Below, piece by piece: positions 1-64,000 of a stretch of DNA of 64,000 bases. The notes under the pieces were generated by a model. The model saw nothing but the letters and a program-made list of their open reading frames with translations. It did no database searches and was not told the origin of the DNA. This DNA is from Crossaster papposus (taxonomy: Eukaryota > Echinodermata > Asteroidea > Velatida > Solasteridae), in assembly GCA_037893245.1 (NCBI GenBank), contig JBAIAA010000702.1, positions 806,001 through 870,000 on the forward strand, in the 5' to 3' direction. The position numbers and the translations under genes are program-made. Position 1 is the stretch's first letter. Every line of letters begins with the position of its first letter.

Positions 1-700
1 GTTAATTTTGTGAACTCAAAACGAACAGGAATGTTTACAGGTTGAGGAAATTTAACAAGCTGAAAAATTAAATTTCAAACAATCAAAGTGCGCCCCGTTA
101 TAGGGGCTGTGCCGCGGTAGGCCTTGCTTTGGCATTTCGTGAAATCGTATATAGTAAGAACAATTGTTTTATGTACATGTATATGTATATTGAAAATTGA
201 ACATCAAGTCTTTTTGTTTGCATCTGTATCTGAGGAATTCTTATCCGAAATCTTGATATTTTCTGATCTGGTGGACATTACCACTGCACTTGCTCTCACA
301 AAAATATGTCATTATAATCTAAATTATTAAACGGTAAACATCAATAGGCTTTAACATTTAGGCTTTAAAACAATACAATATTCAGTTGACAGCATAACAA
401 AAACATAACAACAGAAAAGATGTGCCCCTCTAAAAATGGGAATCAGGTACCCCTCGACAAAACCACTGCATGTACTTGTAACAAATTGAGAAAAATTGTT
501 CTTGTAATGAAAATAAAAAGAATGTGTTTGCTCATCTTGGCAAGCGTAGTGTCAACGTTCGCATGATTAACCTTTAATTGCACCCAATTCAATTCTTTCT
601 TTATGATACTGAATTGGCCTAAAATTTATTAACAGGATATATAGTTGTAAATTCTGAAAGTGTTGTGATTCCTGATAATTTCATTTAGTTTAATTTTATC
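1..700. other. AT-rich stretch without recognisable feature
   Basis: I see no coding region or repeat family shared with the rest of the window. A 68-codon open frame at 124-330 has no recognisable motif. Confidence 0.5.
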
Positions 701-867
701 TATTTTATCGACCTTAACGTCCGAACGTTAAAGCCCTGAAGTCAGAACAAACGTCTGAAGCCCTCCGTCAGCTGGTTCGATCCCGTGTTACTCAAGGCGA
801 TTCTCTTGAAGCTGTCGCACATGTCATACATGAAGCATCTCTTGAGACATCTGAAGCCCTTAAAGCT

Positions 868-3018
868 GCGACACAAGATCCACAAGTTTTCAAGGTCCTT
901 CACGAGGCAGTGTGTAACATCTGGAACTCTGGGAAGTGGCCACCGTCGATGACCAAGTCGGTATACATCCCGTTGCACAAAAAGAGTGACCGAGGTTTGT
1001 GCAACAACTACAGAACACTTGCTCTAATCAGTCACGCCAGCAAATTCGTACTGAATCTGATACAACGCAGACTGGTAAGAACCGCTAACATCGCAGTGAA
1101 CGACACCCAATGCGGCTTTGTAAGCGGTAAGGGTACAATTACTGATGGAATCTACCTCCTTAAAGGTGTGGCGGAGTCGTAGGCCTACTGTTATGCCGAT
1201 TCTTTCATTTAATCATTTGCATATGACTTCCCTCACCTGTTGAGAAATCGACGAGTCTGAGTAACACTATTGGACCATTGCCGCACATGCGCAATATGAT
1301 TATTTATGTTATATAAGAGCTTGCAAGGTGTTGTTCTACGTTTTTGCAATGCTCTCACACCCTGGCGCTATGATGTGAACTTTTAGACCGCTCTAACTCA
1401 CGCTAGTCATACATGTGCATGTGCGACTAATGCTGATTTCTTTAATTACCTAATGCTTTAACTTCCTGATTTTACAAGGAAGTGTAGAATGAAATGTGCA
1501 CGAGAGTGGAGAAAGGAATTCACCTAGACGTTGTGTAAGTTCCATTCATAATATGTAGCGGCTGTGTATTTTGTTTGTTGTAATAAATGTTAAATGCGTC
1601 TGCAGACACAAAAGAATACTTGTTGAGCATTTCATTGTGTTCGGCTTGAATGGTCTTTTATTGCAGTCGGTCATGCCTGCAATTCTTCAGGTATTAGGAG
1701 TGCCAGTGGTTCCCGCTGACTTCCGAGATGATATCCCTTGTGCCTCTCACATGCCAAGTGAGTCCCGGGGTCTTTTAGATCCCTAGCATTAGACCCCTTT
1801 AAGACTTGATTTTATACTCTCGTATTCGAGGGTCTGAACGATAATGGTGAACGATAATAGTACTACGCAGGAAAACGCCCTCTCCATCTGGTCTTCGTTG
1901 ACTATAAGAAGGCATTTGATTCAGTCAACCACGCACTTCTGTTTGCAAAATGACGATATCTAGGCGTGGAAGAGGATGTGATGCGATTACTCGAAGATCT
2001 GTACATCAACTCAAAGGGTCAGCTCCGGTGGAAAGGCCAGATGACAGACGAGTTTAAAACACCAGTCGGAGTACGACAAGGCTGTCCACTGTCACCAACA
2101 CTCTTCAGCCTCTACACCGAGTGCCTCATGCGGGAGTGGTACAATCGCACAGCGCTCCTAACGGCTTCAGATGTCAGTGGTATCCGCCCCCTAAAGGAGA
2201 TCAGATATGCTGATGATCTGGTACTGATGGCCCTGTGCAGAGCTGATGCTGTTGAGATGCTCACTACCCTGGGCGATATATCTGAGGGGTATGGGCTAAC
2301 CACCCACCCTGATAAAACTGAGTATATGATCATCCAGCCAACAACCGATGACACCACCATCACATACCGCTCAGCACAAATACCTCGTGTCACATCTTTT
2401 AAGTACTTGGGCGTGTCGATCAACCACATGCTTGATGACAGCAAGGAGGTTCGAATGCGGCTAGGCATGTGCAAATCCACTCTGCGGCAGTGCAAATATC
2501 TACGCTCTCCCCGCGTCAGCCTTGAGGTAAAGATACAGCTCACTCGGGCACTAATCATGTCAAGGGTACTGTATGGTGCCACCACCCTGTCGCTGAAGGC
2601 AGCTGACATCAAACGCCTAGCTTCGGCCGAACCATCTGGCGTCACCTGCTCAACATCAAGTGGCAAGATCATGTGACAAATGAAAGACTGGTGGAGATGA
2701 TTGGCAACCGATGGTATTTCAGCAGCAGTGCCGTGATTTAAAGAAAGGCAGCTTGGTTGGGTCATGTGGTTCGTCAAGGCGGCTTGGCAGCAGCCGTTGT
2801 GGATGGGATGCCAGAGGGATGCCGTCGTTCCGTAGGCCGACCAAAGATGCGCTGGGTCGACAACATCCGAGAATGGTCAGGTTGTGATACCACCGAACTG
2901 AGAGCAGCATCACTCGAAAGACGGGCTGAGGTAGAAGCGGTACCAGTGATCCCAGTGGTGTACAATTTGAGGAGGAGAGCACGGGCAAATGCCTATGTCT
3001 ACTAGATGATGATGATAA
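868..3018 (+). mobile_element. RTE-like LINE reverse transcriptase, broken
   Basis: Reverse-transcriptase motifs appear in order: WNSGKWP..IPLHKK and NYRTLALISHASK (910-1180), VDYKKAFDSV (about 1890), GVRQGCPLSP (about 2070), YADDLVLMA (about 2205), and the C-terminal GHVVRQGG...GRPKMRWVDNIREW block (2757-3005). The stop is followed at once by ATGATGATG (3006), the short microsatellite-like tail seen in RTE-clade LINEs. Damage seen: TAG at 1180, TGA at 1951, a frame change near 2625, a stop near 2738 and a solo LTR at 1189-1862. The endonuclease half is missing. The RTE/BovB assignment is inference from the tail and the C-terminal block; a related clade is possible. Confidence 0.85.
1189..1862. 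mobile_element. Solo LTR (fossil) inside the LINE
   Basis: A 674-bp insert is flanked by the 4-bp duplication CTAC (1185-1188 and 1863-1866). It starts TGTTATG, carries a TATATAAG box near 1312 and an AATAAA near 1582, as expected for a U3-R-U5 LTR. The LINE reading frame is the same on both sides. No internal coding region is present, so it is a solo LTR left after recombination. Family not resolved. Confidence 0.6.
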
Positions 3019-3340
3019 CCAGAACTGCAAAACAATTTTCCTAATAACTGTACATCCAAGTTTATGCTACAAGTCACCCTCGCCTAAACCTGCAAAATCA
3101 GCTACCTATGTAAAGTTGCTGCAATTTGTGCATTTGCACAGATCTGGACATGGTAGCTCTGCATTCAGACAAGAACACAATTGATGTTATCTTTAATTTT
3201 TACATCTGCGTAGGTTGTAATGCTTTGCATTGACGTTGGTGGCCAAGGACAAGTCATGGCAGGGATATCTTTAATCGTATTCCTTACGGTCAAATCTATA
3301 CATAATCGAAACCTAATAATGAAAGTTAATTACATACACT

Positions 3341-3400
3341 TTACAACCCCCCCCCCCCCCCCCCCCCCCAATTCCCCCTACCCCTCCCCACCCCTCCCCC
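3341..3400. repeat. Poly-C / C-rich tract
   Basis: More than 20 consecutive C from about 3347, then C-rich sequence. Simple sequence; length is likely uncertain in the assembly. Confidence 0.8.
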
Positions 3401-3664
3401 CTAACAATGATACATCTGTTATTAACCTTTTTAATAAGCATAGTTTGGTTCACTGTCACAAAAAACGTTTCAACCCATGATAGACAGACAAAGTACCCAG
3501 ACCCCACTTGCGTGTTCTGCAAAGTGCCAACTAAATGACTGCAGCATAACCTTATACTTACAAAATAAAATTGTGGGAATCAGGAAAGGAATACAGGCAA
3601 ATACTGCAGATATCTGAGCAATTGCATGATAAATCATAAATAATTTCAGTCTAACCTGCATTAA

Positions 3665-3822
3665 GGGAATAAAGGTGTGTTCGAGAGGTTTTAATCACTC
3701 TGTTTAATACCGCTTGGAGTCTGGGTGCTGATAATTACCCGAGCCGAAGGCGAGGGTAATTATCAGACTCCAAGCGGTATTAAACAGAGTGATTAATACC
3801 GACCGAACACGCATTTATTCCC
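3665..3822. repeat. Foldback (inverted repeat) element
   Basis: Arms of about 73 bp (3665-3738 and 3751-3822) are inverted copies with roughly 90% match, separated by GAGCCGAAGGCGAG. A second inverted pair, CATTCATAAATACC at 3823 and its complement at about 4236, frames the next 410 bp and may be a second element. Confidence 0.7.
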
Positions 3823-4758
3823 ATTCATAAATACCTTTTTGTAAAATTCAGCCAAAAAATCCCCGAAAATCCAGGAAAATTGTCGCCGGTAAATTTCGGT
3901 GTTTCGCCATTTTGTGTGTGTCAAATGACATGTTTCCGCCTCTGTCGCTCTACACAATACATGCAATAAAGCGTATTTACTATGAATCAGACTATTACTG
4001 CCATTGGCAACTTCGTTCCCAGGGTGTCGAGCTGTACGCGCCCAACACTACCCGCTTTTACTATTGGAGACGAGGTACGGTTGGAAATAAAGTGAGCCCT
4101 GGGGACGGGTATAATGCGACATCGCTTTGTTGCCAGCTGGTTTTAAACACTTCCAGCCATGCATGTCTTAATAGTCCCATTAATACCGGCCACGTGACGG
4201 GCTCTCGACCAATAGAAATGCCTAAACTGTCCCAGGTATTTATGAATGTATGATAAATGAAGCTCTTATAGAATGCTGGCCAGCAAAAGCACACAAACAT
4301 GATGCAAAATCTCTCTCGCTTTGCAGTTTGTGACTCTTAATTTTCACTTGAAGTTTAAGTTTCGTCTGAAGATTCCAGATTTTTGACATTTAGCTGACAA
4401 TTAAAGTAGCAGTGTAGACAATCTTGTGCATTTGTTTCTTTGGAAAAGTTTGTGGAAGCAGAGTGCTGAGGATAATCTCTTCAACTTCAGTTCTGTATTA
4501 GAAGAAAGAGTAATATAGACAGGTGAGTATCTGATAAAAACCGTTCGCTTGACAAGTGACGTATGTGCAACAGTCGACTGTCATAAAAATAGCAAGTTTT
4601 TTATTTATTAATGGCTATTGCTAATATTTTTATATTTATACTAGATGACCAAAGATAGCACATGCAAGTCAAACAATATGCAACATACAGTAGTTAACAA
4701 AATACAAAAAATAACTACCTCCATCAGAAATTTCTGCTTGTTGTAGCATTAGCAGCTA

Positions 4759-5208
4759 ATGTCCGAGATTCATTTTCCATGTTTAAAAAGCAATACCTCC
4801 GAACTTGAAGCTCTTCCATCATGTCCAGCATGTCCAGAAGACGATATTGATCTTGCCCAGGGGATTTTCGGGGGTGAAACCATGGCAGCATTCAGGCAAG
4901 TGCGGCAGGGCCCAGGCATCAAGGCATATACTTTACCAATGCAAATCGTATGCGTAACTATATGCCCACACGCTGTGGGTATGTCCGGTGATTTCACGAG
5001 CTCTGCCGCTGAAATTAAGCCACTCTTTGGCACAGGAAGTAAATTGATCCCATCTGACATTTATGAGGGTCTTCACTTTTTCACATTTTACGGATTCAAC
5101 ATGCATCAAACACCTTACACTAGTCACATTTCATGCATTTACATCGGTCGCACTTTGACGCACCGTCTGCGTGTCATTGTGTGTGTGGTGGGCCACTTAG
5201 CTATTTAA
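4759..5208 (+). other. Unrecognised 149-codon open frame
   Basis: An open frame with an early CPACP motif and otherwise ordinary composition. I do not recognise a family. CPACP occurs in KDZ-type transposases, but nothing else of that family is visible. Could be chance. Confidence 0.2.
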
Positions 5209-5654
5209 ATTAAAATAAAACTGAAATTTAGAGTGCTAATTTTATAGCAGGAAAAACAGCAACGGCAGGGCTGCTTGTTGTTGATATTGTTAGGTAGTAA
5301 AAACGTTAAAAAAAACTAGCGTAAACACTATGATTAACAACATGCAAGCTAGAAAATTTAGAAATTTTTTTTTTAGAAAGAATGTGTGAATATACATGTA
5401 ATAAATTTAGATGCATAAAATAAGTTGTTTTATAGAAAAGAGTAATTCTTCCATTTGCAACTGAAAATAGTGAAATGCACAAGATAACATGCACGTGCTG
5501 GTTTTGTGAAATACAAAGTTTTTCCTTTCCGCATAAAGGTGCGCGGATACGTATACGCGCGTACATGTACCTAACGAACGAAATGTGACACAGATAACCC
5601 CTGCATCATGTCGAAGTATTGTGTATTGTGTACATGCACGCGGGGCCCGTACGT
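5209..5654. other. No feature seen
   Basis: AT-rich sequence with open frames that look like chance. Confidence 0.4.
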
Positions 5655-5662
5655 ACTTAACG

Positions 5663-5976
5663 CACTGACCTCTATACATGGACAGATCATCATTGTTTCA
5701 TTTTGAAGTCGGCATGCGGAGAAGTGCAACATGGTGGACCCACGACGTGACTCTGTGAGCCAATGAAATGTCCAGGTGTTGGTACGATACGTATTACGTA
5801 ATGTTTATAAATACAAAATGTACAGAATAAATCCGCTGACCTCCACACCTGGACATTTCATTGGCTCACAGCAGTGACGTCTCGGGTCCGCCATGTTGCA
5901 CTTCCAGTTCGCGCCGACTTCAAGTGTTAGCACAGCAGAATATGGACAATGGTCCGTCCAGGTGTAAAGGTCAGTG
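5663..5976. mobile_element. hAT-type MITE, copy 1
   Basis: Terminal inverted repeats CACTGACCTC...GGTCAGTG and a perfect 8-bp target duplication ACTTAACG (5655-5662 and 5977-5984). The inside is palindromic: CTGGACATTTCATTGGCTCA and its complement face each other. Non-autonomous. A second copy lies at 12230-12502. Confidence 0.92.
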
Positions 5977-5984
5977 ACTTAACG

Positions 5985-6836
5985 TCGTATGCGTACACGT
6001 AAACTCGCGTTGGAGTTATTAAACTACGAACAACCGAACGTCGTTAATTGTCCAATCACAAAATGACAACAAGGCTACGACTATTGCGCAGTGTCTGCAC
6101 TAGACGTCGCCATGTTTGACGACAAATGTAGGTCATTTCATGACCGTCGACCTTGCACGGACGAGTTGGTGTGGGATTGGACAATTCGTAACACGTGATG
6201 CGATTGCGTCATTCGCGAACGGATTTTGTAACGTTGCGCATTACGTCTTTGAACTTCCCTGATGCCAAAATAGTTCGCTCTTTACAGCAGGATTATTAAA
6301 TAACTGCAGGATGAAATATGGAGAACTAATTTACTAGTAATCTAGAGTCATTTATTTAGTCGGAACTGTTCAGAAAATTTACACCCACTCTTGCTGGAAT
6401 GAAACGAACGAATTTGAGCACTCAGCTGACGGCCTATAACGTTTAGATTACTCTTGTCGCGTCGCTATCTAAACTCGAACTGCCAGTCCAAGAAGGACGC
6501 GGAAATCGCCCACAAACACCTAGAGAAATGCTCTACTACATGTATATGATTATAGTCGTCGCCAGGCAGTCTGCATTATTCATGTACACACAAAGGCACG
6601 CGCACAATATAAACCAGAAGTGCATTTCCAACACGCCGTATTGGTTGCTGTATTCTGATCATGCTGCCGCCGTATGCAGCTGATTAATTGTTGCGCCATA
6701 TGCCCCATGCATGCACGCTATAAACGCGTGATTTTACACGAGCTTATATTTTTAGAGTAACTAGACACGAATACAAAACGGCTGTTCCGTTACAATATTT
6801 ACTACTAACTATATAGTACTGGTCATTGCCCAATGT
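5985..6836. other. No feature seen
   Basis: Mixed-composition sequence without a coding region or repeat family I recognise. Confidence 0.4.
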
Positions 6837-7625
6837 TACAGGGTGGTCCAAAAAACTGGAACGGCCTTTTTTCAGTTCTAGATGAAAAATGATACCAAGA
6901 TCACCCGATTCTGGAACCACGTCGTCGGTAAGCAATTGGAGAGGCCGTCAACAGAAGCGCCATGGCAATGAATATGCTTATTGACCGTATTGTTAGAGGG
7001 TTAATAAATCAATCGAATGTGCAATTTGATAAAATAACATTTTATTTTCCAAATTAACATCAAATGGCACATCTCATGTGGCTAAATATCACAACTGGTC
7101 TGTTAAAAAATGTGTTTAGATGTATTGTGGTCAATTTGACAGGCCGTAATCAACAGAAGCGCAACGGCGTATTTACCGTACCGTATGCTGCGTAAATCAA
7201 CAAAAAAAACAATCTATTAAAATACACTATGAATTTGCTCGAGCGATCATTCGTCCAGGAATATTCCTAAGGGCCTCGTTGTTAGCTAGAGGGTGTTAAG
7301 AATAAGATCTCTTGCAAACGGTACAACAAATTTCACGTATCCCCGGAAAAGGTAATACTGGTGTCAAGTCCGGTGACCTTGGTGGGAATTTACTAGGGTG
7401 TTATGCCAACCACTCTACCTTGGAAAACACACTGAAGACAGTCCCTGACCAGCCGTGTACAGTGAGCTGGACATCATCTTGAAACCACCAGTGGGTGGCT
7501 ATATCTACTCCTAATGGCTCACATTCTGGAATTACGAAGTCAATAAGTTCTAGAAGGTATTCTAATAAGGTACATGTATAAGTCGGTATTGCTGCCCATT
7601 TAAGTTTTTCTGAATAAATGTGCAT
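6837..7625 (-). pseudogene. Tc1/mariner (IS630-like) transposase remnant
   Basis: The minus strand reads WWFQDDVQLTVHGW (about 7475) followed, after frame damage, by KFPPRSPDLTP (about 7370), the second and third catalytic-aspartate blocks of the mariner DDE/D domain. At 6837 the 3' terminal repeat TACAGGGTGGTCCAAAAAAC is present. The DNA-binding half and the other terminus are missing. Confidence 0.75.
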
Positions 7626-7639
7626 AGGTACATGTCTAT

Positions 7640-8546
7640 AGGTACATATAAAGATTGTTTTTGAAAATATGTCAACCGGTTTGGGGGTATGTCAAACGCT
7701 TTTTGGTTTGTTTAATGTTAAAGAGTAACGGGTGGCTACTGCCGGTAGGTCTGACGCGGTTCTTGAAAAATGGGTACCTGACAGACCGGTGGCTAAAAAT
7801 CGCTCTACCGAACAATCTATATAGCAAACACAATTTGTGGACCCTGTGATGATGTTTGTTATAGCAGCGTTCCACGTAGTGAATTTAAATATTTCACGCA
7901 AGTTTACACTTCCCTACAGCTCAAATATTCCGTTTTTAGATAACAGCTAGTGCAAGCTATTTCGTAAATTATTACGAATCCACATTTGCAAGTGTATTCT
8001 CTGACTTAAACCATTGCGTCAACAGTCATCCAGTTGAGTGGACATGCATTATATGCAGGGTTTCTCAGAATCTTACGTAATCAAGCCGAGGTTGGATAAG
8101 TGTGGAGAACAAATTAAACCGGGTATCCGTAATTCACTAACTGTTTAAATTGTATACCTTAGCATCAACATGGATAGTTCATGTACGTTTTTAAATCGGA
8201 ACCCAAAAACGAATACTTAAAAATGTCTTAAATTGTGGTTCAATATCAGTGTTAAAAAGTAAAAACAAGTTTTCTGTGGTCAAACATGCAGCTATTTTGC
8301 AGTAAAGTGTGGATTCGTAGATACGAATCAACATTTTTTTCCAACACTGGATTCGTATCAACACTTTAACAAGTACTCGACCAGCACTAATCTCCATGTA
8401 TATACTGGTACTTGTGCATAATTATAAGCACAATGTATTTTAGCTCAATTTTTCAGTTTAGAGGAATCGGTGCAAATCCGAGGAATAAAGCATGTCTTTT
8501 GCAAAATTGGATGTTTGATGGCTGAACGCTTGTACTGGAGCGCTAT
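7640..8546. other. No clear feature
   Basis: Short open frames on the minus strand (7672-7901) overlap each other and have no motif. A small inverted pair around ATTCGTA lies near 8310-8360. Confidence 0.4.
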
Positions 8547-8783
8547 CATCTCATCAGGGGGAGGGGGGGGGGGGGGCGGAGGGGGGCCCAGTAAAGTGCG
8601 CCACCAACGTTGAAATGTATATCTCATTCATTCTTCCACGCTCACGAGCCGCACATCTCACACAGTAAATACATAATAGATCGCTACCTCGAAGCGCACA
8701 ATTGAAACACGTACAAATTTGCTCCGTGCATCGCTCCCCGAATTCAGCGATTTATCCAACGTCCGCAAAGCCAGGTACACATA

Positions 8784-8956
8784 TAGGCCGAGTTCGGGCT
8801 GTCTGTTCTTGACAGGCGAACTCTGTTCTCGCGCTCGAACGGCGGGAACGCAACCCGTGAACATTGCACTCGGAACAAGAACACACACCACCTATCCATC
8901 AGGGTTTTGCAAGAACAAGTTACGCGTGTCAAGAACAGACCGCCCGAACTCGGCCA
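8784..8956. mobile_element. Tc1/mariner-like MITE with TA target (nest layer 2)
   Basis: Inverted repeats of about 30 bp, GGCCGAGTTCGGGC then TGTCTGTTCTTGACA against TGTCAAGAACAGACC and GCCCGAACTCGGCC. It is flanked by TA (8782-8783, 8957-8958). Removing it restores the ISL2EU terminus ATAAGGTCTA. Confidence 0.85.
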
Positions 8957-9043
8957 TAAGGTCTAATGTCGATCGGTTGATTTCAACAGGTGGCGCCCTG
9001 CGCTACGGCATACTGCCGGTAAGAAAGGGAGCATGCATCGGCC

Positions 9044-9782
9044 CAGAGGGGGGGGGGGGGGGGGGCGGAGGGGGGGCCCTTCTAGACTGTGATTGCGCAA
9101 CGCTGACGTACCGTCCATTCTCAAAATAGGGGGGAACAATTTTCTCACGCGAAAAATAAAGAGTTTTTGGCATCCAATCTTAACATCTTGTCTTTTGTAG
9201 TTGTAAAAGGTTGTTATTTACCTTAATTTTTATCATCCAATAACAAAAATTGTATTGAAAATAAAAAAAAGCAGTCGAAAAAATTAAGCGTTGACGTACC
9301 GTTGATGCACGTAGAGATTGTGCACAAATACTAAAACGACGTTGACAAATACCTCCCCTAAAAAGGGCAATAATAATCGATAAATTGTGAAAAATCGTGC
9401 TTCGAACCCACTCACTTTTTTCCATGGATACGTTTAAAAAGGATGTAGCAGTGATATACTGAATTTTAAAAAAAATCTGCCTGTGAACCCCTTGCGTTTT
9501 ATCGTGTTGTTTTTGAATGAAAATGGCAGAAAATGACATCGCCCCAAAACAAATTCGTGTAGATCGTGCCTGTGTACCTGGCTTTGCGGACGTTATATGA
9601 ATCACTGAATTCGGAGAGCGAGCGCGGAGCAAATTTGTACGTGTTTCAACGGTGCGCTTCGCGGTAGCGATCTATACGTATTTACTGTGTGAGATGTGTG
9701 GCTCATGAGCGTGGAAGAACGAATGAGATACATTTCAACGTTGGTGGCGCACTTTGTTGAGCCCCCCCTCCGCCCCCCCCTG
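9044..9782. mobile_element. Complete poly-G hAT non-autonomous element, 739 bp (nest layer 2)
   Basis: Starts CAGAGGGGGG and ends CCCCCCTG, with a perfect 8-bp duplication CATCGGCC (9036-9043, 9783-9790). The termini are long homopolymer G/C runs. No coding region. Same family as layer 0, with a third relative at 61342-62503. Confidence 0.92.
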
Positions 9783-9824
9783 CATCGGCCCGGCGCGCCA
9801 CGCGAAAATCTGTCGTCAACAAAA

Positions 9825-10226
9825 TGGATGTGTCAAAAATTCGCAAGTTCCCATGCATGTTGAGCGAGTCCTTTTGGATAACCTATACTTGATGTATTAA
9901 TGCCTAAATTCAGTTTCTTCTTGTCCAATGCAATCGTTCCAGAATTGATGACTGACTCAAGAATGCAGTACAGAAAACAATGGAAAATATGCTAAAGAAA
10001 CTTGACAAATCCAGCTCAACAACGTTGTCCATTGGGTGGTTCTCTGTATCCATGTGGGATTTGTGGGGACGATTTCGAGGGCGATCCCATTGGCATTGAC
10101 GATCGTCGCCAAAGTATTGGATGTGACAAGTGTCACTTGTGGTATCATTCCTGTGTGGGACTTATGGACAAGAACTCTAATCAACATGGAAATGTGACAT
10201 TGCAAGAAAGAGTCAAGGAAACGTAA
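9825..10226 (+). pseudogene. Partial PHD-like zinc finger of the ISL2EU-like element
   Basis: The frame at 10002-10226 reads YPCGICGDDFEGD then IGCDKCHLWYHSC: two CxxC pairs, H and C of a PHD finger; the final CxxC is absent. An ATG at 9825 opens 23 codons in front of it. It points toward the minus-strand transposase, so the two genes would be tail to tail. Probably a transposon gene rather than a host gene. Confidence 0.5.
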
Positions 10227-10619
10227 AATGTGTGTGCTTTCACAACAGTGAAATGTACTATGTAACCACATCATAATACAGTCAAATCCTGATAAGAAAA
10301 GCATTAATACAATATCCTGCTTATAACAAGAACAAATTTAGGTCTTAAGGACCTTGTTATTAAGGTGTTCCACTGTGTTTAGTTGTTTTAAGTATTCTGT
10401 CGGTCGCCGCAACGTCACTTCTGGTATGGCTGGAGTGGCCAGGGTGACAAGCGAAGGAACAAAGTCGTATCCCATTATCATTTCGAAACTTATTAGAGCA
10501 TGTAAATAACAAGATGTAAATAACTTGTCCGTATTTGCTTGAATAAAACACAATAGACAAGTGTGAAACATACAGTATGAAAAAAATGTCTCAAAAAGTT
10601 ATTATTTATTCAATTGTAT

Positions 10620-11203
10620 TCACGATGTCAAAGGCACTAAAGGAGGTTGCAAATTAACCACTGCTGAGCAAACAATAAGAGCTGCTTCCATAAGATCTTT
10701 CATGCAAAGCCGTATTGGTGCCATTATTTCAAACTCTTTAAGCCTTCCTATCGTGGCATGTTCTACGTGAATCCTTGCATTTGCAACGGTCTTTGTGGCT
10801 GTATTCTCTGCCTCAGTAAACTGCTTTGTTGACTTAGTTGTACGAGTAAAAGGTGGAATGACCAGTTTTACTTCTTTGTGGAGGAAAAGTTCTTGGATGC
10901 AGATATCTCCCTTGTCAAATTCTTCCACAATCCCTGTCATTTTAACTACTTCCTTGTCCGATGTTGATCCACCACCGGTTTGGAGATGTAGGAAATTGTC
11001 CCTCCTGGTGTTATGCCAACGAGGCACTTGGGTTGGCCTAGACTTATACTGGCTGTACACTTGGTTATTGGAAGCTGCAAGCGAAGGTCTGTCAATCCGT
11101 ATTTGAAATGGTTGCTGCCAACCCTTGTGCTTTCTGTCACAGTGTAGTCCTTTCTTCTGAGAAGGCTATAGTCCAGGTTCGATAATGCTTGGGGTCTGAG
11201 CAT
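10620..11203 (-). pseudogene. DDE_Tnp_4 (ISL2EU/PIF-like) transposase remnant
   Basis: Blocks in order on the minus strand: NNQVYSQYKSRPT, LVGITPGGTISYISK, DKGDICIQELF..VKLVIPPFT, ANARIHVEHATIGRLKEF and a C-terminal VVNLQPPLVPL. They match the catalytic half of DDE_Tnp_4 transposases (DKG and the glutamate of HVER/HVEH). At least two frame changes (near 11035 and 10970) and loss of the N-terminal half show it is dead. Confidence 0.82.
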
Positions 11204-12229
11204 TTGTGGAACTTGATGCCACTGGCAGCATTGGGCTTTATTTTGTACCTAGGGGGTAAAGAAGAGAAAACAAAAACATTTATTTATGGGGATTTCTGCA
11301 ACAGTTTGACAGTGTTGTAAGCTTAACTTAACTTTATAAACAAATGTATGAACATTTGAAATCTTTCGCAAGATGGAAGTGACTTATGCAAATTATGCAA
11401 TACCATGCACAATATTCACCTGGTATGTACTACATGCATTTTGAATGGTTTAGCCTTTAGGGTGGCAAGCTGCTTTGAACCATGTATGACTATTGTATAT
11501 TAAACAATCCTATTTAAGGGCAATTTTGTCACACAATAGTATGATGTCCTAAATAAATCTGTGAGCCTGTACTGCATCATACTTCATACCGGGGTTTTTT
11601 TACTACTAAAAAGTACTAGCCAGGCTGTACTGAGAATGAGAAAAGGGACAATCATCATCTGATCTACTACTCTGTCTGACAATTTCTGTTTGCCTTTTGA
11701 GTTTTGTGTAACACCTCGTCTTATAAATTACATAAAGAAATGTATTTATTTACTTTAACCATCTTTTATTGAGCCTTTCATTCAATCCGATCCATGGTAC
11801 ATCATATCATGCCTTTATAAATTATACTCGTGTATTTTTGGCTGCATCGCGCACGTATGCCATGCCGATGCATGATGACCGGCGCAACGATCGTGCGGCC
11901 GAGTGACACGGACAAGTCACGCTGTATTTATCTCAAATACTTCAATAAAATTGCTTTCTTACCATACTTACCTCCCTTTATATCTTCGATCGTTGTTACA
12001 GCCATATACAGCGCAGTGATCACCACCTCCCATTTTTTTTAGTTTTAGGACCTGATGATGAGTGTTTGAAGGACAACTTTACCGCGGAATGAATTCTAAA
12101 CAGTTTTCCCGTACGTCCCGTACGCGCGCGCGGCGCCCGCTGCAGCGCCGCCACACGGTACGGCTATGCTCCCTTTGTCTACCCATCATGCTTTGCGCTA
12201 CATTAGGATCGCGATCAGCAATTAATAGA

Positions 12230-12502
12230 CACTGACCTCTATACATGGACAGATCATCCATTGTTTCATTTTGAAGTCGGCATGCAGAGAAGTGCAACAT
12301 GGCGGACCCACGAAGTCACTCTGTGAGCCAATGAAATGTCCAGGTGTAGAGTTCAGTTGGTTGGTAAATCCACTGACCTCTACAACTGGACATTTCATTG
12401 GCTCACAGCAGTGACGCCATGTTGCACTTCCAGTTCGCGCCGACTTCAAGTGTTAGCACAGCAGAATATGGACAATGATCCGTCCAGGTGTTGAGGTCAG
12501 TG
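12230..12502. mobile_element. hAT-type MITE, copy 2 (nest layer 2)
   Basis: Same family as 5663-5976, with ends CACTGACC/GGTCAGTG and a perfect 8-bp duplication TTAATAGA (12222-12229, 12503-12510). Inserted 5 bp from the right end of the ISL2EU-like element. Confidence 0.93.
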
Positions 12503-13059
12503 TTAATAGACCTTATGCACGATCTACACGGAATTTTTTGGGGGAGATGTCATTTTCTTCCATTTTCGTTCGAAAACAACACAATAAAACGCATGGGGTT
12601 CACAGACAGATTTTTTTCAAAAATTCAGTATATCACTGCGACATCCATTTTTAAGGTATCCATGGAAAAAAATGAGTGGGTTCGAAGCAGGATTTTCCAC
12701 AATTTATCGATTATTAATTGCCCTTTTTAGGGGAGGTATTTGTTGACGTCGGTTGGGTATTTGTGCACAATCTCCACGTGCATCAACGGTACGTCAACGT
12801 TCATTTTTGTTCGACTCCTTTTTAAATTTTCAATACAATTGTTGTCATTGGATGATAAAAAATAAGGTAAATAACAACCTTTTTTCAACTACAAAGGAAA
12901 AGATGTTAAGATTGGATGCCAAAAACTCTTTATTTTTCGCATGAAAAAATTGTTCCCCCCTATTTTGAGAATGGACGTTACCACAGCGTTTCGCAATCGC
13001 AGCCTCGAAGGGCCCCCTCCGCCCTCCGGCCCCCCCCCCTGCATCTCATTAATTATCAC

Positions 13060-13690
13060 CGCTCGAAACTGCCTGGGCATTATGGTTTTATGGATTCTTC
13101 TGGGAATACATATATACTAAGGGTAAAAGTAACAGGAGAGCATTTGAGTCACTGTGCGTAATTTATTACTGGTTTAATTGCATGCCTTATGCAGAAAAGA
13201 AAGGAATAAAAAAAGAAGATGGACGCACATTTACATTATTTTACAATGCTGACCAAAGCTGCATTATTGCCAGACACAACCTACTATATGTACATGTATT
13301 AACACACACAAAACCTCTTTGCAGATGGTTTGAAAAAGTTTGCAGATGGCATTTTGCAACCTTTGCCAGCGAGGCACAATTATTTGCAACATACGGACAA
13401 TATTTCATTTTATATTACAATGTAAAGGACAAAATACACAAATTGTAAAAAAAGGAGAGCTGTACATGAACCAGACAATCTTTGATTATCTTTGTCTATA
13501 AGATTGTGTCGCTAACAAGCCAACTTATATACATGTACCTCGAATGAAGTCATCTACTGTACATGTACAGGTTGAGTAAAAACAAATGCGGAACCTAAAA
13601 ACAAAGAAATATAATTCATACAAATTGTTTAGGGTGATTTCGTTTTAAAGTGTTGTGATAACATTTTAACGGGTAGAGCAATTGAAATAA
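13060..13690. other. No feature seen
   Basis: AT-rich; one 88-codon open frame (13182-13448) has no motif. Confidence 0.4.
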
Positions 13691-13702
13691 TTTTCTCACT
13701 TA

Positions 13703-13960
13703 AAGGTAGGATACACCATTGGTAGTTGCTAGAATTATCATGGATATCGGGGGTTGTATTTTATAGTGTTTAACTGATGCTTAGAATAGCAACTTTCGTT
13801 TTGAACCGGTGTCAGCCAGTGTTTTTTTCACGACACAATTACAGGATATCTAGCACAATCATTATTTACTTTCAAATAAGTAAGATATTTCCTTCCTAAT
13901 AATTTTGTAGTAAAAATGTTTGATATCTGCAAATGGTGTTTCCAATTCATAATTAATTTT
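13703..13960. mobile_element. AGGTAGGATACACCATT TTAA-MITE, degraded copy
   Basis: Starts TTAAAGGTAGGATACACCATT and contains the family's GGATATCTAGC and ATATCTGCAAATGGTGT segments; the right end has decayed. Copies also lie at 18978-19703, 19242-19620, 29656-29972, 30036-30407 and 38052-38427. Confidence 0.75.
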
Positions 13961-14523
13961 GGTGCTTCATAATTTTGTTTTATATAAAATATATTTCTTT
14001 GTTTATGACTCACCCTGTAGATGAATTTATAATACAATACAACAAATTTTAAATAACAAAACAGAGTTACCATTGTCTTTTGTGTATACCTGTAAATGCA
14101 AGTCCCTTACCTGAATTTTTTCTTTTAGTGATCTTTGACAAATGTGAGGGGTTCTGGCAAAATGAGACGGAACTAAGCACAGGTTTAACTGTAACACTTT
14201 AATACCTAACGTGTTGCAGGAATTCAGAGAAAAAGACTTTGGTTTGGCAGAAATTTACTCTATCCATGTTTTTGTGGGGTTGCAGAAAAATGTATTAAAA
14301 AACATATTTTTGACTGTTTGTTGGGGGAGGGGGGGGGGGGTGGTGGTTATGTGTGCACAAAGCCCATTGATACTATGCTTCTCTGTGCCGCTGGATAAAC
14401 CTGCAAACTCATTTTGTGGACTTTTCATTTTATCCCAATCTCAACCTGATTAAAAGGTACGATAATATACAACATTTGCAAACATCCAAAAACGAAAGTA
14501 CTAAATTATTTAAAGTACTAAAA

Positions 14524-15171
14524 AGCCCCTTTCACACTAGACGATTTCCCCGGCAATTCCCCCGGGAAATTGTCGGGGAATTTCGGTCGGTCTGTTCACA
14601 CTACCAAAGAAATCCCCGGGAAACTGCTTTTCCCCGGGAAATATTTACCCCTGCTCGGGAGTAGGGTTAAAGGAGAAATCCCCGGGGTTTAACGTTTTTC
14701 CCGGGGAAAAGCAACTAGTGTGAACGTCGCAGGGTTTGAACTTACCCCACCTTTTTGCGTCCACGGGTAATCTTGAAAGGTCACAGGGTCACAAATAGCG
14801 CGCCAAATAATTCGCGCGGTGACTTAGTATTGTAATGCAGTAATGTGGCATATCGCACGGCGTAAACAACAGCAGCAGCTTGTGCATAACAATTCGCGCG
14901 CGCGGCACGGCATTGTGGGATTGTGGGATTGGACTTCCGCCCACAATTCATTTGGGAACTTCCTGTCCTGATGGGCGCCCTCAGTTGACATTTCCCGGGG
15001 TTTGATGGCCAGTGTGAAATGACCGTGCATATTCCCGGGAAATAGTGTCCCCGGGAGTTACCAAATGGGTCCAGTGTGAACGGTTGCTGTGGTGTTGTTG
15101 GGGTAAAAAATCCCCGGGAATTTCCCGGGGATTTATTTCCCGGGGATTGGCTCTGCAGTGTGAAAAGGGCT
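14524..15171. mobile_element. Foldback element with CCCGGGGAA-rich arms
   Basis: Ends AGCCCCTTTCACACTAG and CAGTGTGAAAAGGGCT are inverted copies. Inside, many CCCCGGGAAAT and ATTTCCCGGGG words face each other. No coding region; target duplication not resolved. Confidence 0.75.
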
Positions 15172-15466
15172 AATGTGAAGTAAATGGCACCTGATGTGCT
15201 GACATTTCCAAGAAAAGTTGAATTATTAAACATTGCCCCCAGTATCAATTTTTTGCCGCAATTTGTTTGCGAAGTGGTTTAATACACATTTGCGAATGGG
15301 TACAAGCCAGCTAATCTAGTTCCCTAACCTGATAATTACCCGACGTGTACAAATTGTTGTTTTGTCGAAAGTAGGGCCAGGGAACCAGACAATATGTACT
15401 TTACAAAAACAGCATTTTTCTTGTTTTTTTCAAGCATCTATGAACACAAACCTTTAAAACAGACCT

Positions 15467-15708
15467 CAATTTCTTGGCTCTGCTTACCGTTAGCAAAAAT
15501 TCATGCTTATTGTAGCCGAAAATTATGTGCTTTCGGTAAGCGTATTTCACGCATTAGCGAGGAATTTTGGCTTCTCCGCATGCGTGCATCTCGTAACTGA
15601 GGATTCTGTGTTTACAGGGTTAGCACAGAATTTTTCTGCTGGCGTGGTTAGCACAAAAAGGTGATCACAAGCACGAATTCTGTGGTTAGCAGAGCCAAGA
15701 ATTTGGGC
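15467..15708. mobile_element. TTGGCTCTGCT MITE, copy 1
   Basis: Inverted ends AATTTCTTGGCTCTGCT and AGCAGAGCCAAGAATTTGGG. A related copy in opposite orientation lies at 32586-32852. Confidence 0.7.
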
Positions 15709-15724
15709 CTTGGTCAGTGCAATT

Positions 15725-15805
15725 ACAATATTTGCTATAAAATACAAATACCCTAATCCATTTATTTTTGAAAATTAAAGCAAAAGCAAATGTTATCTAC
15801 TACCT
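15725..15805. repeat. Fragment of the AGGTAGGATACACC TTAA-MITE
   Basis: TTGCTATAAAATACAAAT...CTACTACC matches one end of the family; it abuts the next TTAA element. It carries a minus-strand AATAAA (about 15757-15762) that could serve as a poly(A) signal for DPF. Confidence 0.55.
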
Positions 15806-15809
15806 TTAA

Positions 15810-16053
15810 CCAGTTTGCGCCAGAATTGTTCTGACATTGACTGGGCCCAGGCGCAGGATTTTTTTACCAACCCTGATCCGAGACAGGTTCAGGCCAGCAT
15901 CTGTGGGTATCACACCTTAATATTTCTGGCCTCGCTCACTGTGAGCCGGTCACTTTTAGATATTTCCAGGCTTGCTCGTGATGTATTTATCCGTCTTCCG
16001 TTTTGAATTCCAGAAAATATTTGTGTGTATACACTGCATCCGACGCAAACTGG
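15810..16053. mobile_element. TTAA-flanked CCAGTTCGCGCC MITE in the DPF 3' region
   Basis: Ends CCAGTTTGCGCC...GACGCAAACTGG with TTAA on both sides (15806-15809, 16054-16057), as in piggyBac-type insertions. Its end is 80 bp below the DPF stop codon, so it probably forms part of the 3' untranslated region. Confidence 0.85.
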
Positions 16054-16132
16054 TTAAAAAAAACATTTTTGTTACAACCACCCGACTACTTGACGCTGTG
16101 TGGACAACACTCCAGATGTATGTAACAGTGAG

Positions 16133-16242
16133 TCACTCGTTCATCATGGTTGTCTGTGGGCTGGTGGGCTGGCTGACTTCGGTTTGTGGAAGTTGGGATG
16201 GCAGCACTGGCACCGTCACGCACAGATCACATATCCAGGACC
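16133..16242 (-). CDS. DPF: DPF exon 9, last zinc ligands and C-terminus
   Basis: Encodes residues 360-395 and the TGA stop: GSWICDLC completes PHD2, followed by a tail rich in Pro, Ser, Thr and Gln that ends TTMMNE. Acceptor CTGTTAG. The 3' untranslated region must run into a TTAA MITE that begins 80 bp below the stop. Confidence 0.92.
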
Positions 16243-19200
16243 CTAACAGGAGAGAAAGGAGGTAGGTATTATACAATCTTAGTCCTACCTGTAAATCAAA
16301 GGGCCATTCAGTTGTACTTTCAGCAATGTTATTTATGCAATCACATGTCAGATTTGCACCACAGCAGTACACATTGGTCAAACTGGACAGTGACTCGGAC
16401 AACGTATGAACGAACACAAGTTTGATATCAGAAAAAAGGACATACGAAAACCTGTTGCCGAATACTTCAATTGACCAGCACCTGATTTCACTAAATTCTT
16501 GTAACTTACGATGCATCGCAGCCCTGCGACGCGTATCTCTACGATGCATCGCAGCCCTGCGATGCGTATCTCTACGACGCGTCGCAGCTGCGATGCGTCG
16601 TGAGTGTATTTATAGCAAAAAACAGTGACTGTTGTATATGGGTCTTTCCATAAATAAGGGGGCCAAAGCAGGACATGGTGTTATTTCTCAAAATGTAATT
16701 TACTTTCTATATTCTTTGCATGTTCGTATGGTGGGGATAGCTCATACGTTTAATGTATAACTTCAATTTCTTGAATCAGATGTTTTGTTTTCATATACGA
16801 TCCAAAACTATCCATCACACTGTAACGGAGACACCGGTGTCTCAGTTACAGTGTGAAGTGTGAAACTTGTGACTTGTTTTGCCATAAATTAGTAGGTTTT
16901 CATTGAAAATTTTAATTTCAAAGGGTAATATGTAAACATCATTGGTATACTGTAATTCAGCTATTTTCAATGAAAACCTTCAAACGTTGGCCAAGCAGTA
17001 AAGGCCGACAGTTTTACGCGTAACCGTGACACTGGTGTCTTTGTTACACCGTGACTCAAAAAGTCCTGTCTCTCTTATTATGCATCATAAATGTCTGAAT
17101 CTAGCAAAGTGCATAGTAATACCTGCTACATGTACATGTATGTAGCATGTATTACTATGCACTTTGCTAGATTCAGACATTTATGATGCATAATAAGAGA
17201 GACAGGACTTTTTGAGTCACGGTGTAACAAAGACACCAGTGTCACGGTTACGTGTAAAACTGTCGGCCTTTACTGCTTGGCCAACGTTTGAAGGTTTTCA
17301 TTGAAAATAGCTGAATTACAGTATACCAATGATGTTTACATATTACCCTTTGAAATTAAAATTTTCAATGAAAACCTACTAATTTATGGCAAAACAAGTC
17401 ACAAGTTTCACACTTCACACTGTAACTGAGACACCGGTGTCTCCGTTACAGTGTGATGGATAGTTTTGGATCGTATATGAAAACAAAACATCTGATTCAA
17501 GAAATTGAAGTTATACATTAAACGTATGAGCTATCCCCACCATACGAACATGCAAAGAATATAGAAAGTAAATTACATTTTGAGAAATAACACCATGTCC
17601 TGCTTTGGCCCCCTTATTTATGGAAAGACCCACATACCTATTCAATGCACAGTAAATAGCCATCTGGTATTCAGCAAAGAGTCGTCAAATCTTTTCTTGG
17701 TAGGCTTAAAAAATGTAAATCAAAATGGCCGACGTATGATGCAGTTTTAAAGAAAAACAAGCTTGCTGTGGACCTTTAGCTAATTTGAAATTTCAAGTGC
17801 ACTATTCATAGTTTATTCATAATGACTACGATGATTGTTTCATTTACAACTTCCCACACATTGTCCGAGTATTCTAGTCTCATTTATTTTATTTTTATGG
17901 CGCATAACTGGCTAAAAAATATTAGAAGACGATCGACCCAAAGACACGTCGTAACTTACAACTTGTTTCAAACCGTTGTCAAGGTAGTTGAGATGTGTTC
18001 AACGCATAGCAAGTTTCGTGAAATGGATTGTGGCAGGCCACACAAAAAGTCAGTTTCAGTACATACATGTAGCTGTACTCCAACACATGGGATTAAAATC
18101 AACTACATGTTGGTCTTAATAGGGATCAGGGCTTTTTGTCAAACTACACCATTAATGATTGATCACCACCCTCTGTTATAAACCTTGTATGATGATGCCC
18201 CTCTTTATTGCATCTGATGAAGGAGCTGTACATTGTACGTGTACATTTGTAGAGCCTACGAAAGCTAAATGCACTTACATTCTAGTTGATCATTTTATTT
18301 TAGTGCTATCTTTACTTAAAAAATTGCACTGTAAAGATATTAATGACTCTAAACTCCCTGTGAAATTACTTGTGGCATGCTGTCATTTTGCAAAAAAAGA
18401 TTAAAAGCTCTTGAAGTACATTTTTTGTATAACAGTTTTAAGAGTTGAAGGACAACAAAAGTAGGAAAAGTAGGAAACTGTAGGAATTTCCTAAAACAAG
18501 AATGGTTTTCAAACCACGAGTCTCGCCTATTTTCGTGATTACCCTATTTTACAACTTGACTTCAAATGACATTTGACATCACCATCACATGGAAGTTTGC
18601 ATATTGCATCTATGACCCAAGTTGCAATTGGACTAAAAGTATTCAAATGAGACAAGTTTTGCAATTCAAGCTTATTTAAGAACTTCACCTCAAATGACCT
18701 TTGACACAACAGCTTATAAAAGTTACAATATTGCACGGATGACCGTAATGCAAGTACATGTATAATTGAATTTGGAATTGGACTTCAACTTTGCACATAT
18801 AAGACCAATTTTTCCAAACTTTAACCAAAATGACACATACATGTACATGTACAGACTGAGTGAATGTACACGTACACGTGGACAGAAAGTGACTGCATCT
18901 CCCTTTCTAAACTCAGTTGAGGCAAGACAAAAAGTAGGGAACGGTAGGATTTTCCTGAAGAAGAAGAAAGTAGTTAAAGGTAGGATACACCATTTGCAGA
19001 TATTAAAAAAGATTGTAGGCATCCAGCAAAATGATTGCGCTAGATATCCTGTAATTGTTCAAAAAATAGAATTATATATAAAAATGATATATAAAAATTT
19101 ACGATAGCCGGACGGCGATCACAAAAACAACATAAGAACTGCTCTACATGTAGGCACCGGTTGAAAACAAATGCCGTTTTTTCTTGCTTTTTTTCTTGGT

Positions 19201-22200
19201 ATCATGATTGTAGATTGTAAAACTTCGGACAGGCCAGTTAAAGGTAGGATACACCATTTGCAGATATCGAAAATATTTACTACCGAATTATTAAGAAATA
19301 TCTTACTCATCTGAAAGTAAATGTTGATTCGGGGCATCCAGCAAAATGATTGCGCTAGATATCCTGTAATTCTTCCGAAAAAAAAAATTTTATAATGAAA
19401 AATTCGCGATCGCCGGACGGCGAGCGCGAAAAACAAAGATAACATAAGAATAACTGCTCGATGCCGGTTGAAAAAAACCCGCTGTTTTTCGTGCTTTTCT
19501 CGGCATCCATGATTCTAAAACTTCGGACAGCTCAGTTAAACGATATTTACTATAAAATACAACCCCCCAAATCTACTCATTCATGATAATTCAAGCAATG
19601 ACCAATGGTGTATACTACCTTTAAACGATATACTATAAAATACAACCCCTCCAAATGCACCCATTCCTGATAATTCAAGCAATTACCAATGGTGTATTCT
19701 ACCTTCAAAGTGAGAGCAAAGTGAAAAGGAACAAAAACAGCAAACCGGAAACAATTAAGAAAAGTAGGAATACTTCAAAGCCTTCAAATAGCGATCAAAT
19801 AATCTTTTGTTTCCTGTTGGCCACTTTAGGTCATTCATTCATTCATACCAACAAAACAAATTAGAAAGATACTTGTACCTTCAGGTGGGGCAGACATAGG
19901 GGGTTTAAGGCAGTACATATGGTAGCCTCGATCACAGTCATCGCAAAACAGCAGCTGATCCTGAAAACATTAAACAAAAACAAAAAACACCAAAAGTACA
20001 AATAAACTACTACAAAAGTTGTCGGCCAAACATTCCACCATCAACTGAAAATTATATACATGTACAATGTACCTTGTGTGGACATTCCTTTGAATTTGTG
20101 AAGTTAAGAATCATAGACCAAATTTCAACAAAATACTAATTTTCCTCACACCATGAAAATTATTTCAACTCACATTTGTACAGGTCTACACAAATAAACC
20201 ACATTTGTGACTGTATACCCTAAAGTGTTCCTCTTTACTTTTCCCAAATAGCCCTATATAACCCCAAACCAATTTTTCCTTTATCAAAAAGGGAGAAATC
20301 TTGTGTGGACGTGGCCAAGTCCACAGATGGTTTTTGGTTTGTGTATTTTGTGGAAATATTTTGTTTGCGAGGTTGGTACACGAATACCTTCCATGCGTAA
20401 TGTAAACATTCCTTTGTATTCATGTACATGTATATGTAGCTAAACAAAATGTTGGCTGAATACTCTTTATTCTCATTTCCAGAAGAAAAAGAAATTGAAC
20501 CCCAAAATTTGAATACACCATTTCTTCATATTCTTCTTGATCTTCTATTACATTGTAGCATGCAAGTACGGTACATTGCCAGTTACGCAGCACAGTCAAA
20601 CAATTAACATACACGTGAAAACAATTTTAGCAATTTTACCAGATATAAATTCTGTCCCCACAAAACAAACACAAACAAAACACCATTCCTCTCAAAAGCC
20701 AACAAGGGTCAACAATCTTCAAAGGGGATGTTCCACATGCTTGGTAGTATGGGGTGATAATCTGGATGAAAACCACAATTTTGAAATATGATTACATCAA
20801 CTTCAGGGCCAATGCATTGGGTCTGTTGTGGAGATATTTTGCGTAGGAAGTGGATACAGTGCATCTAGCATGAAAATATGGCAGTTGCCATAGAATTGTC
20901 AGCCCTTTCAAAACCTTTAAAGTTTGCTGGACTGAAGGGTTTTAAAAGGTAAAACCAGGAGGGTTAAATTGCTAAATATAAATGACTTGTTTATCCCTTT
21001 TATTTAAGTCATTTATATTTAGCACTAATACCTACTGAGCGTGTAATATGGATTTCATATACAGATTTAGTTTTTGGACTGGGGTGGTTTTTTTTTTCAT
21101 ACTAAATACCCACTTTCTATGCAAAATATCACCCAAATGACACAATGTATCTACAATGCATCACCCCTGAAGTAGACGTTAATCATAATCCAAAATTGTG
21201 GTTTTCATCCCGATTATCACCCCATACTACAGGTACCCTGGCCAGACTCCATAGACAAATATGATCACATGACATCCCATGTTGAGAAAAATAGTCTTAC
21301 AGAACCTGCTTCATAGGTAAAAATGTGTCTCGGTGCATAATGCATTGCATAATATGCCTATGAATGAGGTCGCTGTATTAAGCAATGCCATTTGGGGTAC
21401 ACATACATACACACAAAAACAAGGTTATTGATAAAAGTCGACATGTCGCTGCAATACAAGACAAACATTACATTTCTTTGTACAATCTTTTATTGTTGGA
21501 TTTTCATACACCCGACCCAAAATTCCAAAAAGTTTCTCTAATTAAAAAACTACCGAGCACGTTTCGACCAATTAATAGAGAAATTCATGAGGATTGTAGC
21601 CACACTCTATTTTCCCCAAAATAGGTCACCCTACATGTAAGTCCTTCCATTGCAAAAACTCAAAGAATCGCATTTTGTTTGCAAAGATTCGCATTTTGTT
21701 TGCAAAGATTCGCATTTTGTTTGCAAAGATTCGCATTTTGTTTGCAAAGATTCGCATTTGTTTTTGCAAAGATTTAGTCTAAAAAAAAAATCACCCCAAA
21801 ATCAGACACACTGTAAAACTCTAAAATCAGATATTAACTAACAGAAAATGTAGAAAGTTATTTTACCAAAAATATCTAGCTGATAAATAATATCGAACCA
21901 GTTATTTGATTACAATGTGGTAATAACTCATGTGGTCCACTAAAATACAAGTACAGGCTGCACGTGTGTTTATGGGAGCCAACACGCTCTATTCCCCATA
22001 TTGGAATCTGACCCTGTATTGGCTAAGCATTGTTCTAACTTTAATTGGGTAATAAGATTAATTAATAATTGGGTAATAAGACATTCACGTGCAGAAATCG
22101 GTGTTTTTAACCAGTTCGCGCCAGGATTATTTTAACATATCACCAAGCCGACACGTGGAATTATTTTTAACAAAACTTGATCAGAGGCGGGTTCAGGCCG

Positions 22201-25200
22201 ATAGTACCGGGAAGCACACCCACGTATTTCCGGCTTTACTCTGGCGTGTTATTGCGCCATCCGCTTTGAATCTGGGAAAAACTTTGCGTTTATATACGTC
22301 ATCCCGCGCAAACTGGTTAAAGGCTTAAAAAATATTTCCCCAATGGAAAAAAAGGGTGTATTTTTGTGTGTGTTCAAGGCAACCACAAAAATTTTGAATA
22401 CAAAATTTGGTCGTTAACAAATGTCAGGGTTGAGTATTCTTCACGTAATTTCTTACTGGACTAATAGCACGATGTGATTTCAACGAAAGATTTCCAAAAT
22501 CACATCTAAATGCTCCCTATCCTGGGTCATGTCGTCAAAGTCCAAATTCACATCCACTTGATGTGAATTTGCATTTTAACGACTTTGAAAGAGGATGAGA
22601 ATTTGGAGCATTTGAATGTGATTTTAGAAATCTTTTGTTGAAATCACATCCTGCTAATAAGGACTACATGTATGTCCGCTTTGAATGCAAAATCACATCA
22701 TGCTCACTCCTATAGTGTAAACTGCTCTAGCGTTGGTAGCCGGCAAATGGCATTTTTACAGTGCCGTAATTCACATAAACACTTGCTTTATTGAGAGTCA
22801 CATTACATTGACCTTTAACCTTTTGACCTCAAATTGGATATATCTTGACCTCATTGGAGATTGCAAAGGGTACACATGTTCATGTCATGCCGATCAACAC
22901 TAGAAAAGGGCATGATGTGATTTTGCATTCAAAGTGGACATGGTCCTTAGCAGGATGTACTTTTCAACAAAAGATTTCAAAATTCACAACCAAATGCTCC
23001 AAATTCACATCCTCAGTCTAAATTGACATCCTGGGTAATACAGTACATGTCAGTAGTTGAGATTTAAATTCACATCTACATATGTACATGTACTTATAGA
23101 TTTGAAAATCTTTTGTTGAAATCACATCCTGCTAAGGACCGTGTCCACTTTGAATACAAAATCACACCATGCCCTCTCCTAGTGCAAGCTTTCAATTTTT
23201 TTCTACACAAAAACAACTAAACAGGGATTGGCAAGAATGGGTGATGGAAGAGAAATGGATGATTTTGATTGGAAATACATGCCTCCGAAAATATTTTCAG
23301 CAGGCAAATGGTGAAATACTTTAGATGCTACTTCGTTAAATTTGGCCTTTGCTTGCCTACACAACCAGTTACCTACATGTACGAACATTTCCTACATGTA
23401 CGTACTGTAGACCTGCGAACAATTGACATTCACAGGACGCGGAAAGAGGTTACGAATTGTGGATTGCACACGTACACGGTCCGTTTCGCCCTTTCTAAAA
23501 AAAAGCTTTAGAGGAAAAAAAGGGGTTAGGGTTATCCACAAAAAAATGAAAGGGAACACCTGGTGAGGGGCATTGCATAGAATAAAAAATTGGGTTCAAA
23601 TTCTTTTTTTCTGGAAGCAAGAAACATGAGTATTTTGCCACGTTTTCTCAACTACACAAATACAAAGGAATGTCCACAGTACATATTAAAGGACTGCGTG
23701 TGTGTATGCATGTGTTTTTGAATAGAGACAATTATTTGTATTTTCCAGTGGCACACTGGTAGAATTTTGGCAATGAAGATGAAATTACTGAATTACATGT
23801 ATTTATAAAATATCACAGCGATTCCCGTGTGGATGAAAATGTAAACTGGATTTAGCACTTTTTAGGACAAATACTTAAATTCACATCCTGGGTTATAAGT
23901 AGATGTGAATCTCGTGGATGTGAATTTGAATCTTAAAGACTTTAACCCAGGATGTGAATTTGGAATGAGGATGTGAATTTGGAGCATTTGGATGTGATTT
24001 TGGAAATCGTTTGTAAAAATCACATCCTGCTAAGGACCATGTCCGCTTTGAATGCAAAATCACATCATGCCCATTCCTAGTGTGTTATCATCTAGGGTAC
24101 AAGGGTAAAACTTACATCATTATCTGATGTACCGCACAAGCCGCAGGATTTGCATTCAATGCACTGCCAACGGTAGCTCTTGACTTTGGCCGTGATGTTT
24201 TCAGTGAATTGGAGGCAGGACGGATGGCCTGTGTGAACAACATGTGAGGCAACAAATGAATAAGCGTGACGAGAGACTAAACTGAGACTGTGACCAAGAC
24301 TAATCTCTGGAGATGAGTGTGTGTGCGTTTGTTTTTGATTGAAATAGGGGACGTATGACAAAGGGAACAATGGGGTCCCCTATTCCGCAAAGGTCCCCGA
24401 TTCAGACTCGTGTGCAAATCCTATGGAGATCATCAGAAAACGTTAGAGTACAAACAAAAGAGGGAAGACGGTCGGACAATGCCCCGTCCCCTATTGACGG
24501 CATTTACCCACTTGCGTGCGTGTGTGTATGTATGTTGAAGGAAAGGGGAGGGGGGAGGGGAGTTGGGTGAGCTTAAGGGTAGTGCACTGTGCAGTCGTTG
24601 GTCAGGTACATGTATACATGTATGTATGTAGTCAAAATCATCATACTAGGTCCTTTCAGTTCTAAGTCGAGGTTGACTTCTCTACCCCTAAGTTGCGACA
24701 CCCCTGTGTTGCGACACCCCTGTGTTGCGACACCCCGTATGTTGGACACCCCTACATGTATGTTGCGACACCCCTACATGTATGTTGCGACACCGCTACA
24801 TGTATGTTGCGACACCCCTATGTTGTGACACCCCTATGTTTCGAGGGGAGAGAGACAGACCTACAGGTACATCGGCATTTTGAGTGTCAACTTGCGTTAT
24901 TCGCATCAGCTGATGATAAAGAAAATGTTTGTCTGTCAGGGGATTGTATCAAGTCACCCCCTGGCCGCTTAACTCCAGATTGTTGTTATTTAACTCATTC
25001 TTTTATTTTTTTTCCACTGGTAACTTTTTTTAACATGTAAACAATACAAACTTTAAAACTACGGGAGCACGGGATCTCACTAGTAACAAATAAACTTGAA
25101 TAACTCTTACATAATCCTTATTTTCATGACTTTTCCAGGACTTTTTTATTTTTCGCAGTTTTCCATGACTTTTTAGGACAATTTTTCTTTCCATGACCTT

Positions 25201-28200
25201 TGGGACCCGATTAAAAAAATATATATTTTGGGGGTTGTTTTCATGTTTGGGTCTATTTTTTGGGTGGCGACTTTCATTCTGTGCAAAGATTACCACAAAG
25301 TTTGTTTCTTGGTGAATGACAGTGGTGGTTCAACTTGTTTAAACAGATCAAACCTGCTTCTGGTTATGATACCGGTAGCAAAAGCGGCACCAGACGGCAT
25401 CGACCTAAAAAGATACTGGCCTAGCCAAGGTTTGCATTACTACAGCCTTTGCCACTTGCACTGTCACACTCACAGCTTTTATGAGGTCTTGGCATAATAA
25501 CCAACATCGTGATTTGTTTACTTATAAAGTACAACTGTGGTCCATAGCAACACAAACAGGACAACATGTAGCAAATATTACAGAGAAAATTAAATGTCAT
25601 GCTGAATTTGACTTTACAATATGCACCGGTACAGTACTTTAGCCAAAAGACTGCTAATTATGCTTACATGCATACAGTATCTGCTTTGAAGCAATACCTT
25701 ATTGATACCAATAGCTGACATTTTTGGACTTTGTTGAACCATTGTTTTTTTTAACTGACTTGCTCTACCTTCGGCCATGCACCATTCATTTAGGTTTTAA
25801 TTATTGTTCTCTTTCCCCCACCTCGGCAAAATTGTGCAAAGAATCAGGCACTTTCATTTTAAGTACATTTACAACCCAACATTTTACATTAGGAAAGGGA
25901 TGATGTGATTCTGGGTCAAGTCGTTAAGATTCAAATTCACGATCCACTGGATTCACTTTCACTCAACCCAGGATGTGAATTTACATGTAGACCGAGGATT
26001 TGAATTTAGAGCATTTTGATGTCATTTTGCGAGTCTTTTGTTGAAATCACATTCTGCTACTTAAGGACCGTGTTTGCTTTGAATGCCAAATCACACCATG
26101 CCCTTTCCTATAGTGAGACAAAAGAAATGTCAATTGAAGGAATCCAATGATAATTCAAATTATAGATTTTCCTGTAGATTTTGTCAGAGTTTTAAGTCCA
26201 TCACAAGTTCATCACAAATCTTTCAGTCTCGAGTCAGTAGCTATTCTAATGAACTAAAACATTCCTTTGTCATTGTTCAACCAGTTACTTGTGACATTAT
26301 GGCATTATGAACGGATTTGTGACTGGAATTGTGAAAGGACTTGCAGGGAATCGAATACAACTCTAGATTTTGTGGATAACAGAACCGCGACAAAAATGCA
26401 ACACAGCCAAAAAAGATAAGCAATCTATTTATCATAAAATCCTAGACTCGAACTGAACCATGAACATGTATGTAACACCACATCAATAAAAAATAAAAAA
26501 AGCGCCTCCCCAAAGCAACAAAAACAAAATTCAAATCCGATGTGGTTACCAGCTGAATGCCTACCTGATCTGCCACAATCTGCACAGGATACCAGTTGTT
26601 CCTGTGTGCCTCCTTTGTTTCGATAGGTGTCCCCTAGGCAGAAGTCACAATAGTTGTTCGGTTCGGCAATCCCCTTGATCATTTTCTTCTTGGCTAAAAA
26701 TAATAATAAAAATATTGCAGAAGTCAACCCTGAAAAGGCATCATGTGATTTTTCATTCAAAGCGGACGTGGTCCTCAGGATATGATTTCAACAAAAGATT
26801 TCCAAAATCACATCCAAACGCTTAATTCACATCTTTGCTAGAGGTCCAAATTTACATCCTGAGTTACATGTAAGTGATGTGAATCCAGTGGATGTGAATT
26901 TGAATCTTAACGACTTAACCCAGGATGTGAAGTTGGAGCATTTGGATGTGATTTTAGGAATCTTTTATTGAAATCACATCCTGCTAAAGACAGTGTCCGC
27001 TTTGAATACAAAATCACATCGTGACATTTCCTAGTGCAAGTTGTCCAGTATAAGTCATTTGGCAGGCTAGGCTATTCAAATAGATACATGGTGACCTAAC
27101 AAATGCAACACTTTTTGTTATAGTCAGGGTTGTAGTAGAGTCCCTGTAAGTCCGTTCACAAGTCCTTTCGTGAAGCCAGTCACAAGTCCTTTCGTGAAGC
27201 CAGTCACAAGTAACTGGATGAACAATGACAAAGGAATGCTTTTGTCAAAGCTGATTTGAATAGCTTGTGATTTTAATTGGAACTGAAGGACTTGTGATGG
27301 ACTTGCAGAGACTTGCAGGGACTTGTGATGGACTCGACTACATCCCTGGTAATAGTGTATGACCCTGAGCTTTGGACCTGTATGTTATAATTATGTAAGT
27401 AGTGTGAAACACAATAATTTGTCACCCTTTTCTACAGTAGTTACCAGTAGTTGAAGTAGGTTAGTAAATGTTTGTGAGTACAATGGTAATAATAATTTTG
27501 TGAGGTAACACATGAATTGTTCCATTACATGAGGTGCATGTAAAGCCGAGTGGAACGTATCAACTTTCATCAAATGAAATTATTCTTTTTAACCAGTTCG
27601 CGCCGGTTAAAATACACGCAAAGTTTTTCCCAGATTCAAAACGGATGACGCATAAACATGTCACGAGCAAGGCTGGAAATGTCTGTCAGTAGCGAGCAAT
27701 GCCGGAAAAGCGTGGGTGTGCGTGGGTATTTCGTTAAAACTAATCCTACGCCTCGGCTCTGTGATGTTAAAATAATCTTGTTAAAATAATCGAGGGTGCA
27801 GGTCTAAAAGGGTGTGACTGAACCCTTGCTATCATGGGTGCTGGTCTGAAGAAGAGTGGCTGAACAATAGATATCCAGGAAGCAGGTCTGAAAGGGGGTT
27901 ACTGAACCCTGGATATCCTGGGTGCAGTTTGATGAAGGGGTAAGACTGAACCCTGGACTTCCTACATGTATGTGCAGGTCTGAAGGAGTGTAAATGAACC
28001 CTGGATATCTTGGGTGCAGGTCTGACGGGGTGTGATTGAACCCTAGATATTCTGGGTACATGTCTGAAGGGGTGCGATTAAACCCTGGATATCCTGGGTA
28101 CAGGTCTAAAGGGGTGTGATTAGACCCTGAATATTCTGGGTGCAGGTCCGAGGGGGTGTACCCTGGATATCCTGTGTGCCGGTTTTGAGGGGTGTGGTAG

Positions 28201-31200
28201 AACCCTGGATATCCTGGGTGCATGTCTAAAGGGGTGTGGTTGAACCCTGGACATCCTGGGTGCAGGTTGGTGAAGGGGTATGACTGCACCCTGGACATCC
28301 TGGGTGCAGGTTGATGAAGGGGTATGAATAAACCCTGAATATTCTGGGTGCAGGTCTCAAGGGGTATGACTGAACCCTGAATATTCTGGGTGCAGGTCCA
28401 AAGGGGTGCGATTTAATCCTGGATTATGGATAACAATGATTTCAAATCTCCGGGTGTGAGATTTAACCCTAGATATCCTGGGTGCAGATCGAAAGGTGTA
28501 ACTTTACTACCCTAGATATCCTGAGTGCACACATATTGCATACCATGGATATTTACAGGTCAGTTTGCATGTTAATGTGAACAAAATGTTTCTTCTACAC
28601 AGGGAAAACACACTGATCAATTTACATGTCAAAATTACTCTACACAAAGCCACAAAAATGAAAAGCACAAACGTTTTAAGGGACAACATCTAGGATAAAA
28701 CTACATAAATGTTAATTTGATAAAAAAGTTGACAAACAGACAGAAACCATGATTGCAAACCATGTAAACCATGTATTATATAACTGACATATGAATCCTT
28801 GTCCTTTGATTGGTGGAACTCAAATCACGTGACATTCATTATTGCTGCCATTCATGCCGTGCTCAAAAAGTCCTATTTGCCCATTGTGAATGGGATTTAC
28901 GGTAATTCTAAGACGCACATTTGCAAATGACTATCTTTTGTTATTTTCTTCAAAATGACAGTAAGCCAGACGGAATAATTTCACAGGGAGTTTAGATAAT
29001 TAAAATCCTTACAATTACAGTATTTTGGTTGGTTAGTTTTTGGACAGTTGCAAAAGGTATGTATACGTAGTTCACCTCAAGGTGATTGATCAGTGATCAC
29101 CCACCTTTTACAATTCCAAATAATTTATGTTTTACGTAGTGTTGATGAGGTCGGTTTTTAGAAATAATCCTGAAAAATAAATGCTAGGACTAGCTTATTT
29201 GGATATCAAAATGGCCCATTATTACAGATGGTACCCGATATGGGCAAAACTGGCTTGTCCGCAGGAGCTTCATTGTAAATAAGTATAAGACAGAAACTAC
29301 ATGTAGGTGTAAGAAGTTCCCGTGGACAAGCCAGTTTTGCATACATGTACCGGTACCTTATAATGTAATGGGGCATATCTTGAGATTTAATAAAGCTGCT
29401 GACCTAGTATTTTTTAAAGATTATTTCTAAACACCGTACTCATCAACACTACCGCTACATGTACTTGGTGTAGATAACCACAAATTATCTGGAGCTGTAC
29501 CGGAAGGAGGCAGGTGAGCCATCACCCTGAACTTGGGTTACCACCCTGTATCAAGCTCTCTCTCTATTCATGAAACATAAATGTACTACTAGCCTTGATT
29601 GCCAAGTACTGAATATTAATAATATTGATCGTCTTGAACCAAGGCTAAGATTACCAGGTAAGATACACCATTTGCAGATTTCAAAAACAAAATTACAACC
29701 GAATTATTAAGAAATATCTTACTTATTCTAAAGTAAATAATGATTCAAGGCATCCAGCAAAATGATTGCGCTAGATATCCTTTGTTTCAAAAAATAGAAT
29801 TTTATTGAACAAAAGTCCTGAGAACAAGAACAACTGTCTGATGCCGGTTGAAAACAAACACAATTTTTCTTGCTTCGGATAGGTCAGTTAAACGATATTT
29901 AATAAAAAATACAACCCCCCAAATCCACCCATTCCTGATAATTAAAGCAATTACCAAAGGTGTATCCTACCTTTAAGTAGACAACTGTTCTTACAAAATA
30001 AGCACACAAACCCTCGCTTCGTAGAATCAAGTTAATTAGATCATACACCATTGATAATTGCTTGAATGATCCCAAATGGGCAGATTTGGGGGGTTGTACT
30101 TTATCAAATAACTGACATGTCCAAGTTTTACAATCATGGATGCTGAGAAAAGCTAGAAAAAACGGCGTTCGTTTTCAACCGGCGTCGGGCAGTGGTTCTT
30201 ATGTTGTTCTTGTTGTTTTTGTTGTTCGCCGTCCAGCGATCGTTTTCATATAAAATTCAATTTGTTGAAACAATTACAGGATATTTTGTAGCGTACTCAT
30301 TTTGCTGGATACCTACAATCGTTATTTACTTTCAAATAAAGTAAGGTATTTCTTATTTATTTCTTTCAAATTTTGATATCAGCAATTGGTGTATCCTACC
30401 GTTACCTTTAAGAGCCAGAATTCCATTGGATTGTTATGCTATTAAAGTTAACAACAGCTACATGTATATCAATCACAAACAACGTACATGATATGGAGTT
30501 GTGGTTGGTAAGCTGGTTTTAGCAGGTTTTTTTGTGTGTGCTAAAACTAAAAGCATGTTTTGTGCTTAAGCAACTCTATGAAAGTGGCTCCAACTGTCTT
30601 ACATTCTGTACGTGTTACTATTAGTGCCCGAGTGCAAAAGTCAAGTGCTATAGTACATGATTAGTGAAAGCTTGCATAAAATCAGCCGTCAATCTTAATA
30701 CGTCATGCCATTAATAGACAGAGCAAATTCCAGTGCGGTCAGACAGACAATAAAAAGAGTGAAGGTCTTTTTAAACAAGAACTAAATACATTTGTATGTA
30801 AGCAGCCAGAAAGATGATAGTAACAAAAGGTGTTAAAGATCAAATGAGAGCCGTGAGGTGCATTCAATGGTTAGTGGTGTTTTAACGTCCTAGGCATTAA
30901 TTTGGTGTCCAGTTAATTTTCATAGGCCAGCGTAAAGATACTGCATACTAGAGTTTACTCAAGTACATTGTACCTGTAATATTTTGTAGTATAGGTTTTC
31001 CTGATCAAGTTCGTATGAAATGCATTCAAATTCGTTTTTTAATGTACGTATTCAAGCGTTTTTTGTCATATAGCTAATTCTGTACTTTCGGATAGGTCAG
31101 TTAAACGATATTTAATAAAAAATACAACCCCCCAAATCCACCCATTCCTGATAATTAAAGCAATTACCAAAGGTGTATCCTACCTTTAAGTAGACAACTG

Positions 31201-34200
31201 TTCTTACAAAATAAGCACACAAACCCTCGCTTCGTAGAATCAAGTTAATTAGATCATACACCATTGATAATTGCTTGAATGATCCCAAATGGGCAGATTT
31301 GGGGGGTTGTACTTTATCAAATAACTGACATGTCCAAGTTTTACAATCATGGATGCTGAGAAAAGCTAGAAAAAACGGCGTTCGTTTTCAACCGGCGTCG
31401 GGCAGTGGTTCTTATGTTGTTCTTGTTGTTTTTGTTGTTCGCCGTCCAGCGATCGTTTTCATATAAAATTCAATTTGTTGAAACAATTACAGGATATTTT
31501 GTAGCGTACTCATTTTGCTGGATACCTACAATCGTTATTTACTTTCAAATAAAGTAAGGTATTTCTTATTTATTTCTTTCAAATTTTGATATCAGCAATT
31601 GGTGTATCCTACCGTTACCTTTAAGAGCCAGAATTCCATTGGATTGTTATGCTATTAAAGTTAACAACAGCTACATGTATATCAATCACAAACAACGTAC
31701 ATGATATGGAGTTGTGGTTGGTAAGCTGGTTTTAGCAGGTTTTTTTGTGTGTGCTAAAACTAAAAGCATGTTTTGTGCTTAAGCAACTCTATGAAAGTGG
31801 CTCCAACTGTCTTACATTCTGTACGTGTTACTATTAGTGCCCGAGTGCAAAAGTCAAGTGCTATAGTACATGATTAGTGAAAGCTTGCATAAAATCAGCC
31901 GTCAATCTTAATACGTCATGCCATTAATAGACAGAGCAAATTCCAGTGCGGTCAGACAGACAATAAAAAGAGTGAAGGTCTTTTTAAACAAGAACTAAAT
32001 ACATTTGTATGTAAGCAGCCAGAAAGATGATAGTAACAAAAGGTGTTAAAGATCAAATGAGAGCCGTGAGGTGCATTCAATGGTTAGTGGTGTTTTAACG
32101 TCCTAGGCATTAATTTGGTGTCCAGTTAATTTTCATAGGCCAGCGTAAAGATACTGCATACTAGAGTTTACTCAAGTACATTGTACCTGTAATATTTTGT
32201 AGTATAGGTTTTCCTGATCAAGTTCGTATGAAATGCATTCAAATTCGTTTTTTAATGTACGTATTCAAGCGTTTTTTGTCATATAGCTAATTCTGTACTT
32301 TCTTATTCAATTTTAAGTCATTCAATTTCGTTTAGAGACATTCAAATTAGTTAGACATTTAAAATCGTTTGCAAATTTCAATGTGTAGATTGTTAATTTG
32401 GATGGTTATTTTGGTTAAATCGCATAACGTACAAATGTAAGAATATTTTGTGCGTACTCGGAAAACAAAATTTAATGACGATTTGGGGCAGCATTCAAAT
32501 TCGTGCAAAACCTAATGAAGGCGGTGAAGAAATTGGATGCTTATTTGCCGAAATTGATCAGGTACATATTAAGGTTAAAAAAGCTGGACCCAATTTCATG
32601 GCTCTGCTAACTACAAAATATCGTGCTTACAATCACCATTTTGTGCTAACCTTGCTAGCAGAAAGGTTTTGTGCTTACCCTGTAATCACAGAATCCTTAG
32701 TTACGGGATGTACATTATGCATGTGCAAATTGTGCAAACATTTCTCGCTAATGCTTGAAATACGCTTGCCGTAAGCAGGCAATTTTCTGCTACCGTATGG
32801 TGAGCAGGTAATTTTCGTTAACAGTAAGCAGAGTCAAAAAATGGGGCCCAATTTGGTTGGTCTTTTTTTAACGGTGCAGGTGGTAGCAGCAGTGGTTGTG
32901 ATGGTGTGCAGACGTTGTTGTTGTTGACTTACGTGGCTCGGTGGGCTCCAATGGGGAAGGTTGGGACTGCTCATCTGAGCCAGCCTCTATATCCTGGTGG
33001 TAGTGGTTCATGTGATAACTCAAGCCGGGCCTGTTCTTGTAGCGTTTGCCGCACACTAGAATGCGTTAATGGAAGAAGGGGGACGGACAAAACTAATGTC
33101 AGACTAGGGCTGTGCATCGGAACCGGGTACTCGAGTACCCGACCGTTGATGTCAGGAACCGATTACAGATTATGGAATCGAGTACCCGTACAATGTAGCT
33201 AATTTTACAAACTTTTCAGACGATGAAAGCAAAAGGTTTTTAATGACATTCGATGCAAAATTTAAAAATGAAACTAGGCTACCGGTACACACATTTATAT
33301 TTCAAATGATGATGCTCAAGAATTTGCAGTTTTCACCTTAAGGTAAAGCTCACTGTACAAACACTTCTATCTTGATGTAATTAGCTCACTGATTTGGCAG
33401 TCACAGTGCAGATTTACAAGCTGAATAGGAACTACTGAGATTTCTGTGTAGGGTTTCTGTTCTCTGCTTATCTGTAATCAAGTACCGGGTTCCCAAGTTA
33501 CGCATAAATGCACACCCCTACATGTACAGTACCGCTTACCTTTAACCAGTTCGTGCCGGAGGACATACCGGTACATGTATATAAACGCAAAGTTTTCCCC
33601 AGATTCAAAACGGATGAGGCATAAACACGCCACGAGCAAGGCCGAAAATGTCTGTCAGCAGCTTGTGCTTCCTGGTACTATTGGCCTGAACTCGCCTCGG
33701 ATCAAGTTTTGTTAAAAATAATCCCGCGCCTCGGCTCGGTGATTTTAAAATAATCACGGCGCGAACTGGTTAATAATGCATGGAACATGATACAACATGT
33801 ACACTTATAGTGAATCAATGTTTGCATTTATAAGGATTTAGTATCATGCTCCATGCAAAGGTGAGCGGTATTGTATATCGAGACCTGTTTTGCCACAACG
33901 ATCGAGGATCTCCTATTGTGTTTCTCTTTGTTCTTGTACTATAACCTAACCCCATAGACTTATTGTACACTTTAACGACAGAGGACAAAATTCAACAAAA
34001 GCCCGAGGACTGTTTGCACCTATTTTTCTTATGTCTTTGGGGGTTATGTAGTACATGAACCTACAAAGCCAAGACTAGGGGGTTTCCCTCGTCCTCCAAA
34101 AAAGTGTTCGGGAGACTAATGTATGTCTAATTCGTTGTCTAATTAGGACTGTAGATATTTGTTATTACTTTGGTGAAATACTTACAAATGCTAGTTCATA

Positions 34201-37200
34201 CTTCACGCAAAAGCGAATGCAACGCAAAATTTGACATCGCGAAGCATTCGCTGCAAACATTTGCCGGAGTCAAGTCAACTTTTGCTAATTTGCAGCACAA
34301 AAATTCCCTGTTACATGTACATGTACGTGACTACGTCACAAATTTGCGTTCGCTTTCTAGCCGAGTATGAACTGGCCTAAATTGTAGAAGATCCAAATCC
34401 TCCTTTAGGCCTGCGGTATTTTATACACATACGTACATGTACAATGTATGTACAATTTTTGTCTCAATGACTTTGTCGGGCGGGAATGTTGTAGATACTC
34501 ATAAGTGAATAAATACGTGATACCCTGTACGCATACATTTTCAGGTGTACATGTATGTTCTACTTGTATACTGTAGAATACCTGCATACATGTGTACGAC
34601 ATCTTGTGTCACTCGACAAAATCAGTTTGAATTTGATTCCAGAAAGCTGCGTGATACGTTGCACGACTTTGCCGCGTAAATATACACAATCATTTGTCTT
34701 CATTGTCACGCTTCAAAGTCACCTACCGGTACACCATGTATGTATACATGTATGTGTAAATTGGCCTTCAGAATATTTTACCACATGACAAAACTATATG
34801 TAAACTTATCAAACATGTCAAAGAAAAACAGATGAAGGTATAAAACCGTGTACTCTTGTGGGCAATAAGCCAGTTTGGTGCGGTATCTCGAAGTACGGTA
34901 CATGTACATGTAGTCCAGGTCAGATGTTATTCGGGATACAATTCCTTATGTGATGTTACGCAAATGCCCATTCAAATTGGAAATATAACAAGCATTCTGT
35001 AACCATCTCCTTGTGCGTCCATACGCGTTTGATATTCCAATGACTTGTGACCCTTACCAATGTGCAAATGTACTGAAATACCAAACTTCCTTATAAAATT
35101 ATAATTATCTGGATAAAAAAAATAAAAAATACTGCAGTACAGAATTATAAAATTCAAAAGTCGCTTAACCCTAATAATCTCCATCCAGTCAAACTCCAAC
35201 ACCAGGTTTTGTTAGAATCTGTTAGGTTGGGTAATGGACCCCTAAACTGTTAGTCTTTTACACTGGGTTAGACTATACCGGTACGGTGCTTTCACACTGT
35301 TCAAAATCTCGGGGTTGGAACCGGTTCCAACCCCGAGATTTTATCAACCCTTTTCACTACTAAAATTTCCGGATTAAAATTACATTTTTCGTCGTGAACC
35401 GTGTCAAAAATGGTAGTGTGAATCGCCCCGAGTTGAGTTTGCTTACCACCGATCCGTGTTGAGTTGTGGCGCGAAATCCTACGAAAATCTTGGTTTCAAC
35501 ACGGTTGGTTTCAACACCGTTCGAAACTGAGATAGTGTGAAAACGCCTTATATATGTGTACGGTACATGTACCGGTACGTGTACCGGCACCTTAGGGTCG
35601 GTTAACCTAACAAAACAGCCTACACGCATCTCTAACTCGGTAGTCTTGGTTCCAAGACATTCCTAGGGTGATTAACATACCGGTAGTACATATGTACCCA
35701 GCTACCCAGCCTATCGTATACTGACTGCGCGCATTTCAACAAGTGTCTGTCTTTTCATGGTTTTTCATTCTGAATCAGGGTAAAAATACAACAGTTTTCG
35801 GTCATGCCGACTAGGTGTGTAGCTGCTAGGTGTAGCAAAACTACTAAGGATGAAGTAAGGCTTCATTTGTTTCCGGCTAATCCTAAATATGGGAGGATTT
35901 GGACAGCCAAAGTAAAGCTCACCAGAGCGAAGTGGTCCCGGACGGGCCTAGTGATTTTCGGCCCTCTGCAGTGAACATTTTGAGCGGTCGTGCTTCGACC
36001 TATAGAGCGCCTAGAGGGACCCCATCTTTATCCTCGCTCGAGTCCGTGTCTGAATAAGAAATACTGTGATTCGAATCAGACGAATCAGTACTGTTTTCGT
36101 CGGATTCACCAAAAACCGAGGAAGAACTTCACGATCGTCCATGTGAAATTCAATTACCGTGCACAAAGCGTACGCGATTCGTACACTGTGTGTGCATCAA
36201 CACACAACAATGTGCGTACGTGGCCACGCGAACCCGTCTCGTACAGGTCTAGACGTCGCATGCCGACTATCGAGAATTCGTCCGGGTCCTGCCTCGGTTT
36301 ACGTCACTCATTTTTAGAAAACTGACTCGCATGAAGGCACTCTTTGCAATACCTTTATGTACTTCTCCCAGCTGGCATTAGTGGAGATATCAAACCGAAG
36401 AAGACTAAGTCAAACATCTCAAATAGAGTCAATGAACCCATATAAATGGAAGATTTTTTGGAGCGGCAAAGAGAGAGAACCTTCGTTTTCTTTTCATTGA
36501 AAGTTATCAGCCAGTCGTTTCCCCATCTCAAAACCTTGTCTAGATCCCTATCAAGAGTGTCAGCCACCTCACTGCGATATTAGTATTAGAGGAGTTAGGA
36601 GAAACACAGTAGAGAGTCGAGTCGTCAGCATACAAAAAAAGTATGTACATACGTACATGTACACTATAGCGAACTCAGACAAAACAAAATCAGGCAGATT
36701 GTCGATATACAGACAGACAGAATATACATACTGTACGTCCCACAAAAAAGTTAATTCTGACAATAAGGGTTAATTTGACCAAGATACATATTTTACCAAC
36801 AAGTAAGAGCAAAACGTTTTCCAGTGATCTTGATTGCACTCTTCCAGTCTTGAATTACTGAGCACCGCTGTTTGGAAAATGTTGTGTAAATATCCTTTTG
36901 GGACAGTTCATGATCAGACATGAGCAGCACATTCAGATTTGGCTCGAGGGAAAAATAATCGTTTGAAAACATTTGATGTTGGTAATATTTACATACCGGT
37001 ATGTATTCAGTTAAGTACACTGCTGGCAATCCGCAGCAAGTACTTTGTATGGAATCGAGGTGTGGCACGGTAGGAGAGTCACTTCATGTTGGTCAGGCAC
37101 AGTCCCAGCTTCGTTCCAACATACTTCTCTCGTTAAACTACGGCTTACACGCCTATTGAATTGTTATTGAAACTGTATAATGTCTTCCGAAGACCAACCA

Positions 37201-40200
37201 GCTACCAAGGACGGCATCAGGGCAATGCTTGCAGAGTTTGCACACGTTTTCGATAATGAATTATCGAGCACCAAAGCAGAAGTGTTGGATTTACAATCGA
37301 AGACTTCTACGTTGTTGACTCAAAAGTCAAAAGTAACAACAAGACAACAATTCAAGGTACTGGAATCCAGGTTGCGAAGCAATAGATGCATTCACAGTAG
37401 ATTGTAAAGGAGAAAGCAACTGGGTAGTGCCCCCGATCTCATTAATACCTAGAATTCTGAAACACATGGAAACCTCAAAGTTATTAAAACGCTGGCTTGT
37501 CCATGTTGGATTTCAGCGCAATTTGGGCCGATGCTCTTTCCAGACAGTTTTAATCCAAAAAAGCGGTGACAGAAGTTTGTGAACTCCCCAGGCATTGTGG
37601 GAAATTTACACCTGGCAGAGGGGGGAATGCCGAGTTCCTTGCCAATATTATAAGGAGTAAGATTCTGGCAGTAAGGCTGGATTTCAGTATTGATTGAGAA
37701 TCGTGAACCTCGATCAAAGTATACGTGTTTTCTTTTCAGATTATATTTAAGTGGAATATGGGCACGGAAAGAAGAAGACAAGAATCAAGATTTGAGAGAA
37801 CTTTCACTGGAACTGCCCGACATCGTCCTCAAGGCACGAGCGGAATCCACAGTTTAGCAGTATTCTTACGCTTTCAACAACTGGTCTAAATGGGCAACGA
37901 ATTACGACAAGAGAAGCGACCCTACCCAAGTGACACTGTTAAAATCTACATGCGATGCTTTAAAAAGAACACTATCAAAACCTATCATGAAAAAAGAGTC
38001 AATTACACCCTTAATTATTTGGAATATACATGTAGTTGATTTGTACATTAAAGGTAGTATACACCATTTGCAGAAATCAAAAATATTTACTACTGAATTA
38101 TTAAGAAATACCTTACTCAATTGAAAGTAAATAATGATTCTAGGCATTCAGCAAAAGGATTGCGCTAGATACCCTGTAATTATTCAAAAAGAAATTTTAT
38201 AAAGAAAAATTGGCTCTCGCCGGATGGCGAGAGCGAAAAAACAAAGATAACATAAGAATAACTGCTTGACCCCGGTTGAAAACAAACGCTGTTTTTCGTG
38301 CTTTTCTCGGCATCCATGATTGTAAAACTTCGGAAAAGTCAGTTAAACGATATTTACTATGAAATACAACCCCCCAAATCTACCCATTCATGATAATTCA
38401 AGCAATTACCAATGGTGTATACTACCTTTAAGCCATCACCAGAAATAACGGAGGTCCATCTTATAGATTTAAAGATAGTAGTCATGTGCATGGTACATGT
38501 ACATAGCTTACACAGGGTTTTTGAGATACAGCAAGCTGTCGGCAATTCATCTGGGACACATCACCTTTAATGATGACGGGTTAAATCTAGATATTCCTTC
38601 GAGTAAATCACAGGCATACGGTACCACGAAGGTAGGTCTGTATTCTTCAGTAAGTATGATTCTCAATACTGCCCAGTAGAGTTACACCACTTTAGCACAG
38701 ATACCGGTACATGTACAGTACAAGACCCTAATTCTTTCGTTTTCCGTAATATATCGAAAACCAAAGCAGGATACAAGTTCAGAAAAATGAACCAACCTAC
38801 ATGTACCTGCTTACACCCGTGTGAGGAAAATCATTTTACAGGCACTAAGGCACCTACATGTAGTAGATGATGTATCCAAGTTTGGGGTACATAGCCTCAG
38901 AGCTGGAGGCGCCACTGCGGCAGCTCAAACAGGTGTACCAGACAGACTGTTTAAGAGGCATGGAAGGTGGAAGACAGAAAATACTAAAGACGCTTATGTA
39001 AAGGATAGTAGTCTGAAGGACCTATTGCCAGTCTCTAAATCACTATTTTATGTAGGTTAATGATTTTTGTTGGTGTAAATAATACAATTTTGTGATATTT
39101 TGCAGGGGAACTTTGGAACTAAGACTACTCCTGTCTGGGATGAGGTTACAACGCATGGAACAGACCTACTGTACGTTTCTCATCCACAGGGTAAATTTTT
39201 TCGTAGCCGGTTTGTAACGGTGTCTTTAGTTTTACTAAGAGTTGAACACAAAAATTATATTGCATGAATATATTAAGTAAATTTCAGATATTGATATGTG
39301 CAGAGTGACATGATCTTATACATAATAGCTTTAAGAGGAGTGTATATCGAGTGTACTAACACTATTCTGCATGGTTCAAACAATTGTCATAGGTTTCAAC
39401 GATGAGCTACATGTAGAAATGTATGTATTGTATCAATGAATCAGTTGCAAACTGTTTACTACATGTATGGTTTTGTTAAACAAGTGCGTCTTTTACGCAG
39501 CTCACCGAGTGAAATGAATTACACGAACACTACTGCAAATTGGTGTACAATTGTGTTTTATTGGCCTGAGAGTGGGTGTTAGGAAAGAATAATTGTGTGG
39601 CTTTTCTATTATAAGCCGTTAGCTGTTTTCCCCCTCCGTGTCCAATTACTGGTGGAGGCTTTTCCTTTTCTTAGGGCTTGTAACTGTCTTGATCTTGCAA
39701 TTTAAGAATTATTTTTCCTTCAGTCTAGTTTAGCAATGGCATCATCAGGACTGGCTGACGTCGTTGCTCAGTCAAAATAGGCCCTGGCCGAAACATTGGC
39801 TGGAGCTTTCCAGAACCTGCAATACCAGCAGGCTCCTGTCAAGTTGAGCAAGTTCACTGGTGCACCATGTAAACCGGGCGACTTAACCTTGAAAGAGTGG
39901 CTTGGCGACTTAGGTACCGGTACCTACGCAAGGCAGTCTCTTAGGAAAGGAATTGGTCAATACAGCAATAGATCATCTCGGAAGTGAAGCCAAGAAGGAG
40001 ATTTTTTGTTTCCCTGATAAAAAAAAGAAGATTTTGATCGGCTCTCAGCCTTACTGCTTGCGTTGAGTCAGTACAGTCATTGAATACTTTCTTTTGGGGG
40101 CTGGTCCAAGAAGAAGGCAAAGCCTTAGCTGAATATACGGTAGTAGGGTCCTGCTGCACATGTACATGTATGGCAAGATCGAGTCGGTTGCAGAAGGCAC

Positions 40201-43200
40201 TCCTAAGGAAAATGCCCTTAACCAGTTCGCGCCGGATGACGAATATACGCTATGTACATACAAGAAAACAAATTGAAAACACGTCCCGAGCAAGGCCCAA
40301 TGTTTGTTTTACTATCCGCGGATGACGCGTTATTTCGTCAGGCACAGCAGTTTAATTCCGTGGAGGACATGTACGCTGCAAAGGTTTCCTTGGTTGTTGC
40401 AGTTGACGTTTTTTACCCCAAACGTTACCCGCTAGCGCTGTGGAGGACGGGTATAGTACACGACTGACATGTATGGCATACATGCGGTGGACGTAAATAT
40501 ACATCGAGGTTGCCAAGCATGCTTCATTGTCAAGGTGGATGTGTACACTATACGCTATATTGTGGTATCACGCTTCAGTGATTAGGCCTATTCAACACCC
40601 TACATGTAGTTCCATTGTCTCCATTGAATTCATACAGCCGAGGATTATCAGCTCCGTCCATCAATTTCTTGACATTCAAATTTTCCAACTATTGTTCCTT
40701 AGTCTCCTTTGAAATTCTTGAAAGGGTGCTTTTCAACTGGGCTTGCAAATATTTGTATATATTACCGCGTACAAATGTCCCCGGCCCTGGGTGCGGTTCC
40801 ATGCAGATACAAGCGTTAGCTTTTATGACTGCAGAGGAGAGAAATGCCCTAGGCGACAGAATGTTGGCAAAAACATGTATAAAACAACGGTACTAATAAA
40901 CTTAGTGTTGGCATCTTGTAGTTGCATTATCGAAACAGGAATATTTTACTGAATAAAATAATTTGATGAAAAATAATCCCGCCAGTGGGCTCGGTAACTT
41001 GAAAATAAACCTGGCGCGAACTGGTTAAGAAACAACTTATCCGAAGTGTGAAAGATGTTGTTGGGAGGCGAGATCTGCAGAAGTTGGTCATGGATCATAG
41101 AGATATTTTGTTTATGACCTGCGAGAGTTGGCACTGTCTCTTTTTCCCGACGCTGATGAGGTCCGCGAGGAAGTTGATCTTTGTGCAGTTGAAAAGAGGC
41201 GGAGCCGAAACCAAGGTTTAGCAACAGGGTCTTTGCCTGCTAAAGATTCAGGTGTAGATAACCAATCGTTGCTGTCAGAGCTATTGGAGGGTCAGAAGCA
41301 ACTTCAAGCAGCAGTTTAGCTGTTGGTCCAGCAGCAGACCCAGATTGGGGCCTACATGTGTAACTGCAGAGCGTATCCAACTCCTAGCAATCTTTCACCA
41401 CTCAGGAGCGAAAGCAGTCTGGCAAGGTCATTCTGAGAAGTGTTATGCATGAAAACGTGCCCAGGGATTTAACACAAAAGATACAGCACCGAGGCAGACT
41501 CCTCGTTCGGGAAGATTTTATGGCGGAAAATGTTGTTGTGCCCACTAGTCATGAAGATCTTGAGTGGGTTGGCACCATTGGTGATGATGATTTGCAAGAA
41601 GAGAGATGCCGAGATGTGGATAGGATAACGAATAGACAGCAGTCATACTGCCAACATTTGTATTTTTGGGGTTCTAGTCAGCTGTATTCTGGACACCGAC
41701 AGAGACGTCCTTGATTTCTTCTAGGTTTTATCATGATCACCTACATGTAGCTTTAAAGGTACAAAAATGGAGGTGGGCACCTAGGAGCAAAACGTCTTAA
41801 AATCTCTGTAGAAGTTTTTGTTGGAAGCCCCCATTAAGGTGGGGCAAAGTTTTGTTGGCAGTTTCCTAGTGAAAATAGAGTTTCAGATTCTTGAGGTACA
41901 TTTAGGCGCGAAAAGTATCCTGTCCTTTTGGGCTGCAACATTTTGAGGATGTTGTCTACTGAGTTTTCGCAACGTCAGTTGGGTCGGACTGGGATTTCGC
42001 CCTTCGCTGGTTTAGTTCGGTGGACTCCAGTGGGGACGTCTCCACAGAGAAAATTGGTACAGGTCCCCAGGTTGCAGAGGTGTGAGTCGGTTTCCTCTTC
42101 TTGTGCTAAGCTGATCCGTTGTGAGATTCGCAAGTCTTGCACTGTCCGCTTCAGTATGATGCCGTCGCAGTGGATGATCCAGGGAACCTTCTTGCTTTCC
42201 AGCCATTGGAATGCTTAGCCATTGCTTTTGTGAAGCTGGATCGTGGGCTAGGCAGCTGTGAAGATGTATTGGTCATGGCATTTTTACCCAGATTCACTCT
42301 GATCAGGGCTGAAATTTCGAGAGCCGTTTAGTTACATGTAGTTAGTGAATTCTGTGATATCTACGGTATAAAAAAAGACCAGGACTAGTCCTTACCATTC
42401 ACCGGGGAACAGACAAACCGAACGCTTCAACAGGACACTCCATGGGCTAATCAAATAAGTAAACAAAAAAGATAGACACCGATGGCCACAGCTCTTTCCA
42501 CATCTTACATCCATCTATAACTCAACTCCACAGAGTGAAACGGGTTATGCACCCTTACACCTTCATGTTCAGAAGAGAACCCAGGATGCCAATCGATCAC
42601 CTTCTTAGTCACCTACATGTACCCTGTGCTTGCCACGACGATGTTGTTGAGCGTCAAGCTAAACTTCTCAAGAGGGCTCATGCAATTGCCAAAGGTAGGA
42701 TGATTAAAGCAGCAGAGTCTAACAAGAAAAGGTACGATAGGCACGCTCAGGCTTGTCCACTGCCTGTAGAGAGTCAGTGTCTTGATAGAGCAGAGTGGGT
42801 TCAACGAGCGCCACAAATTGGCTGACCACTTCAGCAGTTGGCAGCATATTGCAGTGAAAGGTTACCAGGAACAGGATCTGTAAGCTGTCAGGCCAGCAGT
42901 TGGAGGTCCTGAAAAGTGGCTCAATGGGGTTTTTACCACGCCTCCCAGCTTCCCAAAGCCAAAGGTCGAGGCCCAGGAGCCATCCTTGGCATCCAAACCC
43001 CACTTGATTGGTAATAGGATGTAGCCCTTCGCCTCTTGAAGAACAACCCCGCCGTTCCGAGCGTTTCTAAAAGAAACATGAAGTTAGGCCGTCGCCGCCA
43101 TACGCGAAATCTATATTTTCCTCGGCTTGGTGATGATTGTGAAAAGTGTTAATGCTTGCTCATAGTCAATTCTCAAACATTGACAGCGCGGGCACTGCAC

Positions 43201-46200
43201 ACAATACACCACCCATACATGTACATGAACATACAGGCTGTCATTGCGCAACGCCAACGGCAAATTTTCACTTTAACCCCTTGTTAGATCAGATAATTGA
43301 TGTGCCTTGTCTAGGGTGACACCCAACGGGTTCGCCCGGCTGGGAGTGGCAGCGCCACGGCACCCTTACTTTGCCAGTGCACCGATTTTGCGTTAATTTT
43401 ATTCTTCTTTCTTTCTTCTTCAGTCCGACTGGAATAACTCGCGATCGCTCCACGGAATCGAAAAGAACCCAATAACGAAAATGATCAGGAGATCAAGGGC
43501 ATGAGTTCTATTGGGACAGAATTTTGATTTTCGACTTCTCAGAGGGGGTTGTCATACGAATCTGACCATCTGACAATGACAACAATGTGATTGAATTTCC
43601 TCAGTTCGACGACAGAGAGGGTTGTCATACGAATCTGACCATCTGACATGTGAATGAATTTCCTCAGTTCGACGACAGAGGGGGTTGTCATACGAATCTG
43701 ACCATCTGACATGTGAGGGTGACGCGGGAGCGTCACACCCAACGGGTTCGCCCGGCTGGGAGTGGCAGCGCCGCGGCACCCTTACTTTGCCAGTGAACCG
43801 ATTTTGCGTTAATTTTATTCTTCTTCAGTCCGACTGGAATAACTCGCGATCGCTCCACGGAATCGAAAAGAACCCAATAACGAAAATGATCAGGAGATCA
43901 AGGGCATGAGTTCTATTGGGACAGAATTTAGATTTTCGACTTCTCAGAGGGGGTTGTCATACGAATCTGACCATCTGACAATGACAACAATGTGATTGAA
44001 TTTCCTCAGTTCGACGACAGAGAGGGTTGTCATACGAATCTGACCATCTGACATGTGAATGAATTTCCTCAGTTCGACGACAGAGGGGGTTGTCATACGA
44101 ATCTGACCATCTGACATGTGAGGGTGACGCGGGAGCGTCACACCCAACGGGTTCGCCCGGCTGGGAGTGGCAGCGCCGCGGCACCCTTACTTTGCCAGTG
44201 AACCGATTTTGCGTTAATTTTATTCTTCTTTCTTTCTTCTTCAGTCCGACTGGAATAACTCGCGATCGCTCCACGGAATCGAAAAGAACCCAATAACGAA
44301 AATGATCAGGAGATCAAGGGCATGAGTTCTATTGGGACAGAATTTTGATTTTCGACTTCTCAGAGGGGGTTGTCATACGAATCTGACCATCTGACATGTG
44401 AATTTCCTCAGTTCGACGAAAACGGCACTAAAAGCATTCTTGCAACTCGGTGCAAGAATGTGTGATATTTCTTGTGAGTTTCGGGCGTTTTAGCATTTGC
44501 TAGTGTCAGTGCGCATGTACTGCGCAATTGTGCGGCGTTGTTTGCAAGTGTGCGCTGCGCAAATGCCGCCAAAACGCTTGCGCACACAACCACAAATTTC
44601 AGCTCTGGTAATAATTTTCGCTGTCTGAATCGCTTCAAATTATCGGCAATTTCGGTCAATTCTGTGTTTCTGTCAACTTTCTTGCTTCTGCCGCAATTTT
44701 GTTTCATTTCCTGCTGAAAATTGTCAAACTATTTCGCTTTTTTGCAGCAGTCACAGTGTGCCCTTTGTAGTGAAGCACAACGGCAACTTGACGCTGGACA
44801 ATATCATCACAATCGCAGACGTTCGCCGATGACAACGACGACGCCGACTCGCAGGAGGGGGGGGGGAGGTTAAAAAAAGTAACAAAACACCCGAAATAAC
44901 GAAGCTAAAACGTATTTTGGCTTCAAAAGTGACCAATTTAGACAATTAAGACAGAAACAACGAAGTAGCAGCTGCTATTGACTAGTGCTATCTCCTCACA
45001 GGGTAGGAGCTAATGGGTATACGGAGAACAATGTAATGGTGTACAGTACTATATATACATACTAGTAGCCCGTAGGTCTGTGGCAAGACGCAACACCTTA
45101 CATGTAGGTCTGACGGAAAAGTAGGCTGATTGGTTTATTTAGAGTCGGGTAGGTTAGTAGATGGGCTCGACTAACTGTAACGGGTGGTTCTGTTCTGTGT
45201 GGGAACAACGTGTACCGAGGTGTCAACTTGCATCTATACTCAACAACCGTTTGCTGTTTGTTCTTACATTGTGTTTTTTTGCAGATTTCCTTCGTTCGGA
45301 ATCTACGCATCGATTTCCGGACACAACAAGCGATAGACGATTGCTTGTAAGAGGTAAGAGAAAAAAACGTAGAAAAAAACCTTCAAAACAAAAACAAAAC
45401 ACAAAACTAAAAAAAATAATGGCGCGCAGTGCGGCCGACAAGCGACGGCCGCCCAAGGCGTCGCCGCGTCGCCGACTGCGTCGCAAACCCTACGGGGCGC
45501 GGGAGAGTGAGCTGCCACTCGTCGACAGCAGCCAGTCGCAGTACACTAGCGACGCGCACGAGATACAAGCGCACATGACAACACCGGGCCGCAGGCGGCG
45601 CATCGCGCGCGGGCGCACTCGTGCTCGCGCGATAGGGCGCATAAGATCAATCGGCGTCGGCGCAGTCACTCCGCGCAGCCACGCGACGACACGCGTCCGG
45701 CCCAGCACGTGCAGCTGCTCTACACGCAGTTCATGCACATATGGCTGGACGCGCGTCGCGACCGCATGGCGCGCATTCCGCGTCGAAAGCGACGCCCCAA
45801 GTTCCATGCGCCGGCGCCGCTCACCATCACCAAGCGAGAGAGTGAGCTGACACTCTGCAACAACAGCCCGCCGCAGTACAAGGGCACCTCACTGCCGCAC
45901 AAACAGAAGTGTGCCGGCAAGTGCAGCCAGCTGCCCTCCGAGTAGACTTGATCCAATTCGGGATTATGTGGTAACATTGCTCATGGTCATTCACACTGTG
46001 CGCCTCGCGTCACGTCCACGCTTATCAGTAGCGCGCCCTCATGCGCCACCCATGCTCATGTGTGGTTCAGAAATCCCGACTTGACGGATCTGCCACACGT
46101 TTGTACACAACCTATGGGCTCATCTACCGAAAACGGTAGCGGCCAATCAAATTGCAGAATTGTATAAATTAGCATATATCTGTAATAATATGAACTTTGA

Positions 46201-49200
46201 CCCAGTTGTGTGACAGACTTACGTGGACATTGTGATGTACAATGTACATACACATGTGCATAGTGTACATTATGTGTAAATGTACAAACGGTTTAATAGT
46301 CTTGCTATCGTGTACATTGTCCGGCCGTTAAGTTTGCACTATACCATACTCTAACTAAATAAACGAAGTATGGACGCAGTTATTTAATTTGAAAAAGGCA
46401 TCTAGTGACAGTACTGCCTACCATTCCTCCATAGTCCGTTAGCGGTCTAGCGAGTCCGTACCGATTGGCGGACTTATTTGGCATACATCGCGCATAACCA
46501 TGTGATGCGTATGCAAATAATTTATGAATAACTACATATCACCGCGGGGGGTTTGATTGGCCGATCCGTCAAGTCGGATTTACTGCACTGACATGATGAC
46601 ATCGCGTTGATGCCGATAGCGGAACGACAACCAGATGACGGCGCCTTTTTTCTAAGGCCAACAAAGCACATAACTATTCGGCCGGATTGACGAAAGCAAA
46701 TTGGTAGTCTTAACTCCATGGTAAGTCCGACTTGGGTCAAGTCTACCCTCCGAGTACATTTGCGCGCGCCTCTACGCGGCATACGAGAAAATGCGCCGAC
46801 TGCGCACGCACAAGCGGCGTATCGCCCGCCTCTTCAAAGAGGATGCGCAGTGGTGGGCGCACACGGGCGTCAAAGCGCTGCTGCCGCCGTTGGAGCGGAA
46901 GTAGTCTTGCCTGCGTATTTGCGTCGAGCACTCGCTTTGCACCGCCCTCATCCGCCTAGTCTCATTACATCCCTCACATGTGGACAGCTCCGAGGCCCCC
47001 TTCTCCCGTCTCTTAGTCATGGAGTGCGTGAGCTCTTCTCCGCTCCATCCCTAGCTAGTCACGTAGTCATGGAGTGCGTGAGCTCTACTCCGCTCCATCC
47101 CTAGCTAGTCACGTAGTCATGGAGTGCGTGAGCTCTTCTCCGCTCCATCCCTAGCTAGTCACGTAGTCATTCCAAAAAAATCAGATGTCACCTTGCTTCA
47201 ATACTCAACAACTTTTGCACGGAAACATGTCAGCGCCAACAGCAGCATACTTGATACACAGCGCGCACAGAGCGGGTAAGAAGTGAACTTCACCGTGGGC
47301 GCACAGCGCGCGTTGAGATTATCCGTTAATAAGCCCATTATAAGCTTATTTATAAACTCGTGCTCATCCGCCCTATCGCGCGAGCACGAGTTATTGTTTA
47401 CGCGCTGTCCATTTCGTGCCAGTTATTCAGCTACGTGACCACCGACCGCCTTCCCACTCTCTTGCGTTGCGGCCTTCTCTCTCTCGCAGAGAGTGCAGCG
47501 CTTTCCCCTCCAATGCGTGTGTCTCTCTCTCATTGGCTCATTGAGTCGGTGCTTTAGACTACCCGATTGTGAGTCCATGCTGCTATGGGAGGAGGGGGCG
47601 AGGTGTGAGGGCAACGGTTTCGACCCGCCCACACCGAACTAGTGGCCCACACCTGCTGACCTTTCGCTCGGTCTGCGCTTGTTGGGGGGGTAAGAGGTAA
47701 AACCCGTTGGCATTCTCTTGTCCACTTCCTTTTTGACGCGAGTGCAGTGCTGAGACAGCATTTTACTTTAGCTGGAATGCTCGCACAGCATTTTACTTTA
47801 ACTGGAAACCCGTTGGCCCTTTTATTATGCTCTCAGATCATTTTACCTTTGACTTGTATTATCTGTAAAGAAACCTTACCTGAAACAGACTGAGGTAACT
47901 AAGGGTGTGCGTTTACGGGTAGTACGGGACCCGGGTACCCTATTCCCGTCACGGTCGGGTACCCGGGTACCCGTGACTATTATTAGAATCCAAAAACCCG
48001 GAAGTATACACCGCGTCGGCACGTGCATGTACATCCCCGCTCACTCCACTAGCAAGCTGCAGCGCGACTGCCGCGCTGGCATGGCGTGCTTACTTCCCCT
48101 GCATTCCGCAACTAAACAAATGCAACTTTGCAACTCAGGGTTCGACGCAAACAAATTATAGTCACTCAAAACAGCGGCGGTCTAGTCAAAACCCTTTTCT
48201 AAGTAGTCTGGCGGTCCAGTTAAAAAAAAAAAAAAAAGTAAGTTAAGTGCGCGGTTTTCAGAGCCAGATTGTCAACAGCGATCCCGTATTGCATGGAGTT
48301 TACTCTCAGCTTGTAATAAATGTTTGTAAATAAATTGACTTGCCGCTCCCCATAATTGCACGTCTACAGTGGCACGTCTTTTTCCAAAATAAATAATGTT
48401 CAATAAACTAAATCCTTTGAGTGAGCCGACACGAAGTGTAGCAAAAAAGCCGACCGCAGATCTGCCCGGCTGGCCGCAGAGTTGATACAATAGAACCAAA
48501 TACCTCTCCTGCAGTATCAGGTTTCAAAACCACATTCCAGGTACGGGTCCGTGGGATCGTGAATTAATTCAGCACATTTTCCAAAAAGTAAACCTCGGAA
48601 AAACTTACTCAAAGGACAACTGTAACAAAACACTGATACAATGTCAGCCGCAAGTTATAGCAGCTGTCAGAATTGTCGGTAAATAGACTTCAAAGGCATT
48701 TTTTTATCACAATGACTACAAAGAAAGCACAATCATCCGTTAGGCTGCTATCTAGACATCGGGAAATTGTCGGTAAAGACGTTTTACTCAGATGTTTTCT
48801 AACAATTTATCGGCACGCAATGAACATAAAAGACGCTTGCCTTTCTGAAATAATGTGTCAACATTTACAAAGGCAGTTTCGGGTAATAAAATCGATAAAT
48901 TGGAGACGGGTACCCGTAATCAGCGGTCGGGTTACGGGTACCCGGGTACCCGGCACGGCCTTAGAGGTAACAGAGAGTACCGTATGTATGCCGTTTGTTC
49001 CATAATACCATATTAAAGGTGAACAAAGATTTAAGCCATCTTGGTTCCAGCATTTCATGAGATTTGAACATGTTTTCATTATATTTGTTGTGCCTTAATA
49101 TCGTACGTTTACACACTTAATATATGTATTTTAAACTTGTCTGACTGCAAAGTACGTGACAAACTAAAAATGGCTGCCCTTTTGGACACCATCTTGTTTT

Positions 49201-52200
49201 TGGATACTTACCCCCTGTATGAGTTTGGAATTCTCTAAATAGTGATTTTATTAGATTCCTTGTACCTTAAAACATATGCTTAGACACTTAATTTGTTTTC
49301 AACTTGTTTAGTTGCAATTTATGATAAGTTGCAAAATTTATCATAAAATAATAAATGGCGGCCATTTTGAAGGCCATCTTTGATTTTGGAAAGAGCTCCA
49401 GGGGGATTTTCAGGGACTTTTTGTACATGTACCGGTACGTTAATCTACATGTACTTATATTCCTAGACATATCCTGAAAATGTCAGCTTGTTGTGAGCTA
49501 CACAATGTATCTCCAGATTATAACTAAAACTCTTGAACTAGATGGGTACTGGACCCCTAAACTAACACTGGGTTATAGGCATACATGTACTTCCAGAATC
49601 AGAGTCCAACAGTTTGTGTGTACAGTTTGCCATATGGTGTTGAGATTTGCCAGGATGGGTGCAGGTATGGTTCCTTTTAAATTCCAGTCTATTTCCAGTA
49701 CATGTACCGGTACATGTAGATGTACTTCTACCGGTACATTTGTAAATAATTAGGTAATCAATTTTTTTTTAAATATGAAGGTACTCCATACCTAAAACGG
49801 TTTCTAAGTCAGAATATGCCCTACTACCTGGTACATGTACGGTACATGTATGTTTGTAAAGTTAGTTAACCCTAACCCTCCAGGGTATTTTGGCTAGAAT
49901 CCTGCCGAATGCATCAGATTGCATCGTTTGTCATTTGAAGTGACTTGGCTGCAGAGTGCAGCGATATCAAGGCCAAACTGCTTCAGAGTCTGTGGTCACA
50001 GAATGCAGCAGGATCCATCTCTGTTATTGTTAAATGAGGATTACTTGTAGGTCTCATAGTTTTAGACTGTAGTTGTTAATACACTGTTGTTGACAGCTAA
50101 ATCCGTCAAAGAGCACTGGACTTTTTTTACCTGATGCACTGCACATATAGTGTACAGTCATCAGTGCCCATGTGCCACTTTAATCTGTCATTAACGTACG
50201 TATATTACATCATGTACGAGAAAATGAACCCTAAAATAATTTTCTAAGGGCTTGTCACTCAAACCAATATTGGTCAATAAAACCTTACATTACCTTTAAA
50301 TTGGTACCCAAAACAAACAATTTACATAAATTTGAAATGAAAAGAAATTACCCATGCATGGCACCTCAGCGTTTACCTTTCTCAAAGACAAAAGTTCCTG
50401 CCAGTGCATGATTCAAAAATTTGGCTCAGTAGGCTGCAATACATGTATGTACCGGTACATGTGCGAAATCGAGACTCCCCATGAAAATAAAATAAAACAA
50501 TCTCTAAACTGGCCAAATGAGTCTGGTATCGTAAATGCACATATTCATGTATCAATTCCAATCTCTAACTAGGGTTTTGACAAGAAGCACGTTGTGAATG
50601 TACAGGTACCGGTACGTGCATTTACCCACGTATAGAGTTGTTACTGTATGTGCGTTTGTTTTTGATTGAAATAGGGGACGTATGACAAAGGGAACAATGG
50701 GGTCCCCGATTCAGACTCGTGTGCAAATCCTATGGCGATCATCCGAAAACGTTAGAGTACAAACAAAAGAGGGAAGACGGTCGGACAATGCCCCGTCCCC
50801 TATTGACGGCATTTACCCACTTGCGTGTACATGTAACCCATACACAGAATTGAAGGTCTTCAAGACACCGCACTTGTATCACAGTTCAACAAGAGTTTGT
50901 TCGCACCTCAGATATTAAAAAACATTTCTATCAAACACAGGTTAACTAATTCACCATGATCATTCATGCACACATGTATGGTACAGAACCTACATGTACC
51001 GATATGTACACACATACCGGTACATTTAGAAATCTGTGAACAAAAAGATAACACAACTAGGACTTGATTCACAGCACTGTAACAACAACAAAACAATGAT
51101 GTACACATATACATGACGTTCGGATATTCCACTGGGATAGCGATTTACCTTTGCAACCAAATGGTTTCTCCTTGTCTTCAGCTTGCAAGGTGGGCATGTC
51201 CGTGTCTAATGGAGTTGCTTTCTTTCGACCACCTCCTCGACCCTGAAATAAACATGCAAGGGCCAAGCCAAATAAACATTCCATTAAACCTAACCCTGCC
51301 AGATGCAGCACATGCCCAGGGCATCAAGATACGGAAAAGGACTGGTGCACTTTAATGCATTCAGCCGTCAACACCAGTGCATAAACGACCACAGTCTAAG
51401 ACTATTGAAAGCTAGTCCCCAGAGATGCTATTTGGACCTTCCAAACCTTAAATATTCTAATTAGCCAACTTACTTCTTTAACCCTAACCTATTTTAGCTA
51501 GAAACCCCACCAGACATAATAACATGTACTGTACCATTTGTCAAAATGACTAGCCTGCCCTCGCAGCACGACCAATCAGGTAACAAATCTCAAGGCCAAT
51601 TCACTTAACCTCACACTTACTGACTTGGGAATAAGCTTGGCACACAATACAGCCAGACTAGACCCAGCTAAGTGATATGGCCAAACTCTTTCAAATACAT
51701 ATTACATGTATAACAGTTGTAAAATGAGCATACCAGTATCACTGTAAAGTATTTGTGAGGTTCCCTGTGATGTTCCCTGTGATGTTCCCTGTGAGGTTCC
51801 CTGTGAGGTTCCCTGTGAGGTTCCCTGTGAGGTTCCCTGTGAGGTTCCCTGTGAGGTTCCCTGTGAGGTTCCCTGTGAGGTTCCCTGTGAGGTTCCCTGT
51901 GAGGTTCCCTGTGAGGTTCCCTGTGAGGTTCCCTGTGAGGTTCCCTGTGAGGTTCCCTGTGAGGTTCCCTGTGAGGTTCCCTGTGAGATTCCCTGTGAGA
52001 TTCCCTATAGGGGCCCTAAGAGGTTCCCTATAGGGGCCCTAGGAGGTTCCCTATAGGGGCCCTAGGAGGTTCCCTATAGGGGCCCTAGGAGGTTCCCAGG
52101 GGGTTCTCAGGAGGTTCCCAGGTGGTAGGAGTTCCCCAAGGGATTCATATTCGATTTTTACAAAGTTCATTTGAGGTTCTTTTGAGGTTCATAAAATTCA

Positions 52201-55200
52201 TACATGTAACTTATTTGAGGTTTATATATGCCTTAGGTTCGATTCCAATGAGGTTCCTATGAGGTTCTGGTTCCTATGAGGTTCTGATTCGTATGAGGTT
52301 CCTACAGGTTTTTTGGGGGTTCTGTACGTACTTCTTTGAGGTTCCTATAGCTACATGTAAGCCTCAAGTTCAAAACACATATGTATGAGGTTCATTTAGG
52401 GTTGATATACCGGTACCTTCCCTCGCCCTCGCCTCTTGCGTGCGGAGACCTCAAAGTCTTCGTCACTCTCATCCGAGTGGTTTCTTTCAATCTCTCCAGC
52501 ATCTGGGATGTCGTCAACAGCCTCCATCTCACGGAACAGTTCTTCCTGCTCTCTGTCTGCCAAAGGCATGCTGGATGTCTCGGGATGAGGATGATCTGTC
52601 TCGCTAAACGCACCTTGTACAGTGTCCGGGATGTCAGCCCCATCTGTTTGTTTTGAATAAAGCATGAGGAAAGCGGATTATGCCAATGAATATGCCTGAA
52701 AATAATGACTTCAGGGTTGCGGGAGCTATCAAGATCCCATTAGAGAGACACATTTAGACAGCTTGGGTGTGCTGTCATTATGTTTTAGGTTTACCATGTA
52801 CATGTATTAGCAACTTATATGAACACGTGACCAACATAAACTCAAGTAATCGCCCTACAGGTACTGTACCTTTCCCTACCATGGCAGTGTCATTATCATA
52901 CAAGACCTTTGTTGAGAGAAAGTTATAAGTACAAAGTCACCTACCGATAGATTAACCCTTCCAGTCTCCTGCACTTTGCAACCCTTTTGCTCACAGAATT
53001 AACAACCACACTTTATACATTATTCCTTTGAGGTAATCTTGTATTTAATGATGAAACCCTTGCAGGATTCTTTTGTGTGGTTAATAAGATCAGGGCAAAC
53101 AGTGGGGACTGTCTCAGGACAACTCGTTTCGCAGTTAAATCCAAGTTGAACAAAACAGTTACGCTTTGGTACAGGTACCGGTACATGTATGTTTATAGGA
53201 CTGCAACTTGCCTGTCGCACCCTGTTGGAGCTGGACATACAAGTTGCTGGAGTCAGCCAGGGGTGCATGGTGGGGCTTCCGCTTCTTTCTCCACCTCCTA
53301 GACGGGTAGGTGTATAGCTGGCCCTCGTTGCTGCCCGGAAAGCGGTGCCTTTTCTGCATCCACAGGAAGCAGTTGTTCTGAGCTACCCCGGTCTGCGAGT
53401 CCAAAAACGGCAGTCTCATTCTACGCTCGGCCACAAGGCGGGTGTTGAACGAGGCAGCATTTTCTGTCGCCTCACGGTAAAACTGCTCATAATCACTGTG
53501 AACATCCAATTATCCATATAACAAAGAAAATAAAAGTGCATAATTCATAAATGTAAAAGTACATGTATATGTACATGTACATGTACATGAAAATAAGTTC
53601 CATTGTACATTTACAAAAAGTATCTTCTTGATTCTTCTTGTTGTTTCAATTTTTTCAAACCATGCCAACGCAACTTGAACATTCGTGCGGTTGGCAGAAC
53701 ATCACGAAGGGGCTACATACGGTATGTACAATGTACCGGTAGCTACCGGTAGAGTAACGCCAGCTTTAACCCTAACTCCCTACACAACAAAGGAAGTTGG
53801 AGGATTTTGAAGGAATTGTATTGTTCAATAACAATGGTGAGGGAGTTAGGGTTAAAGGAAACAAGCAGTCTAACATCTTCATTACGCATTTTTTGTTTTA
53901 AATCAATAGTTTTATGTGTATCAAATGTGAATAAAAAGCAAAACTGGTTCTAGTGTACGTTTAGTGTGGTAATTTGCCGTCCAAAAATTGACCCCCCCTT
54001 TTTAAATTTCGCGGCCACTCAAAATGAGTGACGTAAATCGAGTCAGAACCCGGACAAATTATCGATAGTCGGTACGCGACGTCTAGGTACGAGACAGGTT
54101 CGCGTGGCCACGTACGCACACATTGTTGTGTGTATGAGAGTGTACGAATCCCGTACGCCTTGTGCACACGTACGTACATGTACATGTAAACGCGATCACC
54201 CACACGCACGCTGTCCAAAGCAAAGGATACCGTACAAAGTACATGTACATGTACAGTAATCGGCGCGGACTAAACATGGACGATCGTGAAAGTTCTTTGT
54301 CGGTTTTTAGTGATTCTGACGAAAACAGTACAGATTCGTCTGATTGGAATATCGTTGGGACAGCATCTGACTTCAGCATGTTTTTTAAGGGCATGCCAAA
54401 GTTGCTGTACAGACCAGTGTCGAAGCACGACCGCTCAAAATGGTCGCTGCAGATCGGGCCGAAAAATCACTAGGCCCGGCGGGACCACTTCGCTCTGGTA
54501 AGCTTTACTTTGGCTGTCCAAATCCTCCGATATTTAGGATCAGCCGGAAACAAATGAAGGCTTACTCCATCCTTGGTAGTTTTGCTACACCCAGCAGCTA
54601 CACATCTAGTCGGCATGACTGAAAACAGTTGTATTTTTACCCTGATTTAGAATAAAAAACCGGCATGGTAAACTTGTAAACAAAGACTTGTTGCATGCAA
54701 TGCGCGCATAATGCAAGCCAGGCCCGGGTAGCGCCCCCCCGCAGTGAGGCAATTCTCTGCCTCGATTTTTGTCATACCCCACGCGAAGTTTTATGTTAAT
54801 GAGGCTTCCCTTTGAGGGGCGGAGTGGTATGACTAAACATTTTCAAAAATTATTTTCTCCCATTTATCACAGAAAATAAACACAACCTCACACATAATGT
54901 TGTTGTCAATATGACACTTTATTGATTTAAGCAAAAAAAAAACTTATTACATGTTTCCTTTAAAGGGAAATTCCAGGCTCAATAATATTTTAATATGATT
55001 TGTTATCGAGAACGACTCACGCGCCTATTATATTCAAGATTTCTTGCCATTCAGGAGTACAAGGGCGCGTCCATATTGTTCAAATTTCCCGCCTCATCAG
55101 GGACATTATGACGTAGTGTCTGCACCTTATTGCGTGTTGTTCGCACTAGTATCCTACCATGACGTGGCCAACTACATGTACATTATGCATACCTACCGTA

Positions 55201-58200
55201 CATGTACATGTATGTTGTACGGCGCCCGACTATTGCAAGTGTTTGTATTGCATTTCTGTAGAGAATATCGGCTTGACGCGCCACAAACTATCGTTTATTT
55301 TTGTATTTTCTGAGAAGAATAGAACATCGGTGAGCTACAGTAGTAATTATTGCATCAGGTCCTTCTTCGTATGATTTTGAGCCCACTTTCACATGTACAT
55401 GTACAGTACACATTATGTACTATGCCGTACACAAAAGTGTTCACTTGCATTCCTAACGCGTGCAGGGCCGCTATCGATCGTGCTTCGCGTACTGATGGTG
55501 CAGACACTACGTCACAATATCCAATATGTACCAATAAACCAGAACAAAATGGCGGCTCGCATGACGGTAAGCGAAGTGCGAGAAAATCTCTGTTTTAATG
55601 ATTACCAAAACCGATAAAAATGAAATAAAAATCAAGTCACAATAGCAATTGACACTCTTCAACATTATGCCTTTATAAACTATGGGTGGAGTTTCCCCTT
55701 AAATAAGCTCATGACATTGAAAGATTCGCATTAAGAACTGGAGCACAATGTACATGTACCTGTATGATATAAGTTCCCAAAAAGCCAGCTCCTGCAAAAT
55801 GGTCAGTTGAAAATCTAATAATCGAGAATCGGAAAGTCTGCTGCTAGAGTCATCATGGTCATGCGCTTGACTCTTGCAGCAGATTTTATGATTCTCAACA
55901 AAAGTACGTGTTGAGAGTGGAAGTTGTTCATTGAATCGCAGACTAACAATTAAAAATAACAAGACAAACGATTGTGTGCGAATTGAAAGTAACCTCCCTC
56001 GTTGTTTTATTATAAACAAAGAAAAGTCTTGTAAAACTAAGTAAGAGATGATGGACTTTGACTTTACAAATCTCAAGATTGTAATGAACGCGTTAGATCA
56101 CTTGGCCTTTACCATGACTAACGGATTAAATTTATAATCTTCAAAACCTAATTAATTTATAATAAAATCTACATCGGTGATGTCCCTAACGCTCCTCAAT
56201 CCTCCAAAATCATCATTGCAGTTTTGGAGGATTTTTGAGGATTGAGGCTGTATGGGGTTTTACAAAAATGAGGATTTTGGAGGAATGAGGCTGAATGGGG
56301 TTTTACAAAAATGAGGATTTTGGAGGAATGAGGCTGAATGGGGTTTTCAAAAAATCATAATGAGGATTTTGGAGGATTGACTTTTTTCAATCCCCAGAAT
56401 CCTCATTGCAGTTTTGGAGGATTACAAAATTCCAATAAAAAGGGAAAAACTTTAACCTACATACATTGTAGATACATGTAAGTGCTGTTTTAAATGTGAA
56501 CAAGTATTTCAGCAATTTATCAAGGGAACTAGGAGCCGTTTTTGAAGAACTACATGTAGGAGCCATTTACCAAAATCATCAAAATGCTAATATATTTCTT
56601 ATTTCTGCTGCTTTATGTGCTCACTTGCTCACAGAAGTTTCATCCAGTAACCCGACGATCTTTTTTTACTCTTAAAGGAAACATGTAATAAGGATTGTTT
56701 TTGCTTAAATCAATAAAGTATAATGTTGACAACAACATTTTGTGTGTGGTTGTGTTTATTTTCTGTAATAAATGGGAGAAAATAATTTTTGAAAGTTTTG
56801 GTCAAACCACTCTGCCCTTCAAAGGGAAGCTTCATTAACATAAAACCTTTCGAGGGGTATGACGAAAATCGAGGCAGAGACTCGCCGCGCTGCTACCCGG
56901 CCTATATACTGACTGCGCGCATTGCAACAAGTGTGTGTCTTTACATGGTTTTTCATTCTGAATCAGGGTAAAAATACAACAGTTTTCGGTCATGCCGACT
57001 GGGTTTGTACATGTAGCTACTAGGTGCAGTAAAACTACCAAGGATGAAGTAAGGCTTCATTTGTTTCCGGCTGATCCTTAATATCGGAGGATTTAGACAG
57101 CCAAAAGTAAAGCTTACCAGAGCGAAGTGGTCCGGGCGGGCCTAGTGATTTTCGTGAACCATTTTTTTTTTACACTTTTCAGTTAACATATTTGTCATGT
57201 GAACAAAGAAAGTGTATTTTTAACTTTAAGGCTCTTTCTAATCAAAAAGTATAACCTACAATGTAGTTGAAACTTATTGGAACTACACACTGAAATATCC
57301 AATATGAAGTATGAGTATCCCCCTTTTTGAGAAAATATAGTACTAAAAATAGGCATATTTTTACACAAATTTAATGTAATTATTTTTTGCAAATTGTGCA
57401 TACATTGTACAATTCACTATTTCTGTCAATTCAAATGTTATTGCAACATTGACAGTAATCACAATATTATTGTTTGGAAACAATTCCGTATGTGGATTGC
57501 CCAGTAAGGTTACAGATCTAGTTTTAAAAAAAGTCTAGGCAGTCAATATACAATATTAGGTGGCAAAACAGTATGGGGCGAGGTGGCTTTGGGGCAAATT
57601 TTGTATGAAAACAAGGCGAGAAAAACCAACTCGCCCCATGCTATTTTAGCCCCATTAACCCTAACCCCCTAGGCCTTACTTGAAAAGAACTGCCTACCGG
57701 TACTACAGAATACTACTTAGTATTTTGTAGCATTGGGTCTCTCCCTGACTGATGATTGTGTGTGTACTGACATAGTACAGATACTGCCAACTACAAAATA
57801 CTAATAGTGGCAATACAGGTCAGTACCGTAATTTCCTGCGGTAAAGACGCGGCTTATCTGACTTTCTAGACCACAAAAACATTGCCGCGCCTTATCTTTC
57901 AGTGCGCCGTATATGATGTCGCTTGAGTTCAAAGTGATGGTCTTTGTGTGAAGAATTCTTTGTGACCGTGTTTCCATTAACAATGCCGCGATGTGTTGAT
58001 CCCCCTACGACCGTACATGTATGTGATTTAGCACTCGGCAGCGTGCGTAGTCTTGTTTGCAAGACGTTTTTCGCGATGCGGGGCGCCCTCTAACGTACGC
58101 CGTAGACCACGCGCGAATTACCGCATCGGCGGCCTACGCGCGCTGCATATACCGCGATTAAGATCGTCTTGCAAACAAGACTACAGCGTGCGCTGCATGA

Positions 58201-61189
58201 CGCGTACAACAGCGATACAAAGCTGGCCCGTACTATGTGGCCTTTTTCTAAACGTTTTTTCGTCTACGTTCCGGCTTCATGCAATTCACCATCCGAACTA
58301 CACAGCGCGGAGCATTCACAACGACTGGAAAAAAGACTAGGGGGTGTCGCAATTAGGGATACCATGCACGCGATCGCTGCATGTGATATGTACATGTGCA
58401 TGCAGTTTATACTGCAGTGATACATGATATGTATCGGCAAACCTCGTGCGATATTGTGACTACTGGTTTGAAGTTTTCATACATTGTTTGCGTGCCAGAT
58501 AAACTCAAGTACTCAGCAAATTCTTGCTTGGAATAGTGGGATCCTTCTAAGGCAACAAAATGACCCCTTTGTGGCGATGTACCTACACCGGGTGGCGCCT
58601 GGTGTTCTTTTGGGTGCGTTCAAGCATGCGCCTTATTCGGCAGTGCGCTTTATCTGTTGACGTTTGAAATTTTTTGGGGTGATTTTAGGGACCTGCGCCT
58701 TAACCGCCGTGCGGCTTTACCGCAGGAAATTACGGTAATACCTACCTGGCAAAAAATGCAGTAGTCCAGCCTTGACCCGGCCATTGTGTCCCAAGTGACA
58801 ATTTTTGCTGTAGAGTTTAGAACACCTTACACAGCATACATGGGCCATGCACACTCAGCAAGCAAAGGGACATTTACACACAACCTCATTTTCTCGTGCC
58901 GGTCGCGGGGCCGAGCAGAGGATCCTCAAAATCCCCTTTCATATGACGTTATTTCTTTTTAAGAAACATACACAAAGTTTGATTGACATACAAGTAGTCA
59001 TGAGTCTGCCAATTGGTTTACATGTATTTTGTTTTGATTGTGAACATGTGAAGATATTGGAAGTACAGTACAGTAATGGTACATCTAAATCTAGTCCGAG
59101 TAACAAGAACCCAAATATCGCTTTTTTTAACATCTGGATGATCTTGCGATAGTAGGGTCCTAGGGAGTCCCATTGGTTTTTCTACATTTAAATCAAAATG
59201 TCACTTTTCCCATACATGTATGTTTGCCCAAAGAAACATCCGTTTTCACCCTCAAAACGGCCACAAAAGTACTCGATAAGCCATCTGATACAAGTACACA
59301 TCGAGGAATAAGATTGTGCTACTAAGGTTCACTAACGATTTGGATAAAAACAATTTCAAGCTTAATTCCGCAAGCTGCTTCGGCTTTTTGCTGCCGTGTC
59401 GGTATGCGATGCATGTTGCTACCACGCGCATACCGACACGGCAGCAAAGTGCCGAGGCAGCTTGTAGAATTAAGCTTGAAAATGTATTCGATTTTTATTC
59501 GTAAGTAAACCTTAGTACATGTACCACAATCTTATTCTTTGATGTGTACTTGTATCTCAGATGGCTTATCAAGTACTTTTGTGGCCATTTTGAGAGTGAA
59601 ATCGGATGTTTCTTTGGGCAAACATACATGGGACTAGTGACAATTTTGATTTAAATGTAGAAAAACCAATGGTATTCCCTAGGACCCTACTATCGCAAGA
59701 TCATGTCCAGATGTTAAAAAAGCAATATTTGAGTCCTAGTTACTCGGACTAGTCTTAATCAGCCTTCACTTTTTGCTAAATAAAAAAAACGTCATCAAAA
59801 TCATTATAATTTTTTAGTCCGAGTAACTTGGACCCAAAAATCACCTTTTTCAACATTTGGACATGGTCTGGTGATATTATTAGGGTCCGAGCAAGCCCCG
59901 TTGGCACCGTTGTACGAAATGTCTGCACATCGATTTCCCCACACCTCCCACACTTTTCCCCAAAAATGTCACGGAAAACGGCCACTTACAAAAATGCTGC
60001 TTGTTGTCTCCAGTAGGCACTTACTAGGATCAATAAAGACACTAACACTATCGGTGTGTTCTTACCTTTTAAAAAAGTGAGAAAATCGGGCCTCAAAATG
60101 TGGAGCGATGTTCGCCGATTCAAATGCACGTAATCATTGTTGGGCAAACTCATGACGTCATTCTTGTTGACAACAGCGTCGCGCGCAGAGCGCGCTCGCA
60201 TAGTCAGCGGCTGTTACCTGTTTCGTGCACTGTGCTGTAGTGGATGGCTCTCGAGCAAACCACCCATCCACTACAGCACAGTTCAGCGGCTGTTACCTGT
60301 TTCGTGCACTGTGCTGTAGTGGATGGCTCTCGAGCAAACCACCCATCCACTACAGCACAGTTCACGAAACAGATAACAGGATTAACAGCCGCTGACTATG
60401 CGAGCGCGCTCTGCGCGCGACGCTGTTGTCAACAAGAATGATGTCATGAGTTTGCCCAACAATGGTTACGTGCATTTGAATCGGCGAACATCGCTCCACA
60501 TTTTGAGGCCCGATTTTCTCACTTTTTTGAAAGGTAAGAACACACCGATAGTGTTAGTGTCTTTATTGATCTAGGCTTAGTGCCTACTGGGGACAAGCAG
60601 CATTTTTGTAAGTGGCCGTTTTTAAGTGACATTTTTGGGGAAAAGTGTGGGAGGTGTCACTGTGGGGAAATCGATGTGCAGACATTTCGTACAACGGTGC
60701 CAACGGGGCTTGCTCGGACCCTAATATCACCAGACCATGTCCAAATGTTGAAAAAAGGTGATTTTGGGGTCCAAGTTACTCGGACTAATAATTTTTTATA
60801 TATTTTTTTTTAACTTAAATTAAAGTTAAATGAAGGCGAGTAAAATATTTGTCTCTCCTAATCATGCTAATCCTATGATAATATATGTTATCACCTCTCG
60901 GTGTGTTTAAATCACCTTGGTAAAACTGGAATGCTGAACAGTGGCCCGAAATGTTGCATTTTACCCTCCATATAGCATAACTGGTTTAGGTATTTTTCTG
61001 CATAGTACATATAAACCAAACCAAAATCAACATGTTCAAAACCTTAAGTTCAAGTTCAAGTCATCCGATAGCACGAGACAGCATAGATATTACTTAAAAA
61101 ACGAGTCGGTCTTATTTTGTGTTTTCTATTAGGTTACAAACACAGACAATAGGCCTGTCTTACCTGTTTTTGCGAGAAAGTCCCGACAT
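16133..61189 (-). CDS. DPF: DPF/requiem (d4) family double PHD finger protein, nine coding exons
   Basis: Coding exons (minus strand, in order): 61189-61164, 53495-53212, 52643-52417, 51242-51149, 33055-32933, 26693-26565, 24228-24116, 19960-19879, 16242-16133. They total 1188 bp, 395 residues plus stop, close to vertebrate DPF2. Seen in the translation: requiem N-domain (about 9-90) with [13 protein letters not shown] and RRWRKKRK; acidic linker (105-175); C2H2 finger (C209, C212, H225, H228 or H230) with [17 protein letters not shown]1 (C267, C270, C288, C291, H296, C299, C317, C320); PHD2 (C323, C326, C338, C341, H346, C349, C364, C367). All zinc ligands are present. Known of the family: nuclear BAF45 subunit of SWI/SNF (BAF) remodellers, whose tandem PHD fingers read the histone H3 tail, including acylated K14. 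Introns range from 568 bp to 18 kb and are full of transposons, yet every splice phase fits, so I infer a functional gene. Whether it is DPF1, 2 or 3 cannot be told; an invertebrate probably has one. Confidence 0.95.
16515..16605. repeat. Short tandem repeat rich in GATGCATCGCAG / GACGCG
   Basis: About two and a half copies of a 36-bp unit (TACGATGCATCGCAGCCCTG...CGTATCTC). Confidence 0.7.
16637..17634. mobile_element. 998-bp near-perfect palindromic element in DPF intron 8
   Basis: Arms of about 490 bp are almost identical inverted copies. I found two differences: one inside (CGC against CAC near 17020) and one at the outer edge. The centre near 17135 is TACATGTACATGTATGTA. Outer ends T(A/G)TGGGTCTTTCC are flanked by TA (16635-16636, 17635-17636). 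Each arm holds two smaller hairpins around GAGACACCGGTGTCTC and GACACTGGTGTC. No coding region. Confidence 0.85.
17637..18530. other. Intron sequence, no feature seen
   Basis: Open frames at 17822-18181 and 18159-18404 show no recognisable motif. Confidence 0.4.
18545..18740. repeat. TCAAATGAC(A/C)TTTGAC repeat
   Basis: Two related blocks (18558 and 18690) with CTTCA(C)CTCAAATGACCTTTGAC. An old dispersed repeat without visible ends. Confidence 0.45.
18978..19703. mobile_element. TTAA-MITE (AGGTAGGATACACC family) hosting a second copy of itself
   Basis: The outer copy starts after TTAA (18974-18977) and ends ...GTGTATTCTACC near 19703. It is interrupted at its own internal TTAA by a complete second copy (19242-19620). 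Confidence 0.88.
19242..19620. mobile_element. TTAA-MITE, complete inner copy (379 bp)
   Basis: Ends AGGTAGGATACACCATT and AATGGTGTATACTACCT, with TTAA at 19238-19241 and 19621-19624. The outer copy resumes immediately with ACGATATACTATAAAATAC. Confidence 0.92.
19879..19960 (-). CDS. DPF: DPF exon 8, PHD2 core
   Basis: Encodes residues 333-360: [20 protein letters not shown] then PMSAPPE. This is nearly letter for letter the vertebrate DPF PHD2. Acceptor TTTTCAG, donor GAAG then GTACAA. The ORF is only 27 codons, so ordinary ORF calling misses it. Confidence 0.95.
20744..21230. mobile_element. Inverted-repeat MITE in DPF intron 7
   Basis: Ends GTAGTATGGGGTGATAATC and GATTATCACCCCATACTAC, with about 60 bp of paired arm (GATGAAAACCACAATTTT). 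A second hairpin, TGCTAAATATAAATGACTT and its complement, lies at 20971-21030. Confidence 0.8.
21660..21775. repeat. 21-bp minisatellite
   Basis: Five copies of GATTCGCATTTTGTTTGCAAA. Confidence 0.93.
22111..22316. mobile_element. TTAA-flanked CCAGTTCGCGCC MITE
   Basis: Ends CCAGTTCGCGCC and GCGCAAACTGG; TTAA at 22107-22110 and 22317-22320. Inside GATTCAAA..CGGATG-type sequence shared with the other copies. Confidence 0.9.
22455..22715. mobile_element. CACATCCTGG palindromic MITE, copy 1
   Basis: Contains GATGTGATTTCAAC..AAATCACATC and facing complements; the same family recurs at 22898, 23875, 25890 and 26735. Confidence 0.65.
22898..23184. mobile_element. CACATCCTGG palindromic MITE, copy 2 (most complete)
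   Basis: Ends CACTAGAAAAGGGCATGATG and CCATGCCCTCTCCTAGTG, then facing copies of TTTGAATACAAAATCACA / TGTGATTTTGCATTCAAA. Target duplication not resolved. Confidence 0.8.
23875..24085. mobile_element. CACATCCTGG MITE, truncated copy beside DPF exon 7
   Basis: Has the right half of the family ending CACATCATGCCCATTCCTAG, 30 bp from the exon 7 donor. Confidence 0.7.
24116..24228 (-). CDS. DPF: DPF exon 7, end of PHD1 and start of PHD2
   Basis: Encodes residues 296-332: [25 protein letters not shown] and the PHD2 opening [10 protein letters not shown]. Acceptor CACACAG, donor GAT then GTAAGT, phase 0. Confidence 0.95.
24327..24516. repeat. Dispersed repeat with GTCCCCTAT ends, copy 1
   Basis: About 180 bp match 50649-50826 in the same orientation. 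An inner inverted pair ATAGGGGACG / CGTCCCCTAT marks a likely small MITE. Copy 1 has an extra 18 bp. Confidence 0.8.
24693..24845. repeat. Minisatellite GTTGCGACACCCCT(ACATGTAT)
   Basis: Eight or so units of 16 or 24 bp, with or without an ACATGTAT insert. Confidence 0.88.
25040..25880. other. DPF intron 6 sequence, no element resolved
   Basis: Contains CATGACTTTTCCAGGACTTTT-like words (25125-25205), a dispersed motif; otherwise nothing recognised. Confidence 0.4.
25890..26115. mobile_element. CACATCCTGG MITE, copy 4
   Basis: Begins AGGAAAGGGATGATGTGATT and ends CACACCATGCCCTTTCCTA; palindromic but diverged. Confidence 0.7.
26565..26693 (-). CDS. DPF: DPF exon 6, first half of PHD1
   Basis: Encodes residues 252-295: a lysine-rich start, then [12 protein letters not shown] and [12 protein letters not shown], the first four cysteines of PHD1. 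Acceptor ATTTTTAG, donor ATCAG then GTAGGC. The glycine codon is split G|GC, as in DPF genes where GRSG and HPSC lie on separate exons. Confidence 0.95.
26735..27037. mobile_element. CACATCCTGG MITE, copy 5
   Basis: Begins AAAAGGCATCATGTGATTTT and ends CACATCGTGACATTTCCTAG. It lies only 40 bp upstream of the DPF exon 6 acceptor. Confidence 0.75.
27130..27345. repeat. TCACAAGTCCTT inverted/tandem repeat
   Basis: Left part has two 31-bp copies of CACAAGTCCTTTCGTGAAG; right part has GGACTTGTGATGGACTTGCA in inverse sense. A related segment lies at 26170-26350. Confidence 0.6.
27593..27795. mobile_element. TTAA-flanked CCAGTTCGCGCC MITE, right end lost
   Basis: TTAA at 27589-27592, then CCAGTTCGCGCC. 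The inside matches the copy at 33546-33769; the right terminus has run into the minisatellite that follows. Confidence 0.8.
27796..28515. repeat. About 42-bp minisatellite, some 16 copies
   Basis: Unit like AACCCTGGATATCCTGGGTG followed by CAGGTCTGAAGGGGTGTGATTG. On the minus strand 27804-28298 stays open for 164 codons because the period is a multiple of three ([14 protein letters not shown] repeats). It lies in DPF intron 5; not a gene. Confidence 0.92.
28520..29070. other. DPF intron 5 sequence, no feature seen
   Basis: No coding region and no repeat family recognised. Confidence 0.4.
29077..29532. mobile_element. Foldback element with about 200-bp arms
   Basis: Left and right halves are inverted copies: GTGTTGATGAGG against CATCAACACT, AAACTGGCTTGTCC against GGACAAGCCAGTTT, and so on. 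The halves are noticeably diverged, so it is old. Confidence 0.75.
29656..29972. mobile_element. TTAA-MITE (AGGTAGGATACACC family)
   Basis: Begins AGGTAAGATACACCATTTGC and ends GGTGTATCCTACC with TTAA at 29973-29976; left TTAA eroded. Its right half lies in the first unit of the tandem duplication. Confidence 0.85.
29874..32299. repeat. Direct tandem duplication, 2 x 1213 bp
   Basis: Unit 1 is 29874-31086 and unit 2 is 31087-32299. Reading both units line by line I found no difference. The breakpoint shows microhomology TTC(GG)/TTTC. The unit contains half of one TTAA-MITE, one whole inverse TTAA-MITE and unique intron sequence. Confidence 0.95.
30036..30407. mobile_element. TTAA-MITE (AGGTAGGATACACC family), inverse orientation
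   Basis: Contains ACACCATTGATAATTGC, GGCGTCGGGCAG, GGATATTTTGTAGC and ATCAGCAATTGGTGTATCC; TTAA at 30408-30411. Duplicated at 31249-31620. Confidence 0.8.
32586..32852. mobile_element. TTGGCTCTGCT MITE, copy 2
   Basis: Ends GGACCCAATTTCATGGCTCTG and CAGAGTCAAAAAATGGGGCC; the inside matches 15467-15708 in reverse. It ends 80 bp from DPF exon 5. Confidence 0.75.
32933..33055 (-). CDS. DPF: DPF exon 5, C2H2 zinc finger
   Basis: Encodes residues 211-252 with [20 protein letters not shown], the hallmark DPF Krueppel-type finger, followed by a Glu/Ser/Pro linker. Acceptor CATTCTAG, donor CAC then GTAAGT. Joined to exon 4 the finger reads C-K-V-C as expected. Confidence 0.94.
33105..33520. mobile_element. 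hAT-like element with TAGGGCTGTGCAT end
   Basis: Ends TAGGGCTGTGCAT and ATGCACACCCCTA, then CCGGGTAC and its complement. An 8-bp duplication is not recognisable. Similar in plan to 47900-48963. Left end is 50 bp upstream of DPF exon 5. Confidence 0.65.
33546..33769. mobile_element. TTAA-flanked CCAGTTCGCGCC MITE
   Basis: Ends CCAGTTCGTGCC and GGCGCGAACTGG; TTAA at 33542-33545 and 33770-33773. Confidence 0.92.
34190..34376. mobile_element. Small MITE with CAGTTCATACT ends
   Basis: GCTAGTTCATACTTCACGC against GCCGAGTATGAACTGGCC with paired AAGCGAATGC/GCGTTCGCTT. Confidence 0.65.
34380..35280. other. DPF intron 4 sequence, no element resolved
   Basis: Scattered ACATGTAC and ACCGGTAC words; open frames look accidental. 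Confidence 0.4.
35285..35545. mobile_element. MITE with TTTCACACT ends and a 36-bp perfect palindrome
   Basis: GGTGCTTTCACACTGTT against ATAGTGTGAAAACGCC. Inside, AATCTCGGGGTTGGAACC is followed directly by its exact complement (35305-35340). Confidence 0.75.
35700..36330 (+). pseudogene. THAP-domain transposon fragment, copy 1
   Basis: From ATG at 35804 the plus strand reads [36 protein letters not shown], then after a frame change near 35945, [14 protein letters not shown] and a stop. This is the C2CH zinc-binding plan of a THAP domain (C, C, W, then C..H). The AVPTIF box is missing. THAP domains head P-element and some ISL2EU/PIF transposases. Copies at 54000-54720 and 56870-57170. Confidence 0.8.
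36355..36745 (-). pseudogene. CR1/jockey-type LINE reverse transcriptase fragment
   Basis: Minus strand: INDLPDF-like ([14 protein letters not shown]), [17 protein letters not shown], then [18 protein letters not shown] and [18 protein letters not shown], the sequence that follows the YADD catalytic site in CR1/jockey/Rex-type LINEs. A frame change sits near 36565. Both ends missing. Confidence 0.82.
37180..39060 (+). mobile_element. Tyrosine-recombinase element (fossil, Crypton- or DIRS/Ngaro-type)
   Basis: The core-binding part (about 37838-38030, with [11 protein letters not shown] and [12 protein letters not shown]) and the catalytic part (about 38510-39060, with [31 protein letters not shown] and the tyrosine before VKDS) are present in order. 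The arginine, HxxR, H and Y landmarks of tyrosine recombinases are all visible. A 75-codon frame at 37180-37407 may be an accessory gene. Broken, with a handful of breaks, and split by a TTAA-MITE (38052-38427). Family undecided because no RT or terminal repeat is seen. Confidence 0.75.
38052..38427. mobile_element. TTAA-MITE (AGGTAGGATACACC family), complete, 376 bp
   Basis: Ends AGGTAGTATACACCATT and AATGGTGTATACTACCT with TTAA at 38048-38051 and 38428-38431. Inserted in the tyrosine-recombinase gene. Confidence 0.95.
39470..42840 (+). mobile_element. Ty3/gypsy LTR retrotransposon fossil (gag, protease, integrase remnants)
   Basis: Gag-like sequence begins about 39736 ([20 protein letters not shown]), a protease-like block is near 41690-41950 ([11 protein letters not shown]), and an integrase C-terminal part is near 42340-42800. 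Reverse transcriptase and RNase H are not seen and are presumed deleted. A TATA-less stretch 39470-39735 may hold the end of the left LTR; no right LTR was found. Clearly broken, with many breaks (more than ten), so old. An 803-bp TTAA element is inserted in the gag part. Confidence 0.72.
40222..41024. mobile_element. TTAA-flanked CCAGTTCGCGCC element, long form (803 bp)
   Basis: Ends CCAGTTCGCGCC and GGCGCGAACTGG; TTAA at 40218-40221 and 41025-41028. The ends match the 205-245-bp copies, but about 570 bp of extra sequence lies inside, without a recognisable gene. Either a longer parent form or a copy with an insertion. Confidence 0.88.
43315..44420. repeat. Tandem array, about 410-bp unit, 2.7 copies
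   Basis: ACCCAACGGGTTCGCCCGG recurs at 43321, 43738 and 44142 (spacing 417 and 404). Within each unit a sub-repeat of about 60 bp (GGTTGTCATACGAATCTGAC with GAATTTCCTCAGTTCGACGA) occurs two or three times. Copies differ by few bases and one 12-bp pyrimidine indel. Confidence 0.93.
44420..45160. other. No feature seen
   Basis: Some TGCGCA-rich words (44505-44590) and a poly-G run at 44855; no gene or repeat family recognised. Confidence 0.4.
45286..45356 (+). CDS. Possible small exon upstream of the arginine-rich region
   Basis: A strong acceptor (GTTTTTTTGCAG) and donor (AAGAG then GTAAGAG) frame about 69 bp that is open as [17 protein letters not shown]. Unknown protein; support is splice signals and openness only. 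Confidence 0.3.
45423..46904 (+). CDS. Unidentified CpG-rich, arginine-rich coding region, split by an insertion
   Basis: An open frame from ATG 45420 gives [20 protein letters not shown] and [18 protein letters not shown] second frame from about 45600 gives [37 protein letters not shown] and [11 protein letters not shown], stopping at TAG 45943. After the 803-bp element the same frame resumes in the second target copy (46746) and runs [40 protein letters not shown] to TAG near 46902. The frame match across the insertion argues that this was protein coding. The RESEL(P/T)L motif occurs twice. Composition is far more CpG-rich than its surroundings. I do not recognise the family; host pseudogene or gene of another mobile element are both open. 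Confidence 0.4.
45943..46745. mobile_element. MULE-like element, TAG ends, 9-bp target duplication
   Basis: Ends TAGACTTGATCCAATTCGG and, inverted, TAGACTTGACCCAAGTCGG. A perfect 9-bp duplication CCCTCCGAG (45934-45942, 46746-46754). An inner inverted pair CGACTTGACGGAT / ATCCGTCAAGTCG is also present. No transposase. Confidence 0.88.
47014..47170. repeat. 50-bp tandem repeat, three copies
   Basis: TAGTCATGGAGTGCGTGAGC recurs at 47014, 47064 and 47114; a fourth start (TAGTCAT) is at 47164. Confidence 0.95.
47335..47400. repeat. CTCGTGCTC...GAGCACGAG hairpin
   Basis: A self-complementary stretch (about 47357-47392). Its GCCCTATCGCGCGAGCACGA part is the exact complement of a piece of the arginine-rich region near 45625-45650. 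Confidence 0.7.
47900..48963. mobile_element. hAT-type element, 1064 bp
   Basis: Ends TAAGGGTGTGCG and CGGCACGGCCTTA with a perfect 8-bp duplication GAGGTAAC (47892-47899, 48964-48971). Sub-terminal CGGGTACCCGGGTACCCG repeats at both ends. No transposase frame recognised. Confidence 0.9.
48972..50640. other. DPF intron 4 sequence, weak repeats only
   Basis: Two AAATGG(C)NGCC..TTTTGGANNCCATCTT blocks (49165-49200, 49352-49390) look like an old duplication; the rest shows no feature. Confidence 0.4.
50649..50826. repeat. Dispersed repeat with GTCCCCTAT ends, copy 2
   Basis: Matches 24327-24516, flanks included, with a few changes and an 18-bp gap; about 320 bp from DPF exon 4. Confidence 0.85.
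51149..51242 (-). CDS. DPF: DPF exon 4, linker into C2H2 finger
   Basis: Encodes residues 180-210: [15 protein letters not shown] continuing to [10 protein letters not shown], supplying the first zinc ligand of the C2H2 finger. Acceptor TATTTCAG, donor AAAG then GTAAAT, phase 1. The valine at 211 is split across the next intron, which is about 18 kb long. Confidence 0.9.
51759..52010. repeat. 12-bp minisatellite GGTTCCCTGTGA, about 20 copies
   Basis: Nearly perfect units GGTTCCCTGTGA; open on the plus strand as RFPV repeats only because 12 is a multiple of three. Lies in DPF intron 3. Confidence 0.97.
52011..52105. repeat. 24-bp minisatellite GGTTCCCTATAGGGGCCCTA
   Basis: Four copies, continuous with the 12-bp array. 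Beyond it, decayed GAGGTTC words continue to about 52350. Confidence 0.92.
52417..52643 (-). CDS. DPF: DPF exon 3, acidic linker with basic tail
   Basis: Encodes residues 104-179. It is rich in Asp, Glu and Ser (DESDEDFEV) and ends with ARKRRGRGK, like the acidic stretch plus lysine/arginine patch before the zinc finger in DPF2. Acceptor AAACAG, donor AAG then GTACCG, leaving phase 0. It lies just beyond a 12-bp minisatellite in intron 3. Confidence 0.88.
53212..53495 (-). CDS. DPF: DPF exon 2, requiem N-terminal domain
   Basis: Encodes residues 9-104. The translation runs [20 protein letters not shown], then [19 protein letters not shown], then [16 protein letters not shown], an unmistakable match to the DPF N-terminal domain. 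The acceptor is TTCACAG. The donor is ACAG followed by GCAAGT, a GC-type donor. A GTATGT in-exon alternative about 30 bp earlier gives a wrong phase and a stop, so the GC donor is preferred. Confidence 0.93.
53550..53600. repeat. (ACATGT)n microsatellite
   Basis: Short run of TACATGTA(C) units, one of many such palindromic words in the window. Confidence 0.8.
53955..54720 (-). pseudogene. THAP-domain transposon fragment, copy 2
   Basis: Minus strand from ATG 54616: the first C-x-C half and [10 protein letters not shown]-like part lie at 54540-54616, and [20 protein letters not shown] lies at 54310-54370. The AVPTIF box is the conserved end of THAP domains, so this copy keeps the domain's full extent. 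Frame damage lies between. The antisense frame 54276-54471 on the plus strand is a shadow. Confidence 0.78.
54961..55696. mobile_element. Possible TTAA-flanked element
   Basis: Starts TTTAAAGGGAAATTCCAGGC and ends GGGTGGAGTTTCCCCTTAA; the ends are imperfect inverted copies next to TTAA. An AAAATGGCGGC word with an ATG and a GTAAGC donor-like site lies at 55547-55575; unproven as an exon. Confidence 0.4.
56190..56425. repeat. TTTGGAGGAATGAGGCTGAATGGGG tandem repeat
   Basis: Three units of about 47 bp (GAGGATTTTGGAGGA, TGAGGCTGAATGGGGTTTT), with inverse half-units at both edges. Confidence 0.8.
56670..57170 (+). pseudogene. THAP-domain transposon fragment, copy 3
   Basis: From ATG 56992 the start of the THAP domain ([18 protein letters not shown]-like) is readable, with damage. 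Upstream 56670-56990 is the inverted counterpart of 54680-54975 (CATTTTGTGTGTGGTTGTG against CACAACCTCACACATAATG), so copies 2 and 3 share the same 5' flank and belong to one family. Confidence 0.75.
57180..57823. other. DPF intron 1 sequence, no feature seen
   Basis: AT-rich; nothing recognised. Confidence 0.4.
57826..58735. mobile_element. TA-flanked element with CCGTAATTTCC ends (910 bp)
   Basis: Ends CCGTAATTTCCTGCGGTAAA and TTTACCGCAGGAAATTACGG, flanked by TA (57824-57825, 58736-58737), the mariner/Tc1 target. No transposase seen. Hosts a smaller element at 58048-58183. Confidence 0.85.
58048..58183. mobile_element. MULE-like MITE, TAG ends, 9-bp target duplication (136 bp)
   Basis: Ends TAGTCTTGTTTGCAAGACG and CGTCTTGCAAACAAGACTA; perfect 9-bp duplication CAGCGTGCG (58039-58047, 58184-58192). 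Inserted in the CCGTAATTTCC element. Confidence 0.92.
59092..59751. mobile_element. Foldback MULE-like element, TAGTCCGAG ends (660 bp)
   Basis: Arms of more than 250 bp pair around a centre near 59415 (CTGCCGTGTCGGTATGCG and its complement). Flanks ATCTAAATC / GTCTTAATC match 7 of 9, an eroded 9-bp duplication. Confidence 0.88.
59815..60787. mobile_element. Foldback MULE-like element, TAGTCCGAG ends (973 bp)
   Basis: Ends TAGTCCGAGTAACTTGGAC and its complement; perfect 9-bp duplication ATAATTTTT (59806-59814, 60788-60796). Arms of about 400 bp. The centre holds a 79-bp direct repeat (CAGCGGCTGTTACCTGTTTC...) in two copies (60213-60370), each with its own hairpin. Confidence 0.93.
60800..61160. 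other. DPF intron 1 next to the candidate first exon
   Basis: AT-rich, no element recognised. Confidence 0.4.
61164..61189 (-). CDS. DPF: DPF exon 1 (candidate start exon)
   Basis: A minus-strand ATG with A at -3 opens eight codons (MSGLSRKN) and ends in ACAG followed by a strong GTAAGA donor. It leaves two bases (AG), which the first base of exon 2 (T) completes to serine, so the phase is exact. Vertebrate DPF proteins have about 14 residues before this junction. The residues themselves do not resemble the vertebrate MAAVVENVVKLLGE, so this is chosen on phase, start context and donor only. Another first exon outside the window is possible. Confidence 0.5.
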
Positions 61190-61238
61190 TTTAAAGATGA
61201 ACTCGTCTTTCTTTTGTTTAGATTAGTACAACCAGTAC

Positions 61239-61292
61239 TAGTCTTGTTTGCAAGGCATGAAGCGCATGGAGGGCGCCCTCTAACGTACGCTG
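61239..61292. repeat. Truncated copy of the TAGTCTTGTTTGC MITE
   Basis: TAGTCTTGTTTGCAAG then GGGCGCCCTCTAACGTACGC matches the left part of 58048-58183. It lies 50 bp upstream of the candidate DPF start. Confidence 0.75.
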
Positions 61293-61341
61293 ATAATGCT
61301 GCTTTCCAATCGCGTCGTGTATTCCGCGTTCACCTGCACCG

Positions 61342-62233
61342 CAGAGAGAGGGGGGGGGGGGGGGCGGAGGGGGGGGCGGAGGGGGGGGGGGGGGGGGTCG
61401 GACGGAGGGGGAAGGCGGAGGCCTGGGGGGAGGCGAAGTGCTAGTGGGGCCCTTCGAGGCTGTGATTGCGAAAATCTGTCGTACCGTCCATTCTCAAAAT
61501 AGGGGGGAACAATTTTCTCACGCGAAAAATACAGAGTTTTTGGCATCTAATCTAAGTTGTTATTTACCTTAATTTGTATCATCCAATGACAAAAATTGTA
61601 TTGAAAATGAAAAAAGCAGTCGAAAAAAATAAACGTTGACGTACCGTTGATGCATGTGGAGCTTGTGCACAAATACCCAAACGACGTTAAAAGGATCGTA
61701 TACGTTTGGTAATTATTCCAAAAATTAATGGCAATAAAAACTTACTTGGTAAGAAGTACAGGAGCTTTGGATAGTATAATGCATTTTAGAAACTTTTCAC
61801 TTTGAAGTACTGCGGTTATGAAAAAAGATATCATTTTTTATCCCCAAATATTTGAATCTGAAAAGCGTTACTGCAGTGACGTTTCTCAGATTGTGTATTC
61901 CAATGCAGATTATTCTTCATGCGTGAACATAACCGCTCCAGATTTTCGGCAATATCTCAAAATCTCTATCACTTTTTGAAATGACATTTTGTACAGGATT
62001 GAAACAAACAGTGGGTTCCAATTACCAAACGTATACGATCCCTTTAACAAATACCTCCCCTAAAAAGGGCAATAATAAATTGTGAAAAATCCTGCTTCGA
62101 ACCCACTAATTGTTTTCCATGGATACGTTAAAAAAGGATGTAGCAGTGATATATTGAATTTAAAAAAAATCTGTCTGTGAACCCCGTGCGTTTTATCGTG
62201 TTGTTTTCGAACGAAAATGGCAGAAAATGACAT

Positions 62234-62264
<31 letters not shown>

Positions 62265-62503
62265 CCGTGTAGATCGTGCCTGTGTACCTGCTTTGCGGAC
62301 ATAGCGGATATCACTGAATTCGGAAGCAATGCCCGGATCCGGAGCTCATTGGGTGCAAATTTGTACGTGTTTCAATGTTGCGCATCGAGGTAGCGATATC
62401 TATACGTATTTGTACATTATGTACATATTTTTATGAGATGTGCGGCTCGTGAGCGTGGAAAAAGAATGAGATACATTTCAACGTTGGTGGCGCACTTTGT
62501 TGG
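61342..62503. mobile_element. Poly-G hAT element, third copy, right end lost
   Basis: Starts CAGAGAGAGGGGGG with about 100 bp of G-rich sequence, then follows 9044-9782 block by block to GGTGGCGCACTTTGTTG (62503). The C-rich right terminus is absent. Interrupted by a TTAA element (61691-62043). Confidence 0.85.
61691..62043. mobile_element. TTAA-flanked palindromic MITE nested in the hAT copy
   Basis: Ends AAGGATCGTATACGTTTGG and CCAAACGTATACGATCCCT, flanked by TTAA (61687-61690, 62044-62047). The undisturbed relative at 9044-9782 reads through this point (ACGACGTTGACAAATAC), confirming the insertion. Confidence 0.9.
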
Positions 62504-62535
62504 TGATCTTGATTTATCCGCATTTTTTCAAACAT

Positions 62536-63017
62536 GAGCAAGTTCGGGCGCGAACTATAGTTAACCATAGTTCGACTAACGTCGCTCGAACGCAGAATGG
62601 TTGGACTATCTAGTCGACTATTTAGAACCAGACCCTGGAGCACGGTTGCCGCTGGTTGACAGTAGCCTCTTTTCATAGGAAAACATGGAGAGAACCAGTG
62701 ACGTAGAAAAAGGTGATGTCAGTAGTCGGACGGAGGGAAAGGCAGTAACGTTAAGTGAAAATCTGGCGGGCCTAATGTAATTTTTGTCTAGTTTTTGGAC
62801 CAACATGACTAACGTTATGACTAATTTATCCTACTTATATGCGTGGAAGAATAGTGGCAATACCCATTTCATTCATGTCGCAAATGTAAACAAAGCGGTT
62901 GCCATCTTTTCAACAATAGTTCGACTAGAGCCGTTCGAGCGAACTGCATTTGAGCATGCGCATTGGTAAAGCAGAGACTGACTAATGGTTGACTATAGTT
63001 CGCGCCCGAACTTGCTC
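62536..63017. mobile_element. MITE with GAGCAAGTTCGGGCGCGAAC ends
   Basis: Ends GAGCAAGTTCGGGCGCGAAC and GTTCGCGCCCGAACTTGCTC; CAT on both sides (62533-62535, 63018-63020), a 3-bp duplication as in PIF/Harbinger. Inner ACTATAGTTAACCATAGTTC repeats. Confidence 0.82.
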
Positions 63018-63070
63018 CATTAGCCTCTGTCATGACCTTTCTAAAAGGTCAACGCGAGGAAAATTGTCAA

Positions 63071-63080
63071 AATGGCGGCG
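63071..63080 (+). promoter_or_regulatory. YY1-like AAATGGCGGC site
   Basis: A CAAAATGGCGGC word upstream of a possible first exon at 63189. This motif marks many animal housekeeping promoters, but the word alone is weak evidence. Confidence 0.25.
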
Positions 63081-63188
63081 CTTACCAACAGCAACACGTG
63101 TGTCGTCGATGTCAGAACTTTATGGCTTACGACGGAGCTCTAAAGGCTGTGGTTATTTCGAATAGATAAATCGTAGGCATAAGGCTAA

Positions 63189-63244
63189 ATGTCATCCAAA
63201 ACCGTAAAATTACGAAAGAGAAAGAAACAGCGACTGAAAAAATG
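63189..63244 (+). CDS. Possible first exon of an unidentified gene
   Basis: ATG opens MSSKTVKLRKRKKQRLKK, then a GTCAGT donor. The lysine/arginine-rich start could be a nuclear or nucleolar targeting sequence. No following exon found before the window ends. Support is start, openness, donor and the upstream AAATGGCGGC only. Confidence 0.25.
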
Positions 63245-63309
63245 GTCAGTTTGTGAAAGCGTGCTGCGCTATATACGTACGTGCGTAGCTAGCAGATGTC
63301 AGACAAGTC

Positions 63310-63365
63310 GACCGTTGAGACAACTCGCCCGTTGAGACAACTCGCCCGTTGAGACAACTCGACCT
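63310..63365. repeat. 18-bp tandem repeat CGTTGAGACAACTCGCC
   Basis: Three near-identical units, GACCGTTGAGACAACTCGC and so on, ending ACTCGACC. Confidence 0.9.
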
Positions 63366-63369
63366 TTGG

Positions 63370-64000
63370 GAGAGCTATAGCTGTCGACGTTTACATTGTT
63401 TATAAACAGTTAATGTTGGGCCGACTTTCCTCATGCAATGTTGCCATACTTCTTTGTTGACAAACTGCAAATTCATTGTACCTTTACCATGTTAATGTTA
63501 TTAATGCTTGCTATTTATCCTCTGTTAACAATTTAGGTGTAAGCTTAGCCTGAAAAAAACACCAAAACGGTGGCGTCCAGAAATTGTGCACACAATCGAC
63601 CGAGTGCTCCCTAATTGGTCGTGGCGCAATTGAATAATTCTTGAAAAATTCAAGTTTAATATTTACGAAGTTCTTTTAATGTCAGGTTTCAGTCAATAAA
63701 AGGGTAAAATATTACTAGATTTCACAGGCGTCTGTACATTTAATGTGACAGTATTTAAAACTGGTTTTTAAATTAACATTGCAGGATTAGGAATGTTGAG
63801 GTCTAACGTCCATATAGTAATTATGTGAACCAAGTGCTTGTGTGTAAAGCCCCAAATTTATATTTGATGTCAAAAAATAATTAAAAATACAAAAATATTA
63901 TTGCTTGTACATGTATCAAGTTGTATGAATTGGCCCCAGAATTTGTTTACTGTTTGGCATTCAAATATGGCTTTCAAATAAAGCTTCAGTTCAGTGCCAC
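63370..64000. other. AT-rich flank with an AATAAA near the end
   Basis: TTTCAAATAAAGC at 63974-63986 could be a poly(A) signal on the plus strand. No coding sequence recognised. Confidence 0.3.

Follow-up and report, generated by a model that had tools for sequence, protein, structure and literature searches.

The locus examined here raises the question of whether nine small exons, spread over 45 kb of repeat-bearing DNA from Crossaster papposus, make up an intact gene for a double PHD finger (DPF) chromatin reader or a copy that has fallen silent. The locus occupies the minus strand between 61189 and 16133 of the 64,000-nucleotide stretch that was analysed (the window). The answer proposed is an undramatic one. 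The locus very probably is a d4-family (DPF1-3, BAF45b/c/d) gene, in which nine coding exons would be spliced into one protein of 392 or 395 residues and the transposon copies residing in the long introns would be mostly neutral passengers.

Exon structure and splice borders

Human DPF2 served as the tblastn query and produced collinear minus-strand matches extending from 53488 to 16217. Exon 1 (61164–61189, 26 bp) carries the start codon and is the least certain of the nine; it was placed by frame and by its donor, and tblastn yielded no match to human DPF2 in it. Exon 2 (53221–53495, or to 53212 with the alternative donor discussed below) encodes the whole 2/3 (Requiem_N) domain, with a PF14051 match of 1.9e-37 and a tblastn match of 1e-29, and both of its alternative ends keep an open frame. 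Exon 3 (52417–52643; tblastn 0.056) encodes an acidic linker and a basic stretch and was placed by frame and phase. Exon 4 (51149–51242; tblastn 0.85), placed by frame, phase and the Cys position, encodes a further linker and the first Cys of the Kruppel finger. The remainder of that finger is on exon 5 (32933–33055, 123 bp, symmetric; tblastn 7e-9). Exon 6 (26565–26693, 129 bp, symmetric; tblastn 9e-13) encodes the C2C2 half of PHD1, exon 7 (24116–24228; tblastn 1e-15) the remainder of PHD1 and the start of PHD2, and exon 8 (19879–19960; tblastn 2e-13) the middle of PHD2, the exon 8 alignment extending back into intron 7. Exon 9 (16133–16242; tblastn 5.8), placed by frame, phase and a strong acceptor, contributes the last Cys pair of PHD2, the C-terminal tail and the stop codon. 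Exons 2, 5, 6, 7 and 8 are thus significant singly, and exons 3, 4 and 9 are weak on their own. Exons 4 and 9 are nevertheless required in the model because the former holds the first Kruppel Cys and the latter the last Cys pair of PHD2. A second DPF copy was sought by tblastn on both strands of the 64-kb window and none was found.

The nine exons are collinear and phase-compatible, and they join in one open frame free of internal stops, as the preliminary description had stated. With a GT donor at intron 2 the spliced coding length is 1179 bp including the single terminal stop, or 392 codons. With a GC donor it is 1188 bp and 395 codons, which reproduces exactly the nine-exon model put forward before. 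Skipping of either symmetric exon, 5 or 6, preserves the frame. Coding bases account for 2.6% of the 45,057-bp locus and introns for 97.4%, matching the earlier estimate of about 97%. It is also true that ordinary ORF calling returns only fragments of the gene, although this is unremarkable and expected for any spliced gene.

Splice sites were scored with a rough matrix of base frequencies. GC donors are rare and usually take the form CAG/GCAAGT (the slash marks the exon end). At intron 2 this donor, which closes exon 2 at 53212, scores 6.0 bits; 9 bp upstream of it lies a GT donor of middling strength, AGG/GTGCGA, which scores 5.3 bits. Both are in frame, 3 residues apart, and splicing may use one, the other or both. 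An enrichment of GC donors has been reported for alternatively spliced genes (PMC2490688). By the same matrix, several sites are weak: the acceptors of exons 2, 3 and 5 rank in the top 38%, 26% and 13% of all AG sites, respectively, and the donors of exons 3 and 8 in the top 9% and 10% of GT sites. The two splice sites of exon 6 are strong (top 0.9% and 0.8%).

The weak points of the gene model are exon 1, for which the basis is frame and donor strength, and the exon 2 donor. In the interval from exon 2 to the window end, nine combinations of an ATG with a donor of at least 7 bits, separated by at most 200 bp, fit the phase. This number, and the fact that the two candidate donors of exon 2 (GT and GC) score alike, lend some weight to the view that the gene is real and its model partly wrong, the start lying in another first exon and the intron 2 borders being different. 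Among the nine, however, the chosen exon 1, with its start at 61189, has the strongest donor (11.1 bits), and a third set of intron 2 borders (donor 53240, acceptor 52603) was rejected on poorer scores at both ends. A partly wrong model is considered unlikely, though not remote. A very short first coding exon would also fit the mammalian layout, in which the 2/3 domain is reported to lie on exons 2 and 3 (PMC11678306).

Protein domains and family assignment

Six Pfam families were listed for the 392-residue protein. DPF1-3_N (PF14051, Requiem_N, the 2/3 domain) matched at 1.5e-36, with 124.8 bits against a cut-off of 27.6, and PHD matched above its cut-off at 5.3e-20 in two stretches; the four others were weak and under their cut-offs. 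The Kruppel finger, C-x2-C-x12-H-x4-H from residue 206 of the spliced protein, conforms exactly to the consensus reported for the d4 family, Cys(X)2Cys(X)12His(X)4His (PMC11678306). Across the Kruppel and D4 stretches, 21 of the 23 Cys and His residues of the human protein are kept. The two changed positions are human C329, which is Ser here and likewise in DPF3, and human H372, which is Asp here. A reading of the PHD pattern suggests that neither is a zinc ligand, and on this reading the earlier claim that every zinc ligand is kept stands.

The search of solved structures gave 16 distinct sequences with matches of 1e-20 or better. The top matches are DPF2/ubi-d4 chains (9rl4_R, 1.3e-111; 6lth_R, 1.5e-111). 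Lower matches include DPF3 (6e-56, D4 domain only, with an alignment spanning residues 258–365 of the spliced protein), KAT6A (5e-41), KAT6B (4e-36) and PHF10 (1e-30). Assignment to KAT6 (MOZ/MORF) was rejected, the MYST acetyltransferase domain being absent among the six Pfam families listed. PHF10 was rejected as well, on 1e-30 versus 1e-111 for DPF2 over the whole protein and 6e-56 for the solved D4 domains of DPF3. The protein combines a 2/3 domain, a Kruppel finger and a C-terminal tandem PHD (D4) with its zinc ligands, and is a full-length member of the d4/DPF1-3 (BAF45) family, in line with the DPF identity first proposed. A search with exon 2 (91 residues) gave 22 pattern matches in viral and 55 in prokaryote contigs, none of them a relative by tblastn.

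The ratio of observed to expected CpG is 0.59 in the exons versus 0.83 for the window. Low exon CpG of this kind is a pattern typical of methylated, widely expressed invertebrate genes. The locus has the look of an ordinary animal d4 gene, seemingly intact and presumably expressed, in a genome rich in repeats. Homology suggests a place for the protein among the subunits of a BAF (SWI/SNF) remodelling complex. Its Kruppel finger would serve protein contacts, and its double PHD finger would bind the histone H3 tail, favouring acylated K14 together with unmethylated K4. For DPF2 and DPF3, one pocket is reported to take acylated H3K14 and a second to prefer unmethylated H3K4 (PMC8538644).

Repeats in the introns and around exon 6

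Self-alignment masks 30.3% of the window, or 31.1% when tandem arrays are included. Not one exon base lies in a repeat, and about 36% of intron bases (the sum of the per-intron figures) belong to repeats detectable from the window alone. Thirteen multi-copy groups have a member in the locus, three of them tandem arrays and ten dispersed or inverted copies; the largest group merges at least two families when read by eye. The introns had been described as filled with at least eight transposon families. The ten non-tandem groups, each a putative transposon family, agree with that number, and filling is shown for the stated 36% or so of intron bases.

The repeats nearest to exons 6 and 7 belong to one family, referred to as family A, with five copies between 22462 and 27040. 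Copies A1 (22462–22718) and A2 (22894–23188) were delineated by self-alignment. Copy A3 (23876–24085) ends 30 bp from exon 7 and the MITE-like copy A5 (26724–27040) begins 30 bp from exon 6, both by self-alignment and inspection of the sequence; copy A4 (25908–26115) is inverted relative to A5. A 21-base word of family A had no match in prokaryote genomes. It occurs in one IMG/VR contig, which is tailed-phage-like by our own reading of its ORFs and otherwise shows no similarity to the window at 1e-5; this occurrence was taken as chance. On the donor side of exon 5, a repeat at 32589–32842, with a second copy at 15469–15707, lies 90 bp away. On the acceptor side, a TIR-like element read by eye (33104–33521) lies at about 50 bp and has the ends CTAGGGCTGTGCAT and, inverted, GTAGGGGTGTGCAT. 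The MITE edges reported earlier at about 30–80 bp from exons 5, 6 and 7 are thus found at 30 bp for exons 6 and 7, whereas for exon 5 the donor-side distance is somewhat larger and the acceptor-side element falls within the range by eye.

The closeness of repeats to exons was compared with chance by 5000 random placements of the nine exons outside repeats. Two repeat edges lie within 35 bp of an exon versus a random mean of 1.1 (P = 0.31), and six lie within 91 bp versus a mean of 2.7 (P = 0.04). Chance placement readily gives the two edges within 35 bp and less readily the six within 91 bp, so the closeness is at most weakly unusual and does not merit the emphasis it first received. Short conserved exons amid long repeat-bearing introns are usual in many animal genomes. 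The repeats stop short of the splice signals, presumably because insertions closer by were removed by selection.

The window holds several other features. Intron 8 contains a near-perfect palindrome (16634–17637) with two 498-nt arms, 3 mismatches and an 8-nt centre, for which a 1081-nt strand folds at −913 kcal/mol; it is either a foldback element or an assembly artefact. An exact tandem duplication in intron 5 (29874–32302; 1213-bp step, 1216 identical bases) is either very recent or an assembly error. Intron 4 contains a 405-bp tandem repeat (43319–44396; 2.6 copies, 96%) adjoining a stretch of 50% GC (44001–48000), intron 3 a 12-bp minisatellite of 31 copies (51754–52119), and intron 1 several inverted repeats (59091–60794), including 189-nt arms at 98%, along with a 79-bp tandem repeat of 2 identical copies. 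The region downstream of the gene holds a reverse transcriptase fragment on the plus strand (1954–2676; RVT_1, 2.3e-16) and a transposase fragment on the minus strand (10620–11165; DDE_Tnp_4, 2.9e-17). One repeat family, with copies at 8569–9780 and 12517–13040, has a further copy at 61425–62502, which starts some 240 bp upstream of the putative start codon and may contain or adjoin the promoter. Sixteen intronic ORFs were searched in Pfam for nested genes; at E up to 0.05, 11 were without a match and the other 5 each had a single one, below the Pfam cut-off. tRNA and Rfam searches at default settings gave no match.

The abundance of repeats and the several weak splice sites would fit a silent or decaying copy, its repeat-laden locus no longer expressed, with the working d4 gene residing elsewhere. 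Set against them are 392 codons over nine exons without a stop or frameshift, the conserved zinc ligands and the repeat-free exons, and a single d4 gene is reported for most animal groups outside arthropods and vertebrates (PMC11678306). A silent copy is regarded as highly improbable. An intact d4 gene with mostly neutral repeats is preferred. The open frame, the DPF2 and Pfam matches, the spacing of the Kruppel finger, the ligands, the absence of repeats from exons and the exon CpG were counted for it, and the basis of exon 1, the weak splice sites, the unsplit 2/3 domain and the six repeat edges within 91 bp were counted against it.

One group of repeats might be other than neutral. Exon 6 is the only one of the nine exons with inverted repeats of at least 60 bp on both sides within 1 kb, and it has two such pairs. 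In the first, 26732–26926 in A5 pairs with 25908–26107 in A4; in the second, the inner member at 26204–26364 has an inverted partner at 27126–27305. Within 2.5 kb, flanking inverted matches of this kind number three for exon 6, two for exon 7 and one for exon 4. Because the two pairs cross, one alone can form at a time. The A5–A4 pairing encloses exon 6 in five of eight minimum-energy folds (span of 1000 nt, 1500 nt or unlimited), whereas in the other three (span of 300 or 600 nt) A4 and A5 each fold on themselves. The A5–A4 duplex is predicted at −216 kcal/mol versus −183 kcal/mol for both self-folds combined.

As an addition to the preferred explanation, the inverted pairs could loop out exon 6 and so have made the first half of PHD1 switchable. 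A portion of the RNA would then lack that half and encode an in-frame protein with no working histone-reading PHD1, or else a circle of exon 6 would form. The double bracketing, the folds and duplex energies in favour of A5–A4 and the preserved frame upon skipping are consistent with this proposal, and flanking inverted repeats are said to aid back-splicing in mammalian cells (PMC4479058). However, the self-folded copies in three folds, the crossing of the pairs, the strength of the exon 6 splice sites and the local density of family A, which could make the bracketing an accident, all weigh the other way. Looping out of exon 6 is judged improbable, and the bracketing is a lead rather than a result; should exon 6 prove to be looped out, transposons would here, on a small scale, have given rise to an isoform of a chromatin reader. 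A fair acceptor, TTTTCAG, is also present in the repeat end next to exon 6, at 26729; it ranks in the top 5% of AG sites and lies 36 nt upstream of the exon 6 acceptor, in frame and open. An exon 6 starting there would add 12 in-frame codons.

Comparison with known d4 genes

As it stands, the locus looks ordinary, a typical d4 gene of the single-copy type, and the preliminary description was right in what it observed, the GC donor included. The d4 genes of animals gain one more intact member with it, and its junctions, among them those of a possible GC-AG intron, can be used in annotation. Splice signals survive here close to repeats, even where, beside exons 6 and 7, only 30 bp of unique intron are left.

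Human DPF2 (ubi-d4, BAF45d) has the same domain order as the protein described here, and 190 of 372 aligned positions are identical, with identities of 65% in the 2/3, 73% in the Kruppel and 76% in the D4 stretches; the C-terminal tail differs. KAT6A/B and PHF10 have the same kind of D4 domain but score lower, and the present protein possesses DPF1-3_N and has no MYST match. The 2/3 domain, which occupies two exons in mammalian d4 genes (PMC11678306), lies on one exon here. Isoforms without the Kruppel finger are reported to arise by exon skipping, and DPF3a-like forms to come from genes with three or four D4-domain exons (PMC11678306); the D4 domain here is on exons 6–9. A DPF3a-like form made by read-through of exon 6 was considered and set aside: the open frame continues over 45 codons of intron 6, but the nearest downstream AATAAA/ATTAAA in that intron is at 25801, more than 600 bp beyond the read-through stop.

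For two introns, the position matches what has been reported for d4 genes (PMC11678306). Intron 4 splits the first Kruppel Cys pair, which is the site of the 14-residue exon of vertebrate d4 genes (PMC11678306); such an exon was sought in intron 4 and not found, the best candidate scoring 6, no better than any of 20 base shuffles (6 to 29). The 3' border of exon 6 falls in the codon that follows CGRS, at the donor right after the C2C2 half of PHD1 that is reported as conserved in d4 genes, including the single-copy genes of invertebrates (PMC11678306). Single d4 genes are described for non-bilaterians, molluscs, nematodes, echinoderms, hemichordates and lancelets (PMC11678306). Of these, LOC106077827 of Biomphalaria glabrata (381 residues; PMC11678306, Table 2), compared on its reported features, resembles the present gene in its full domain set and similar length.
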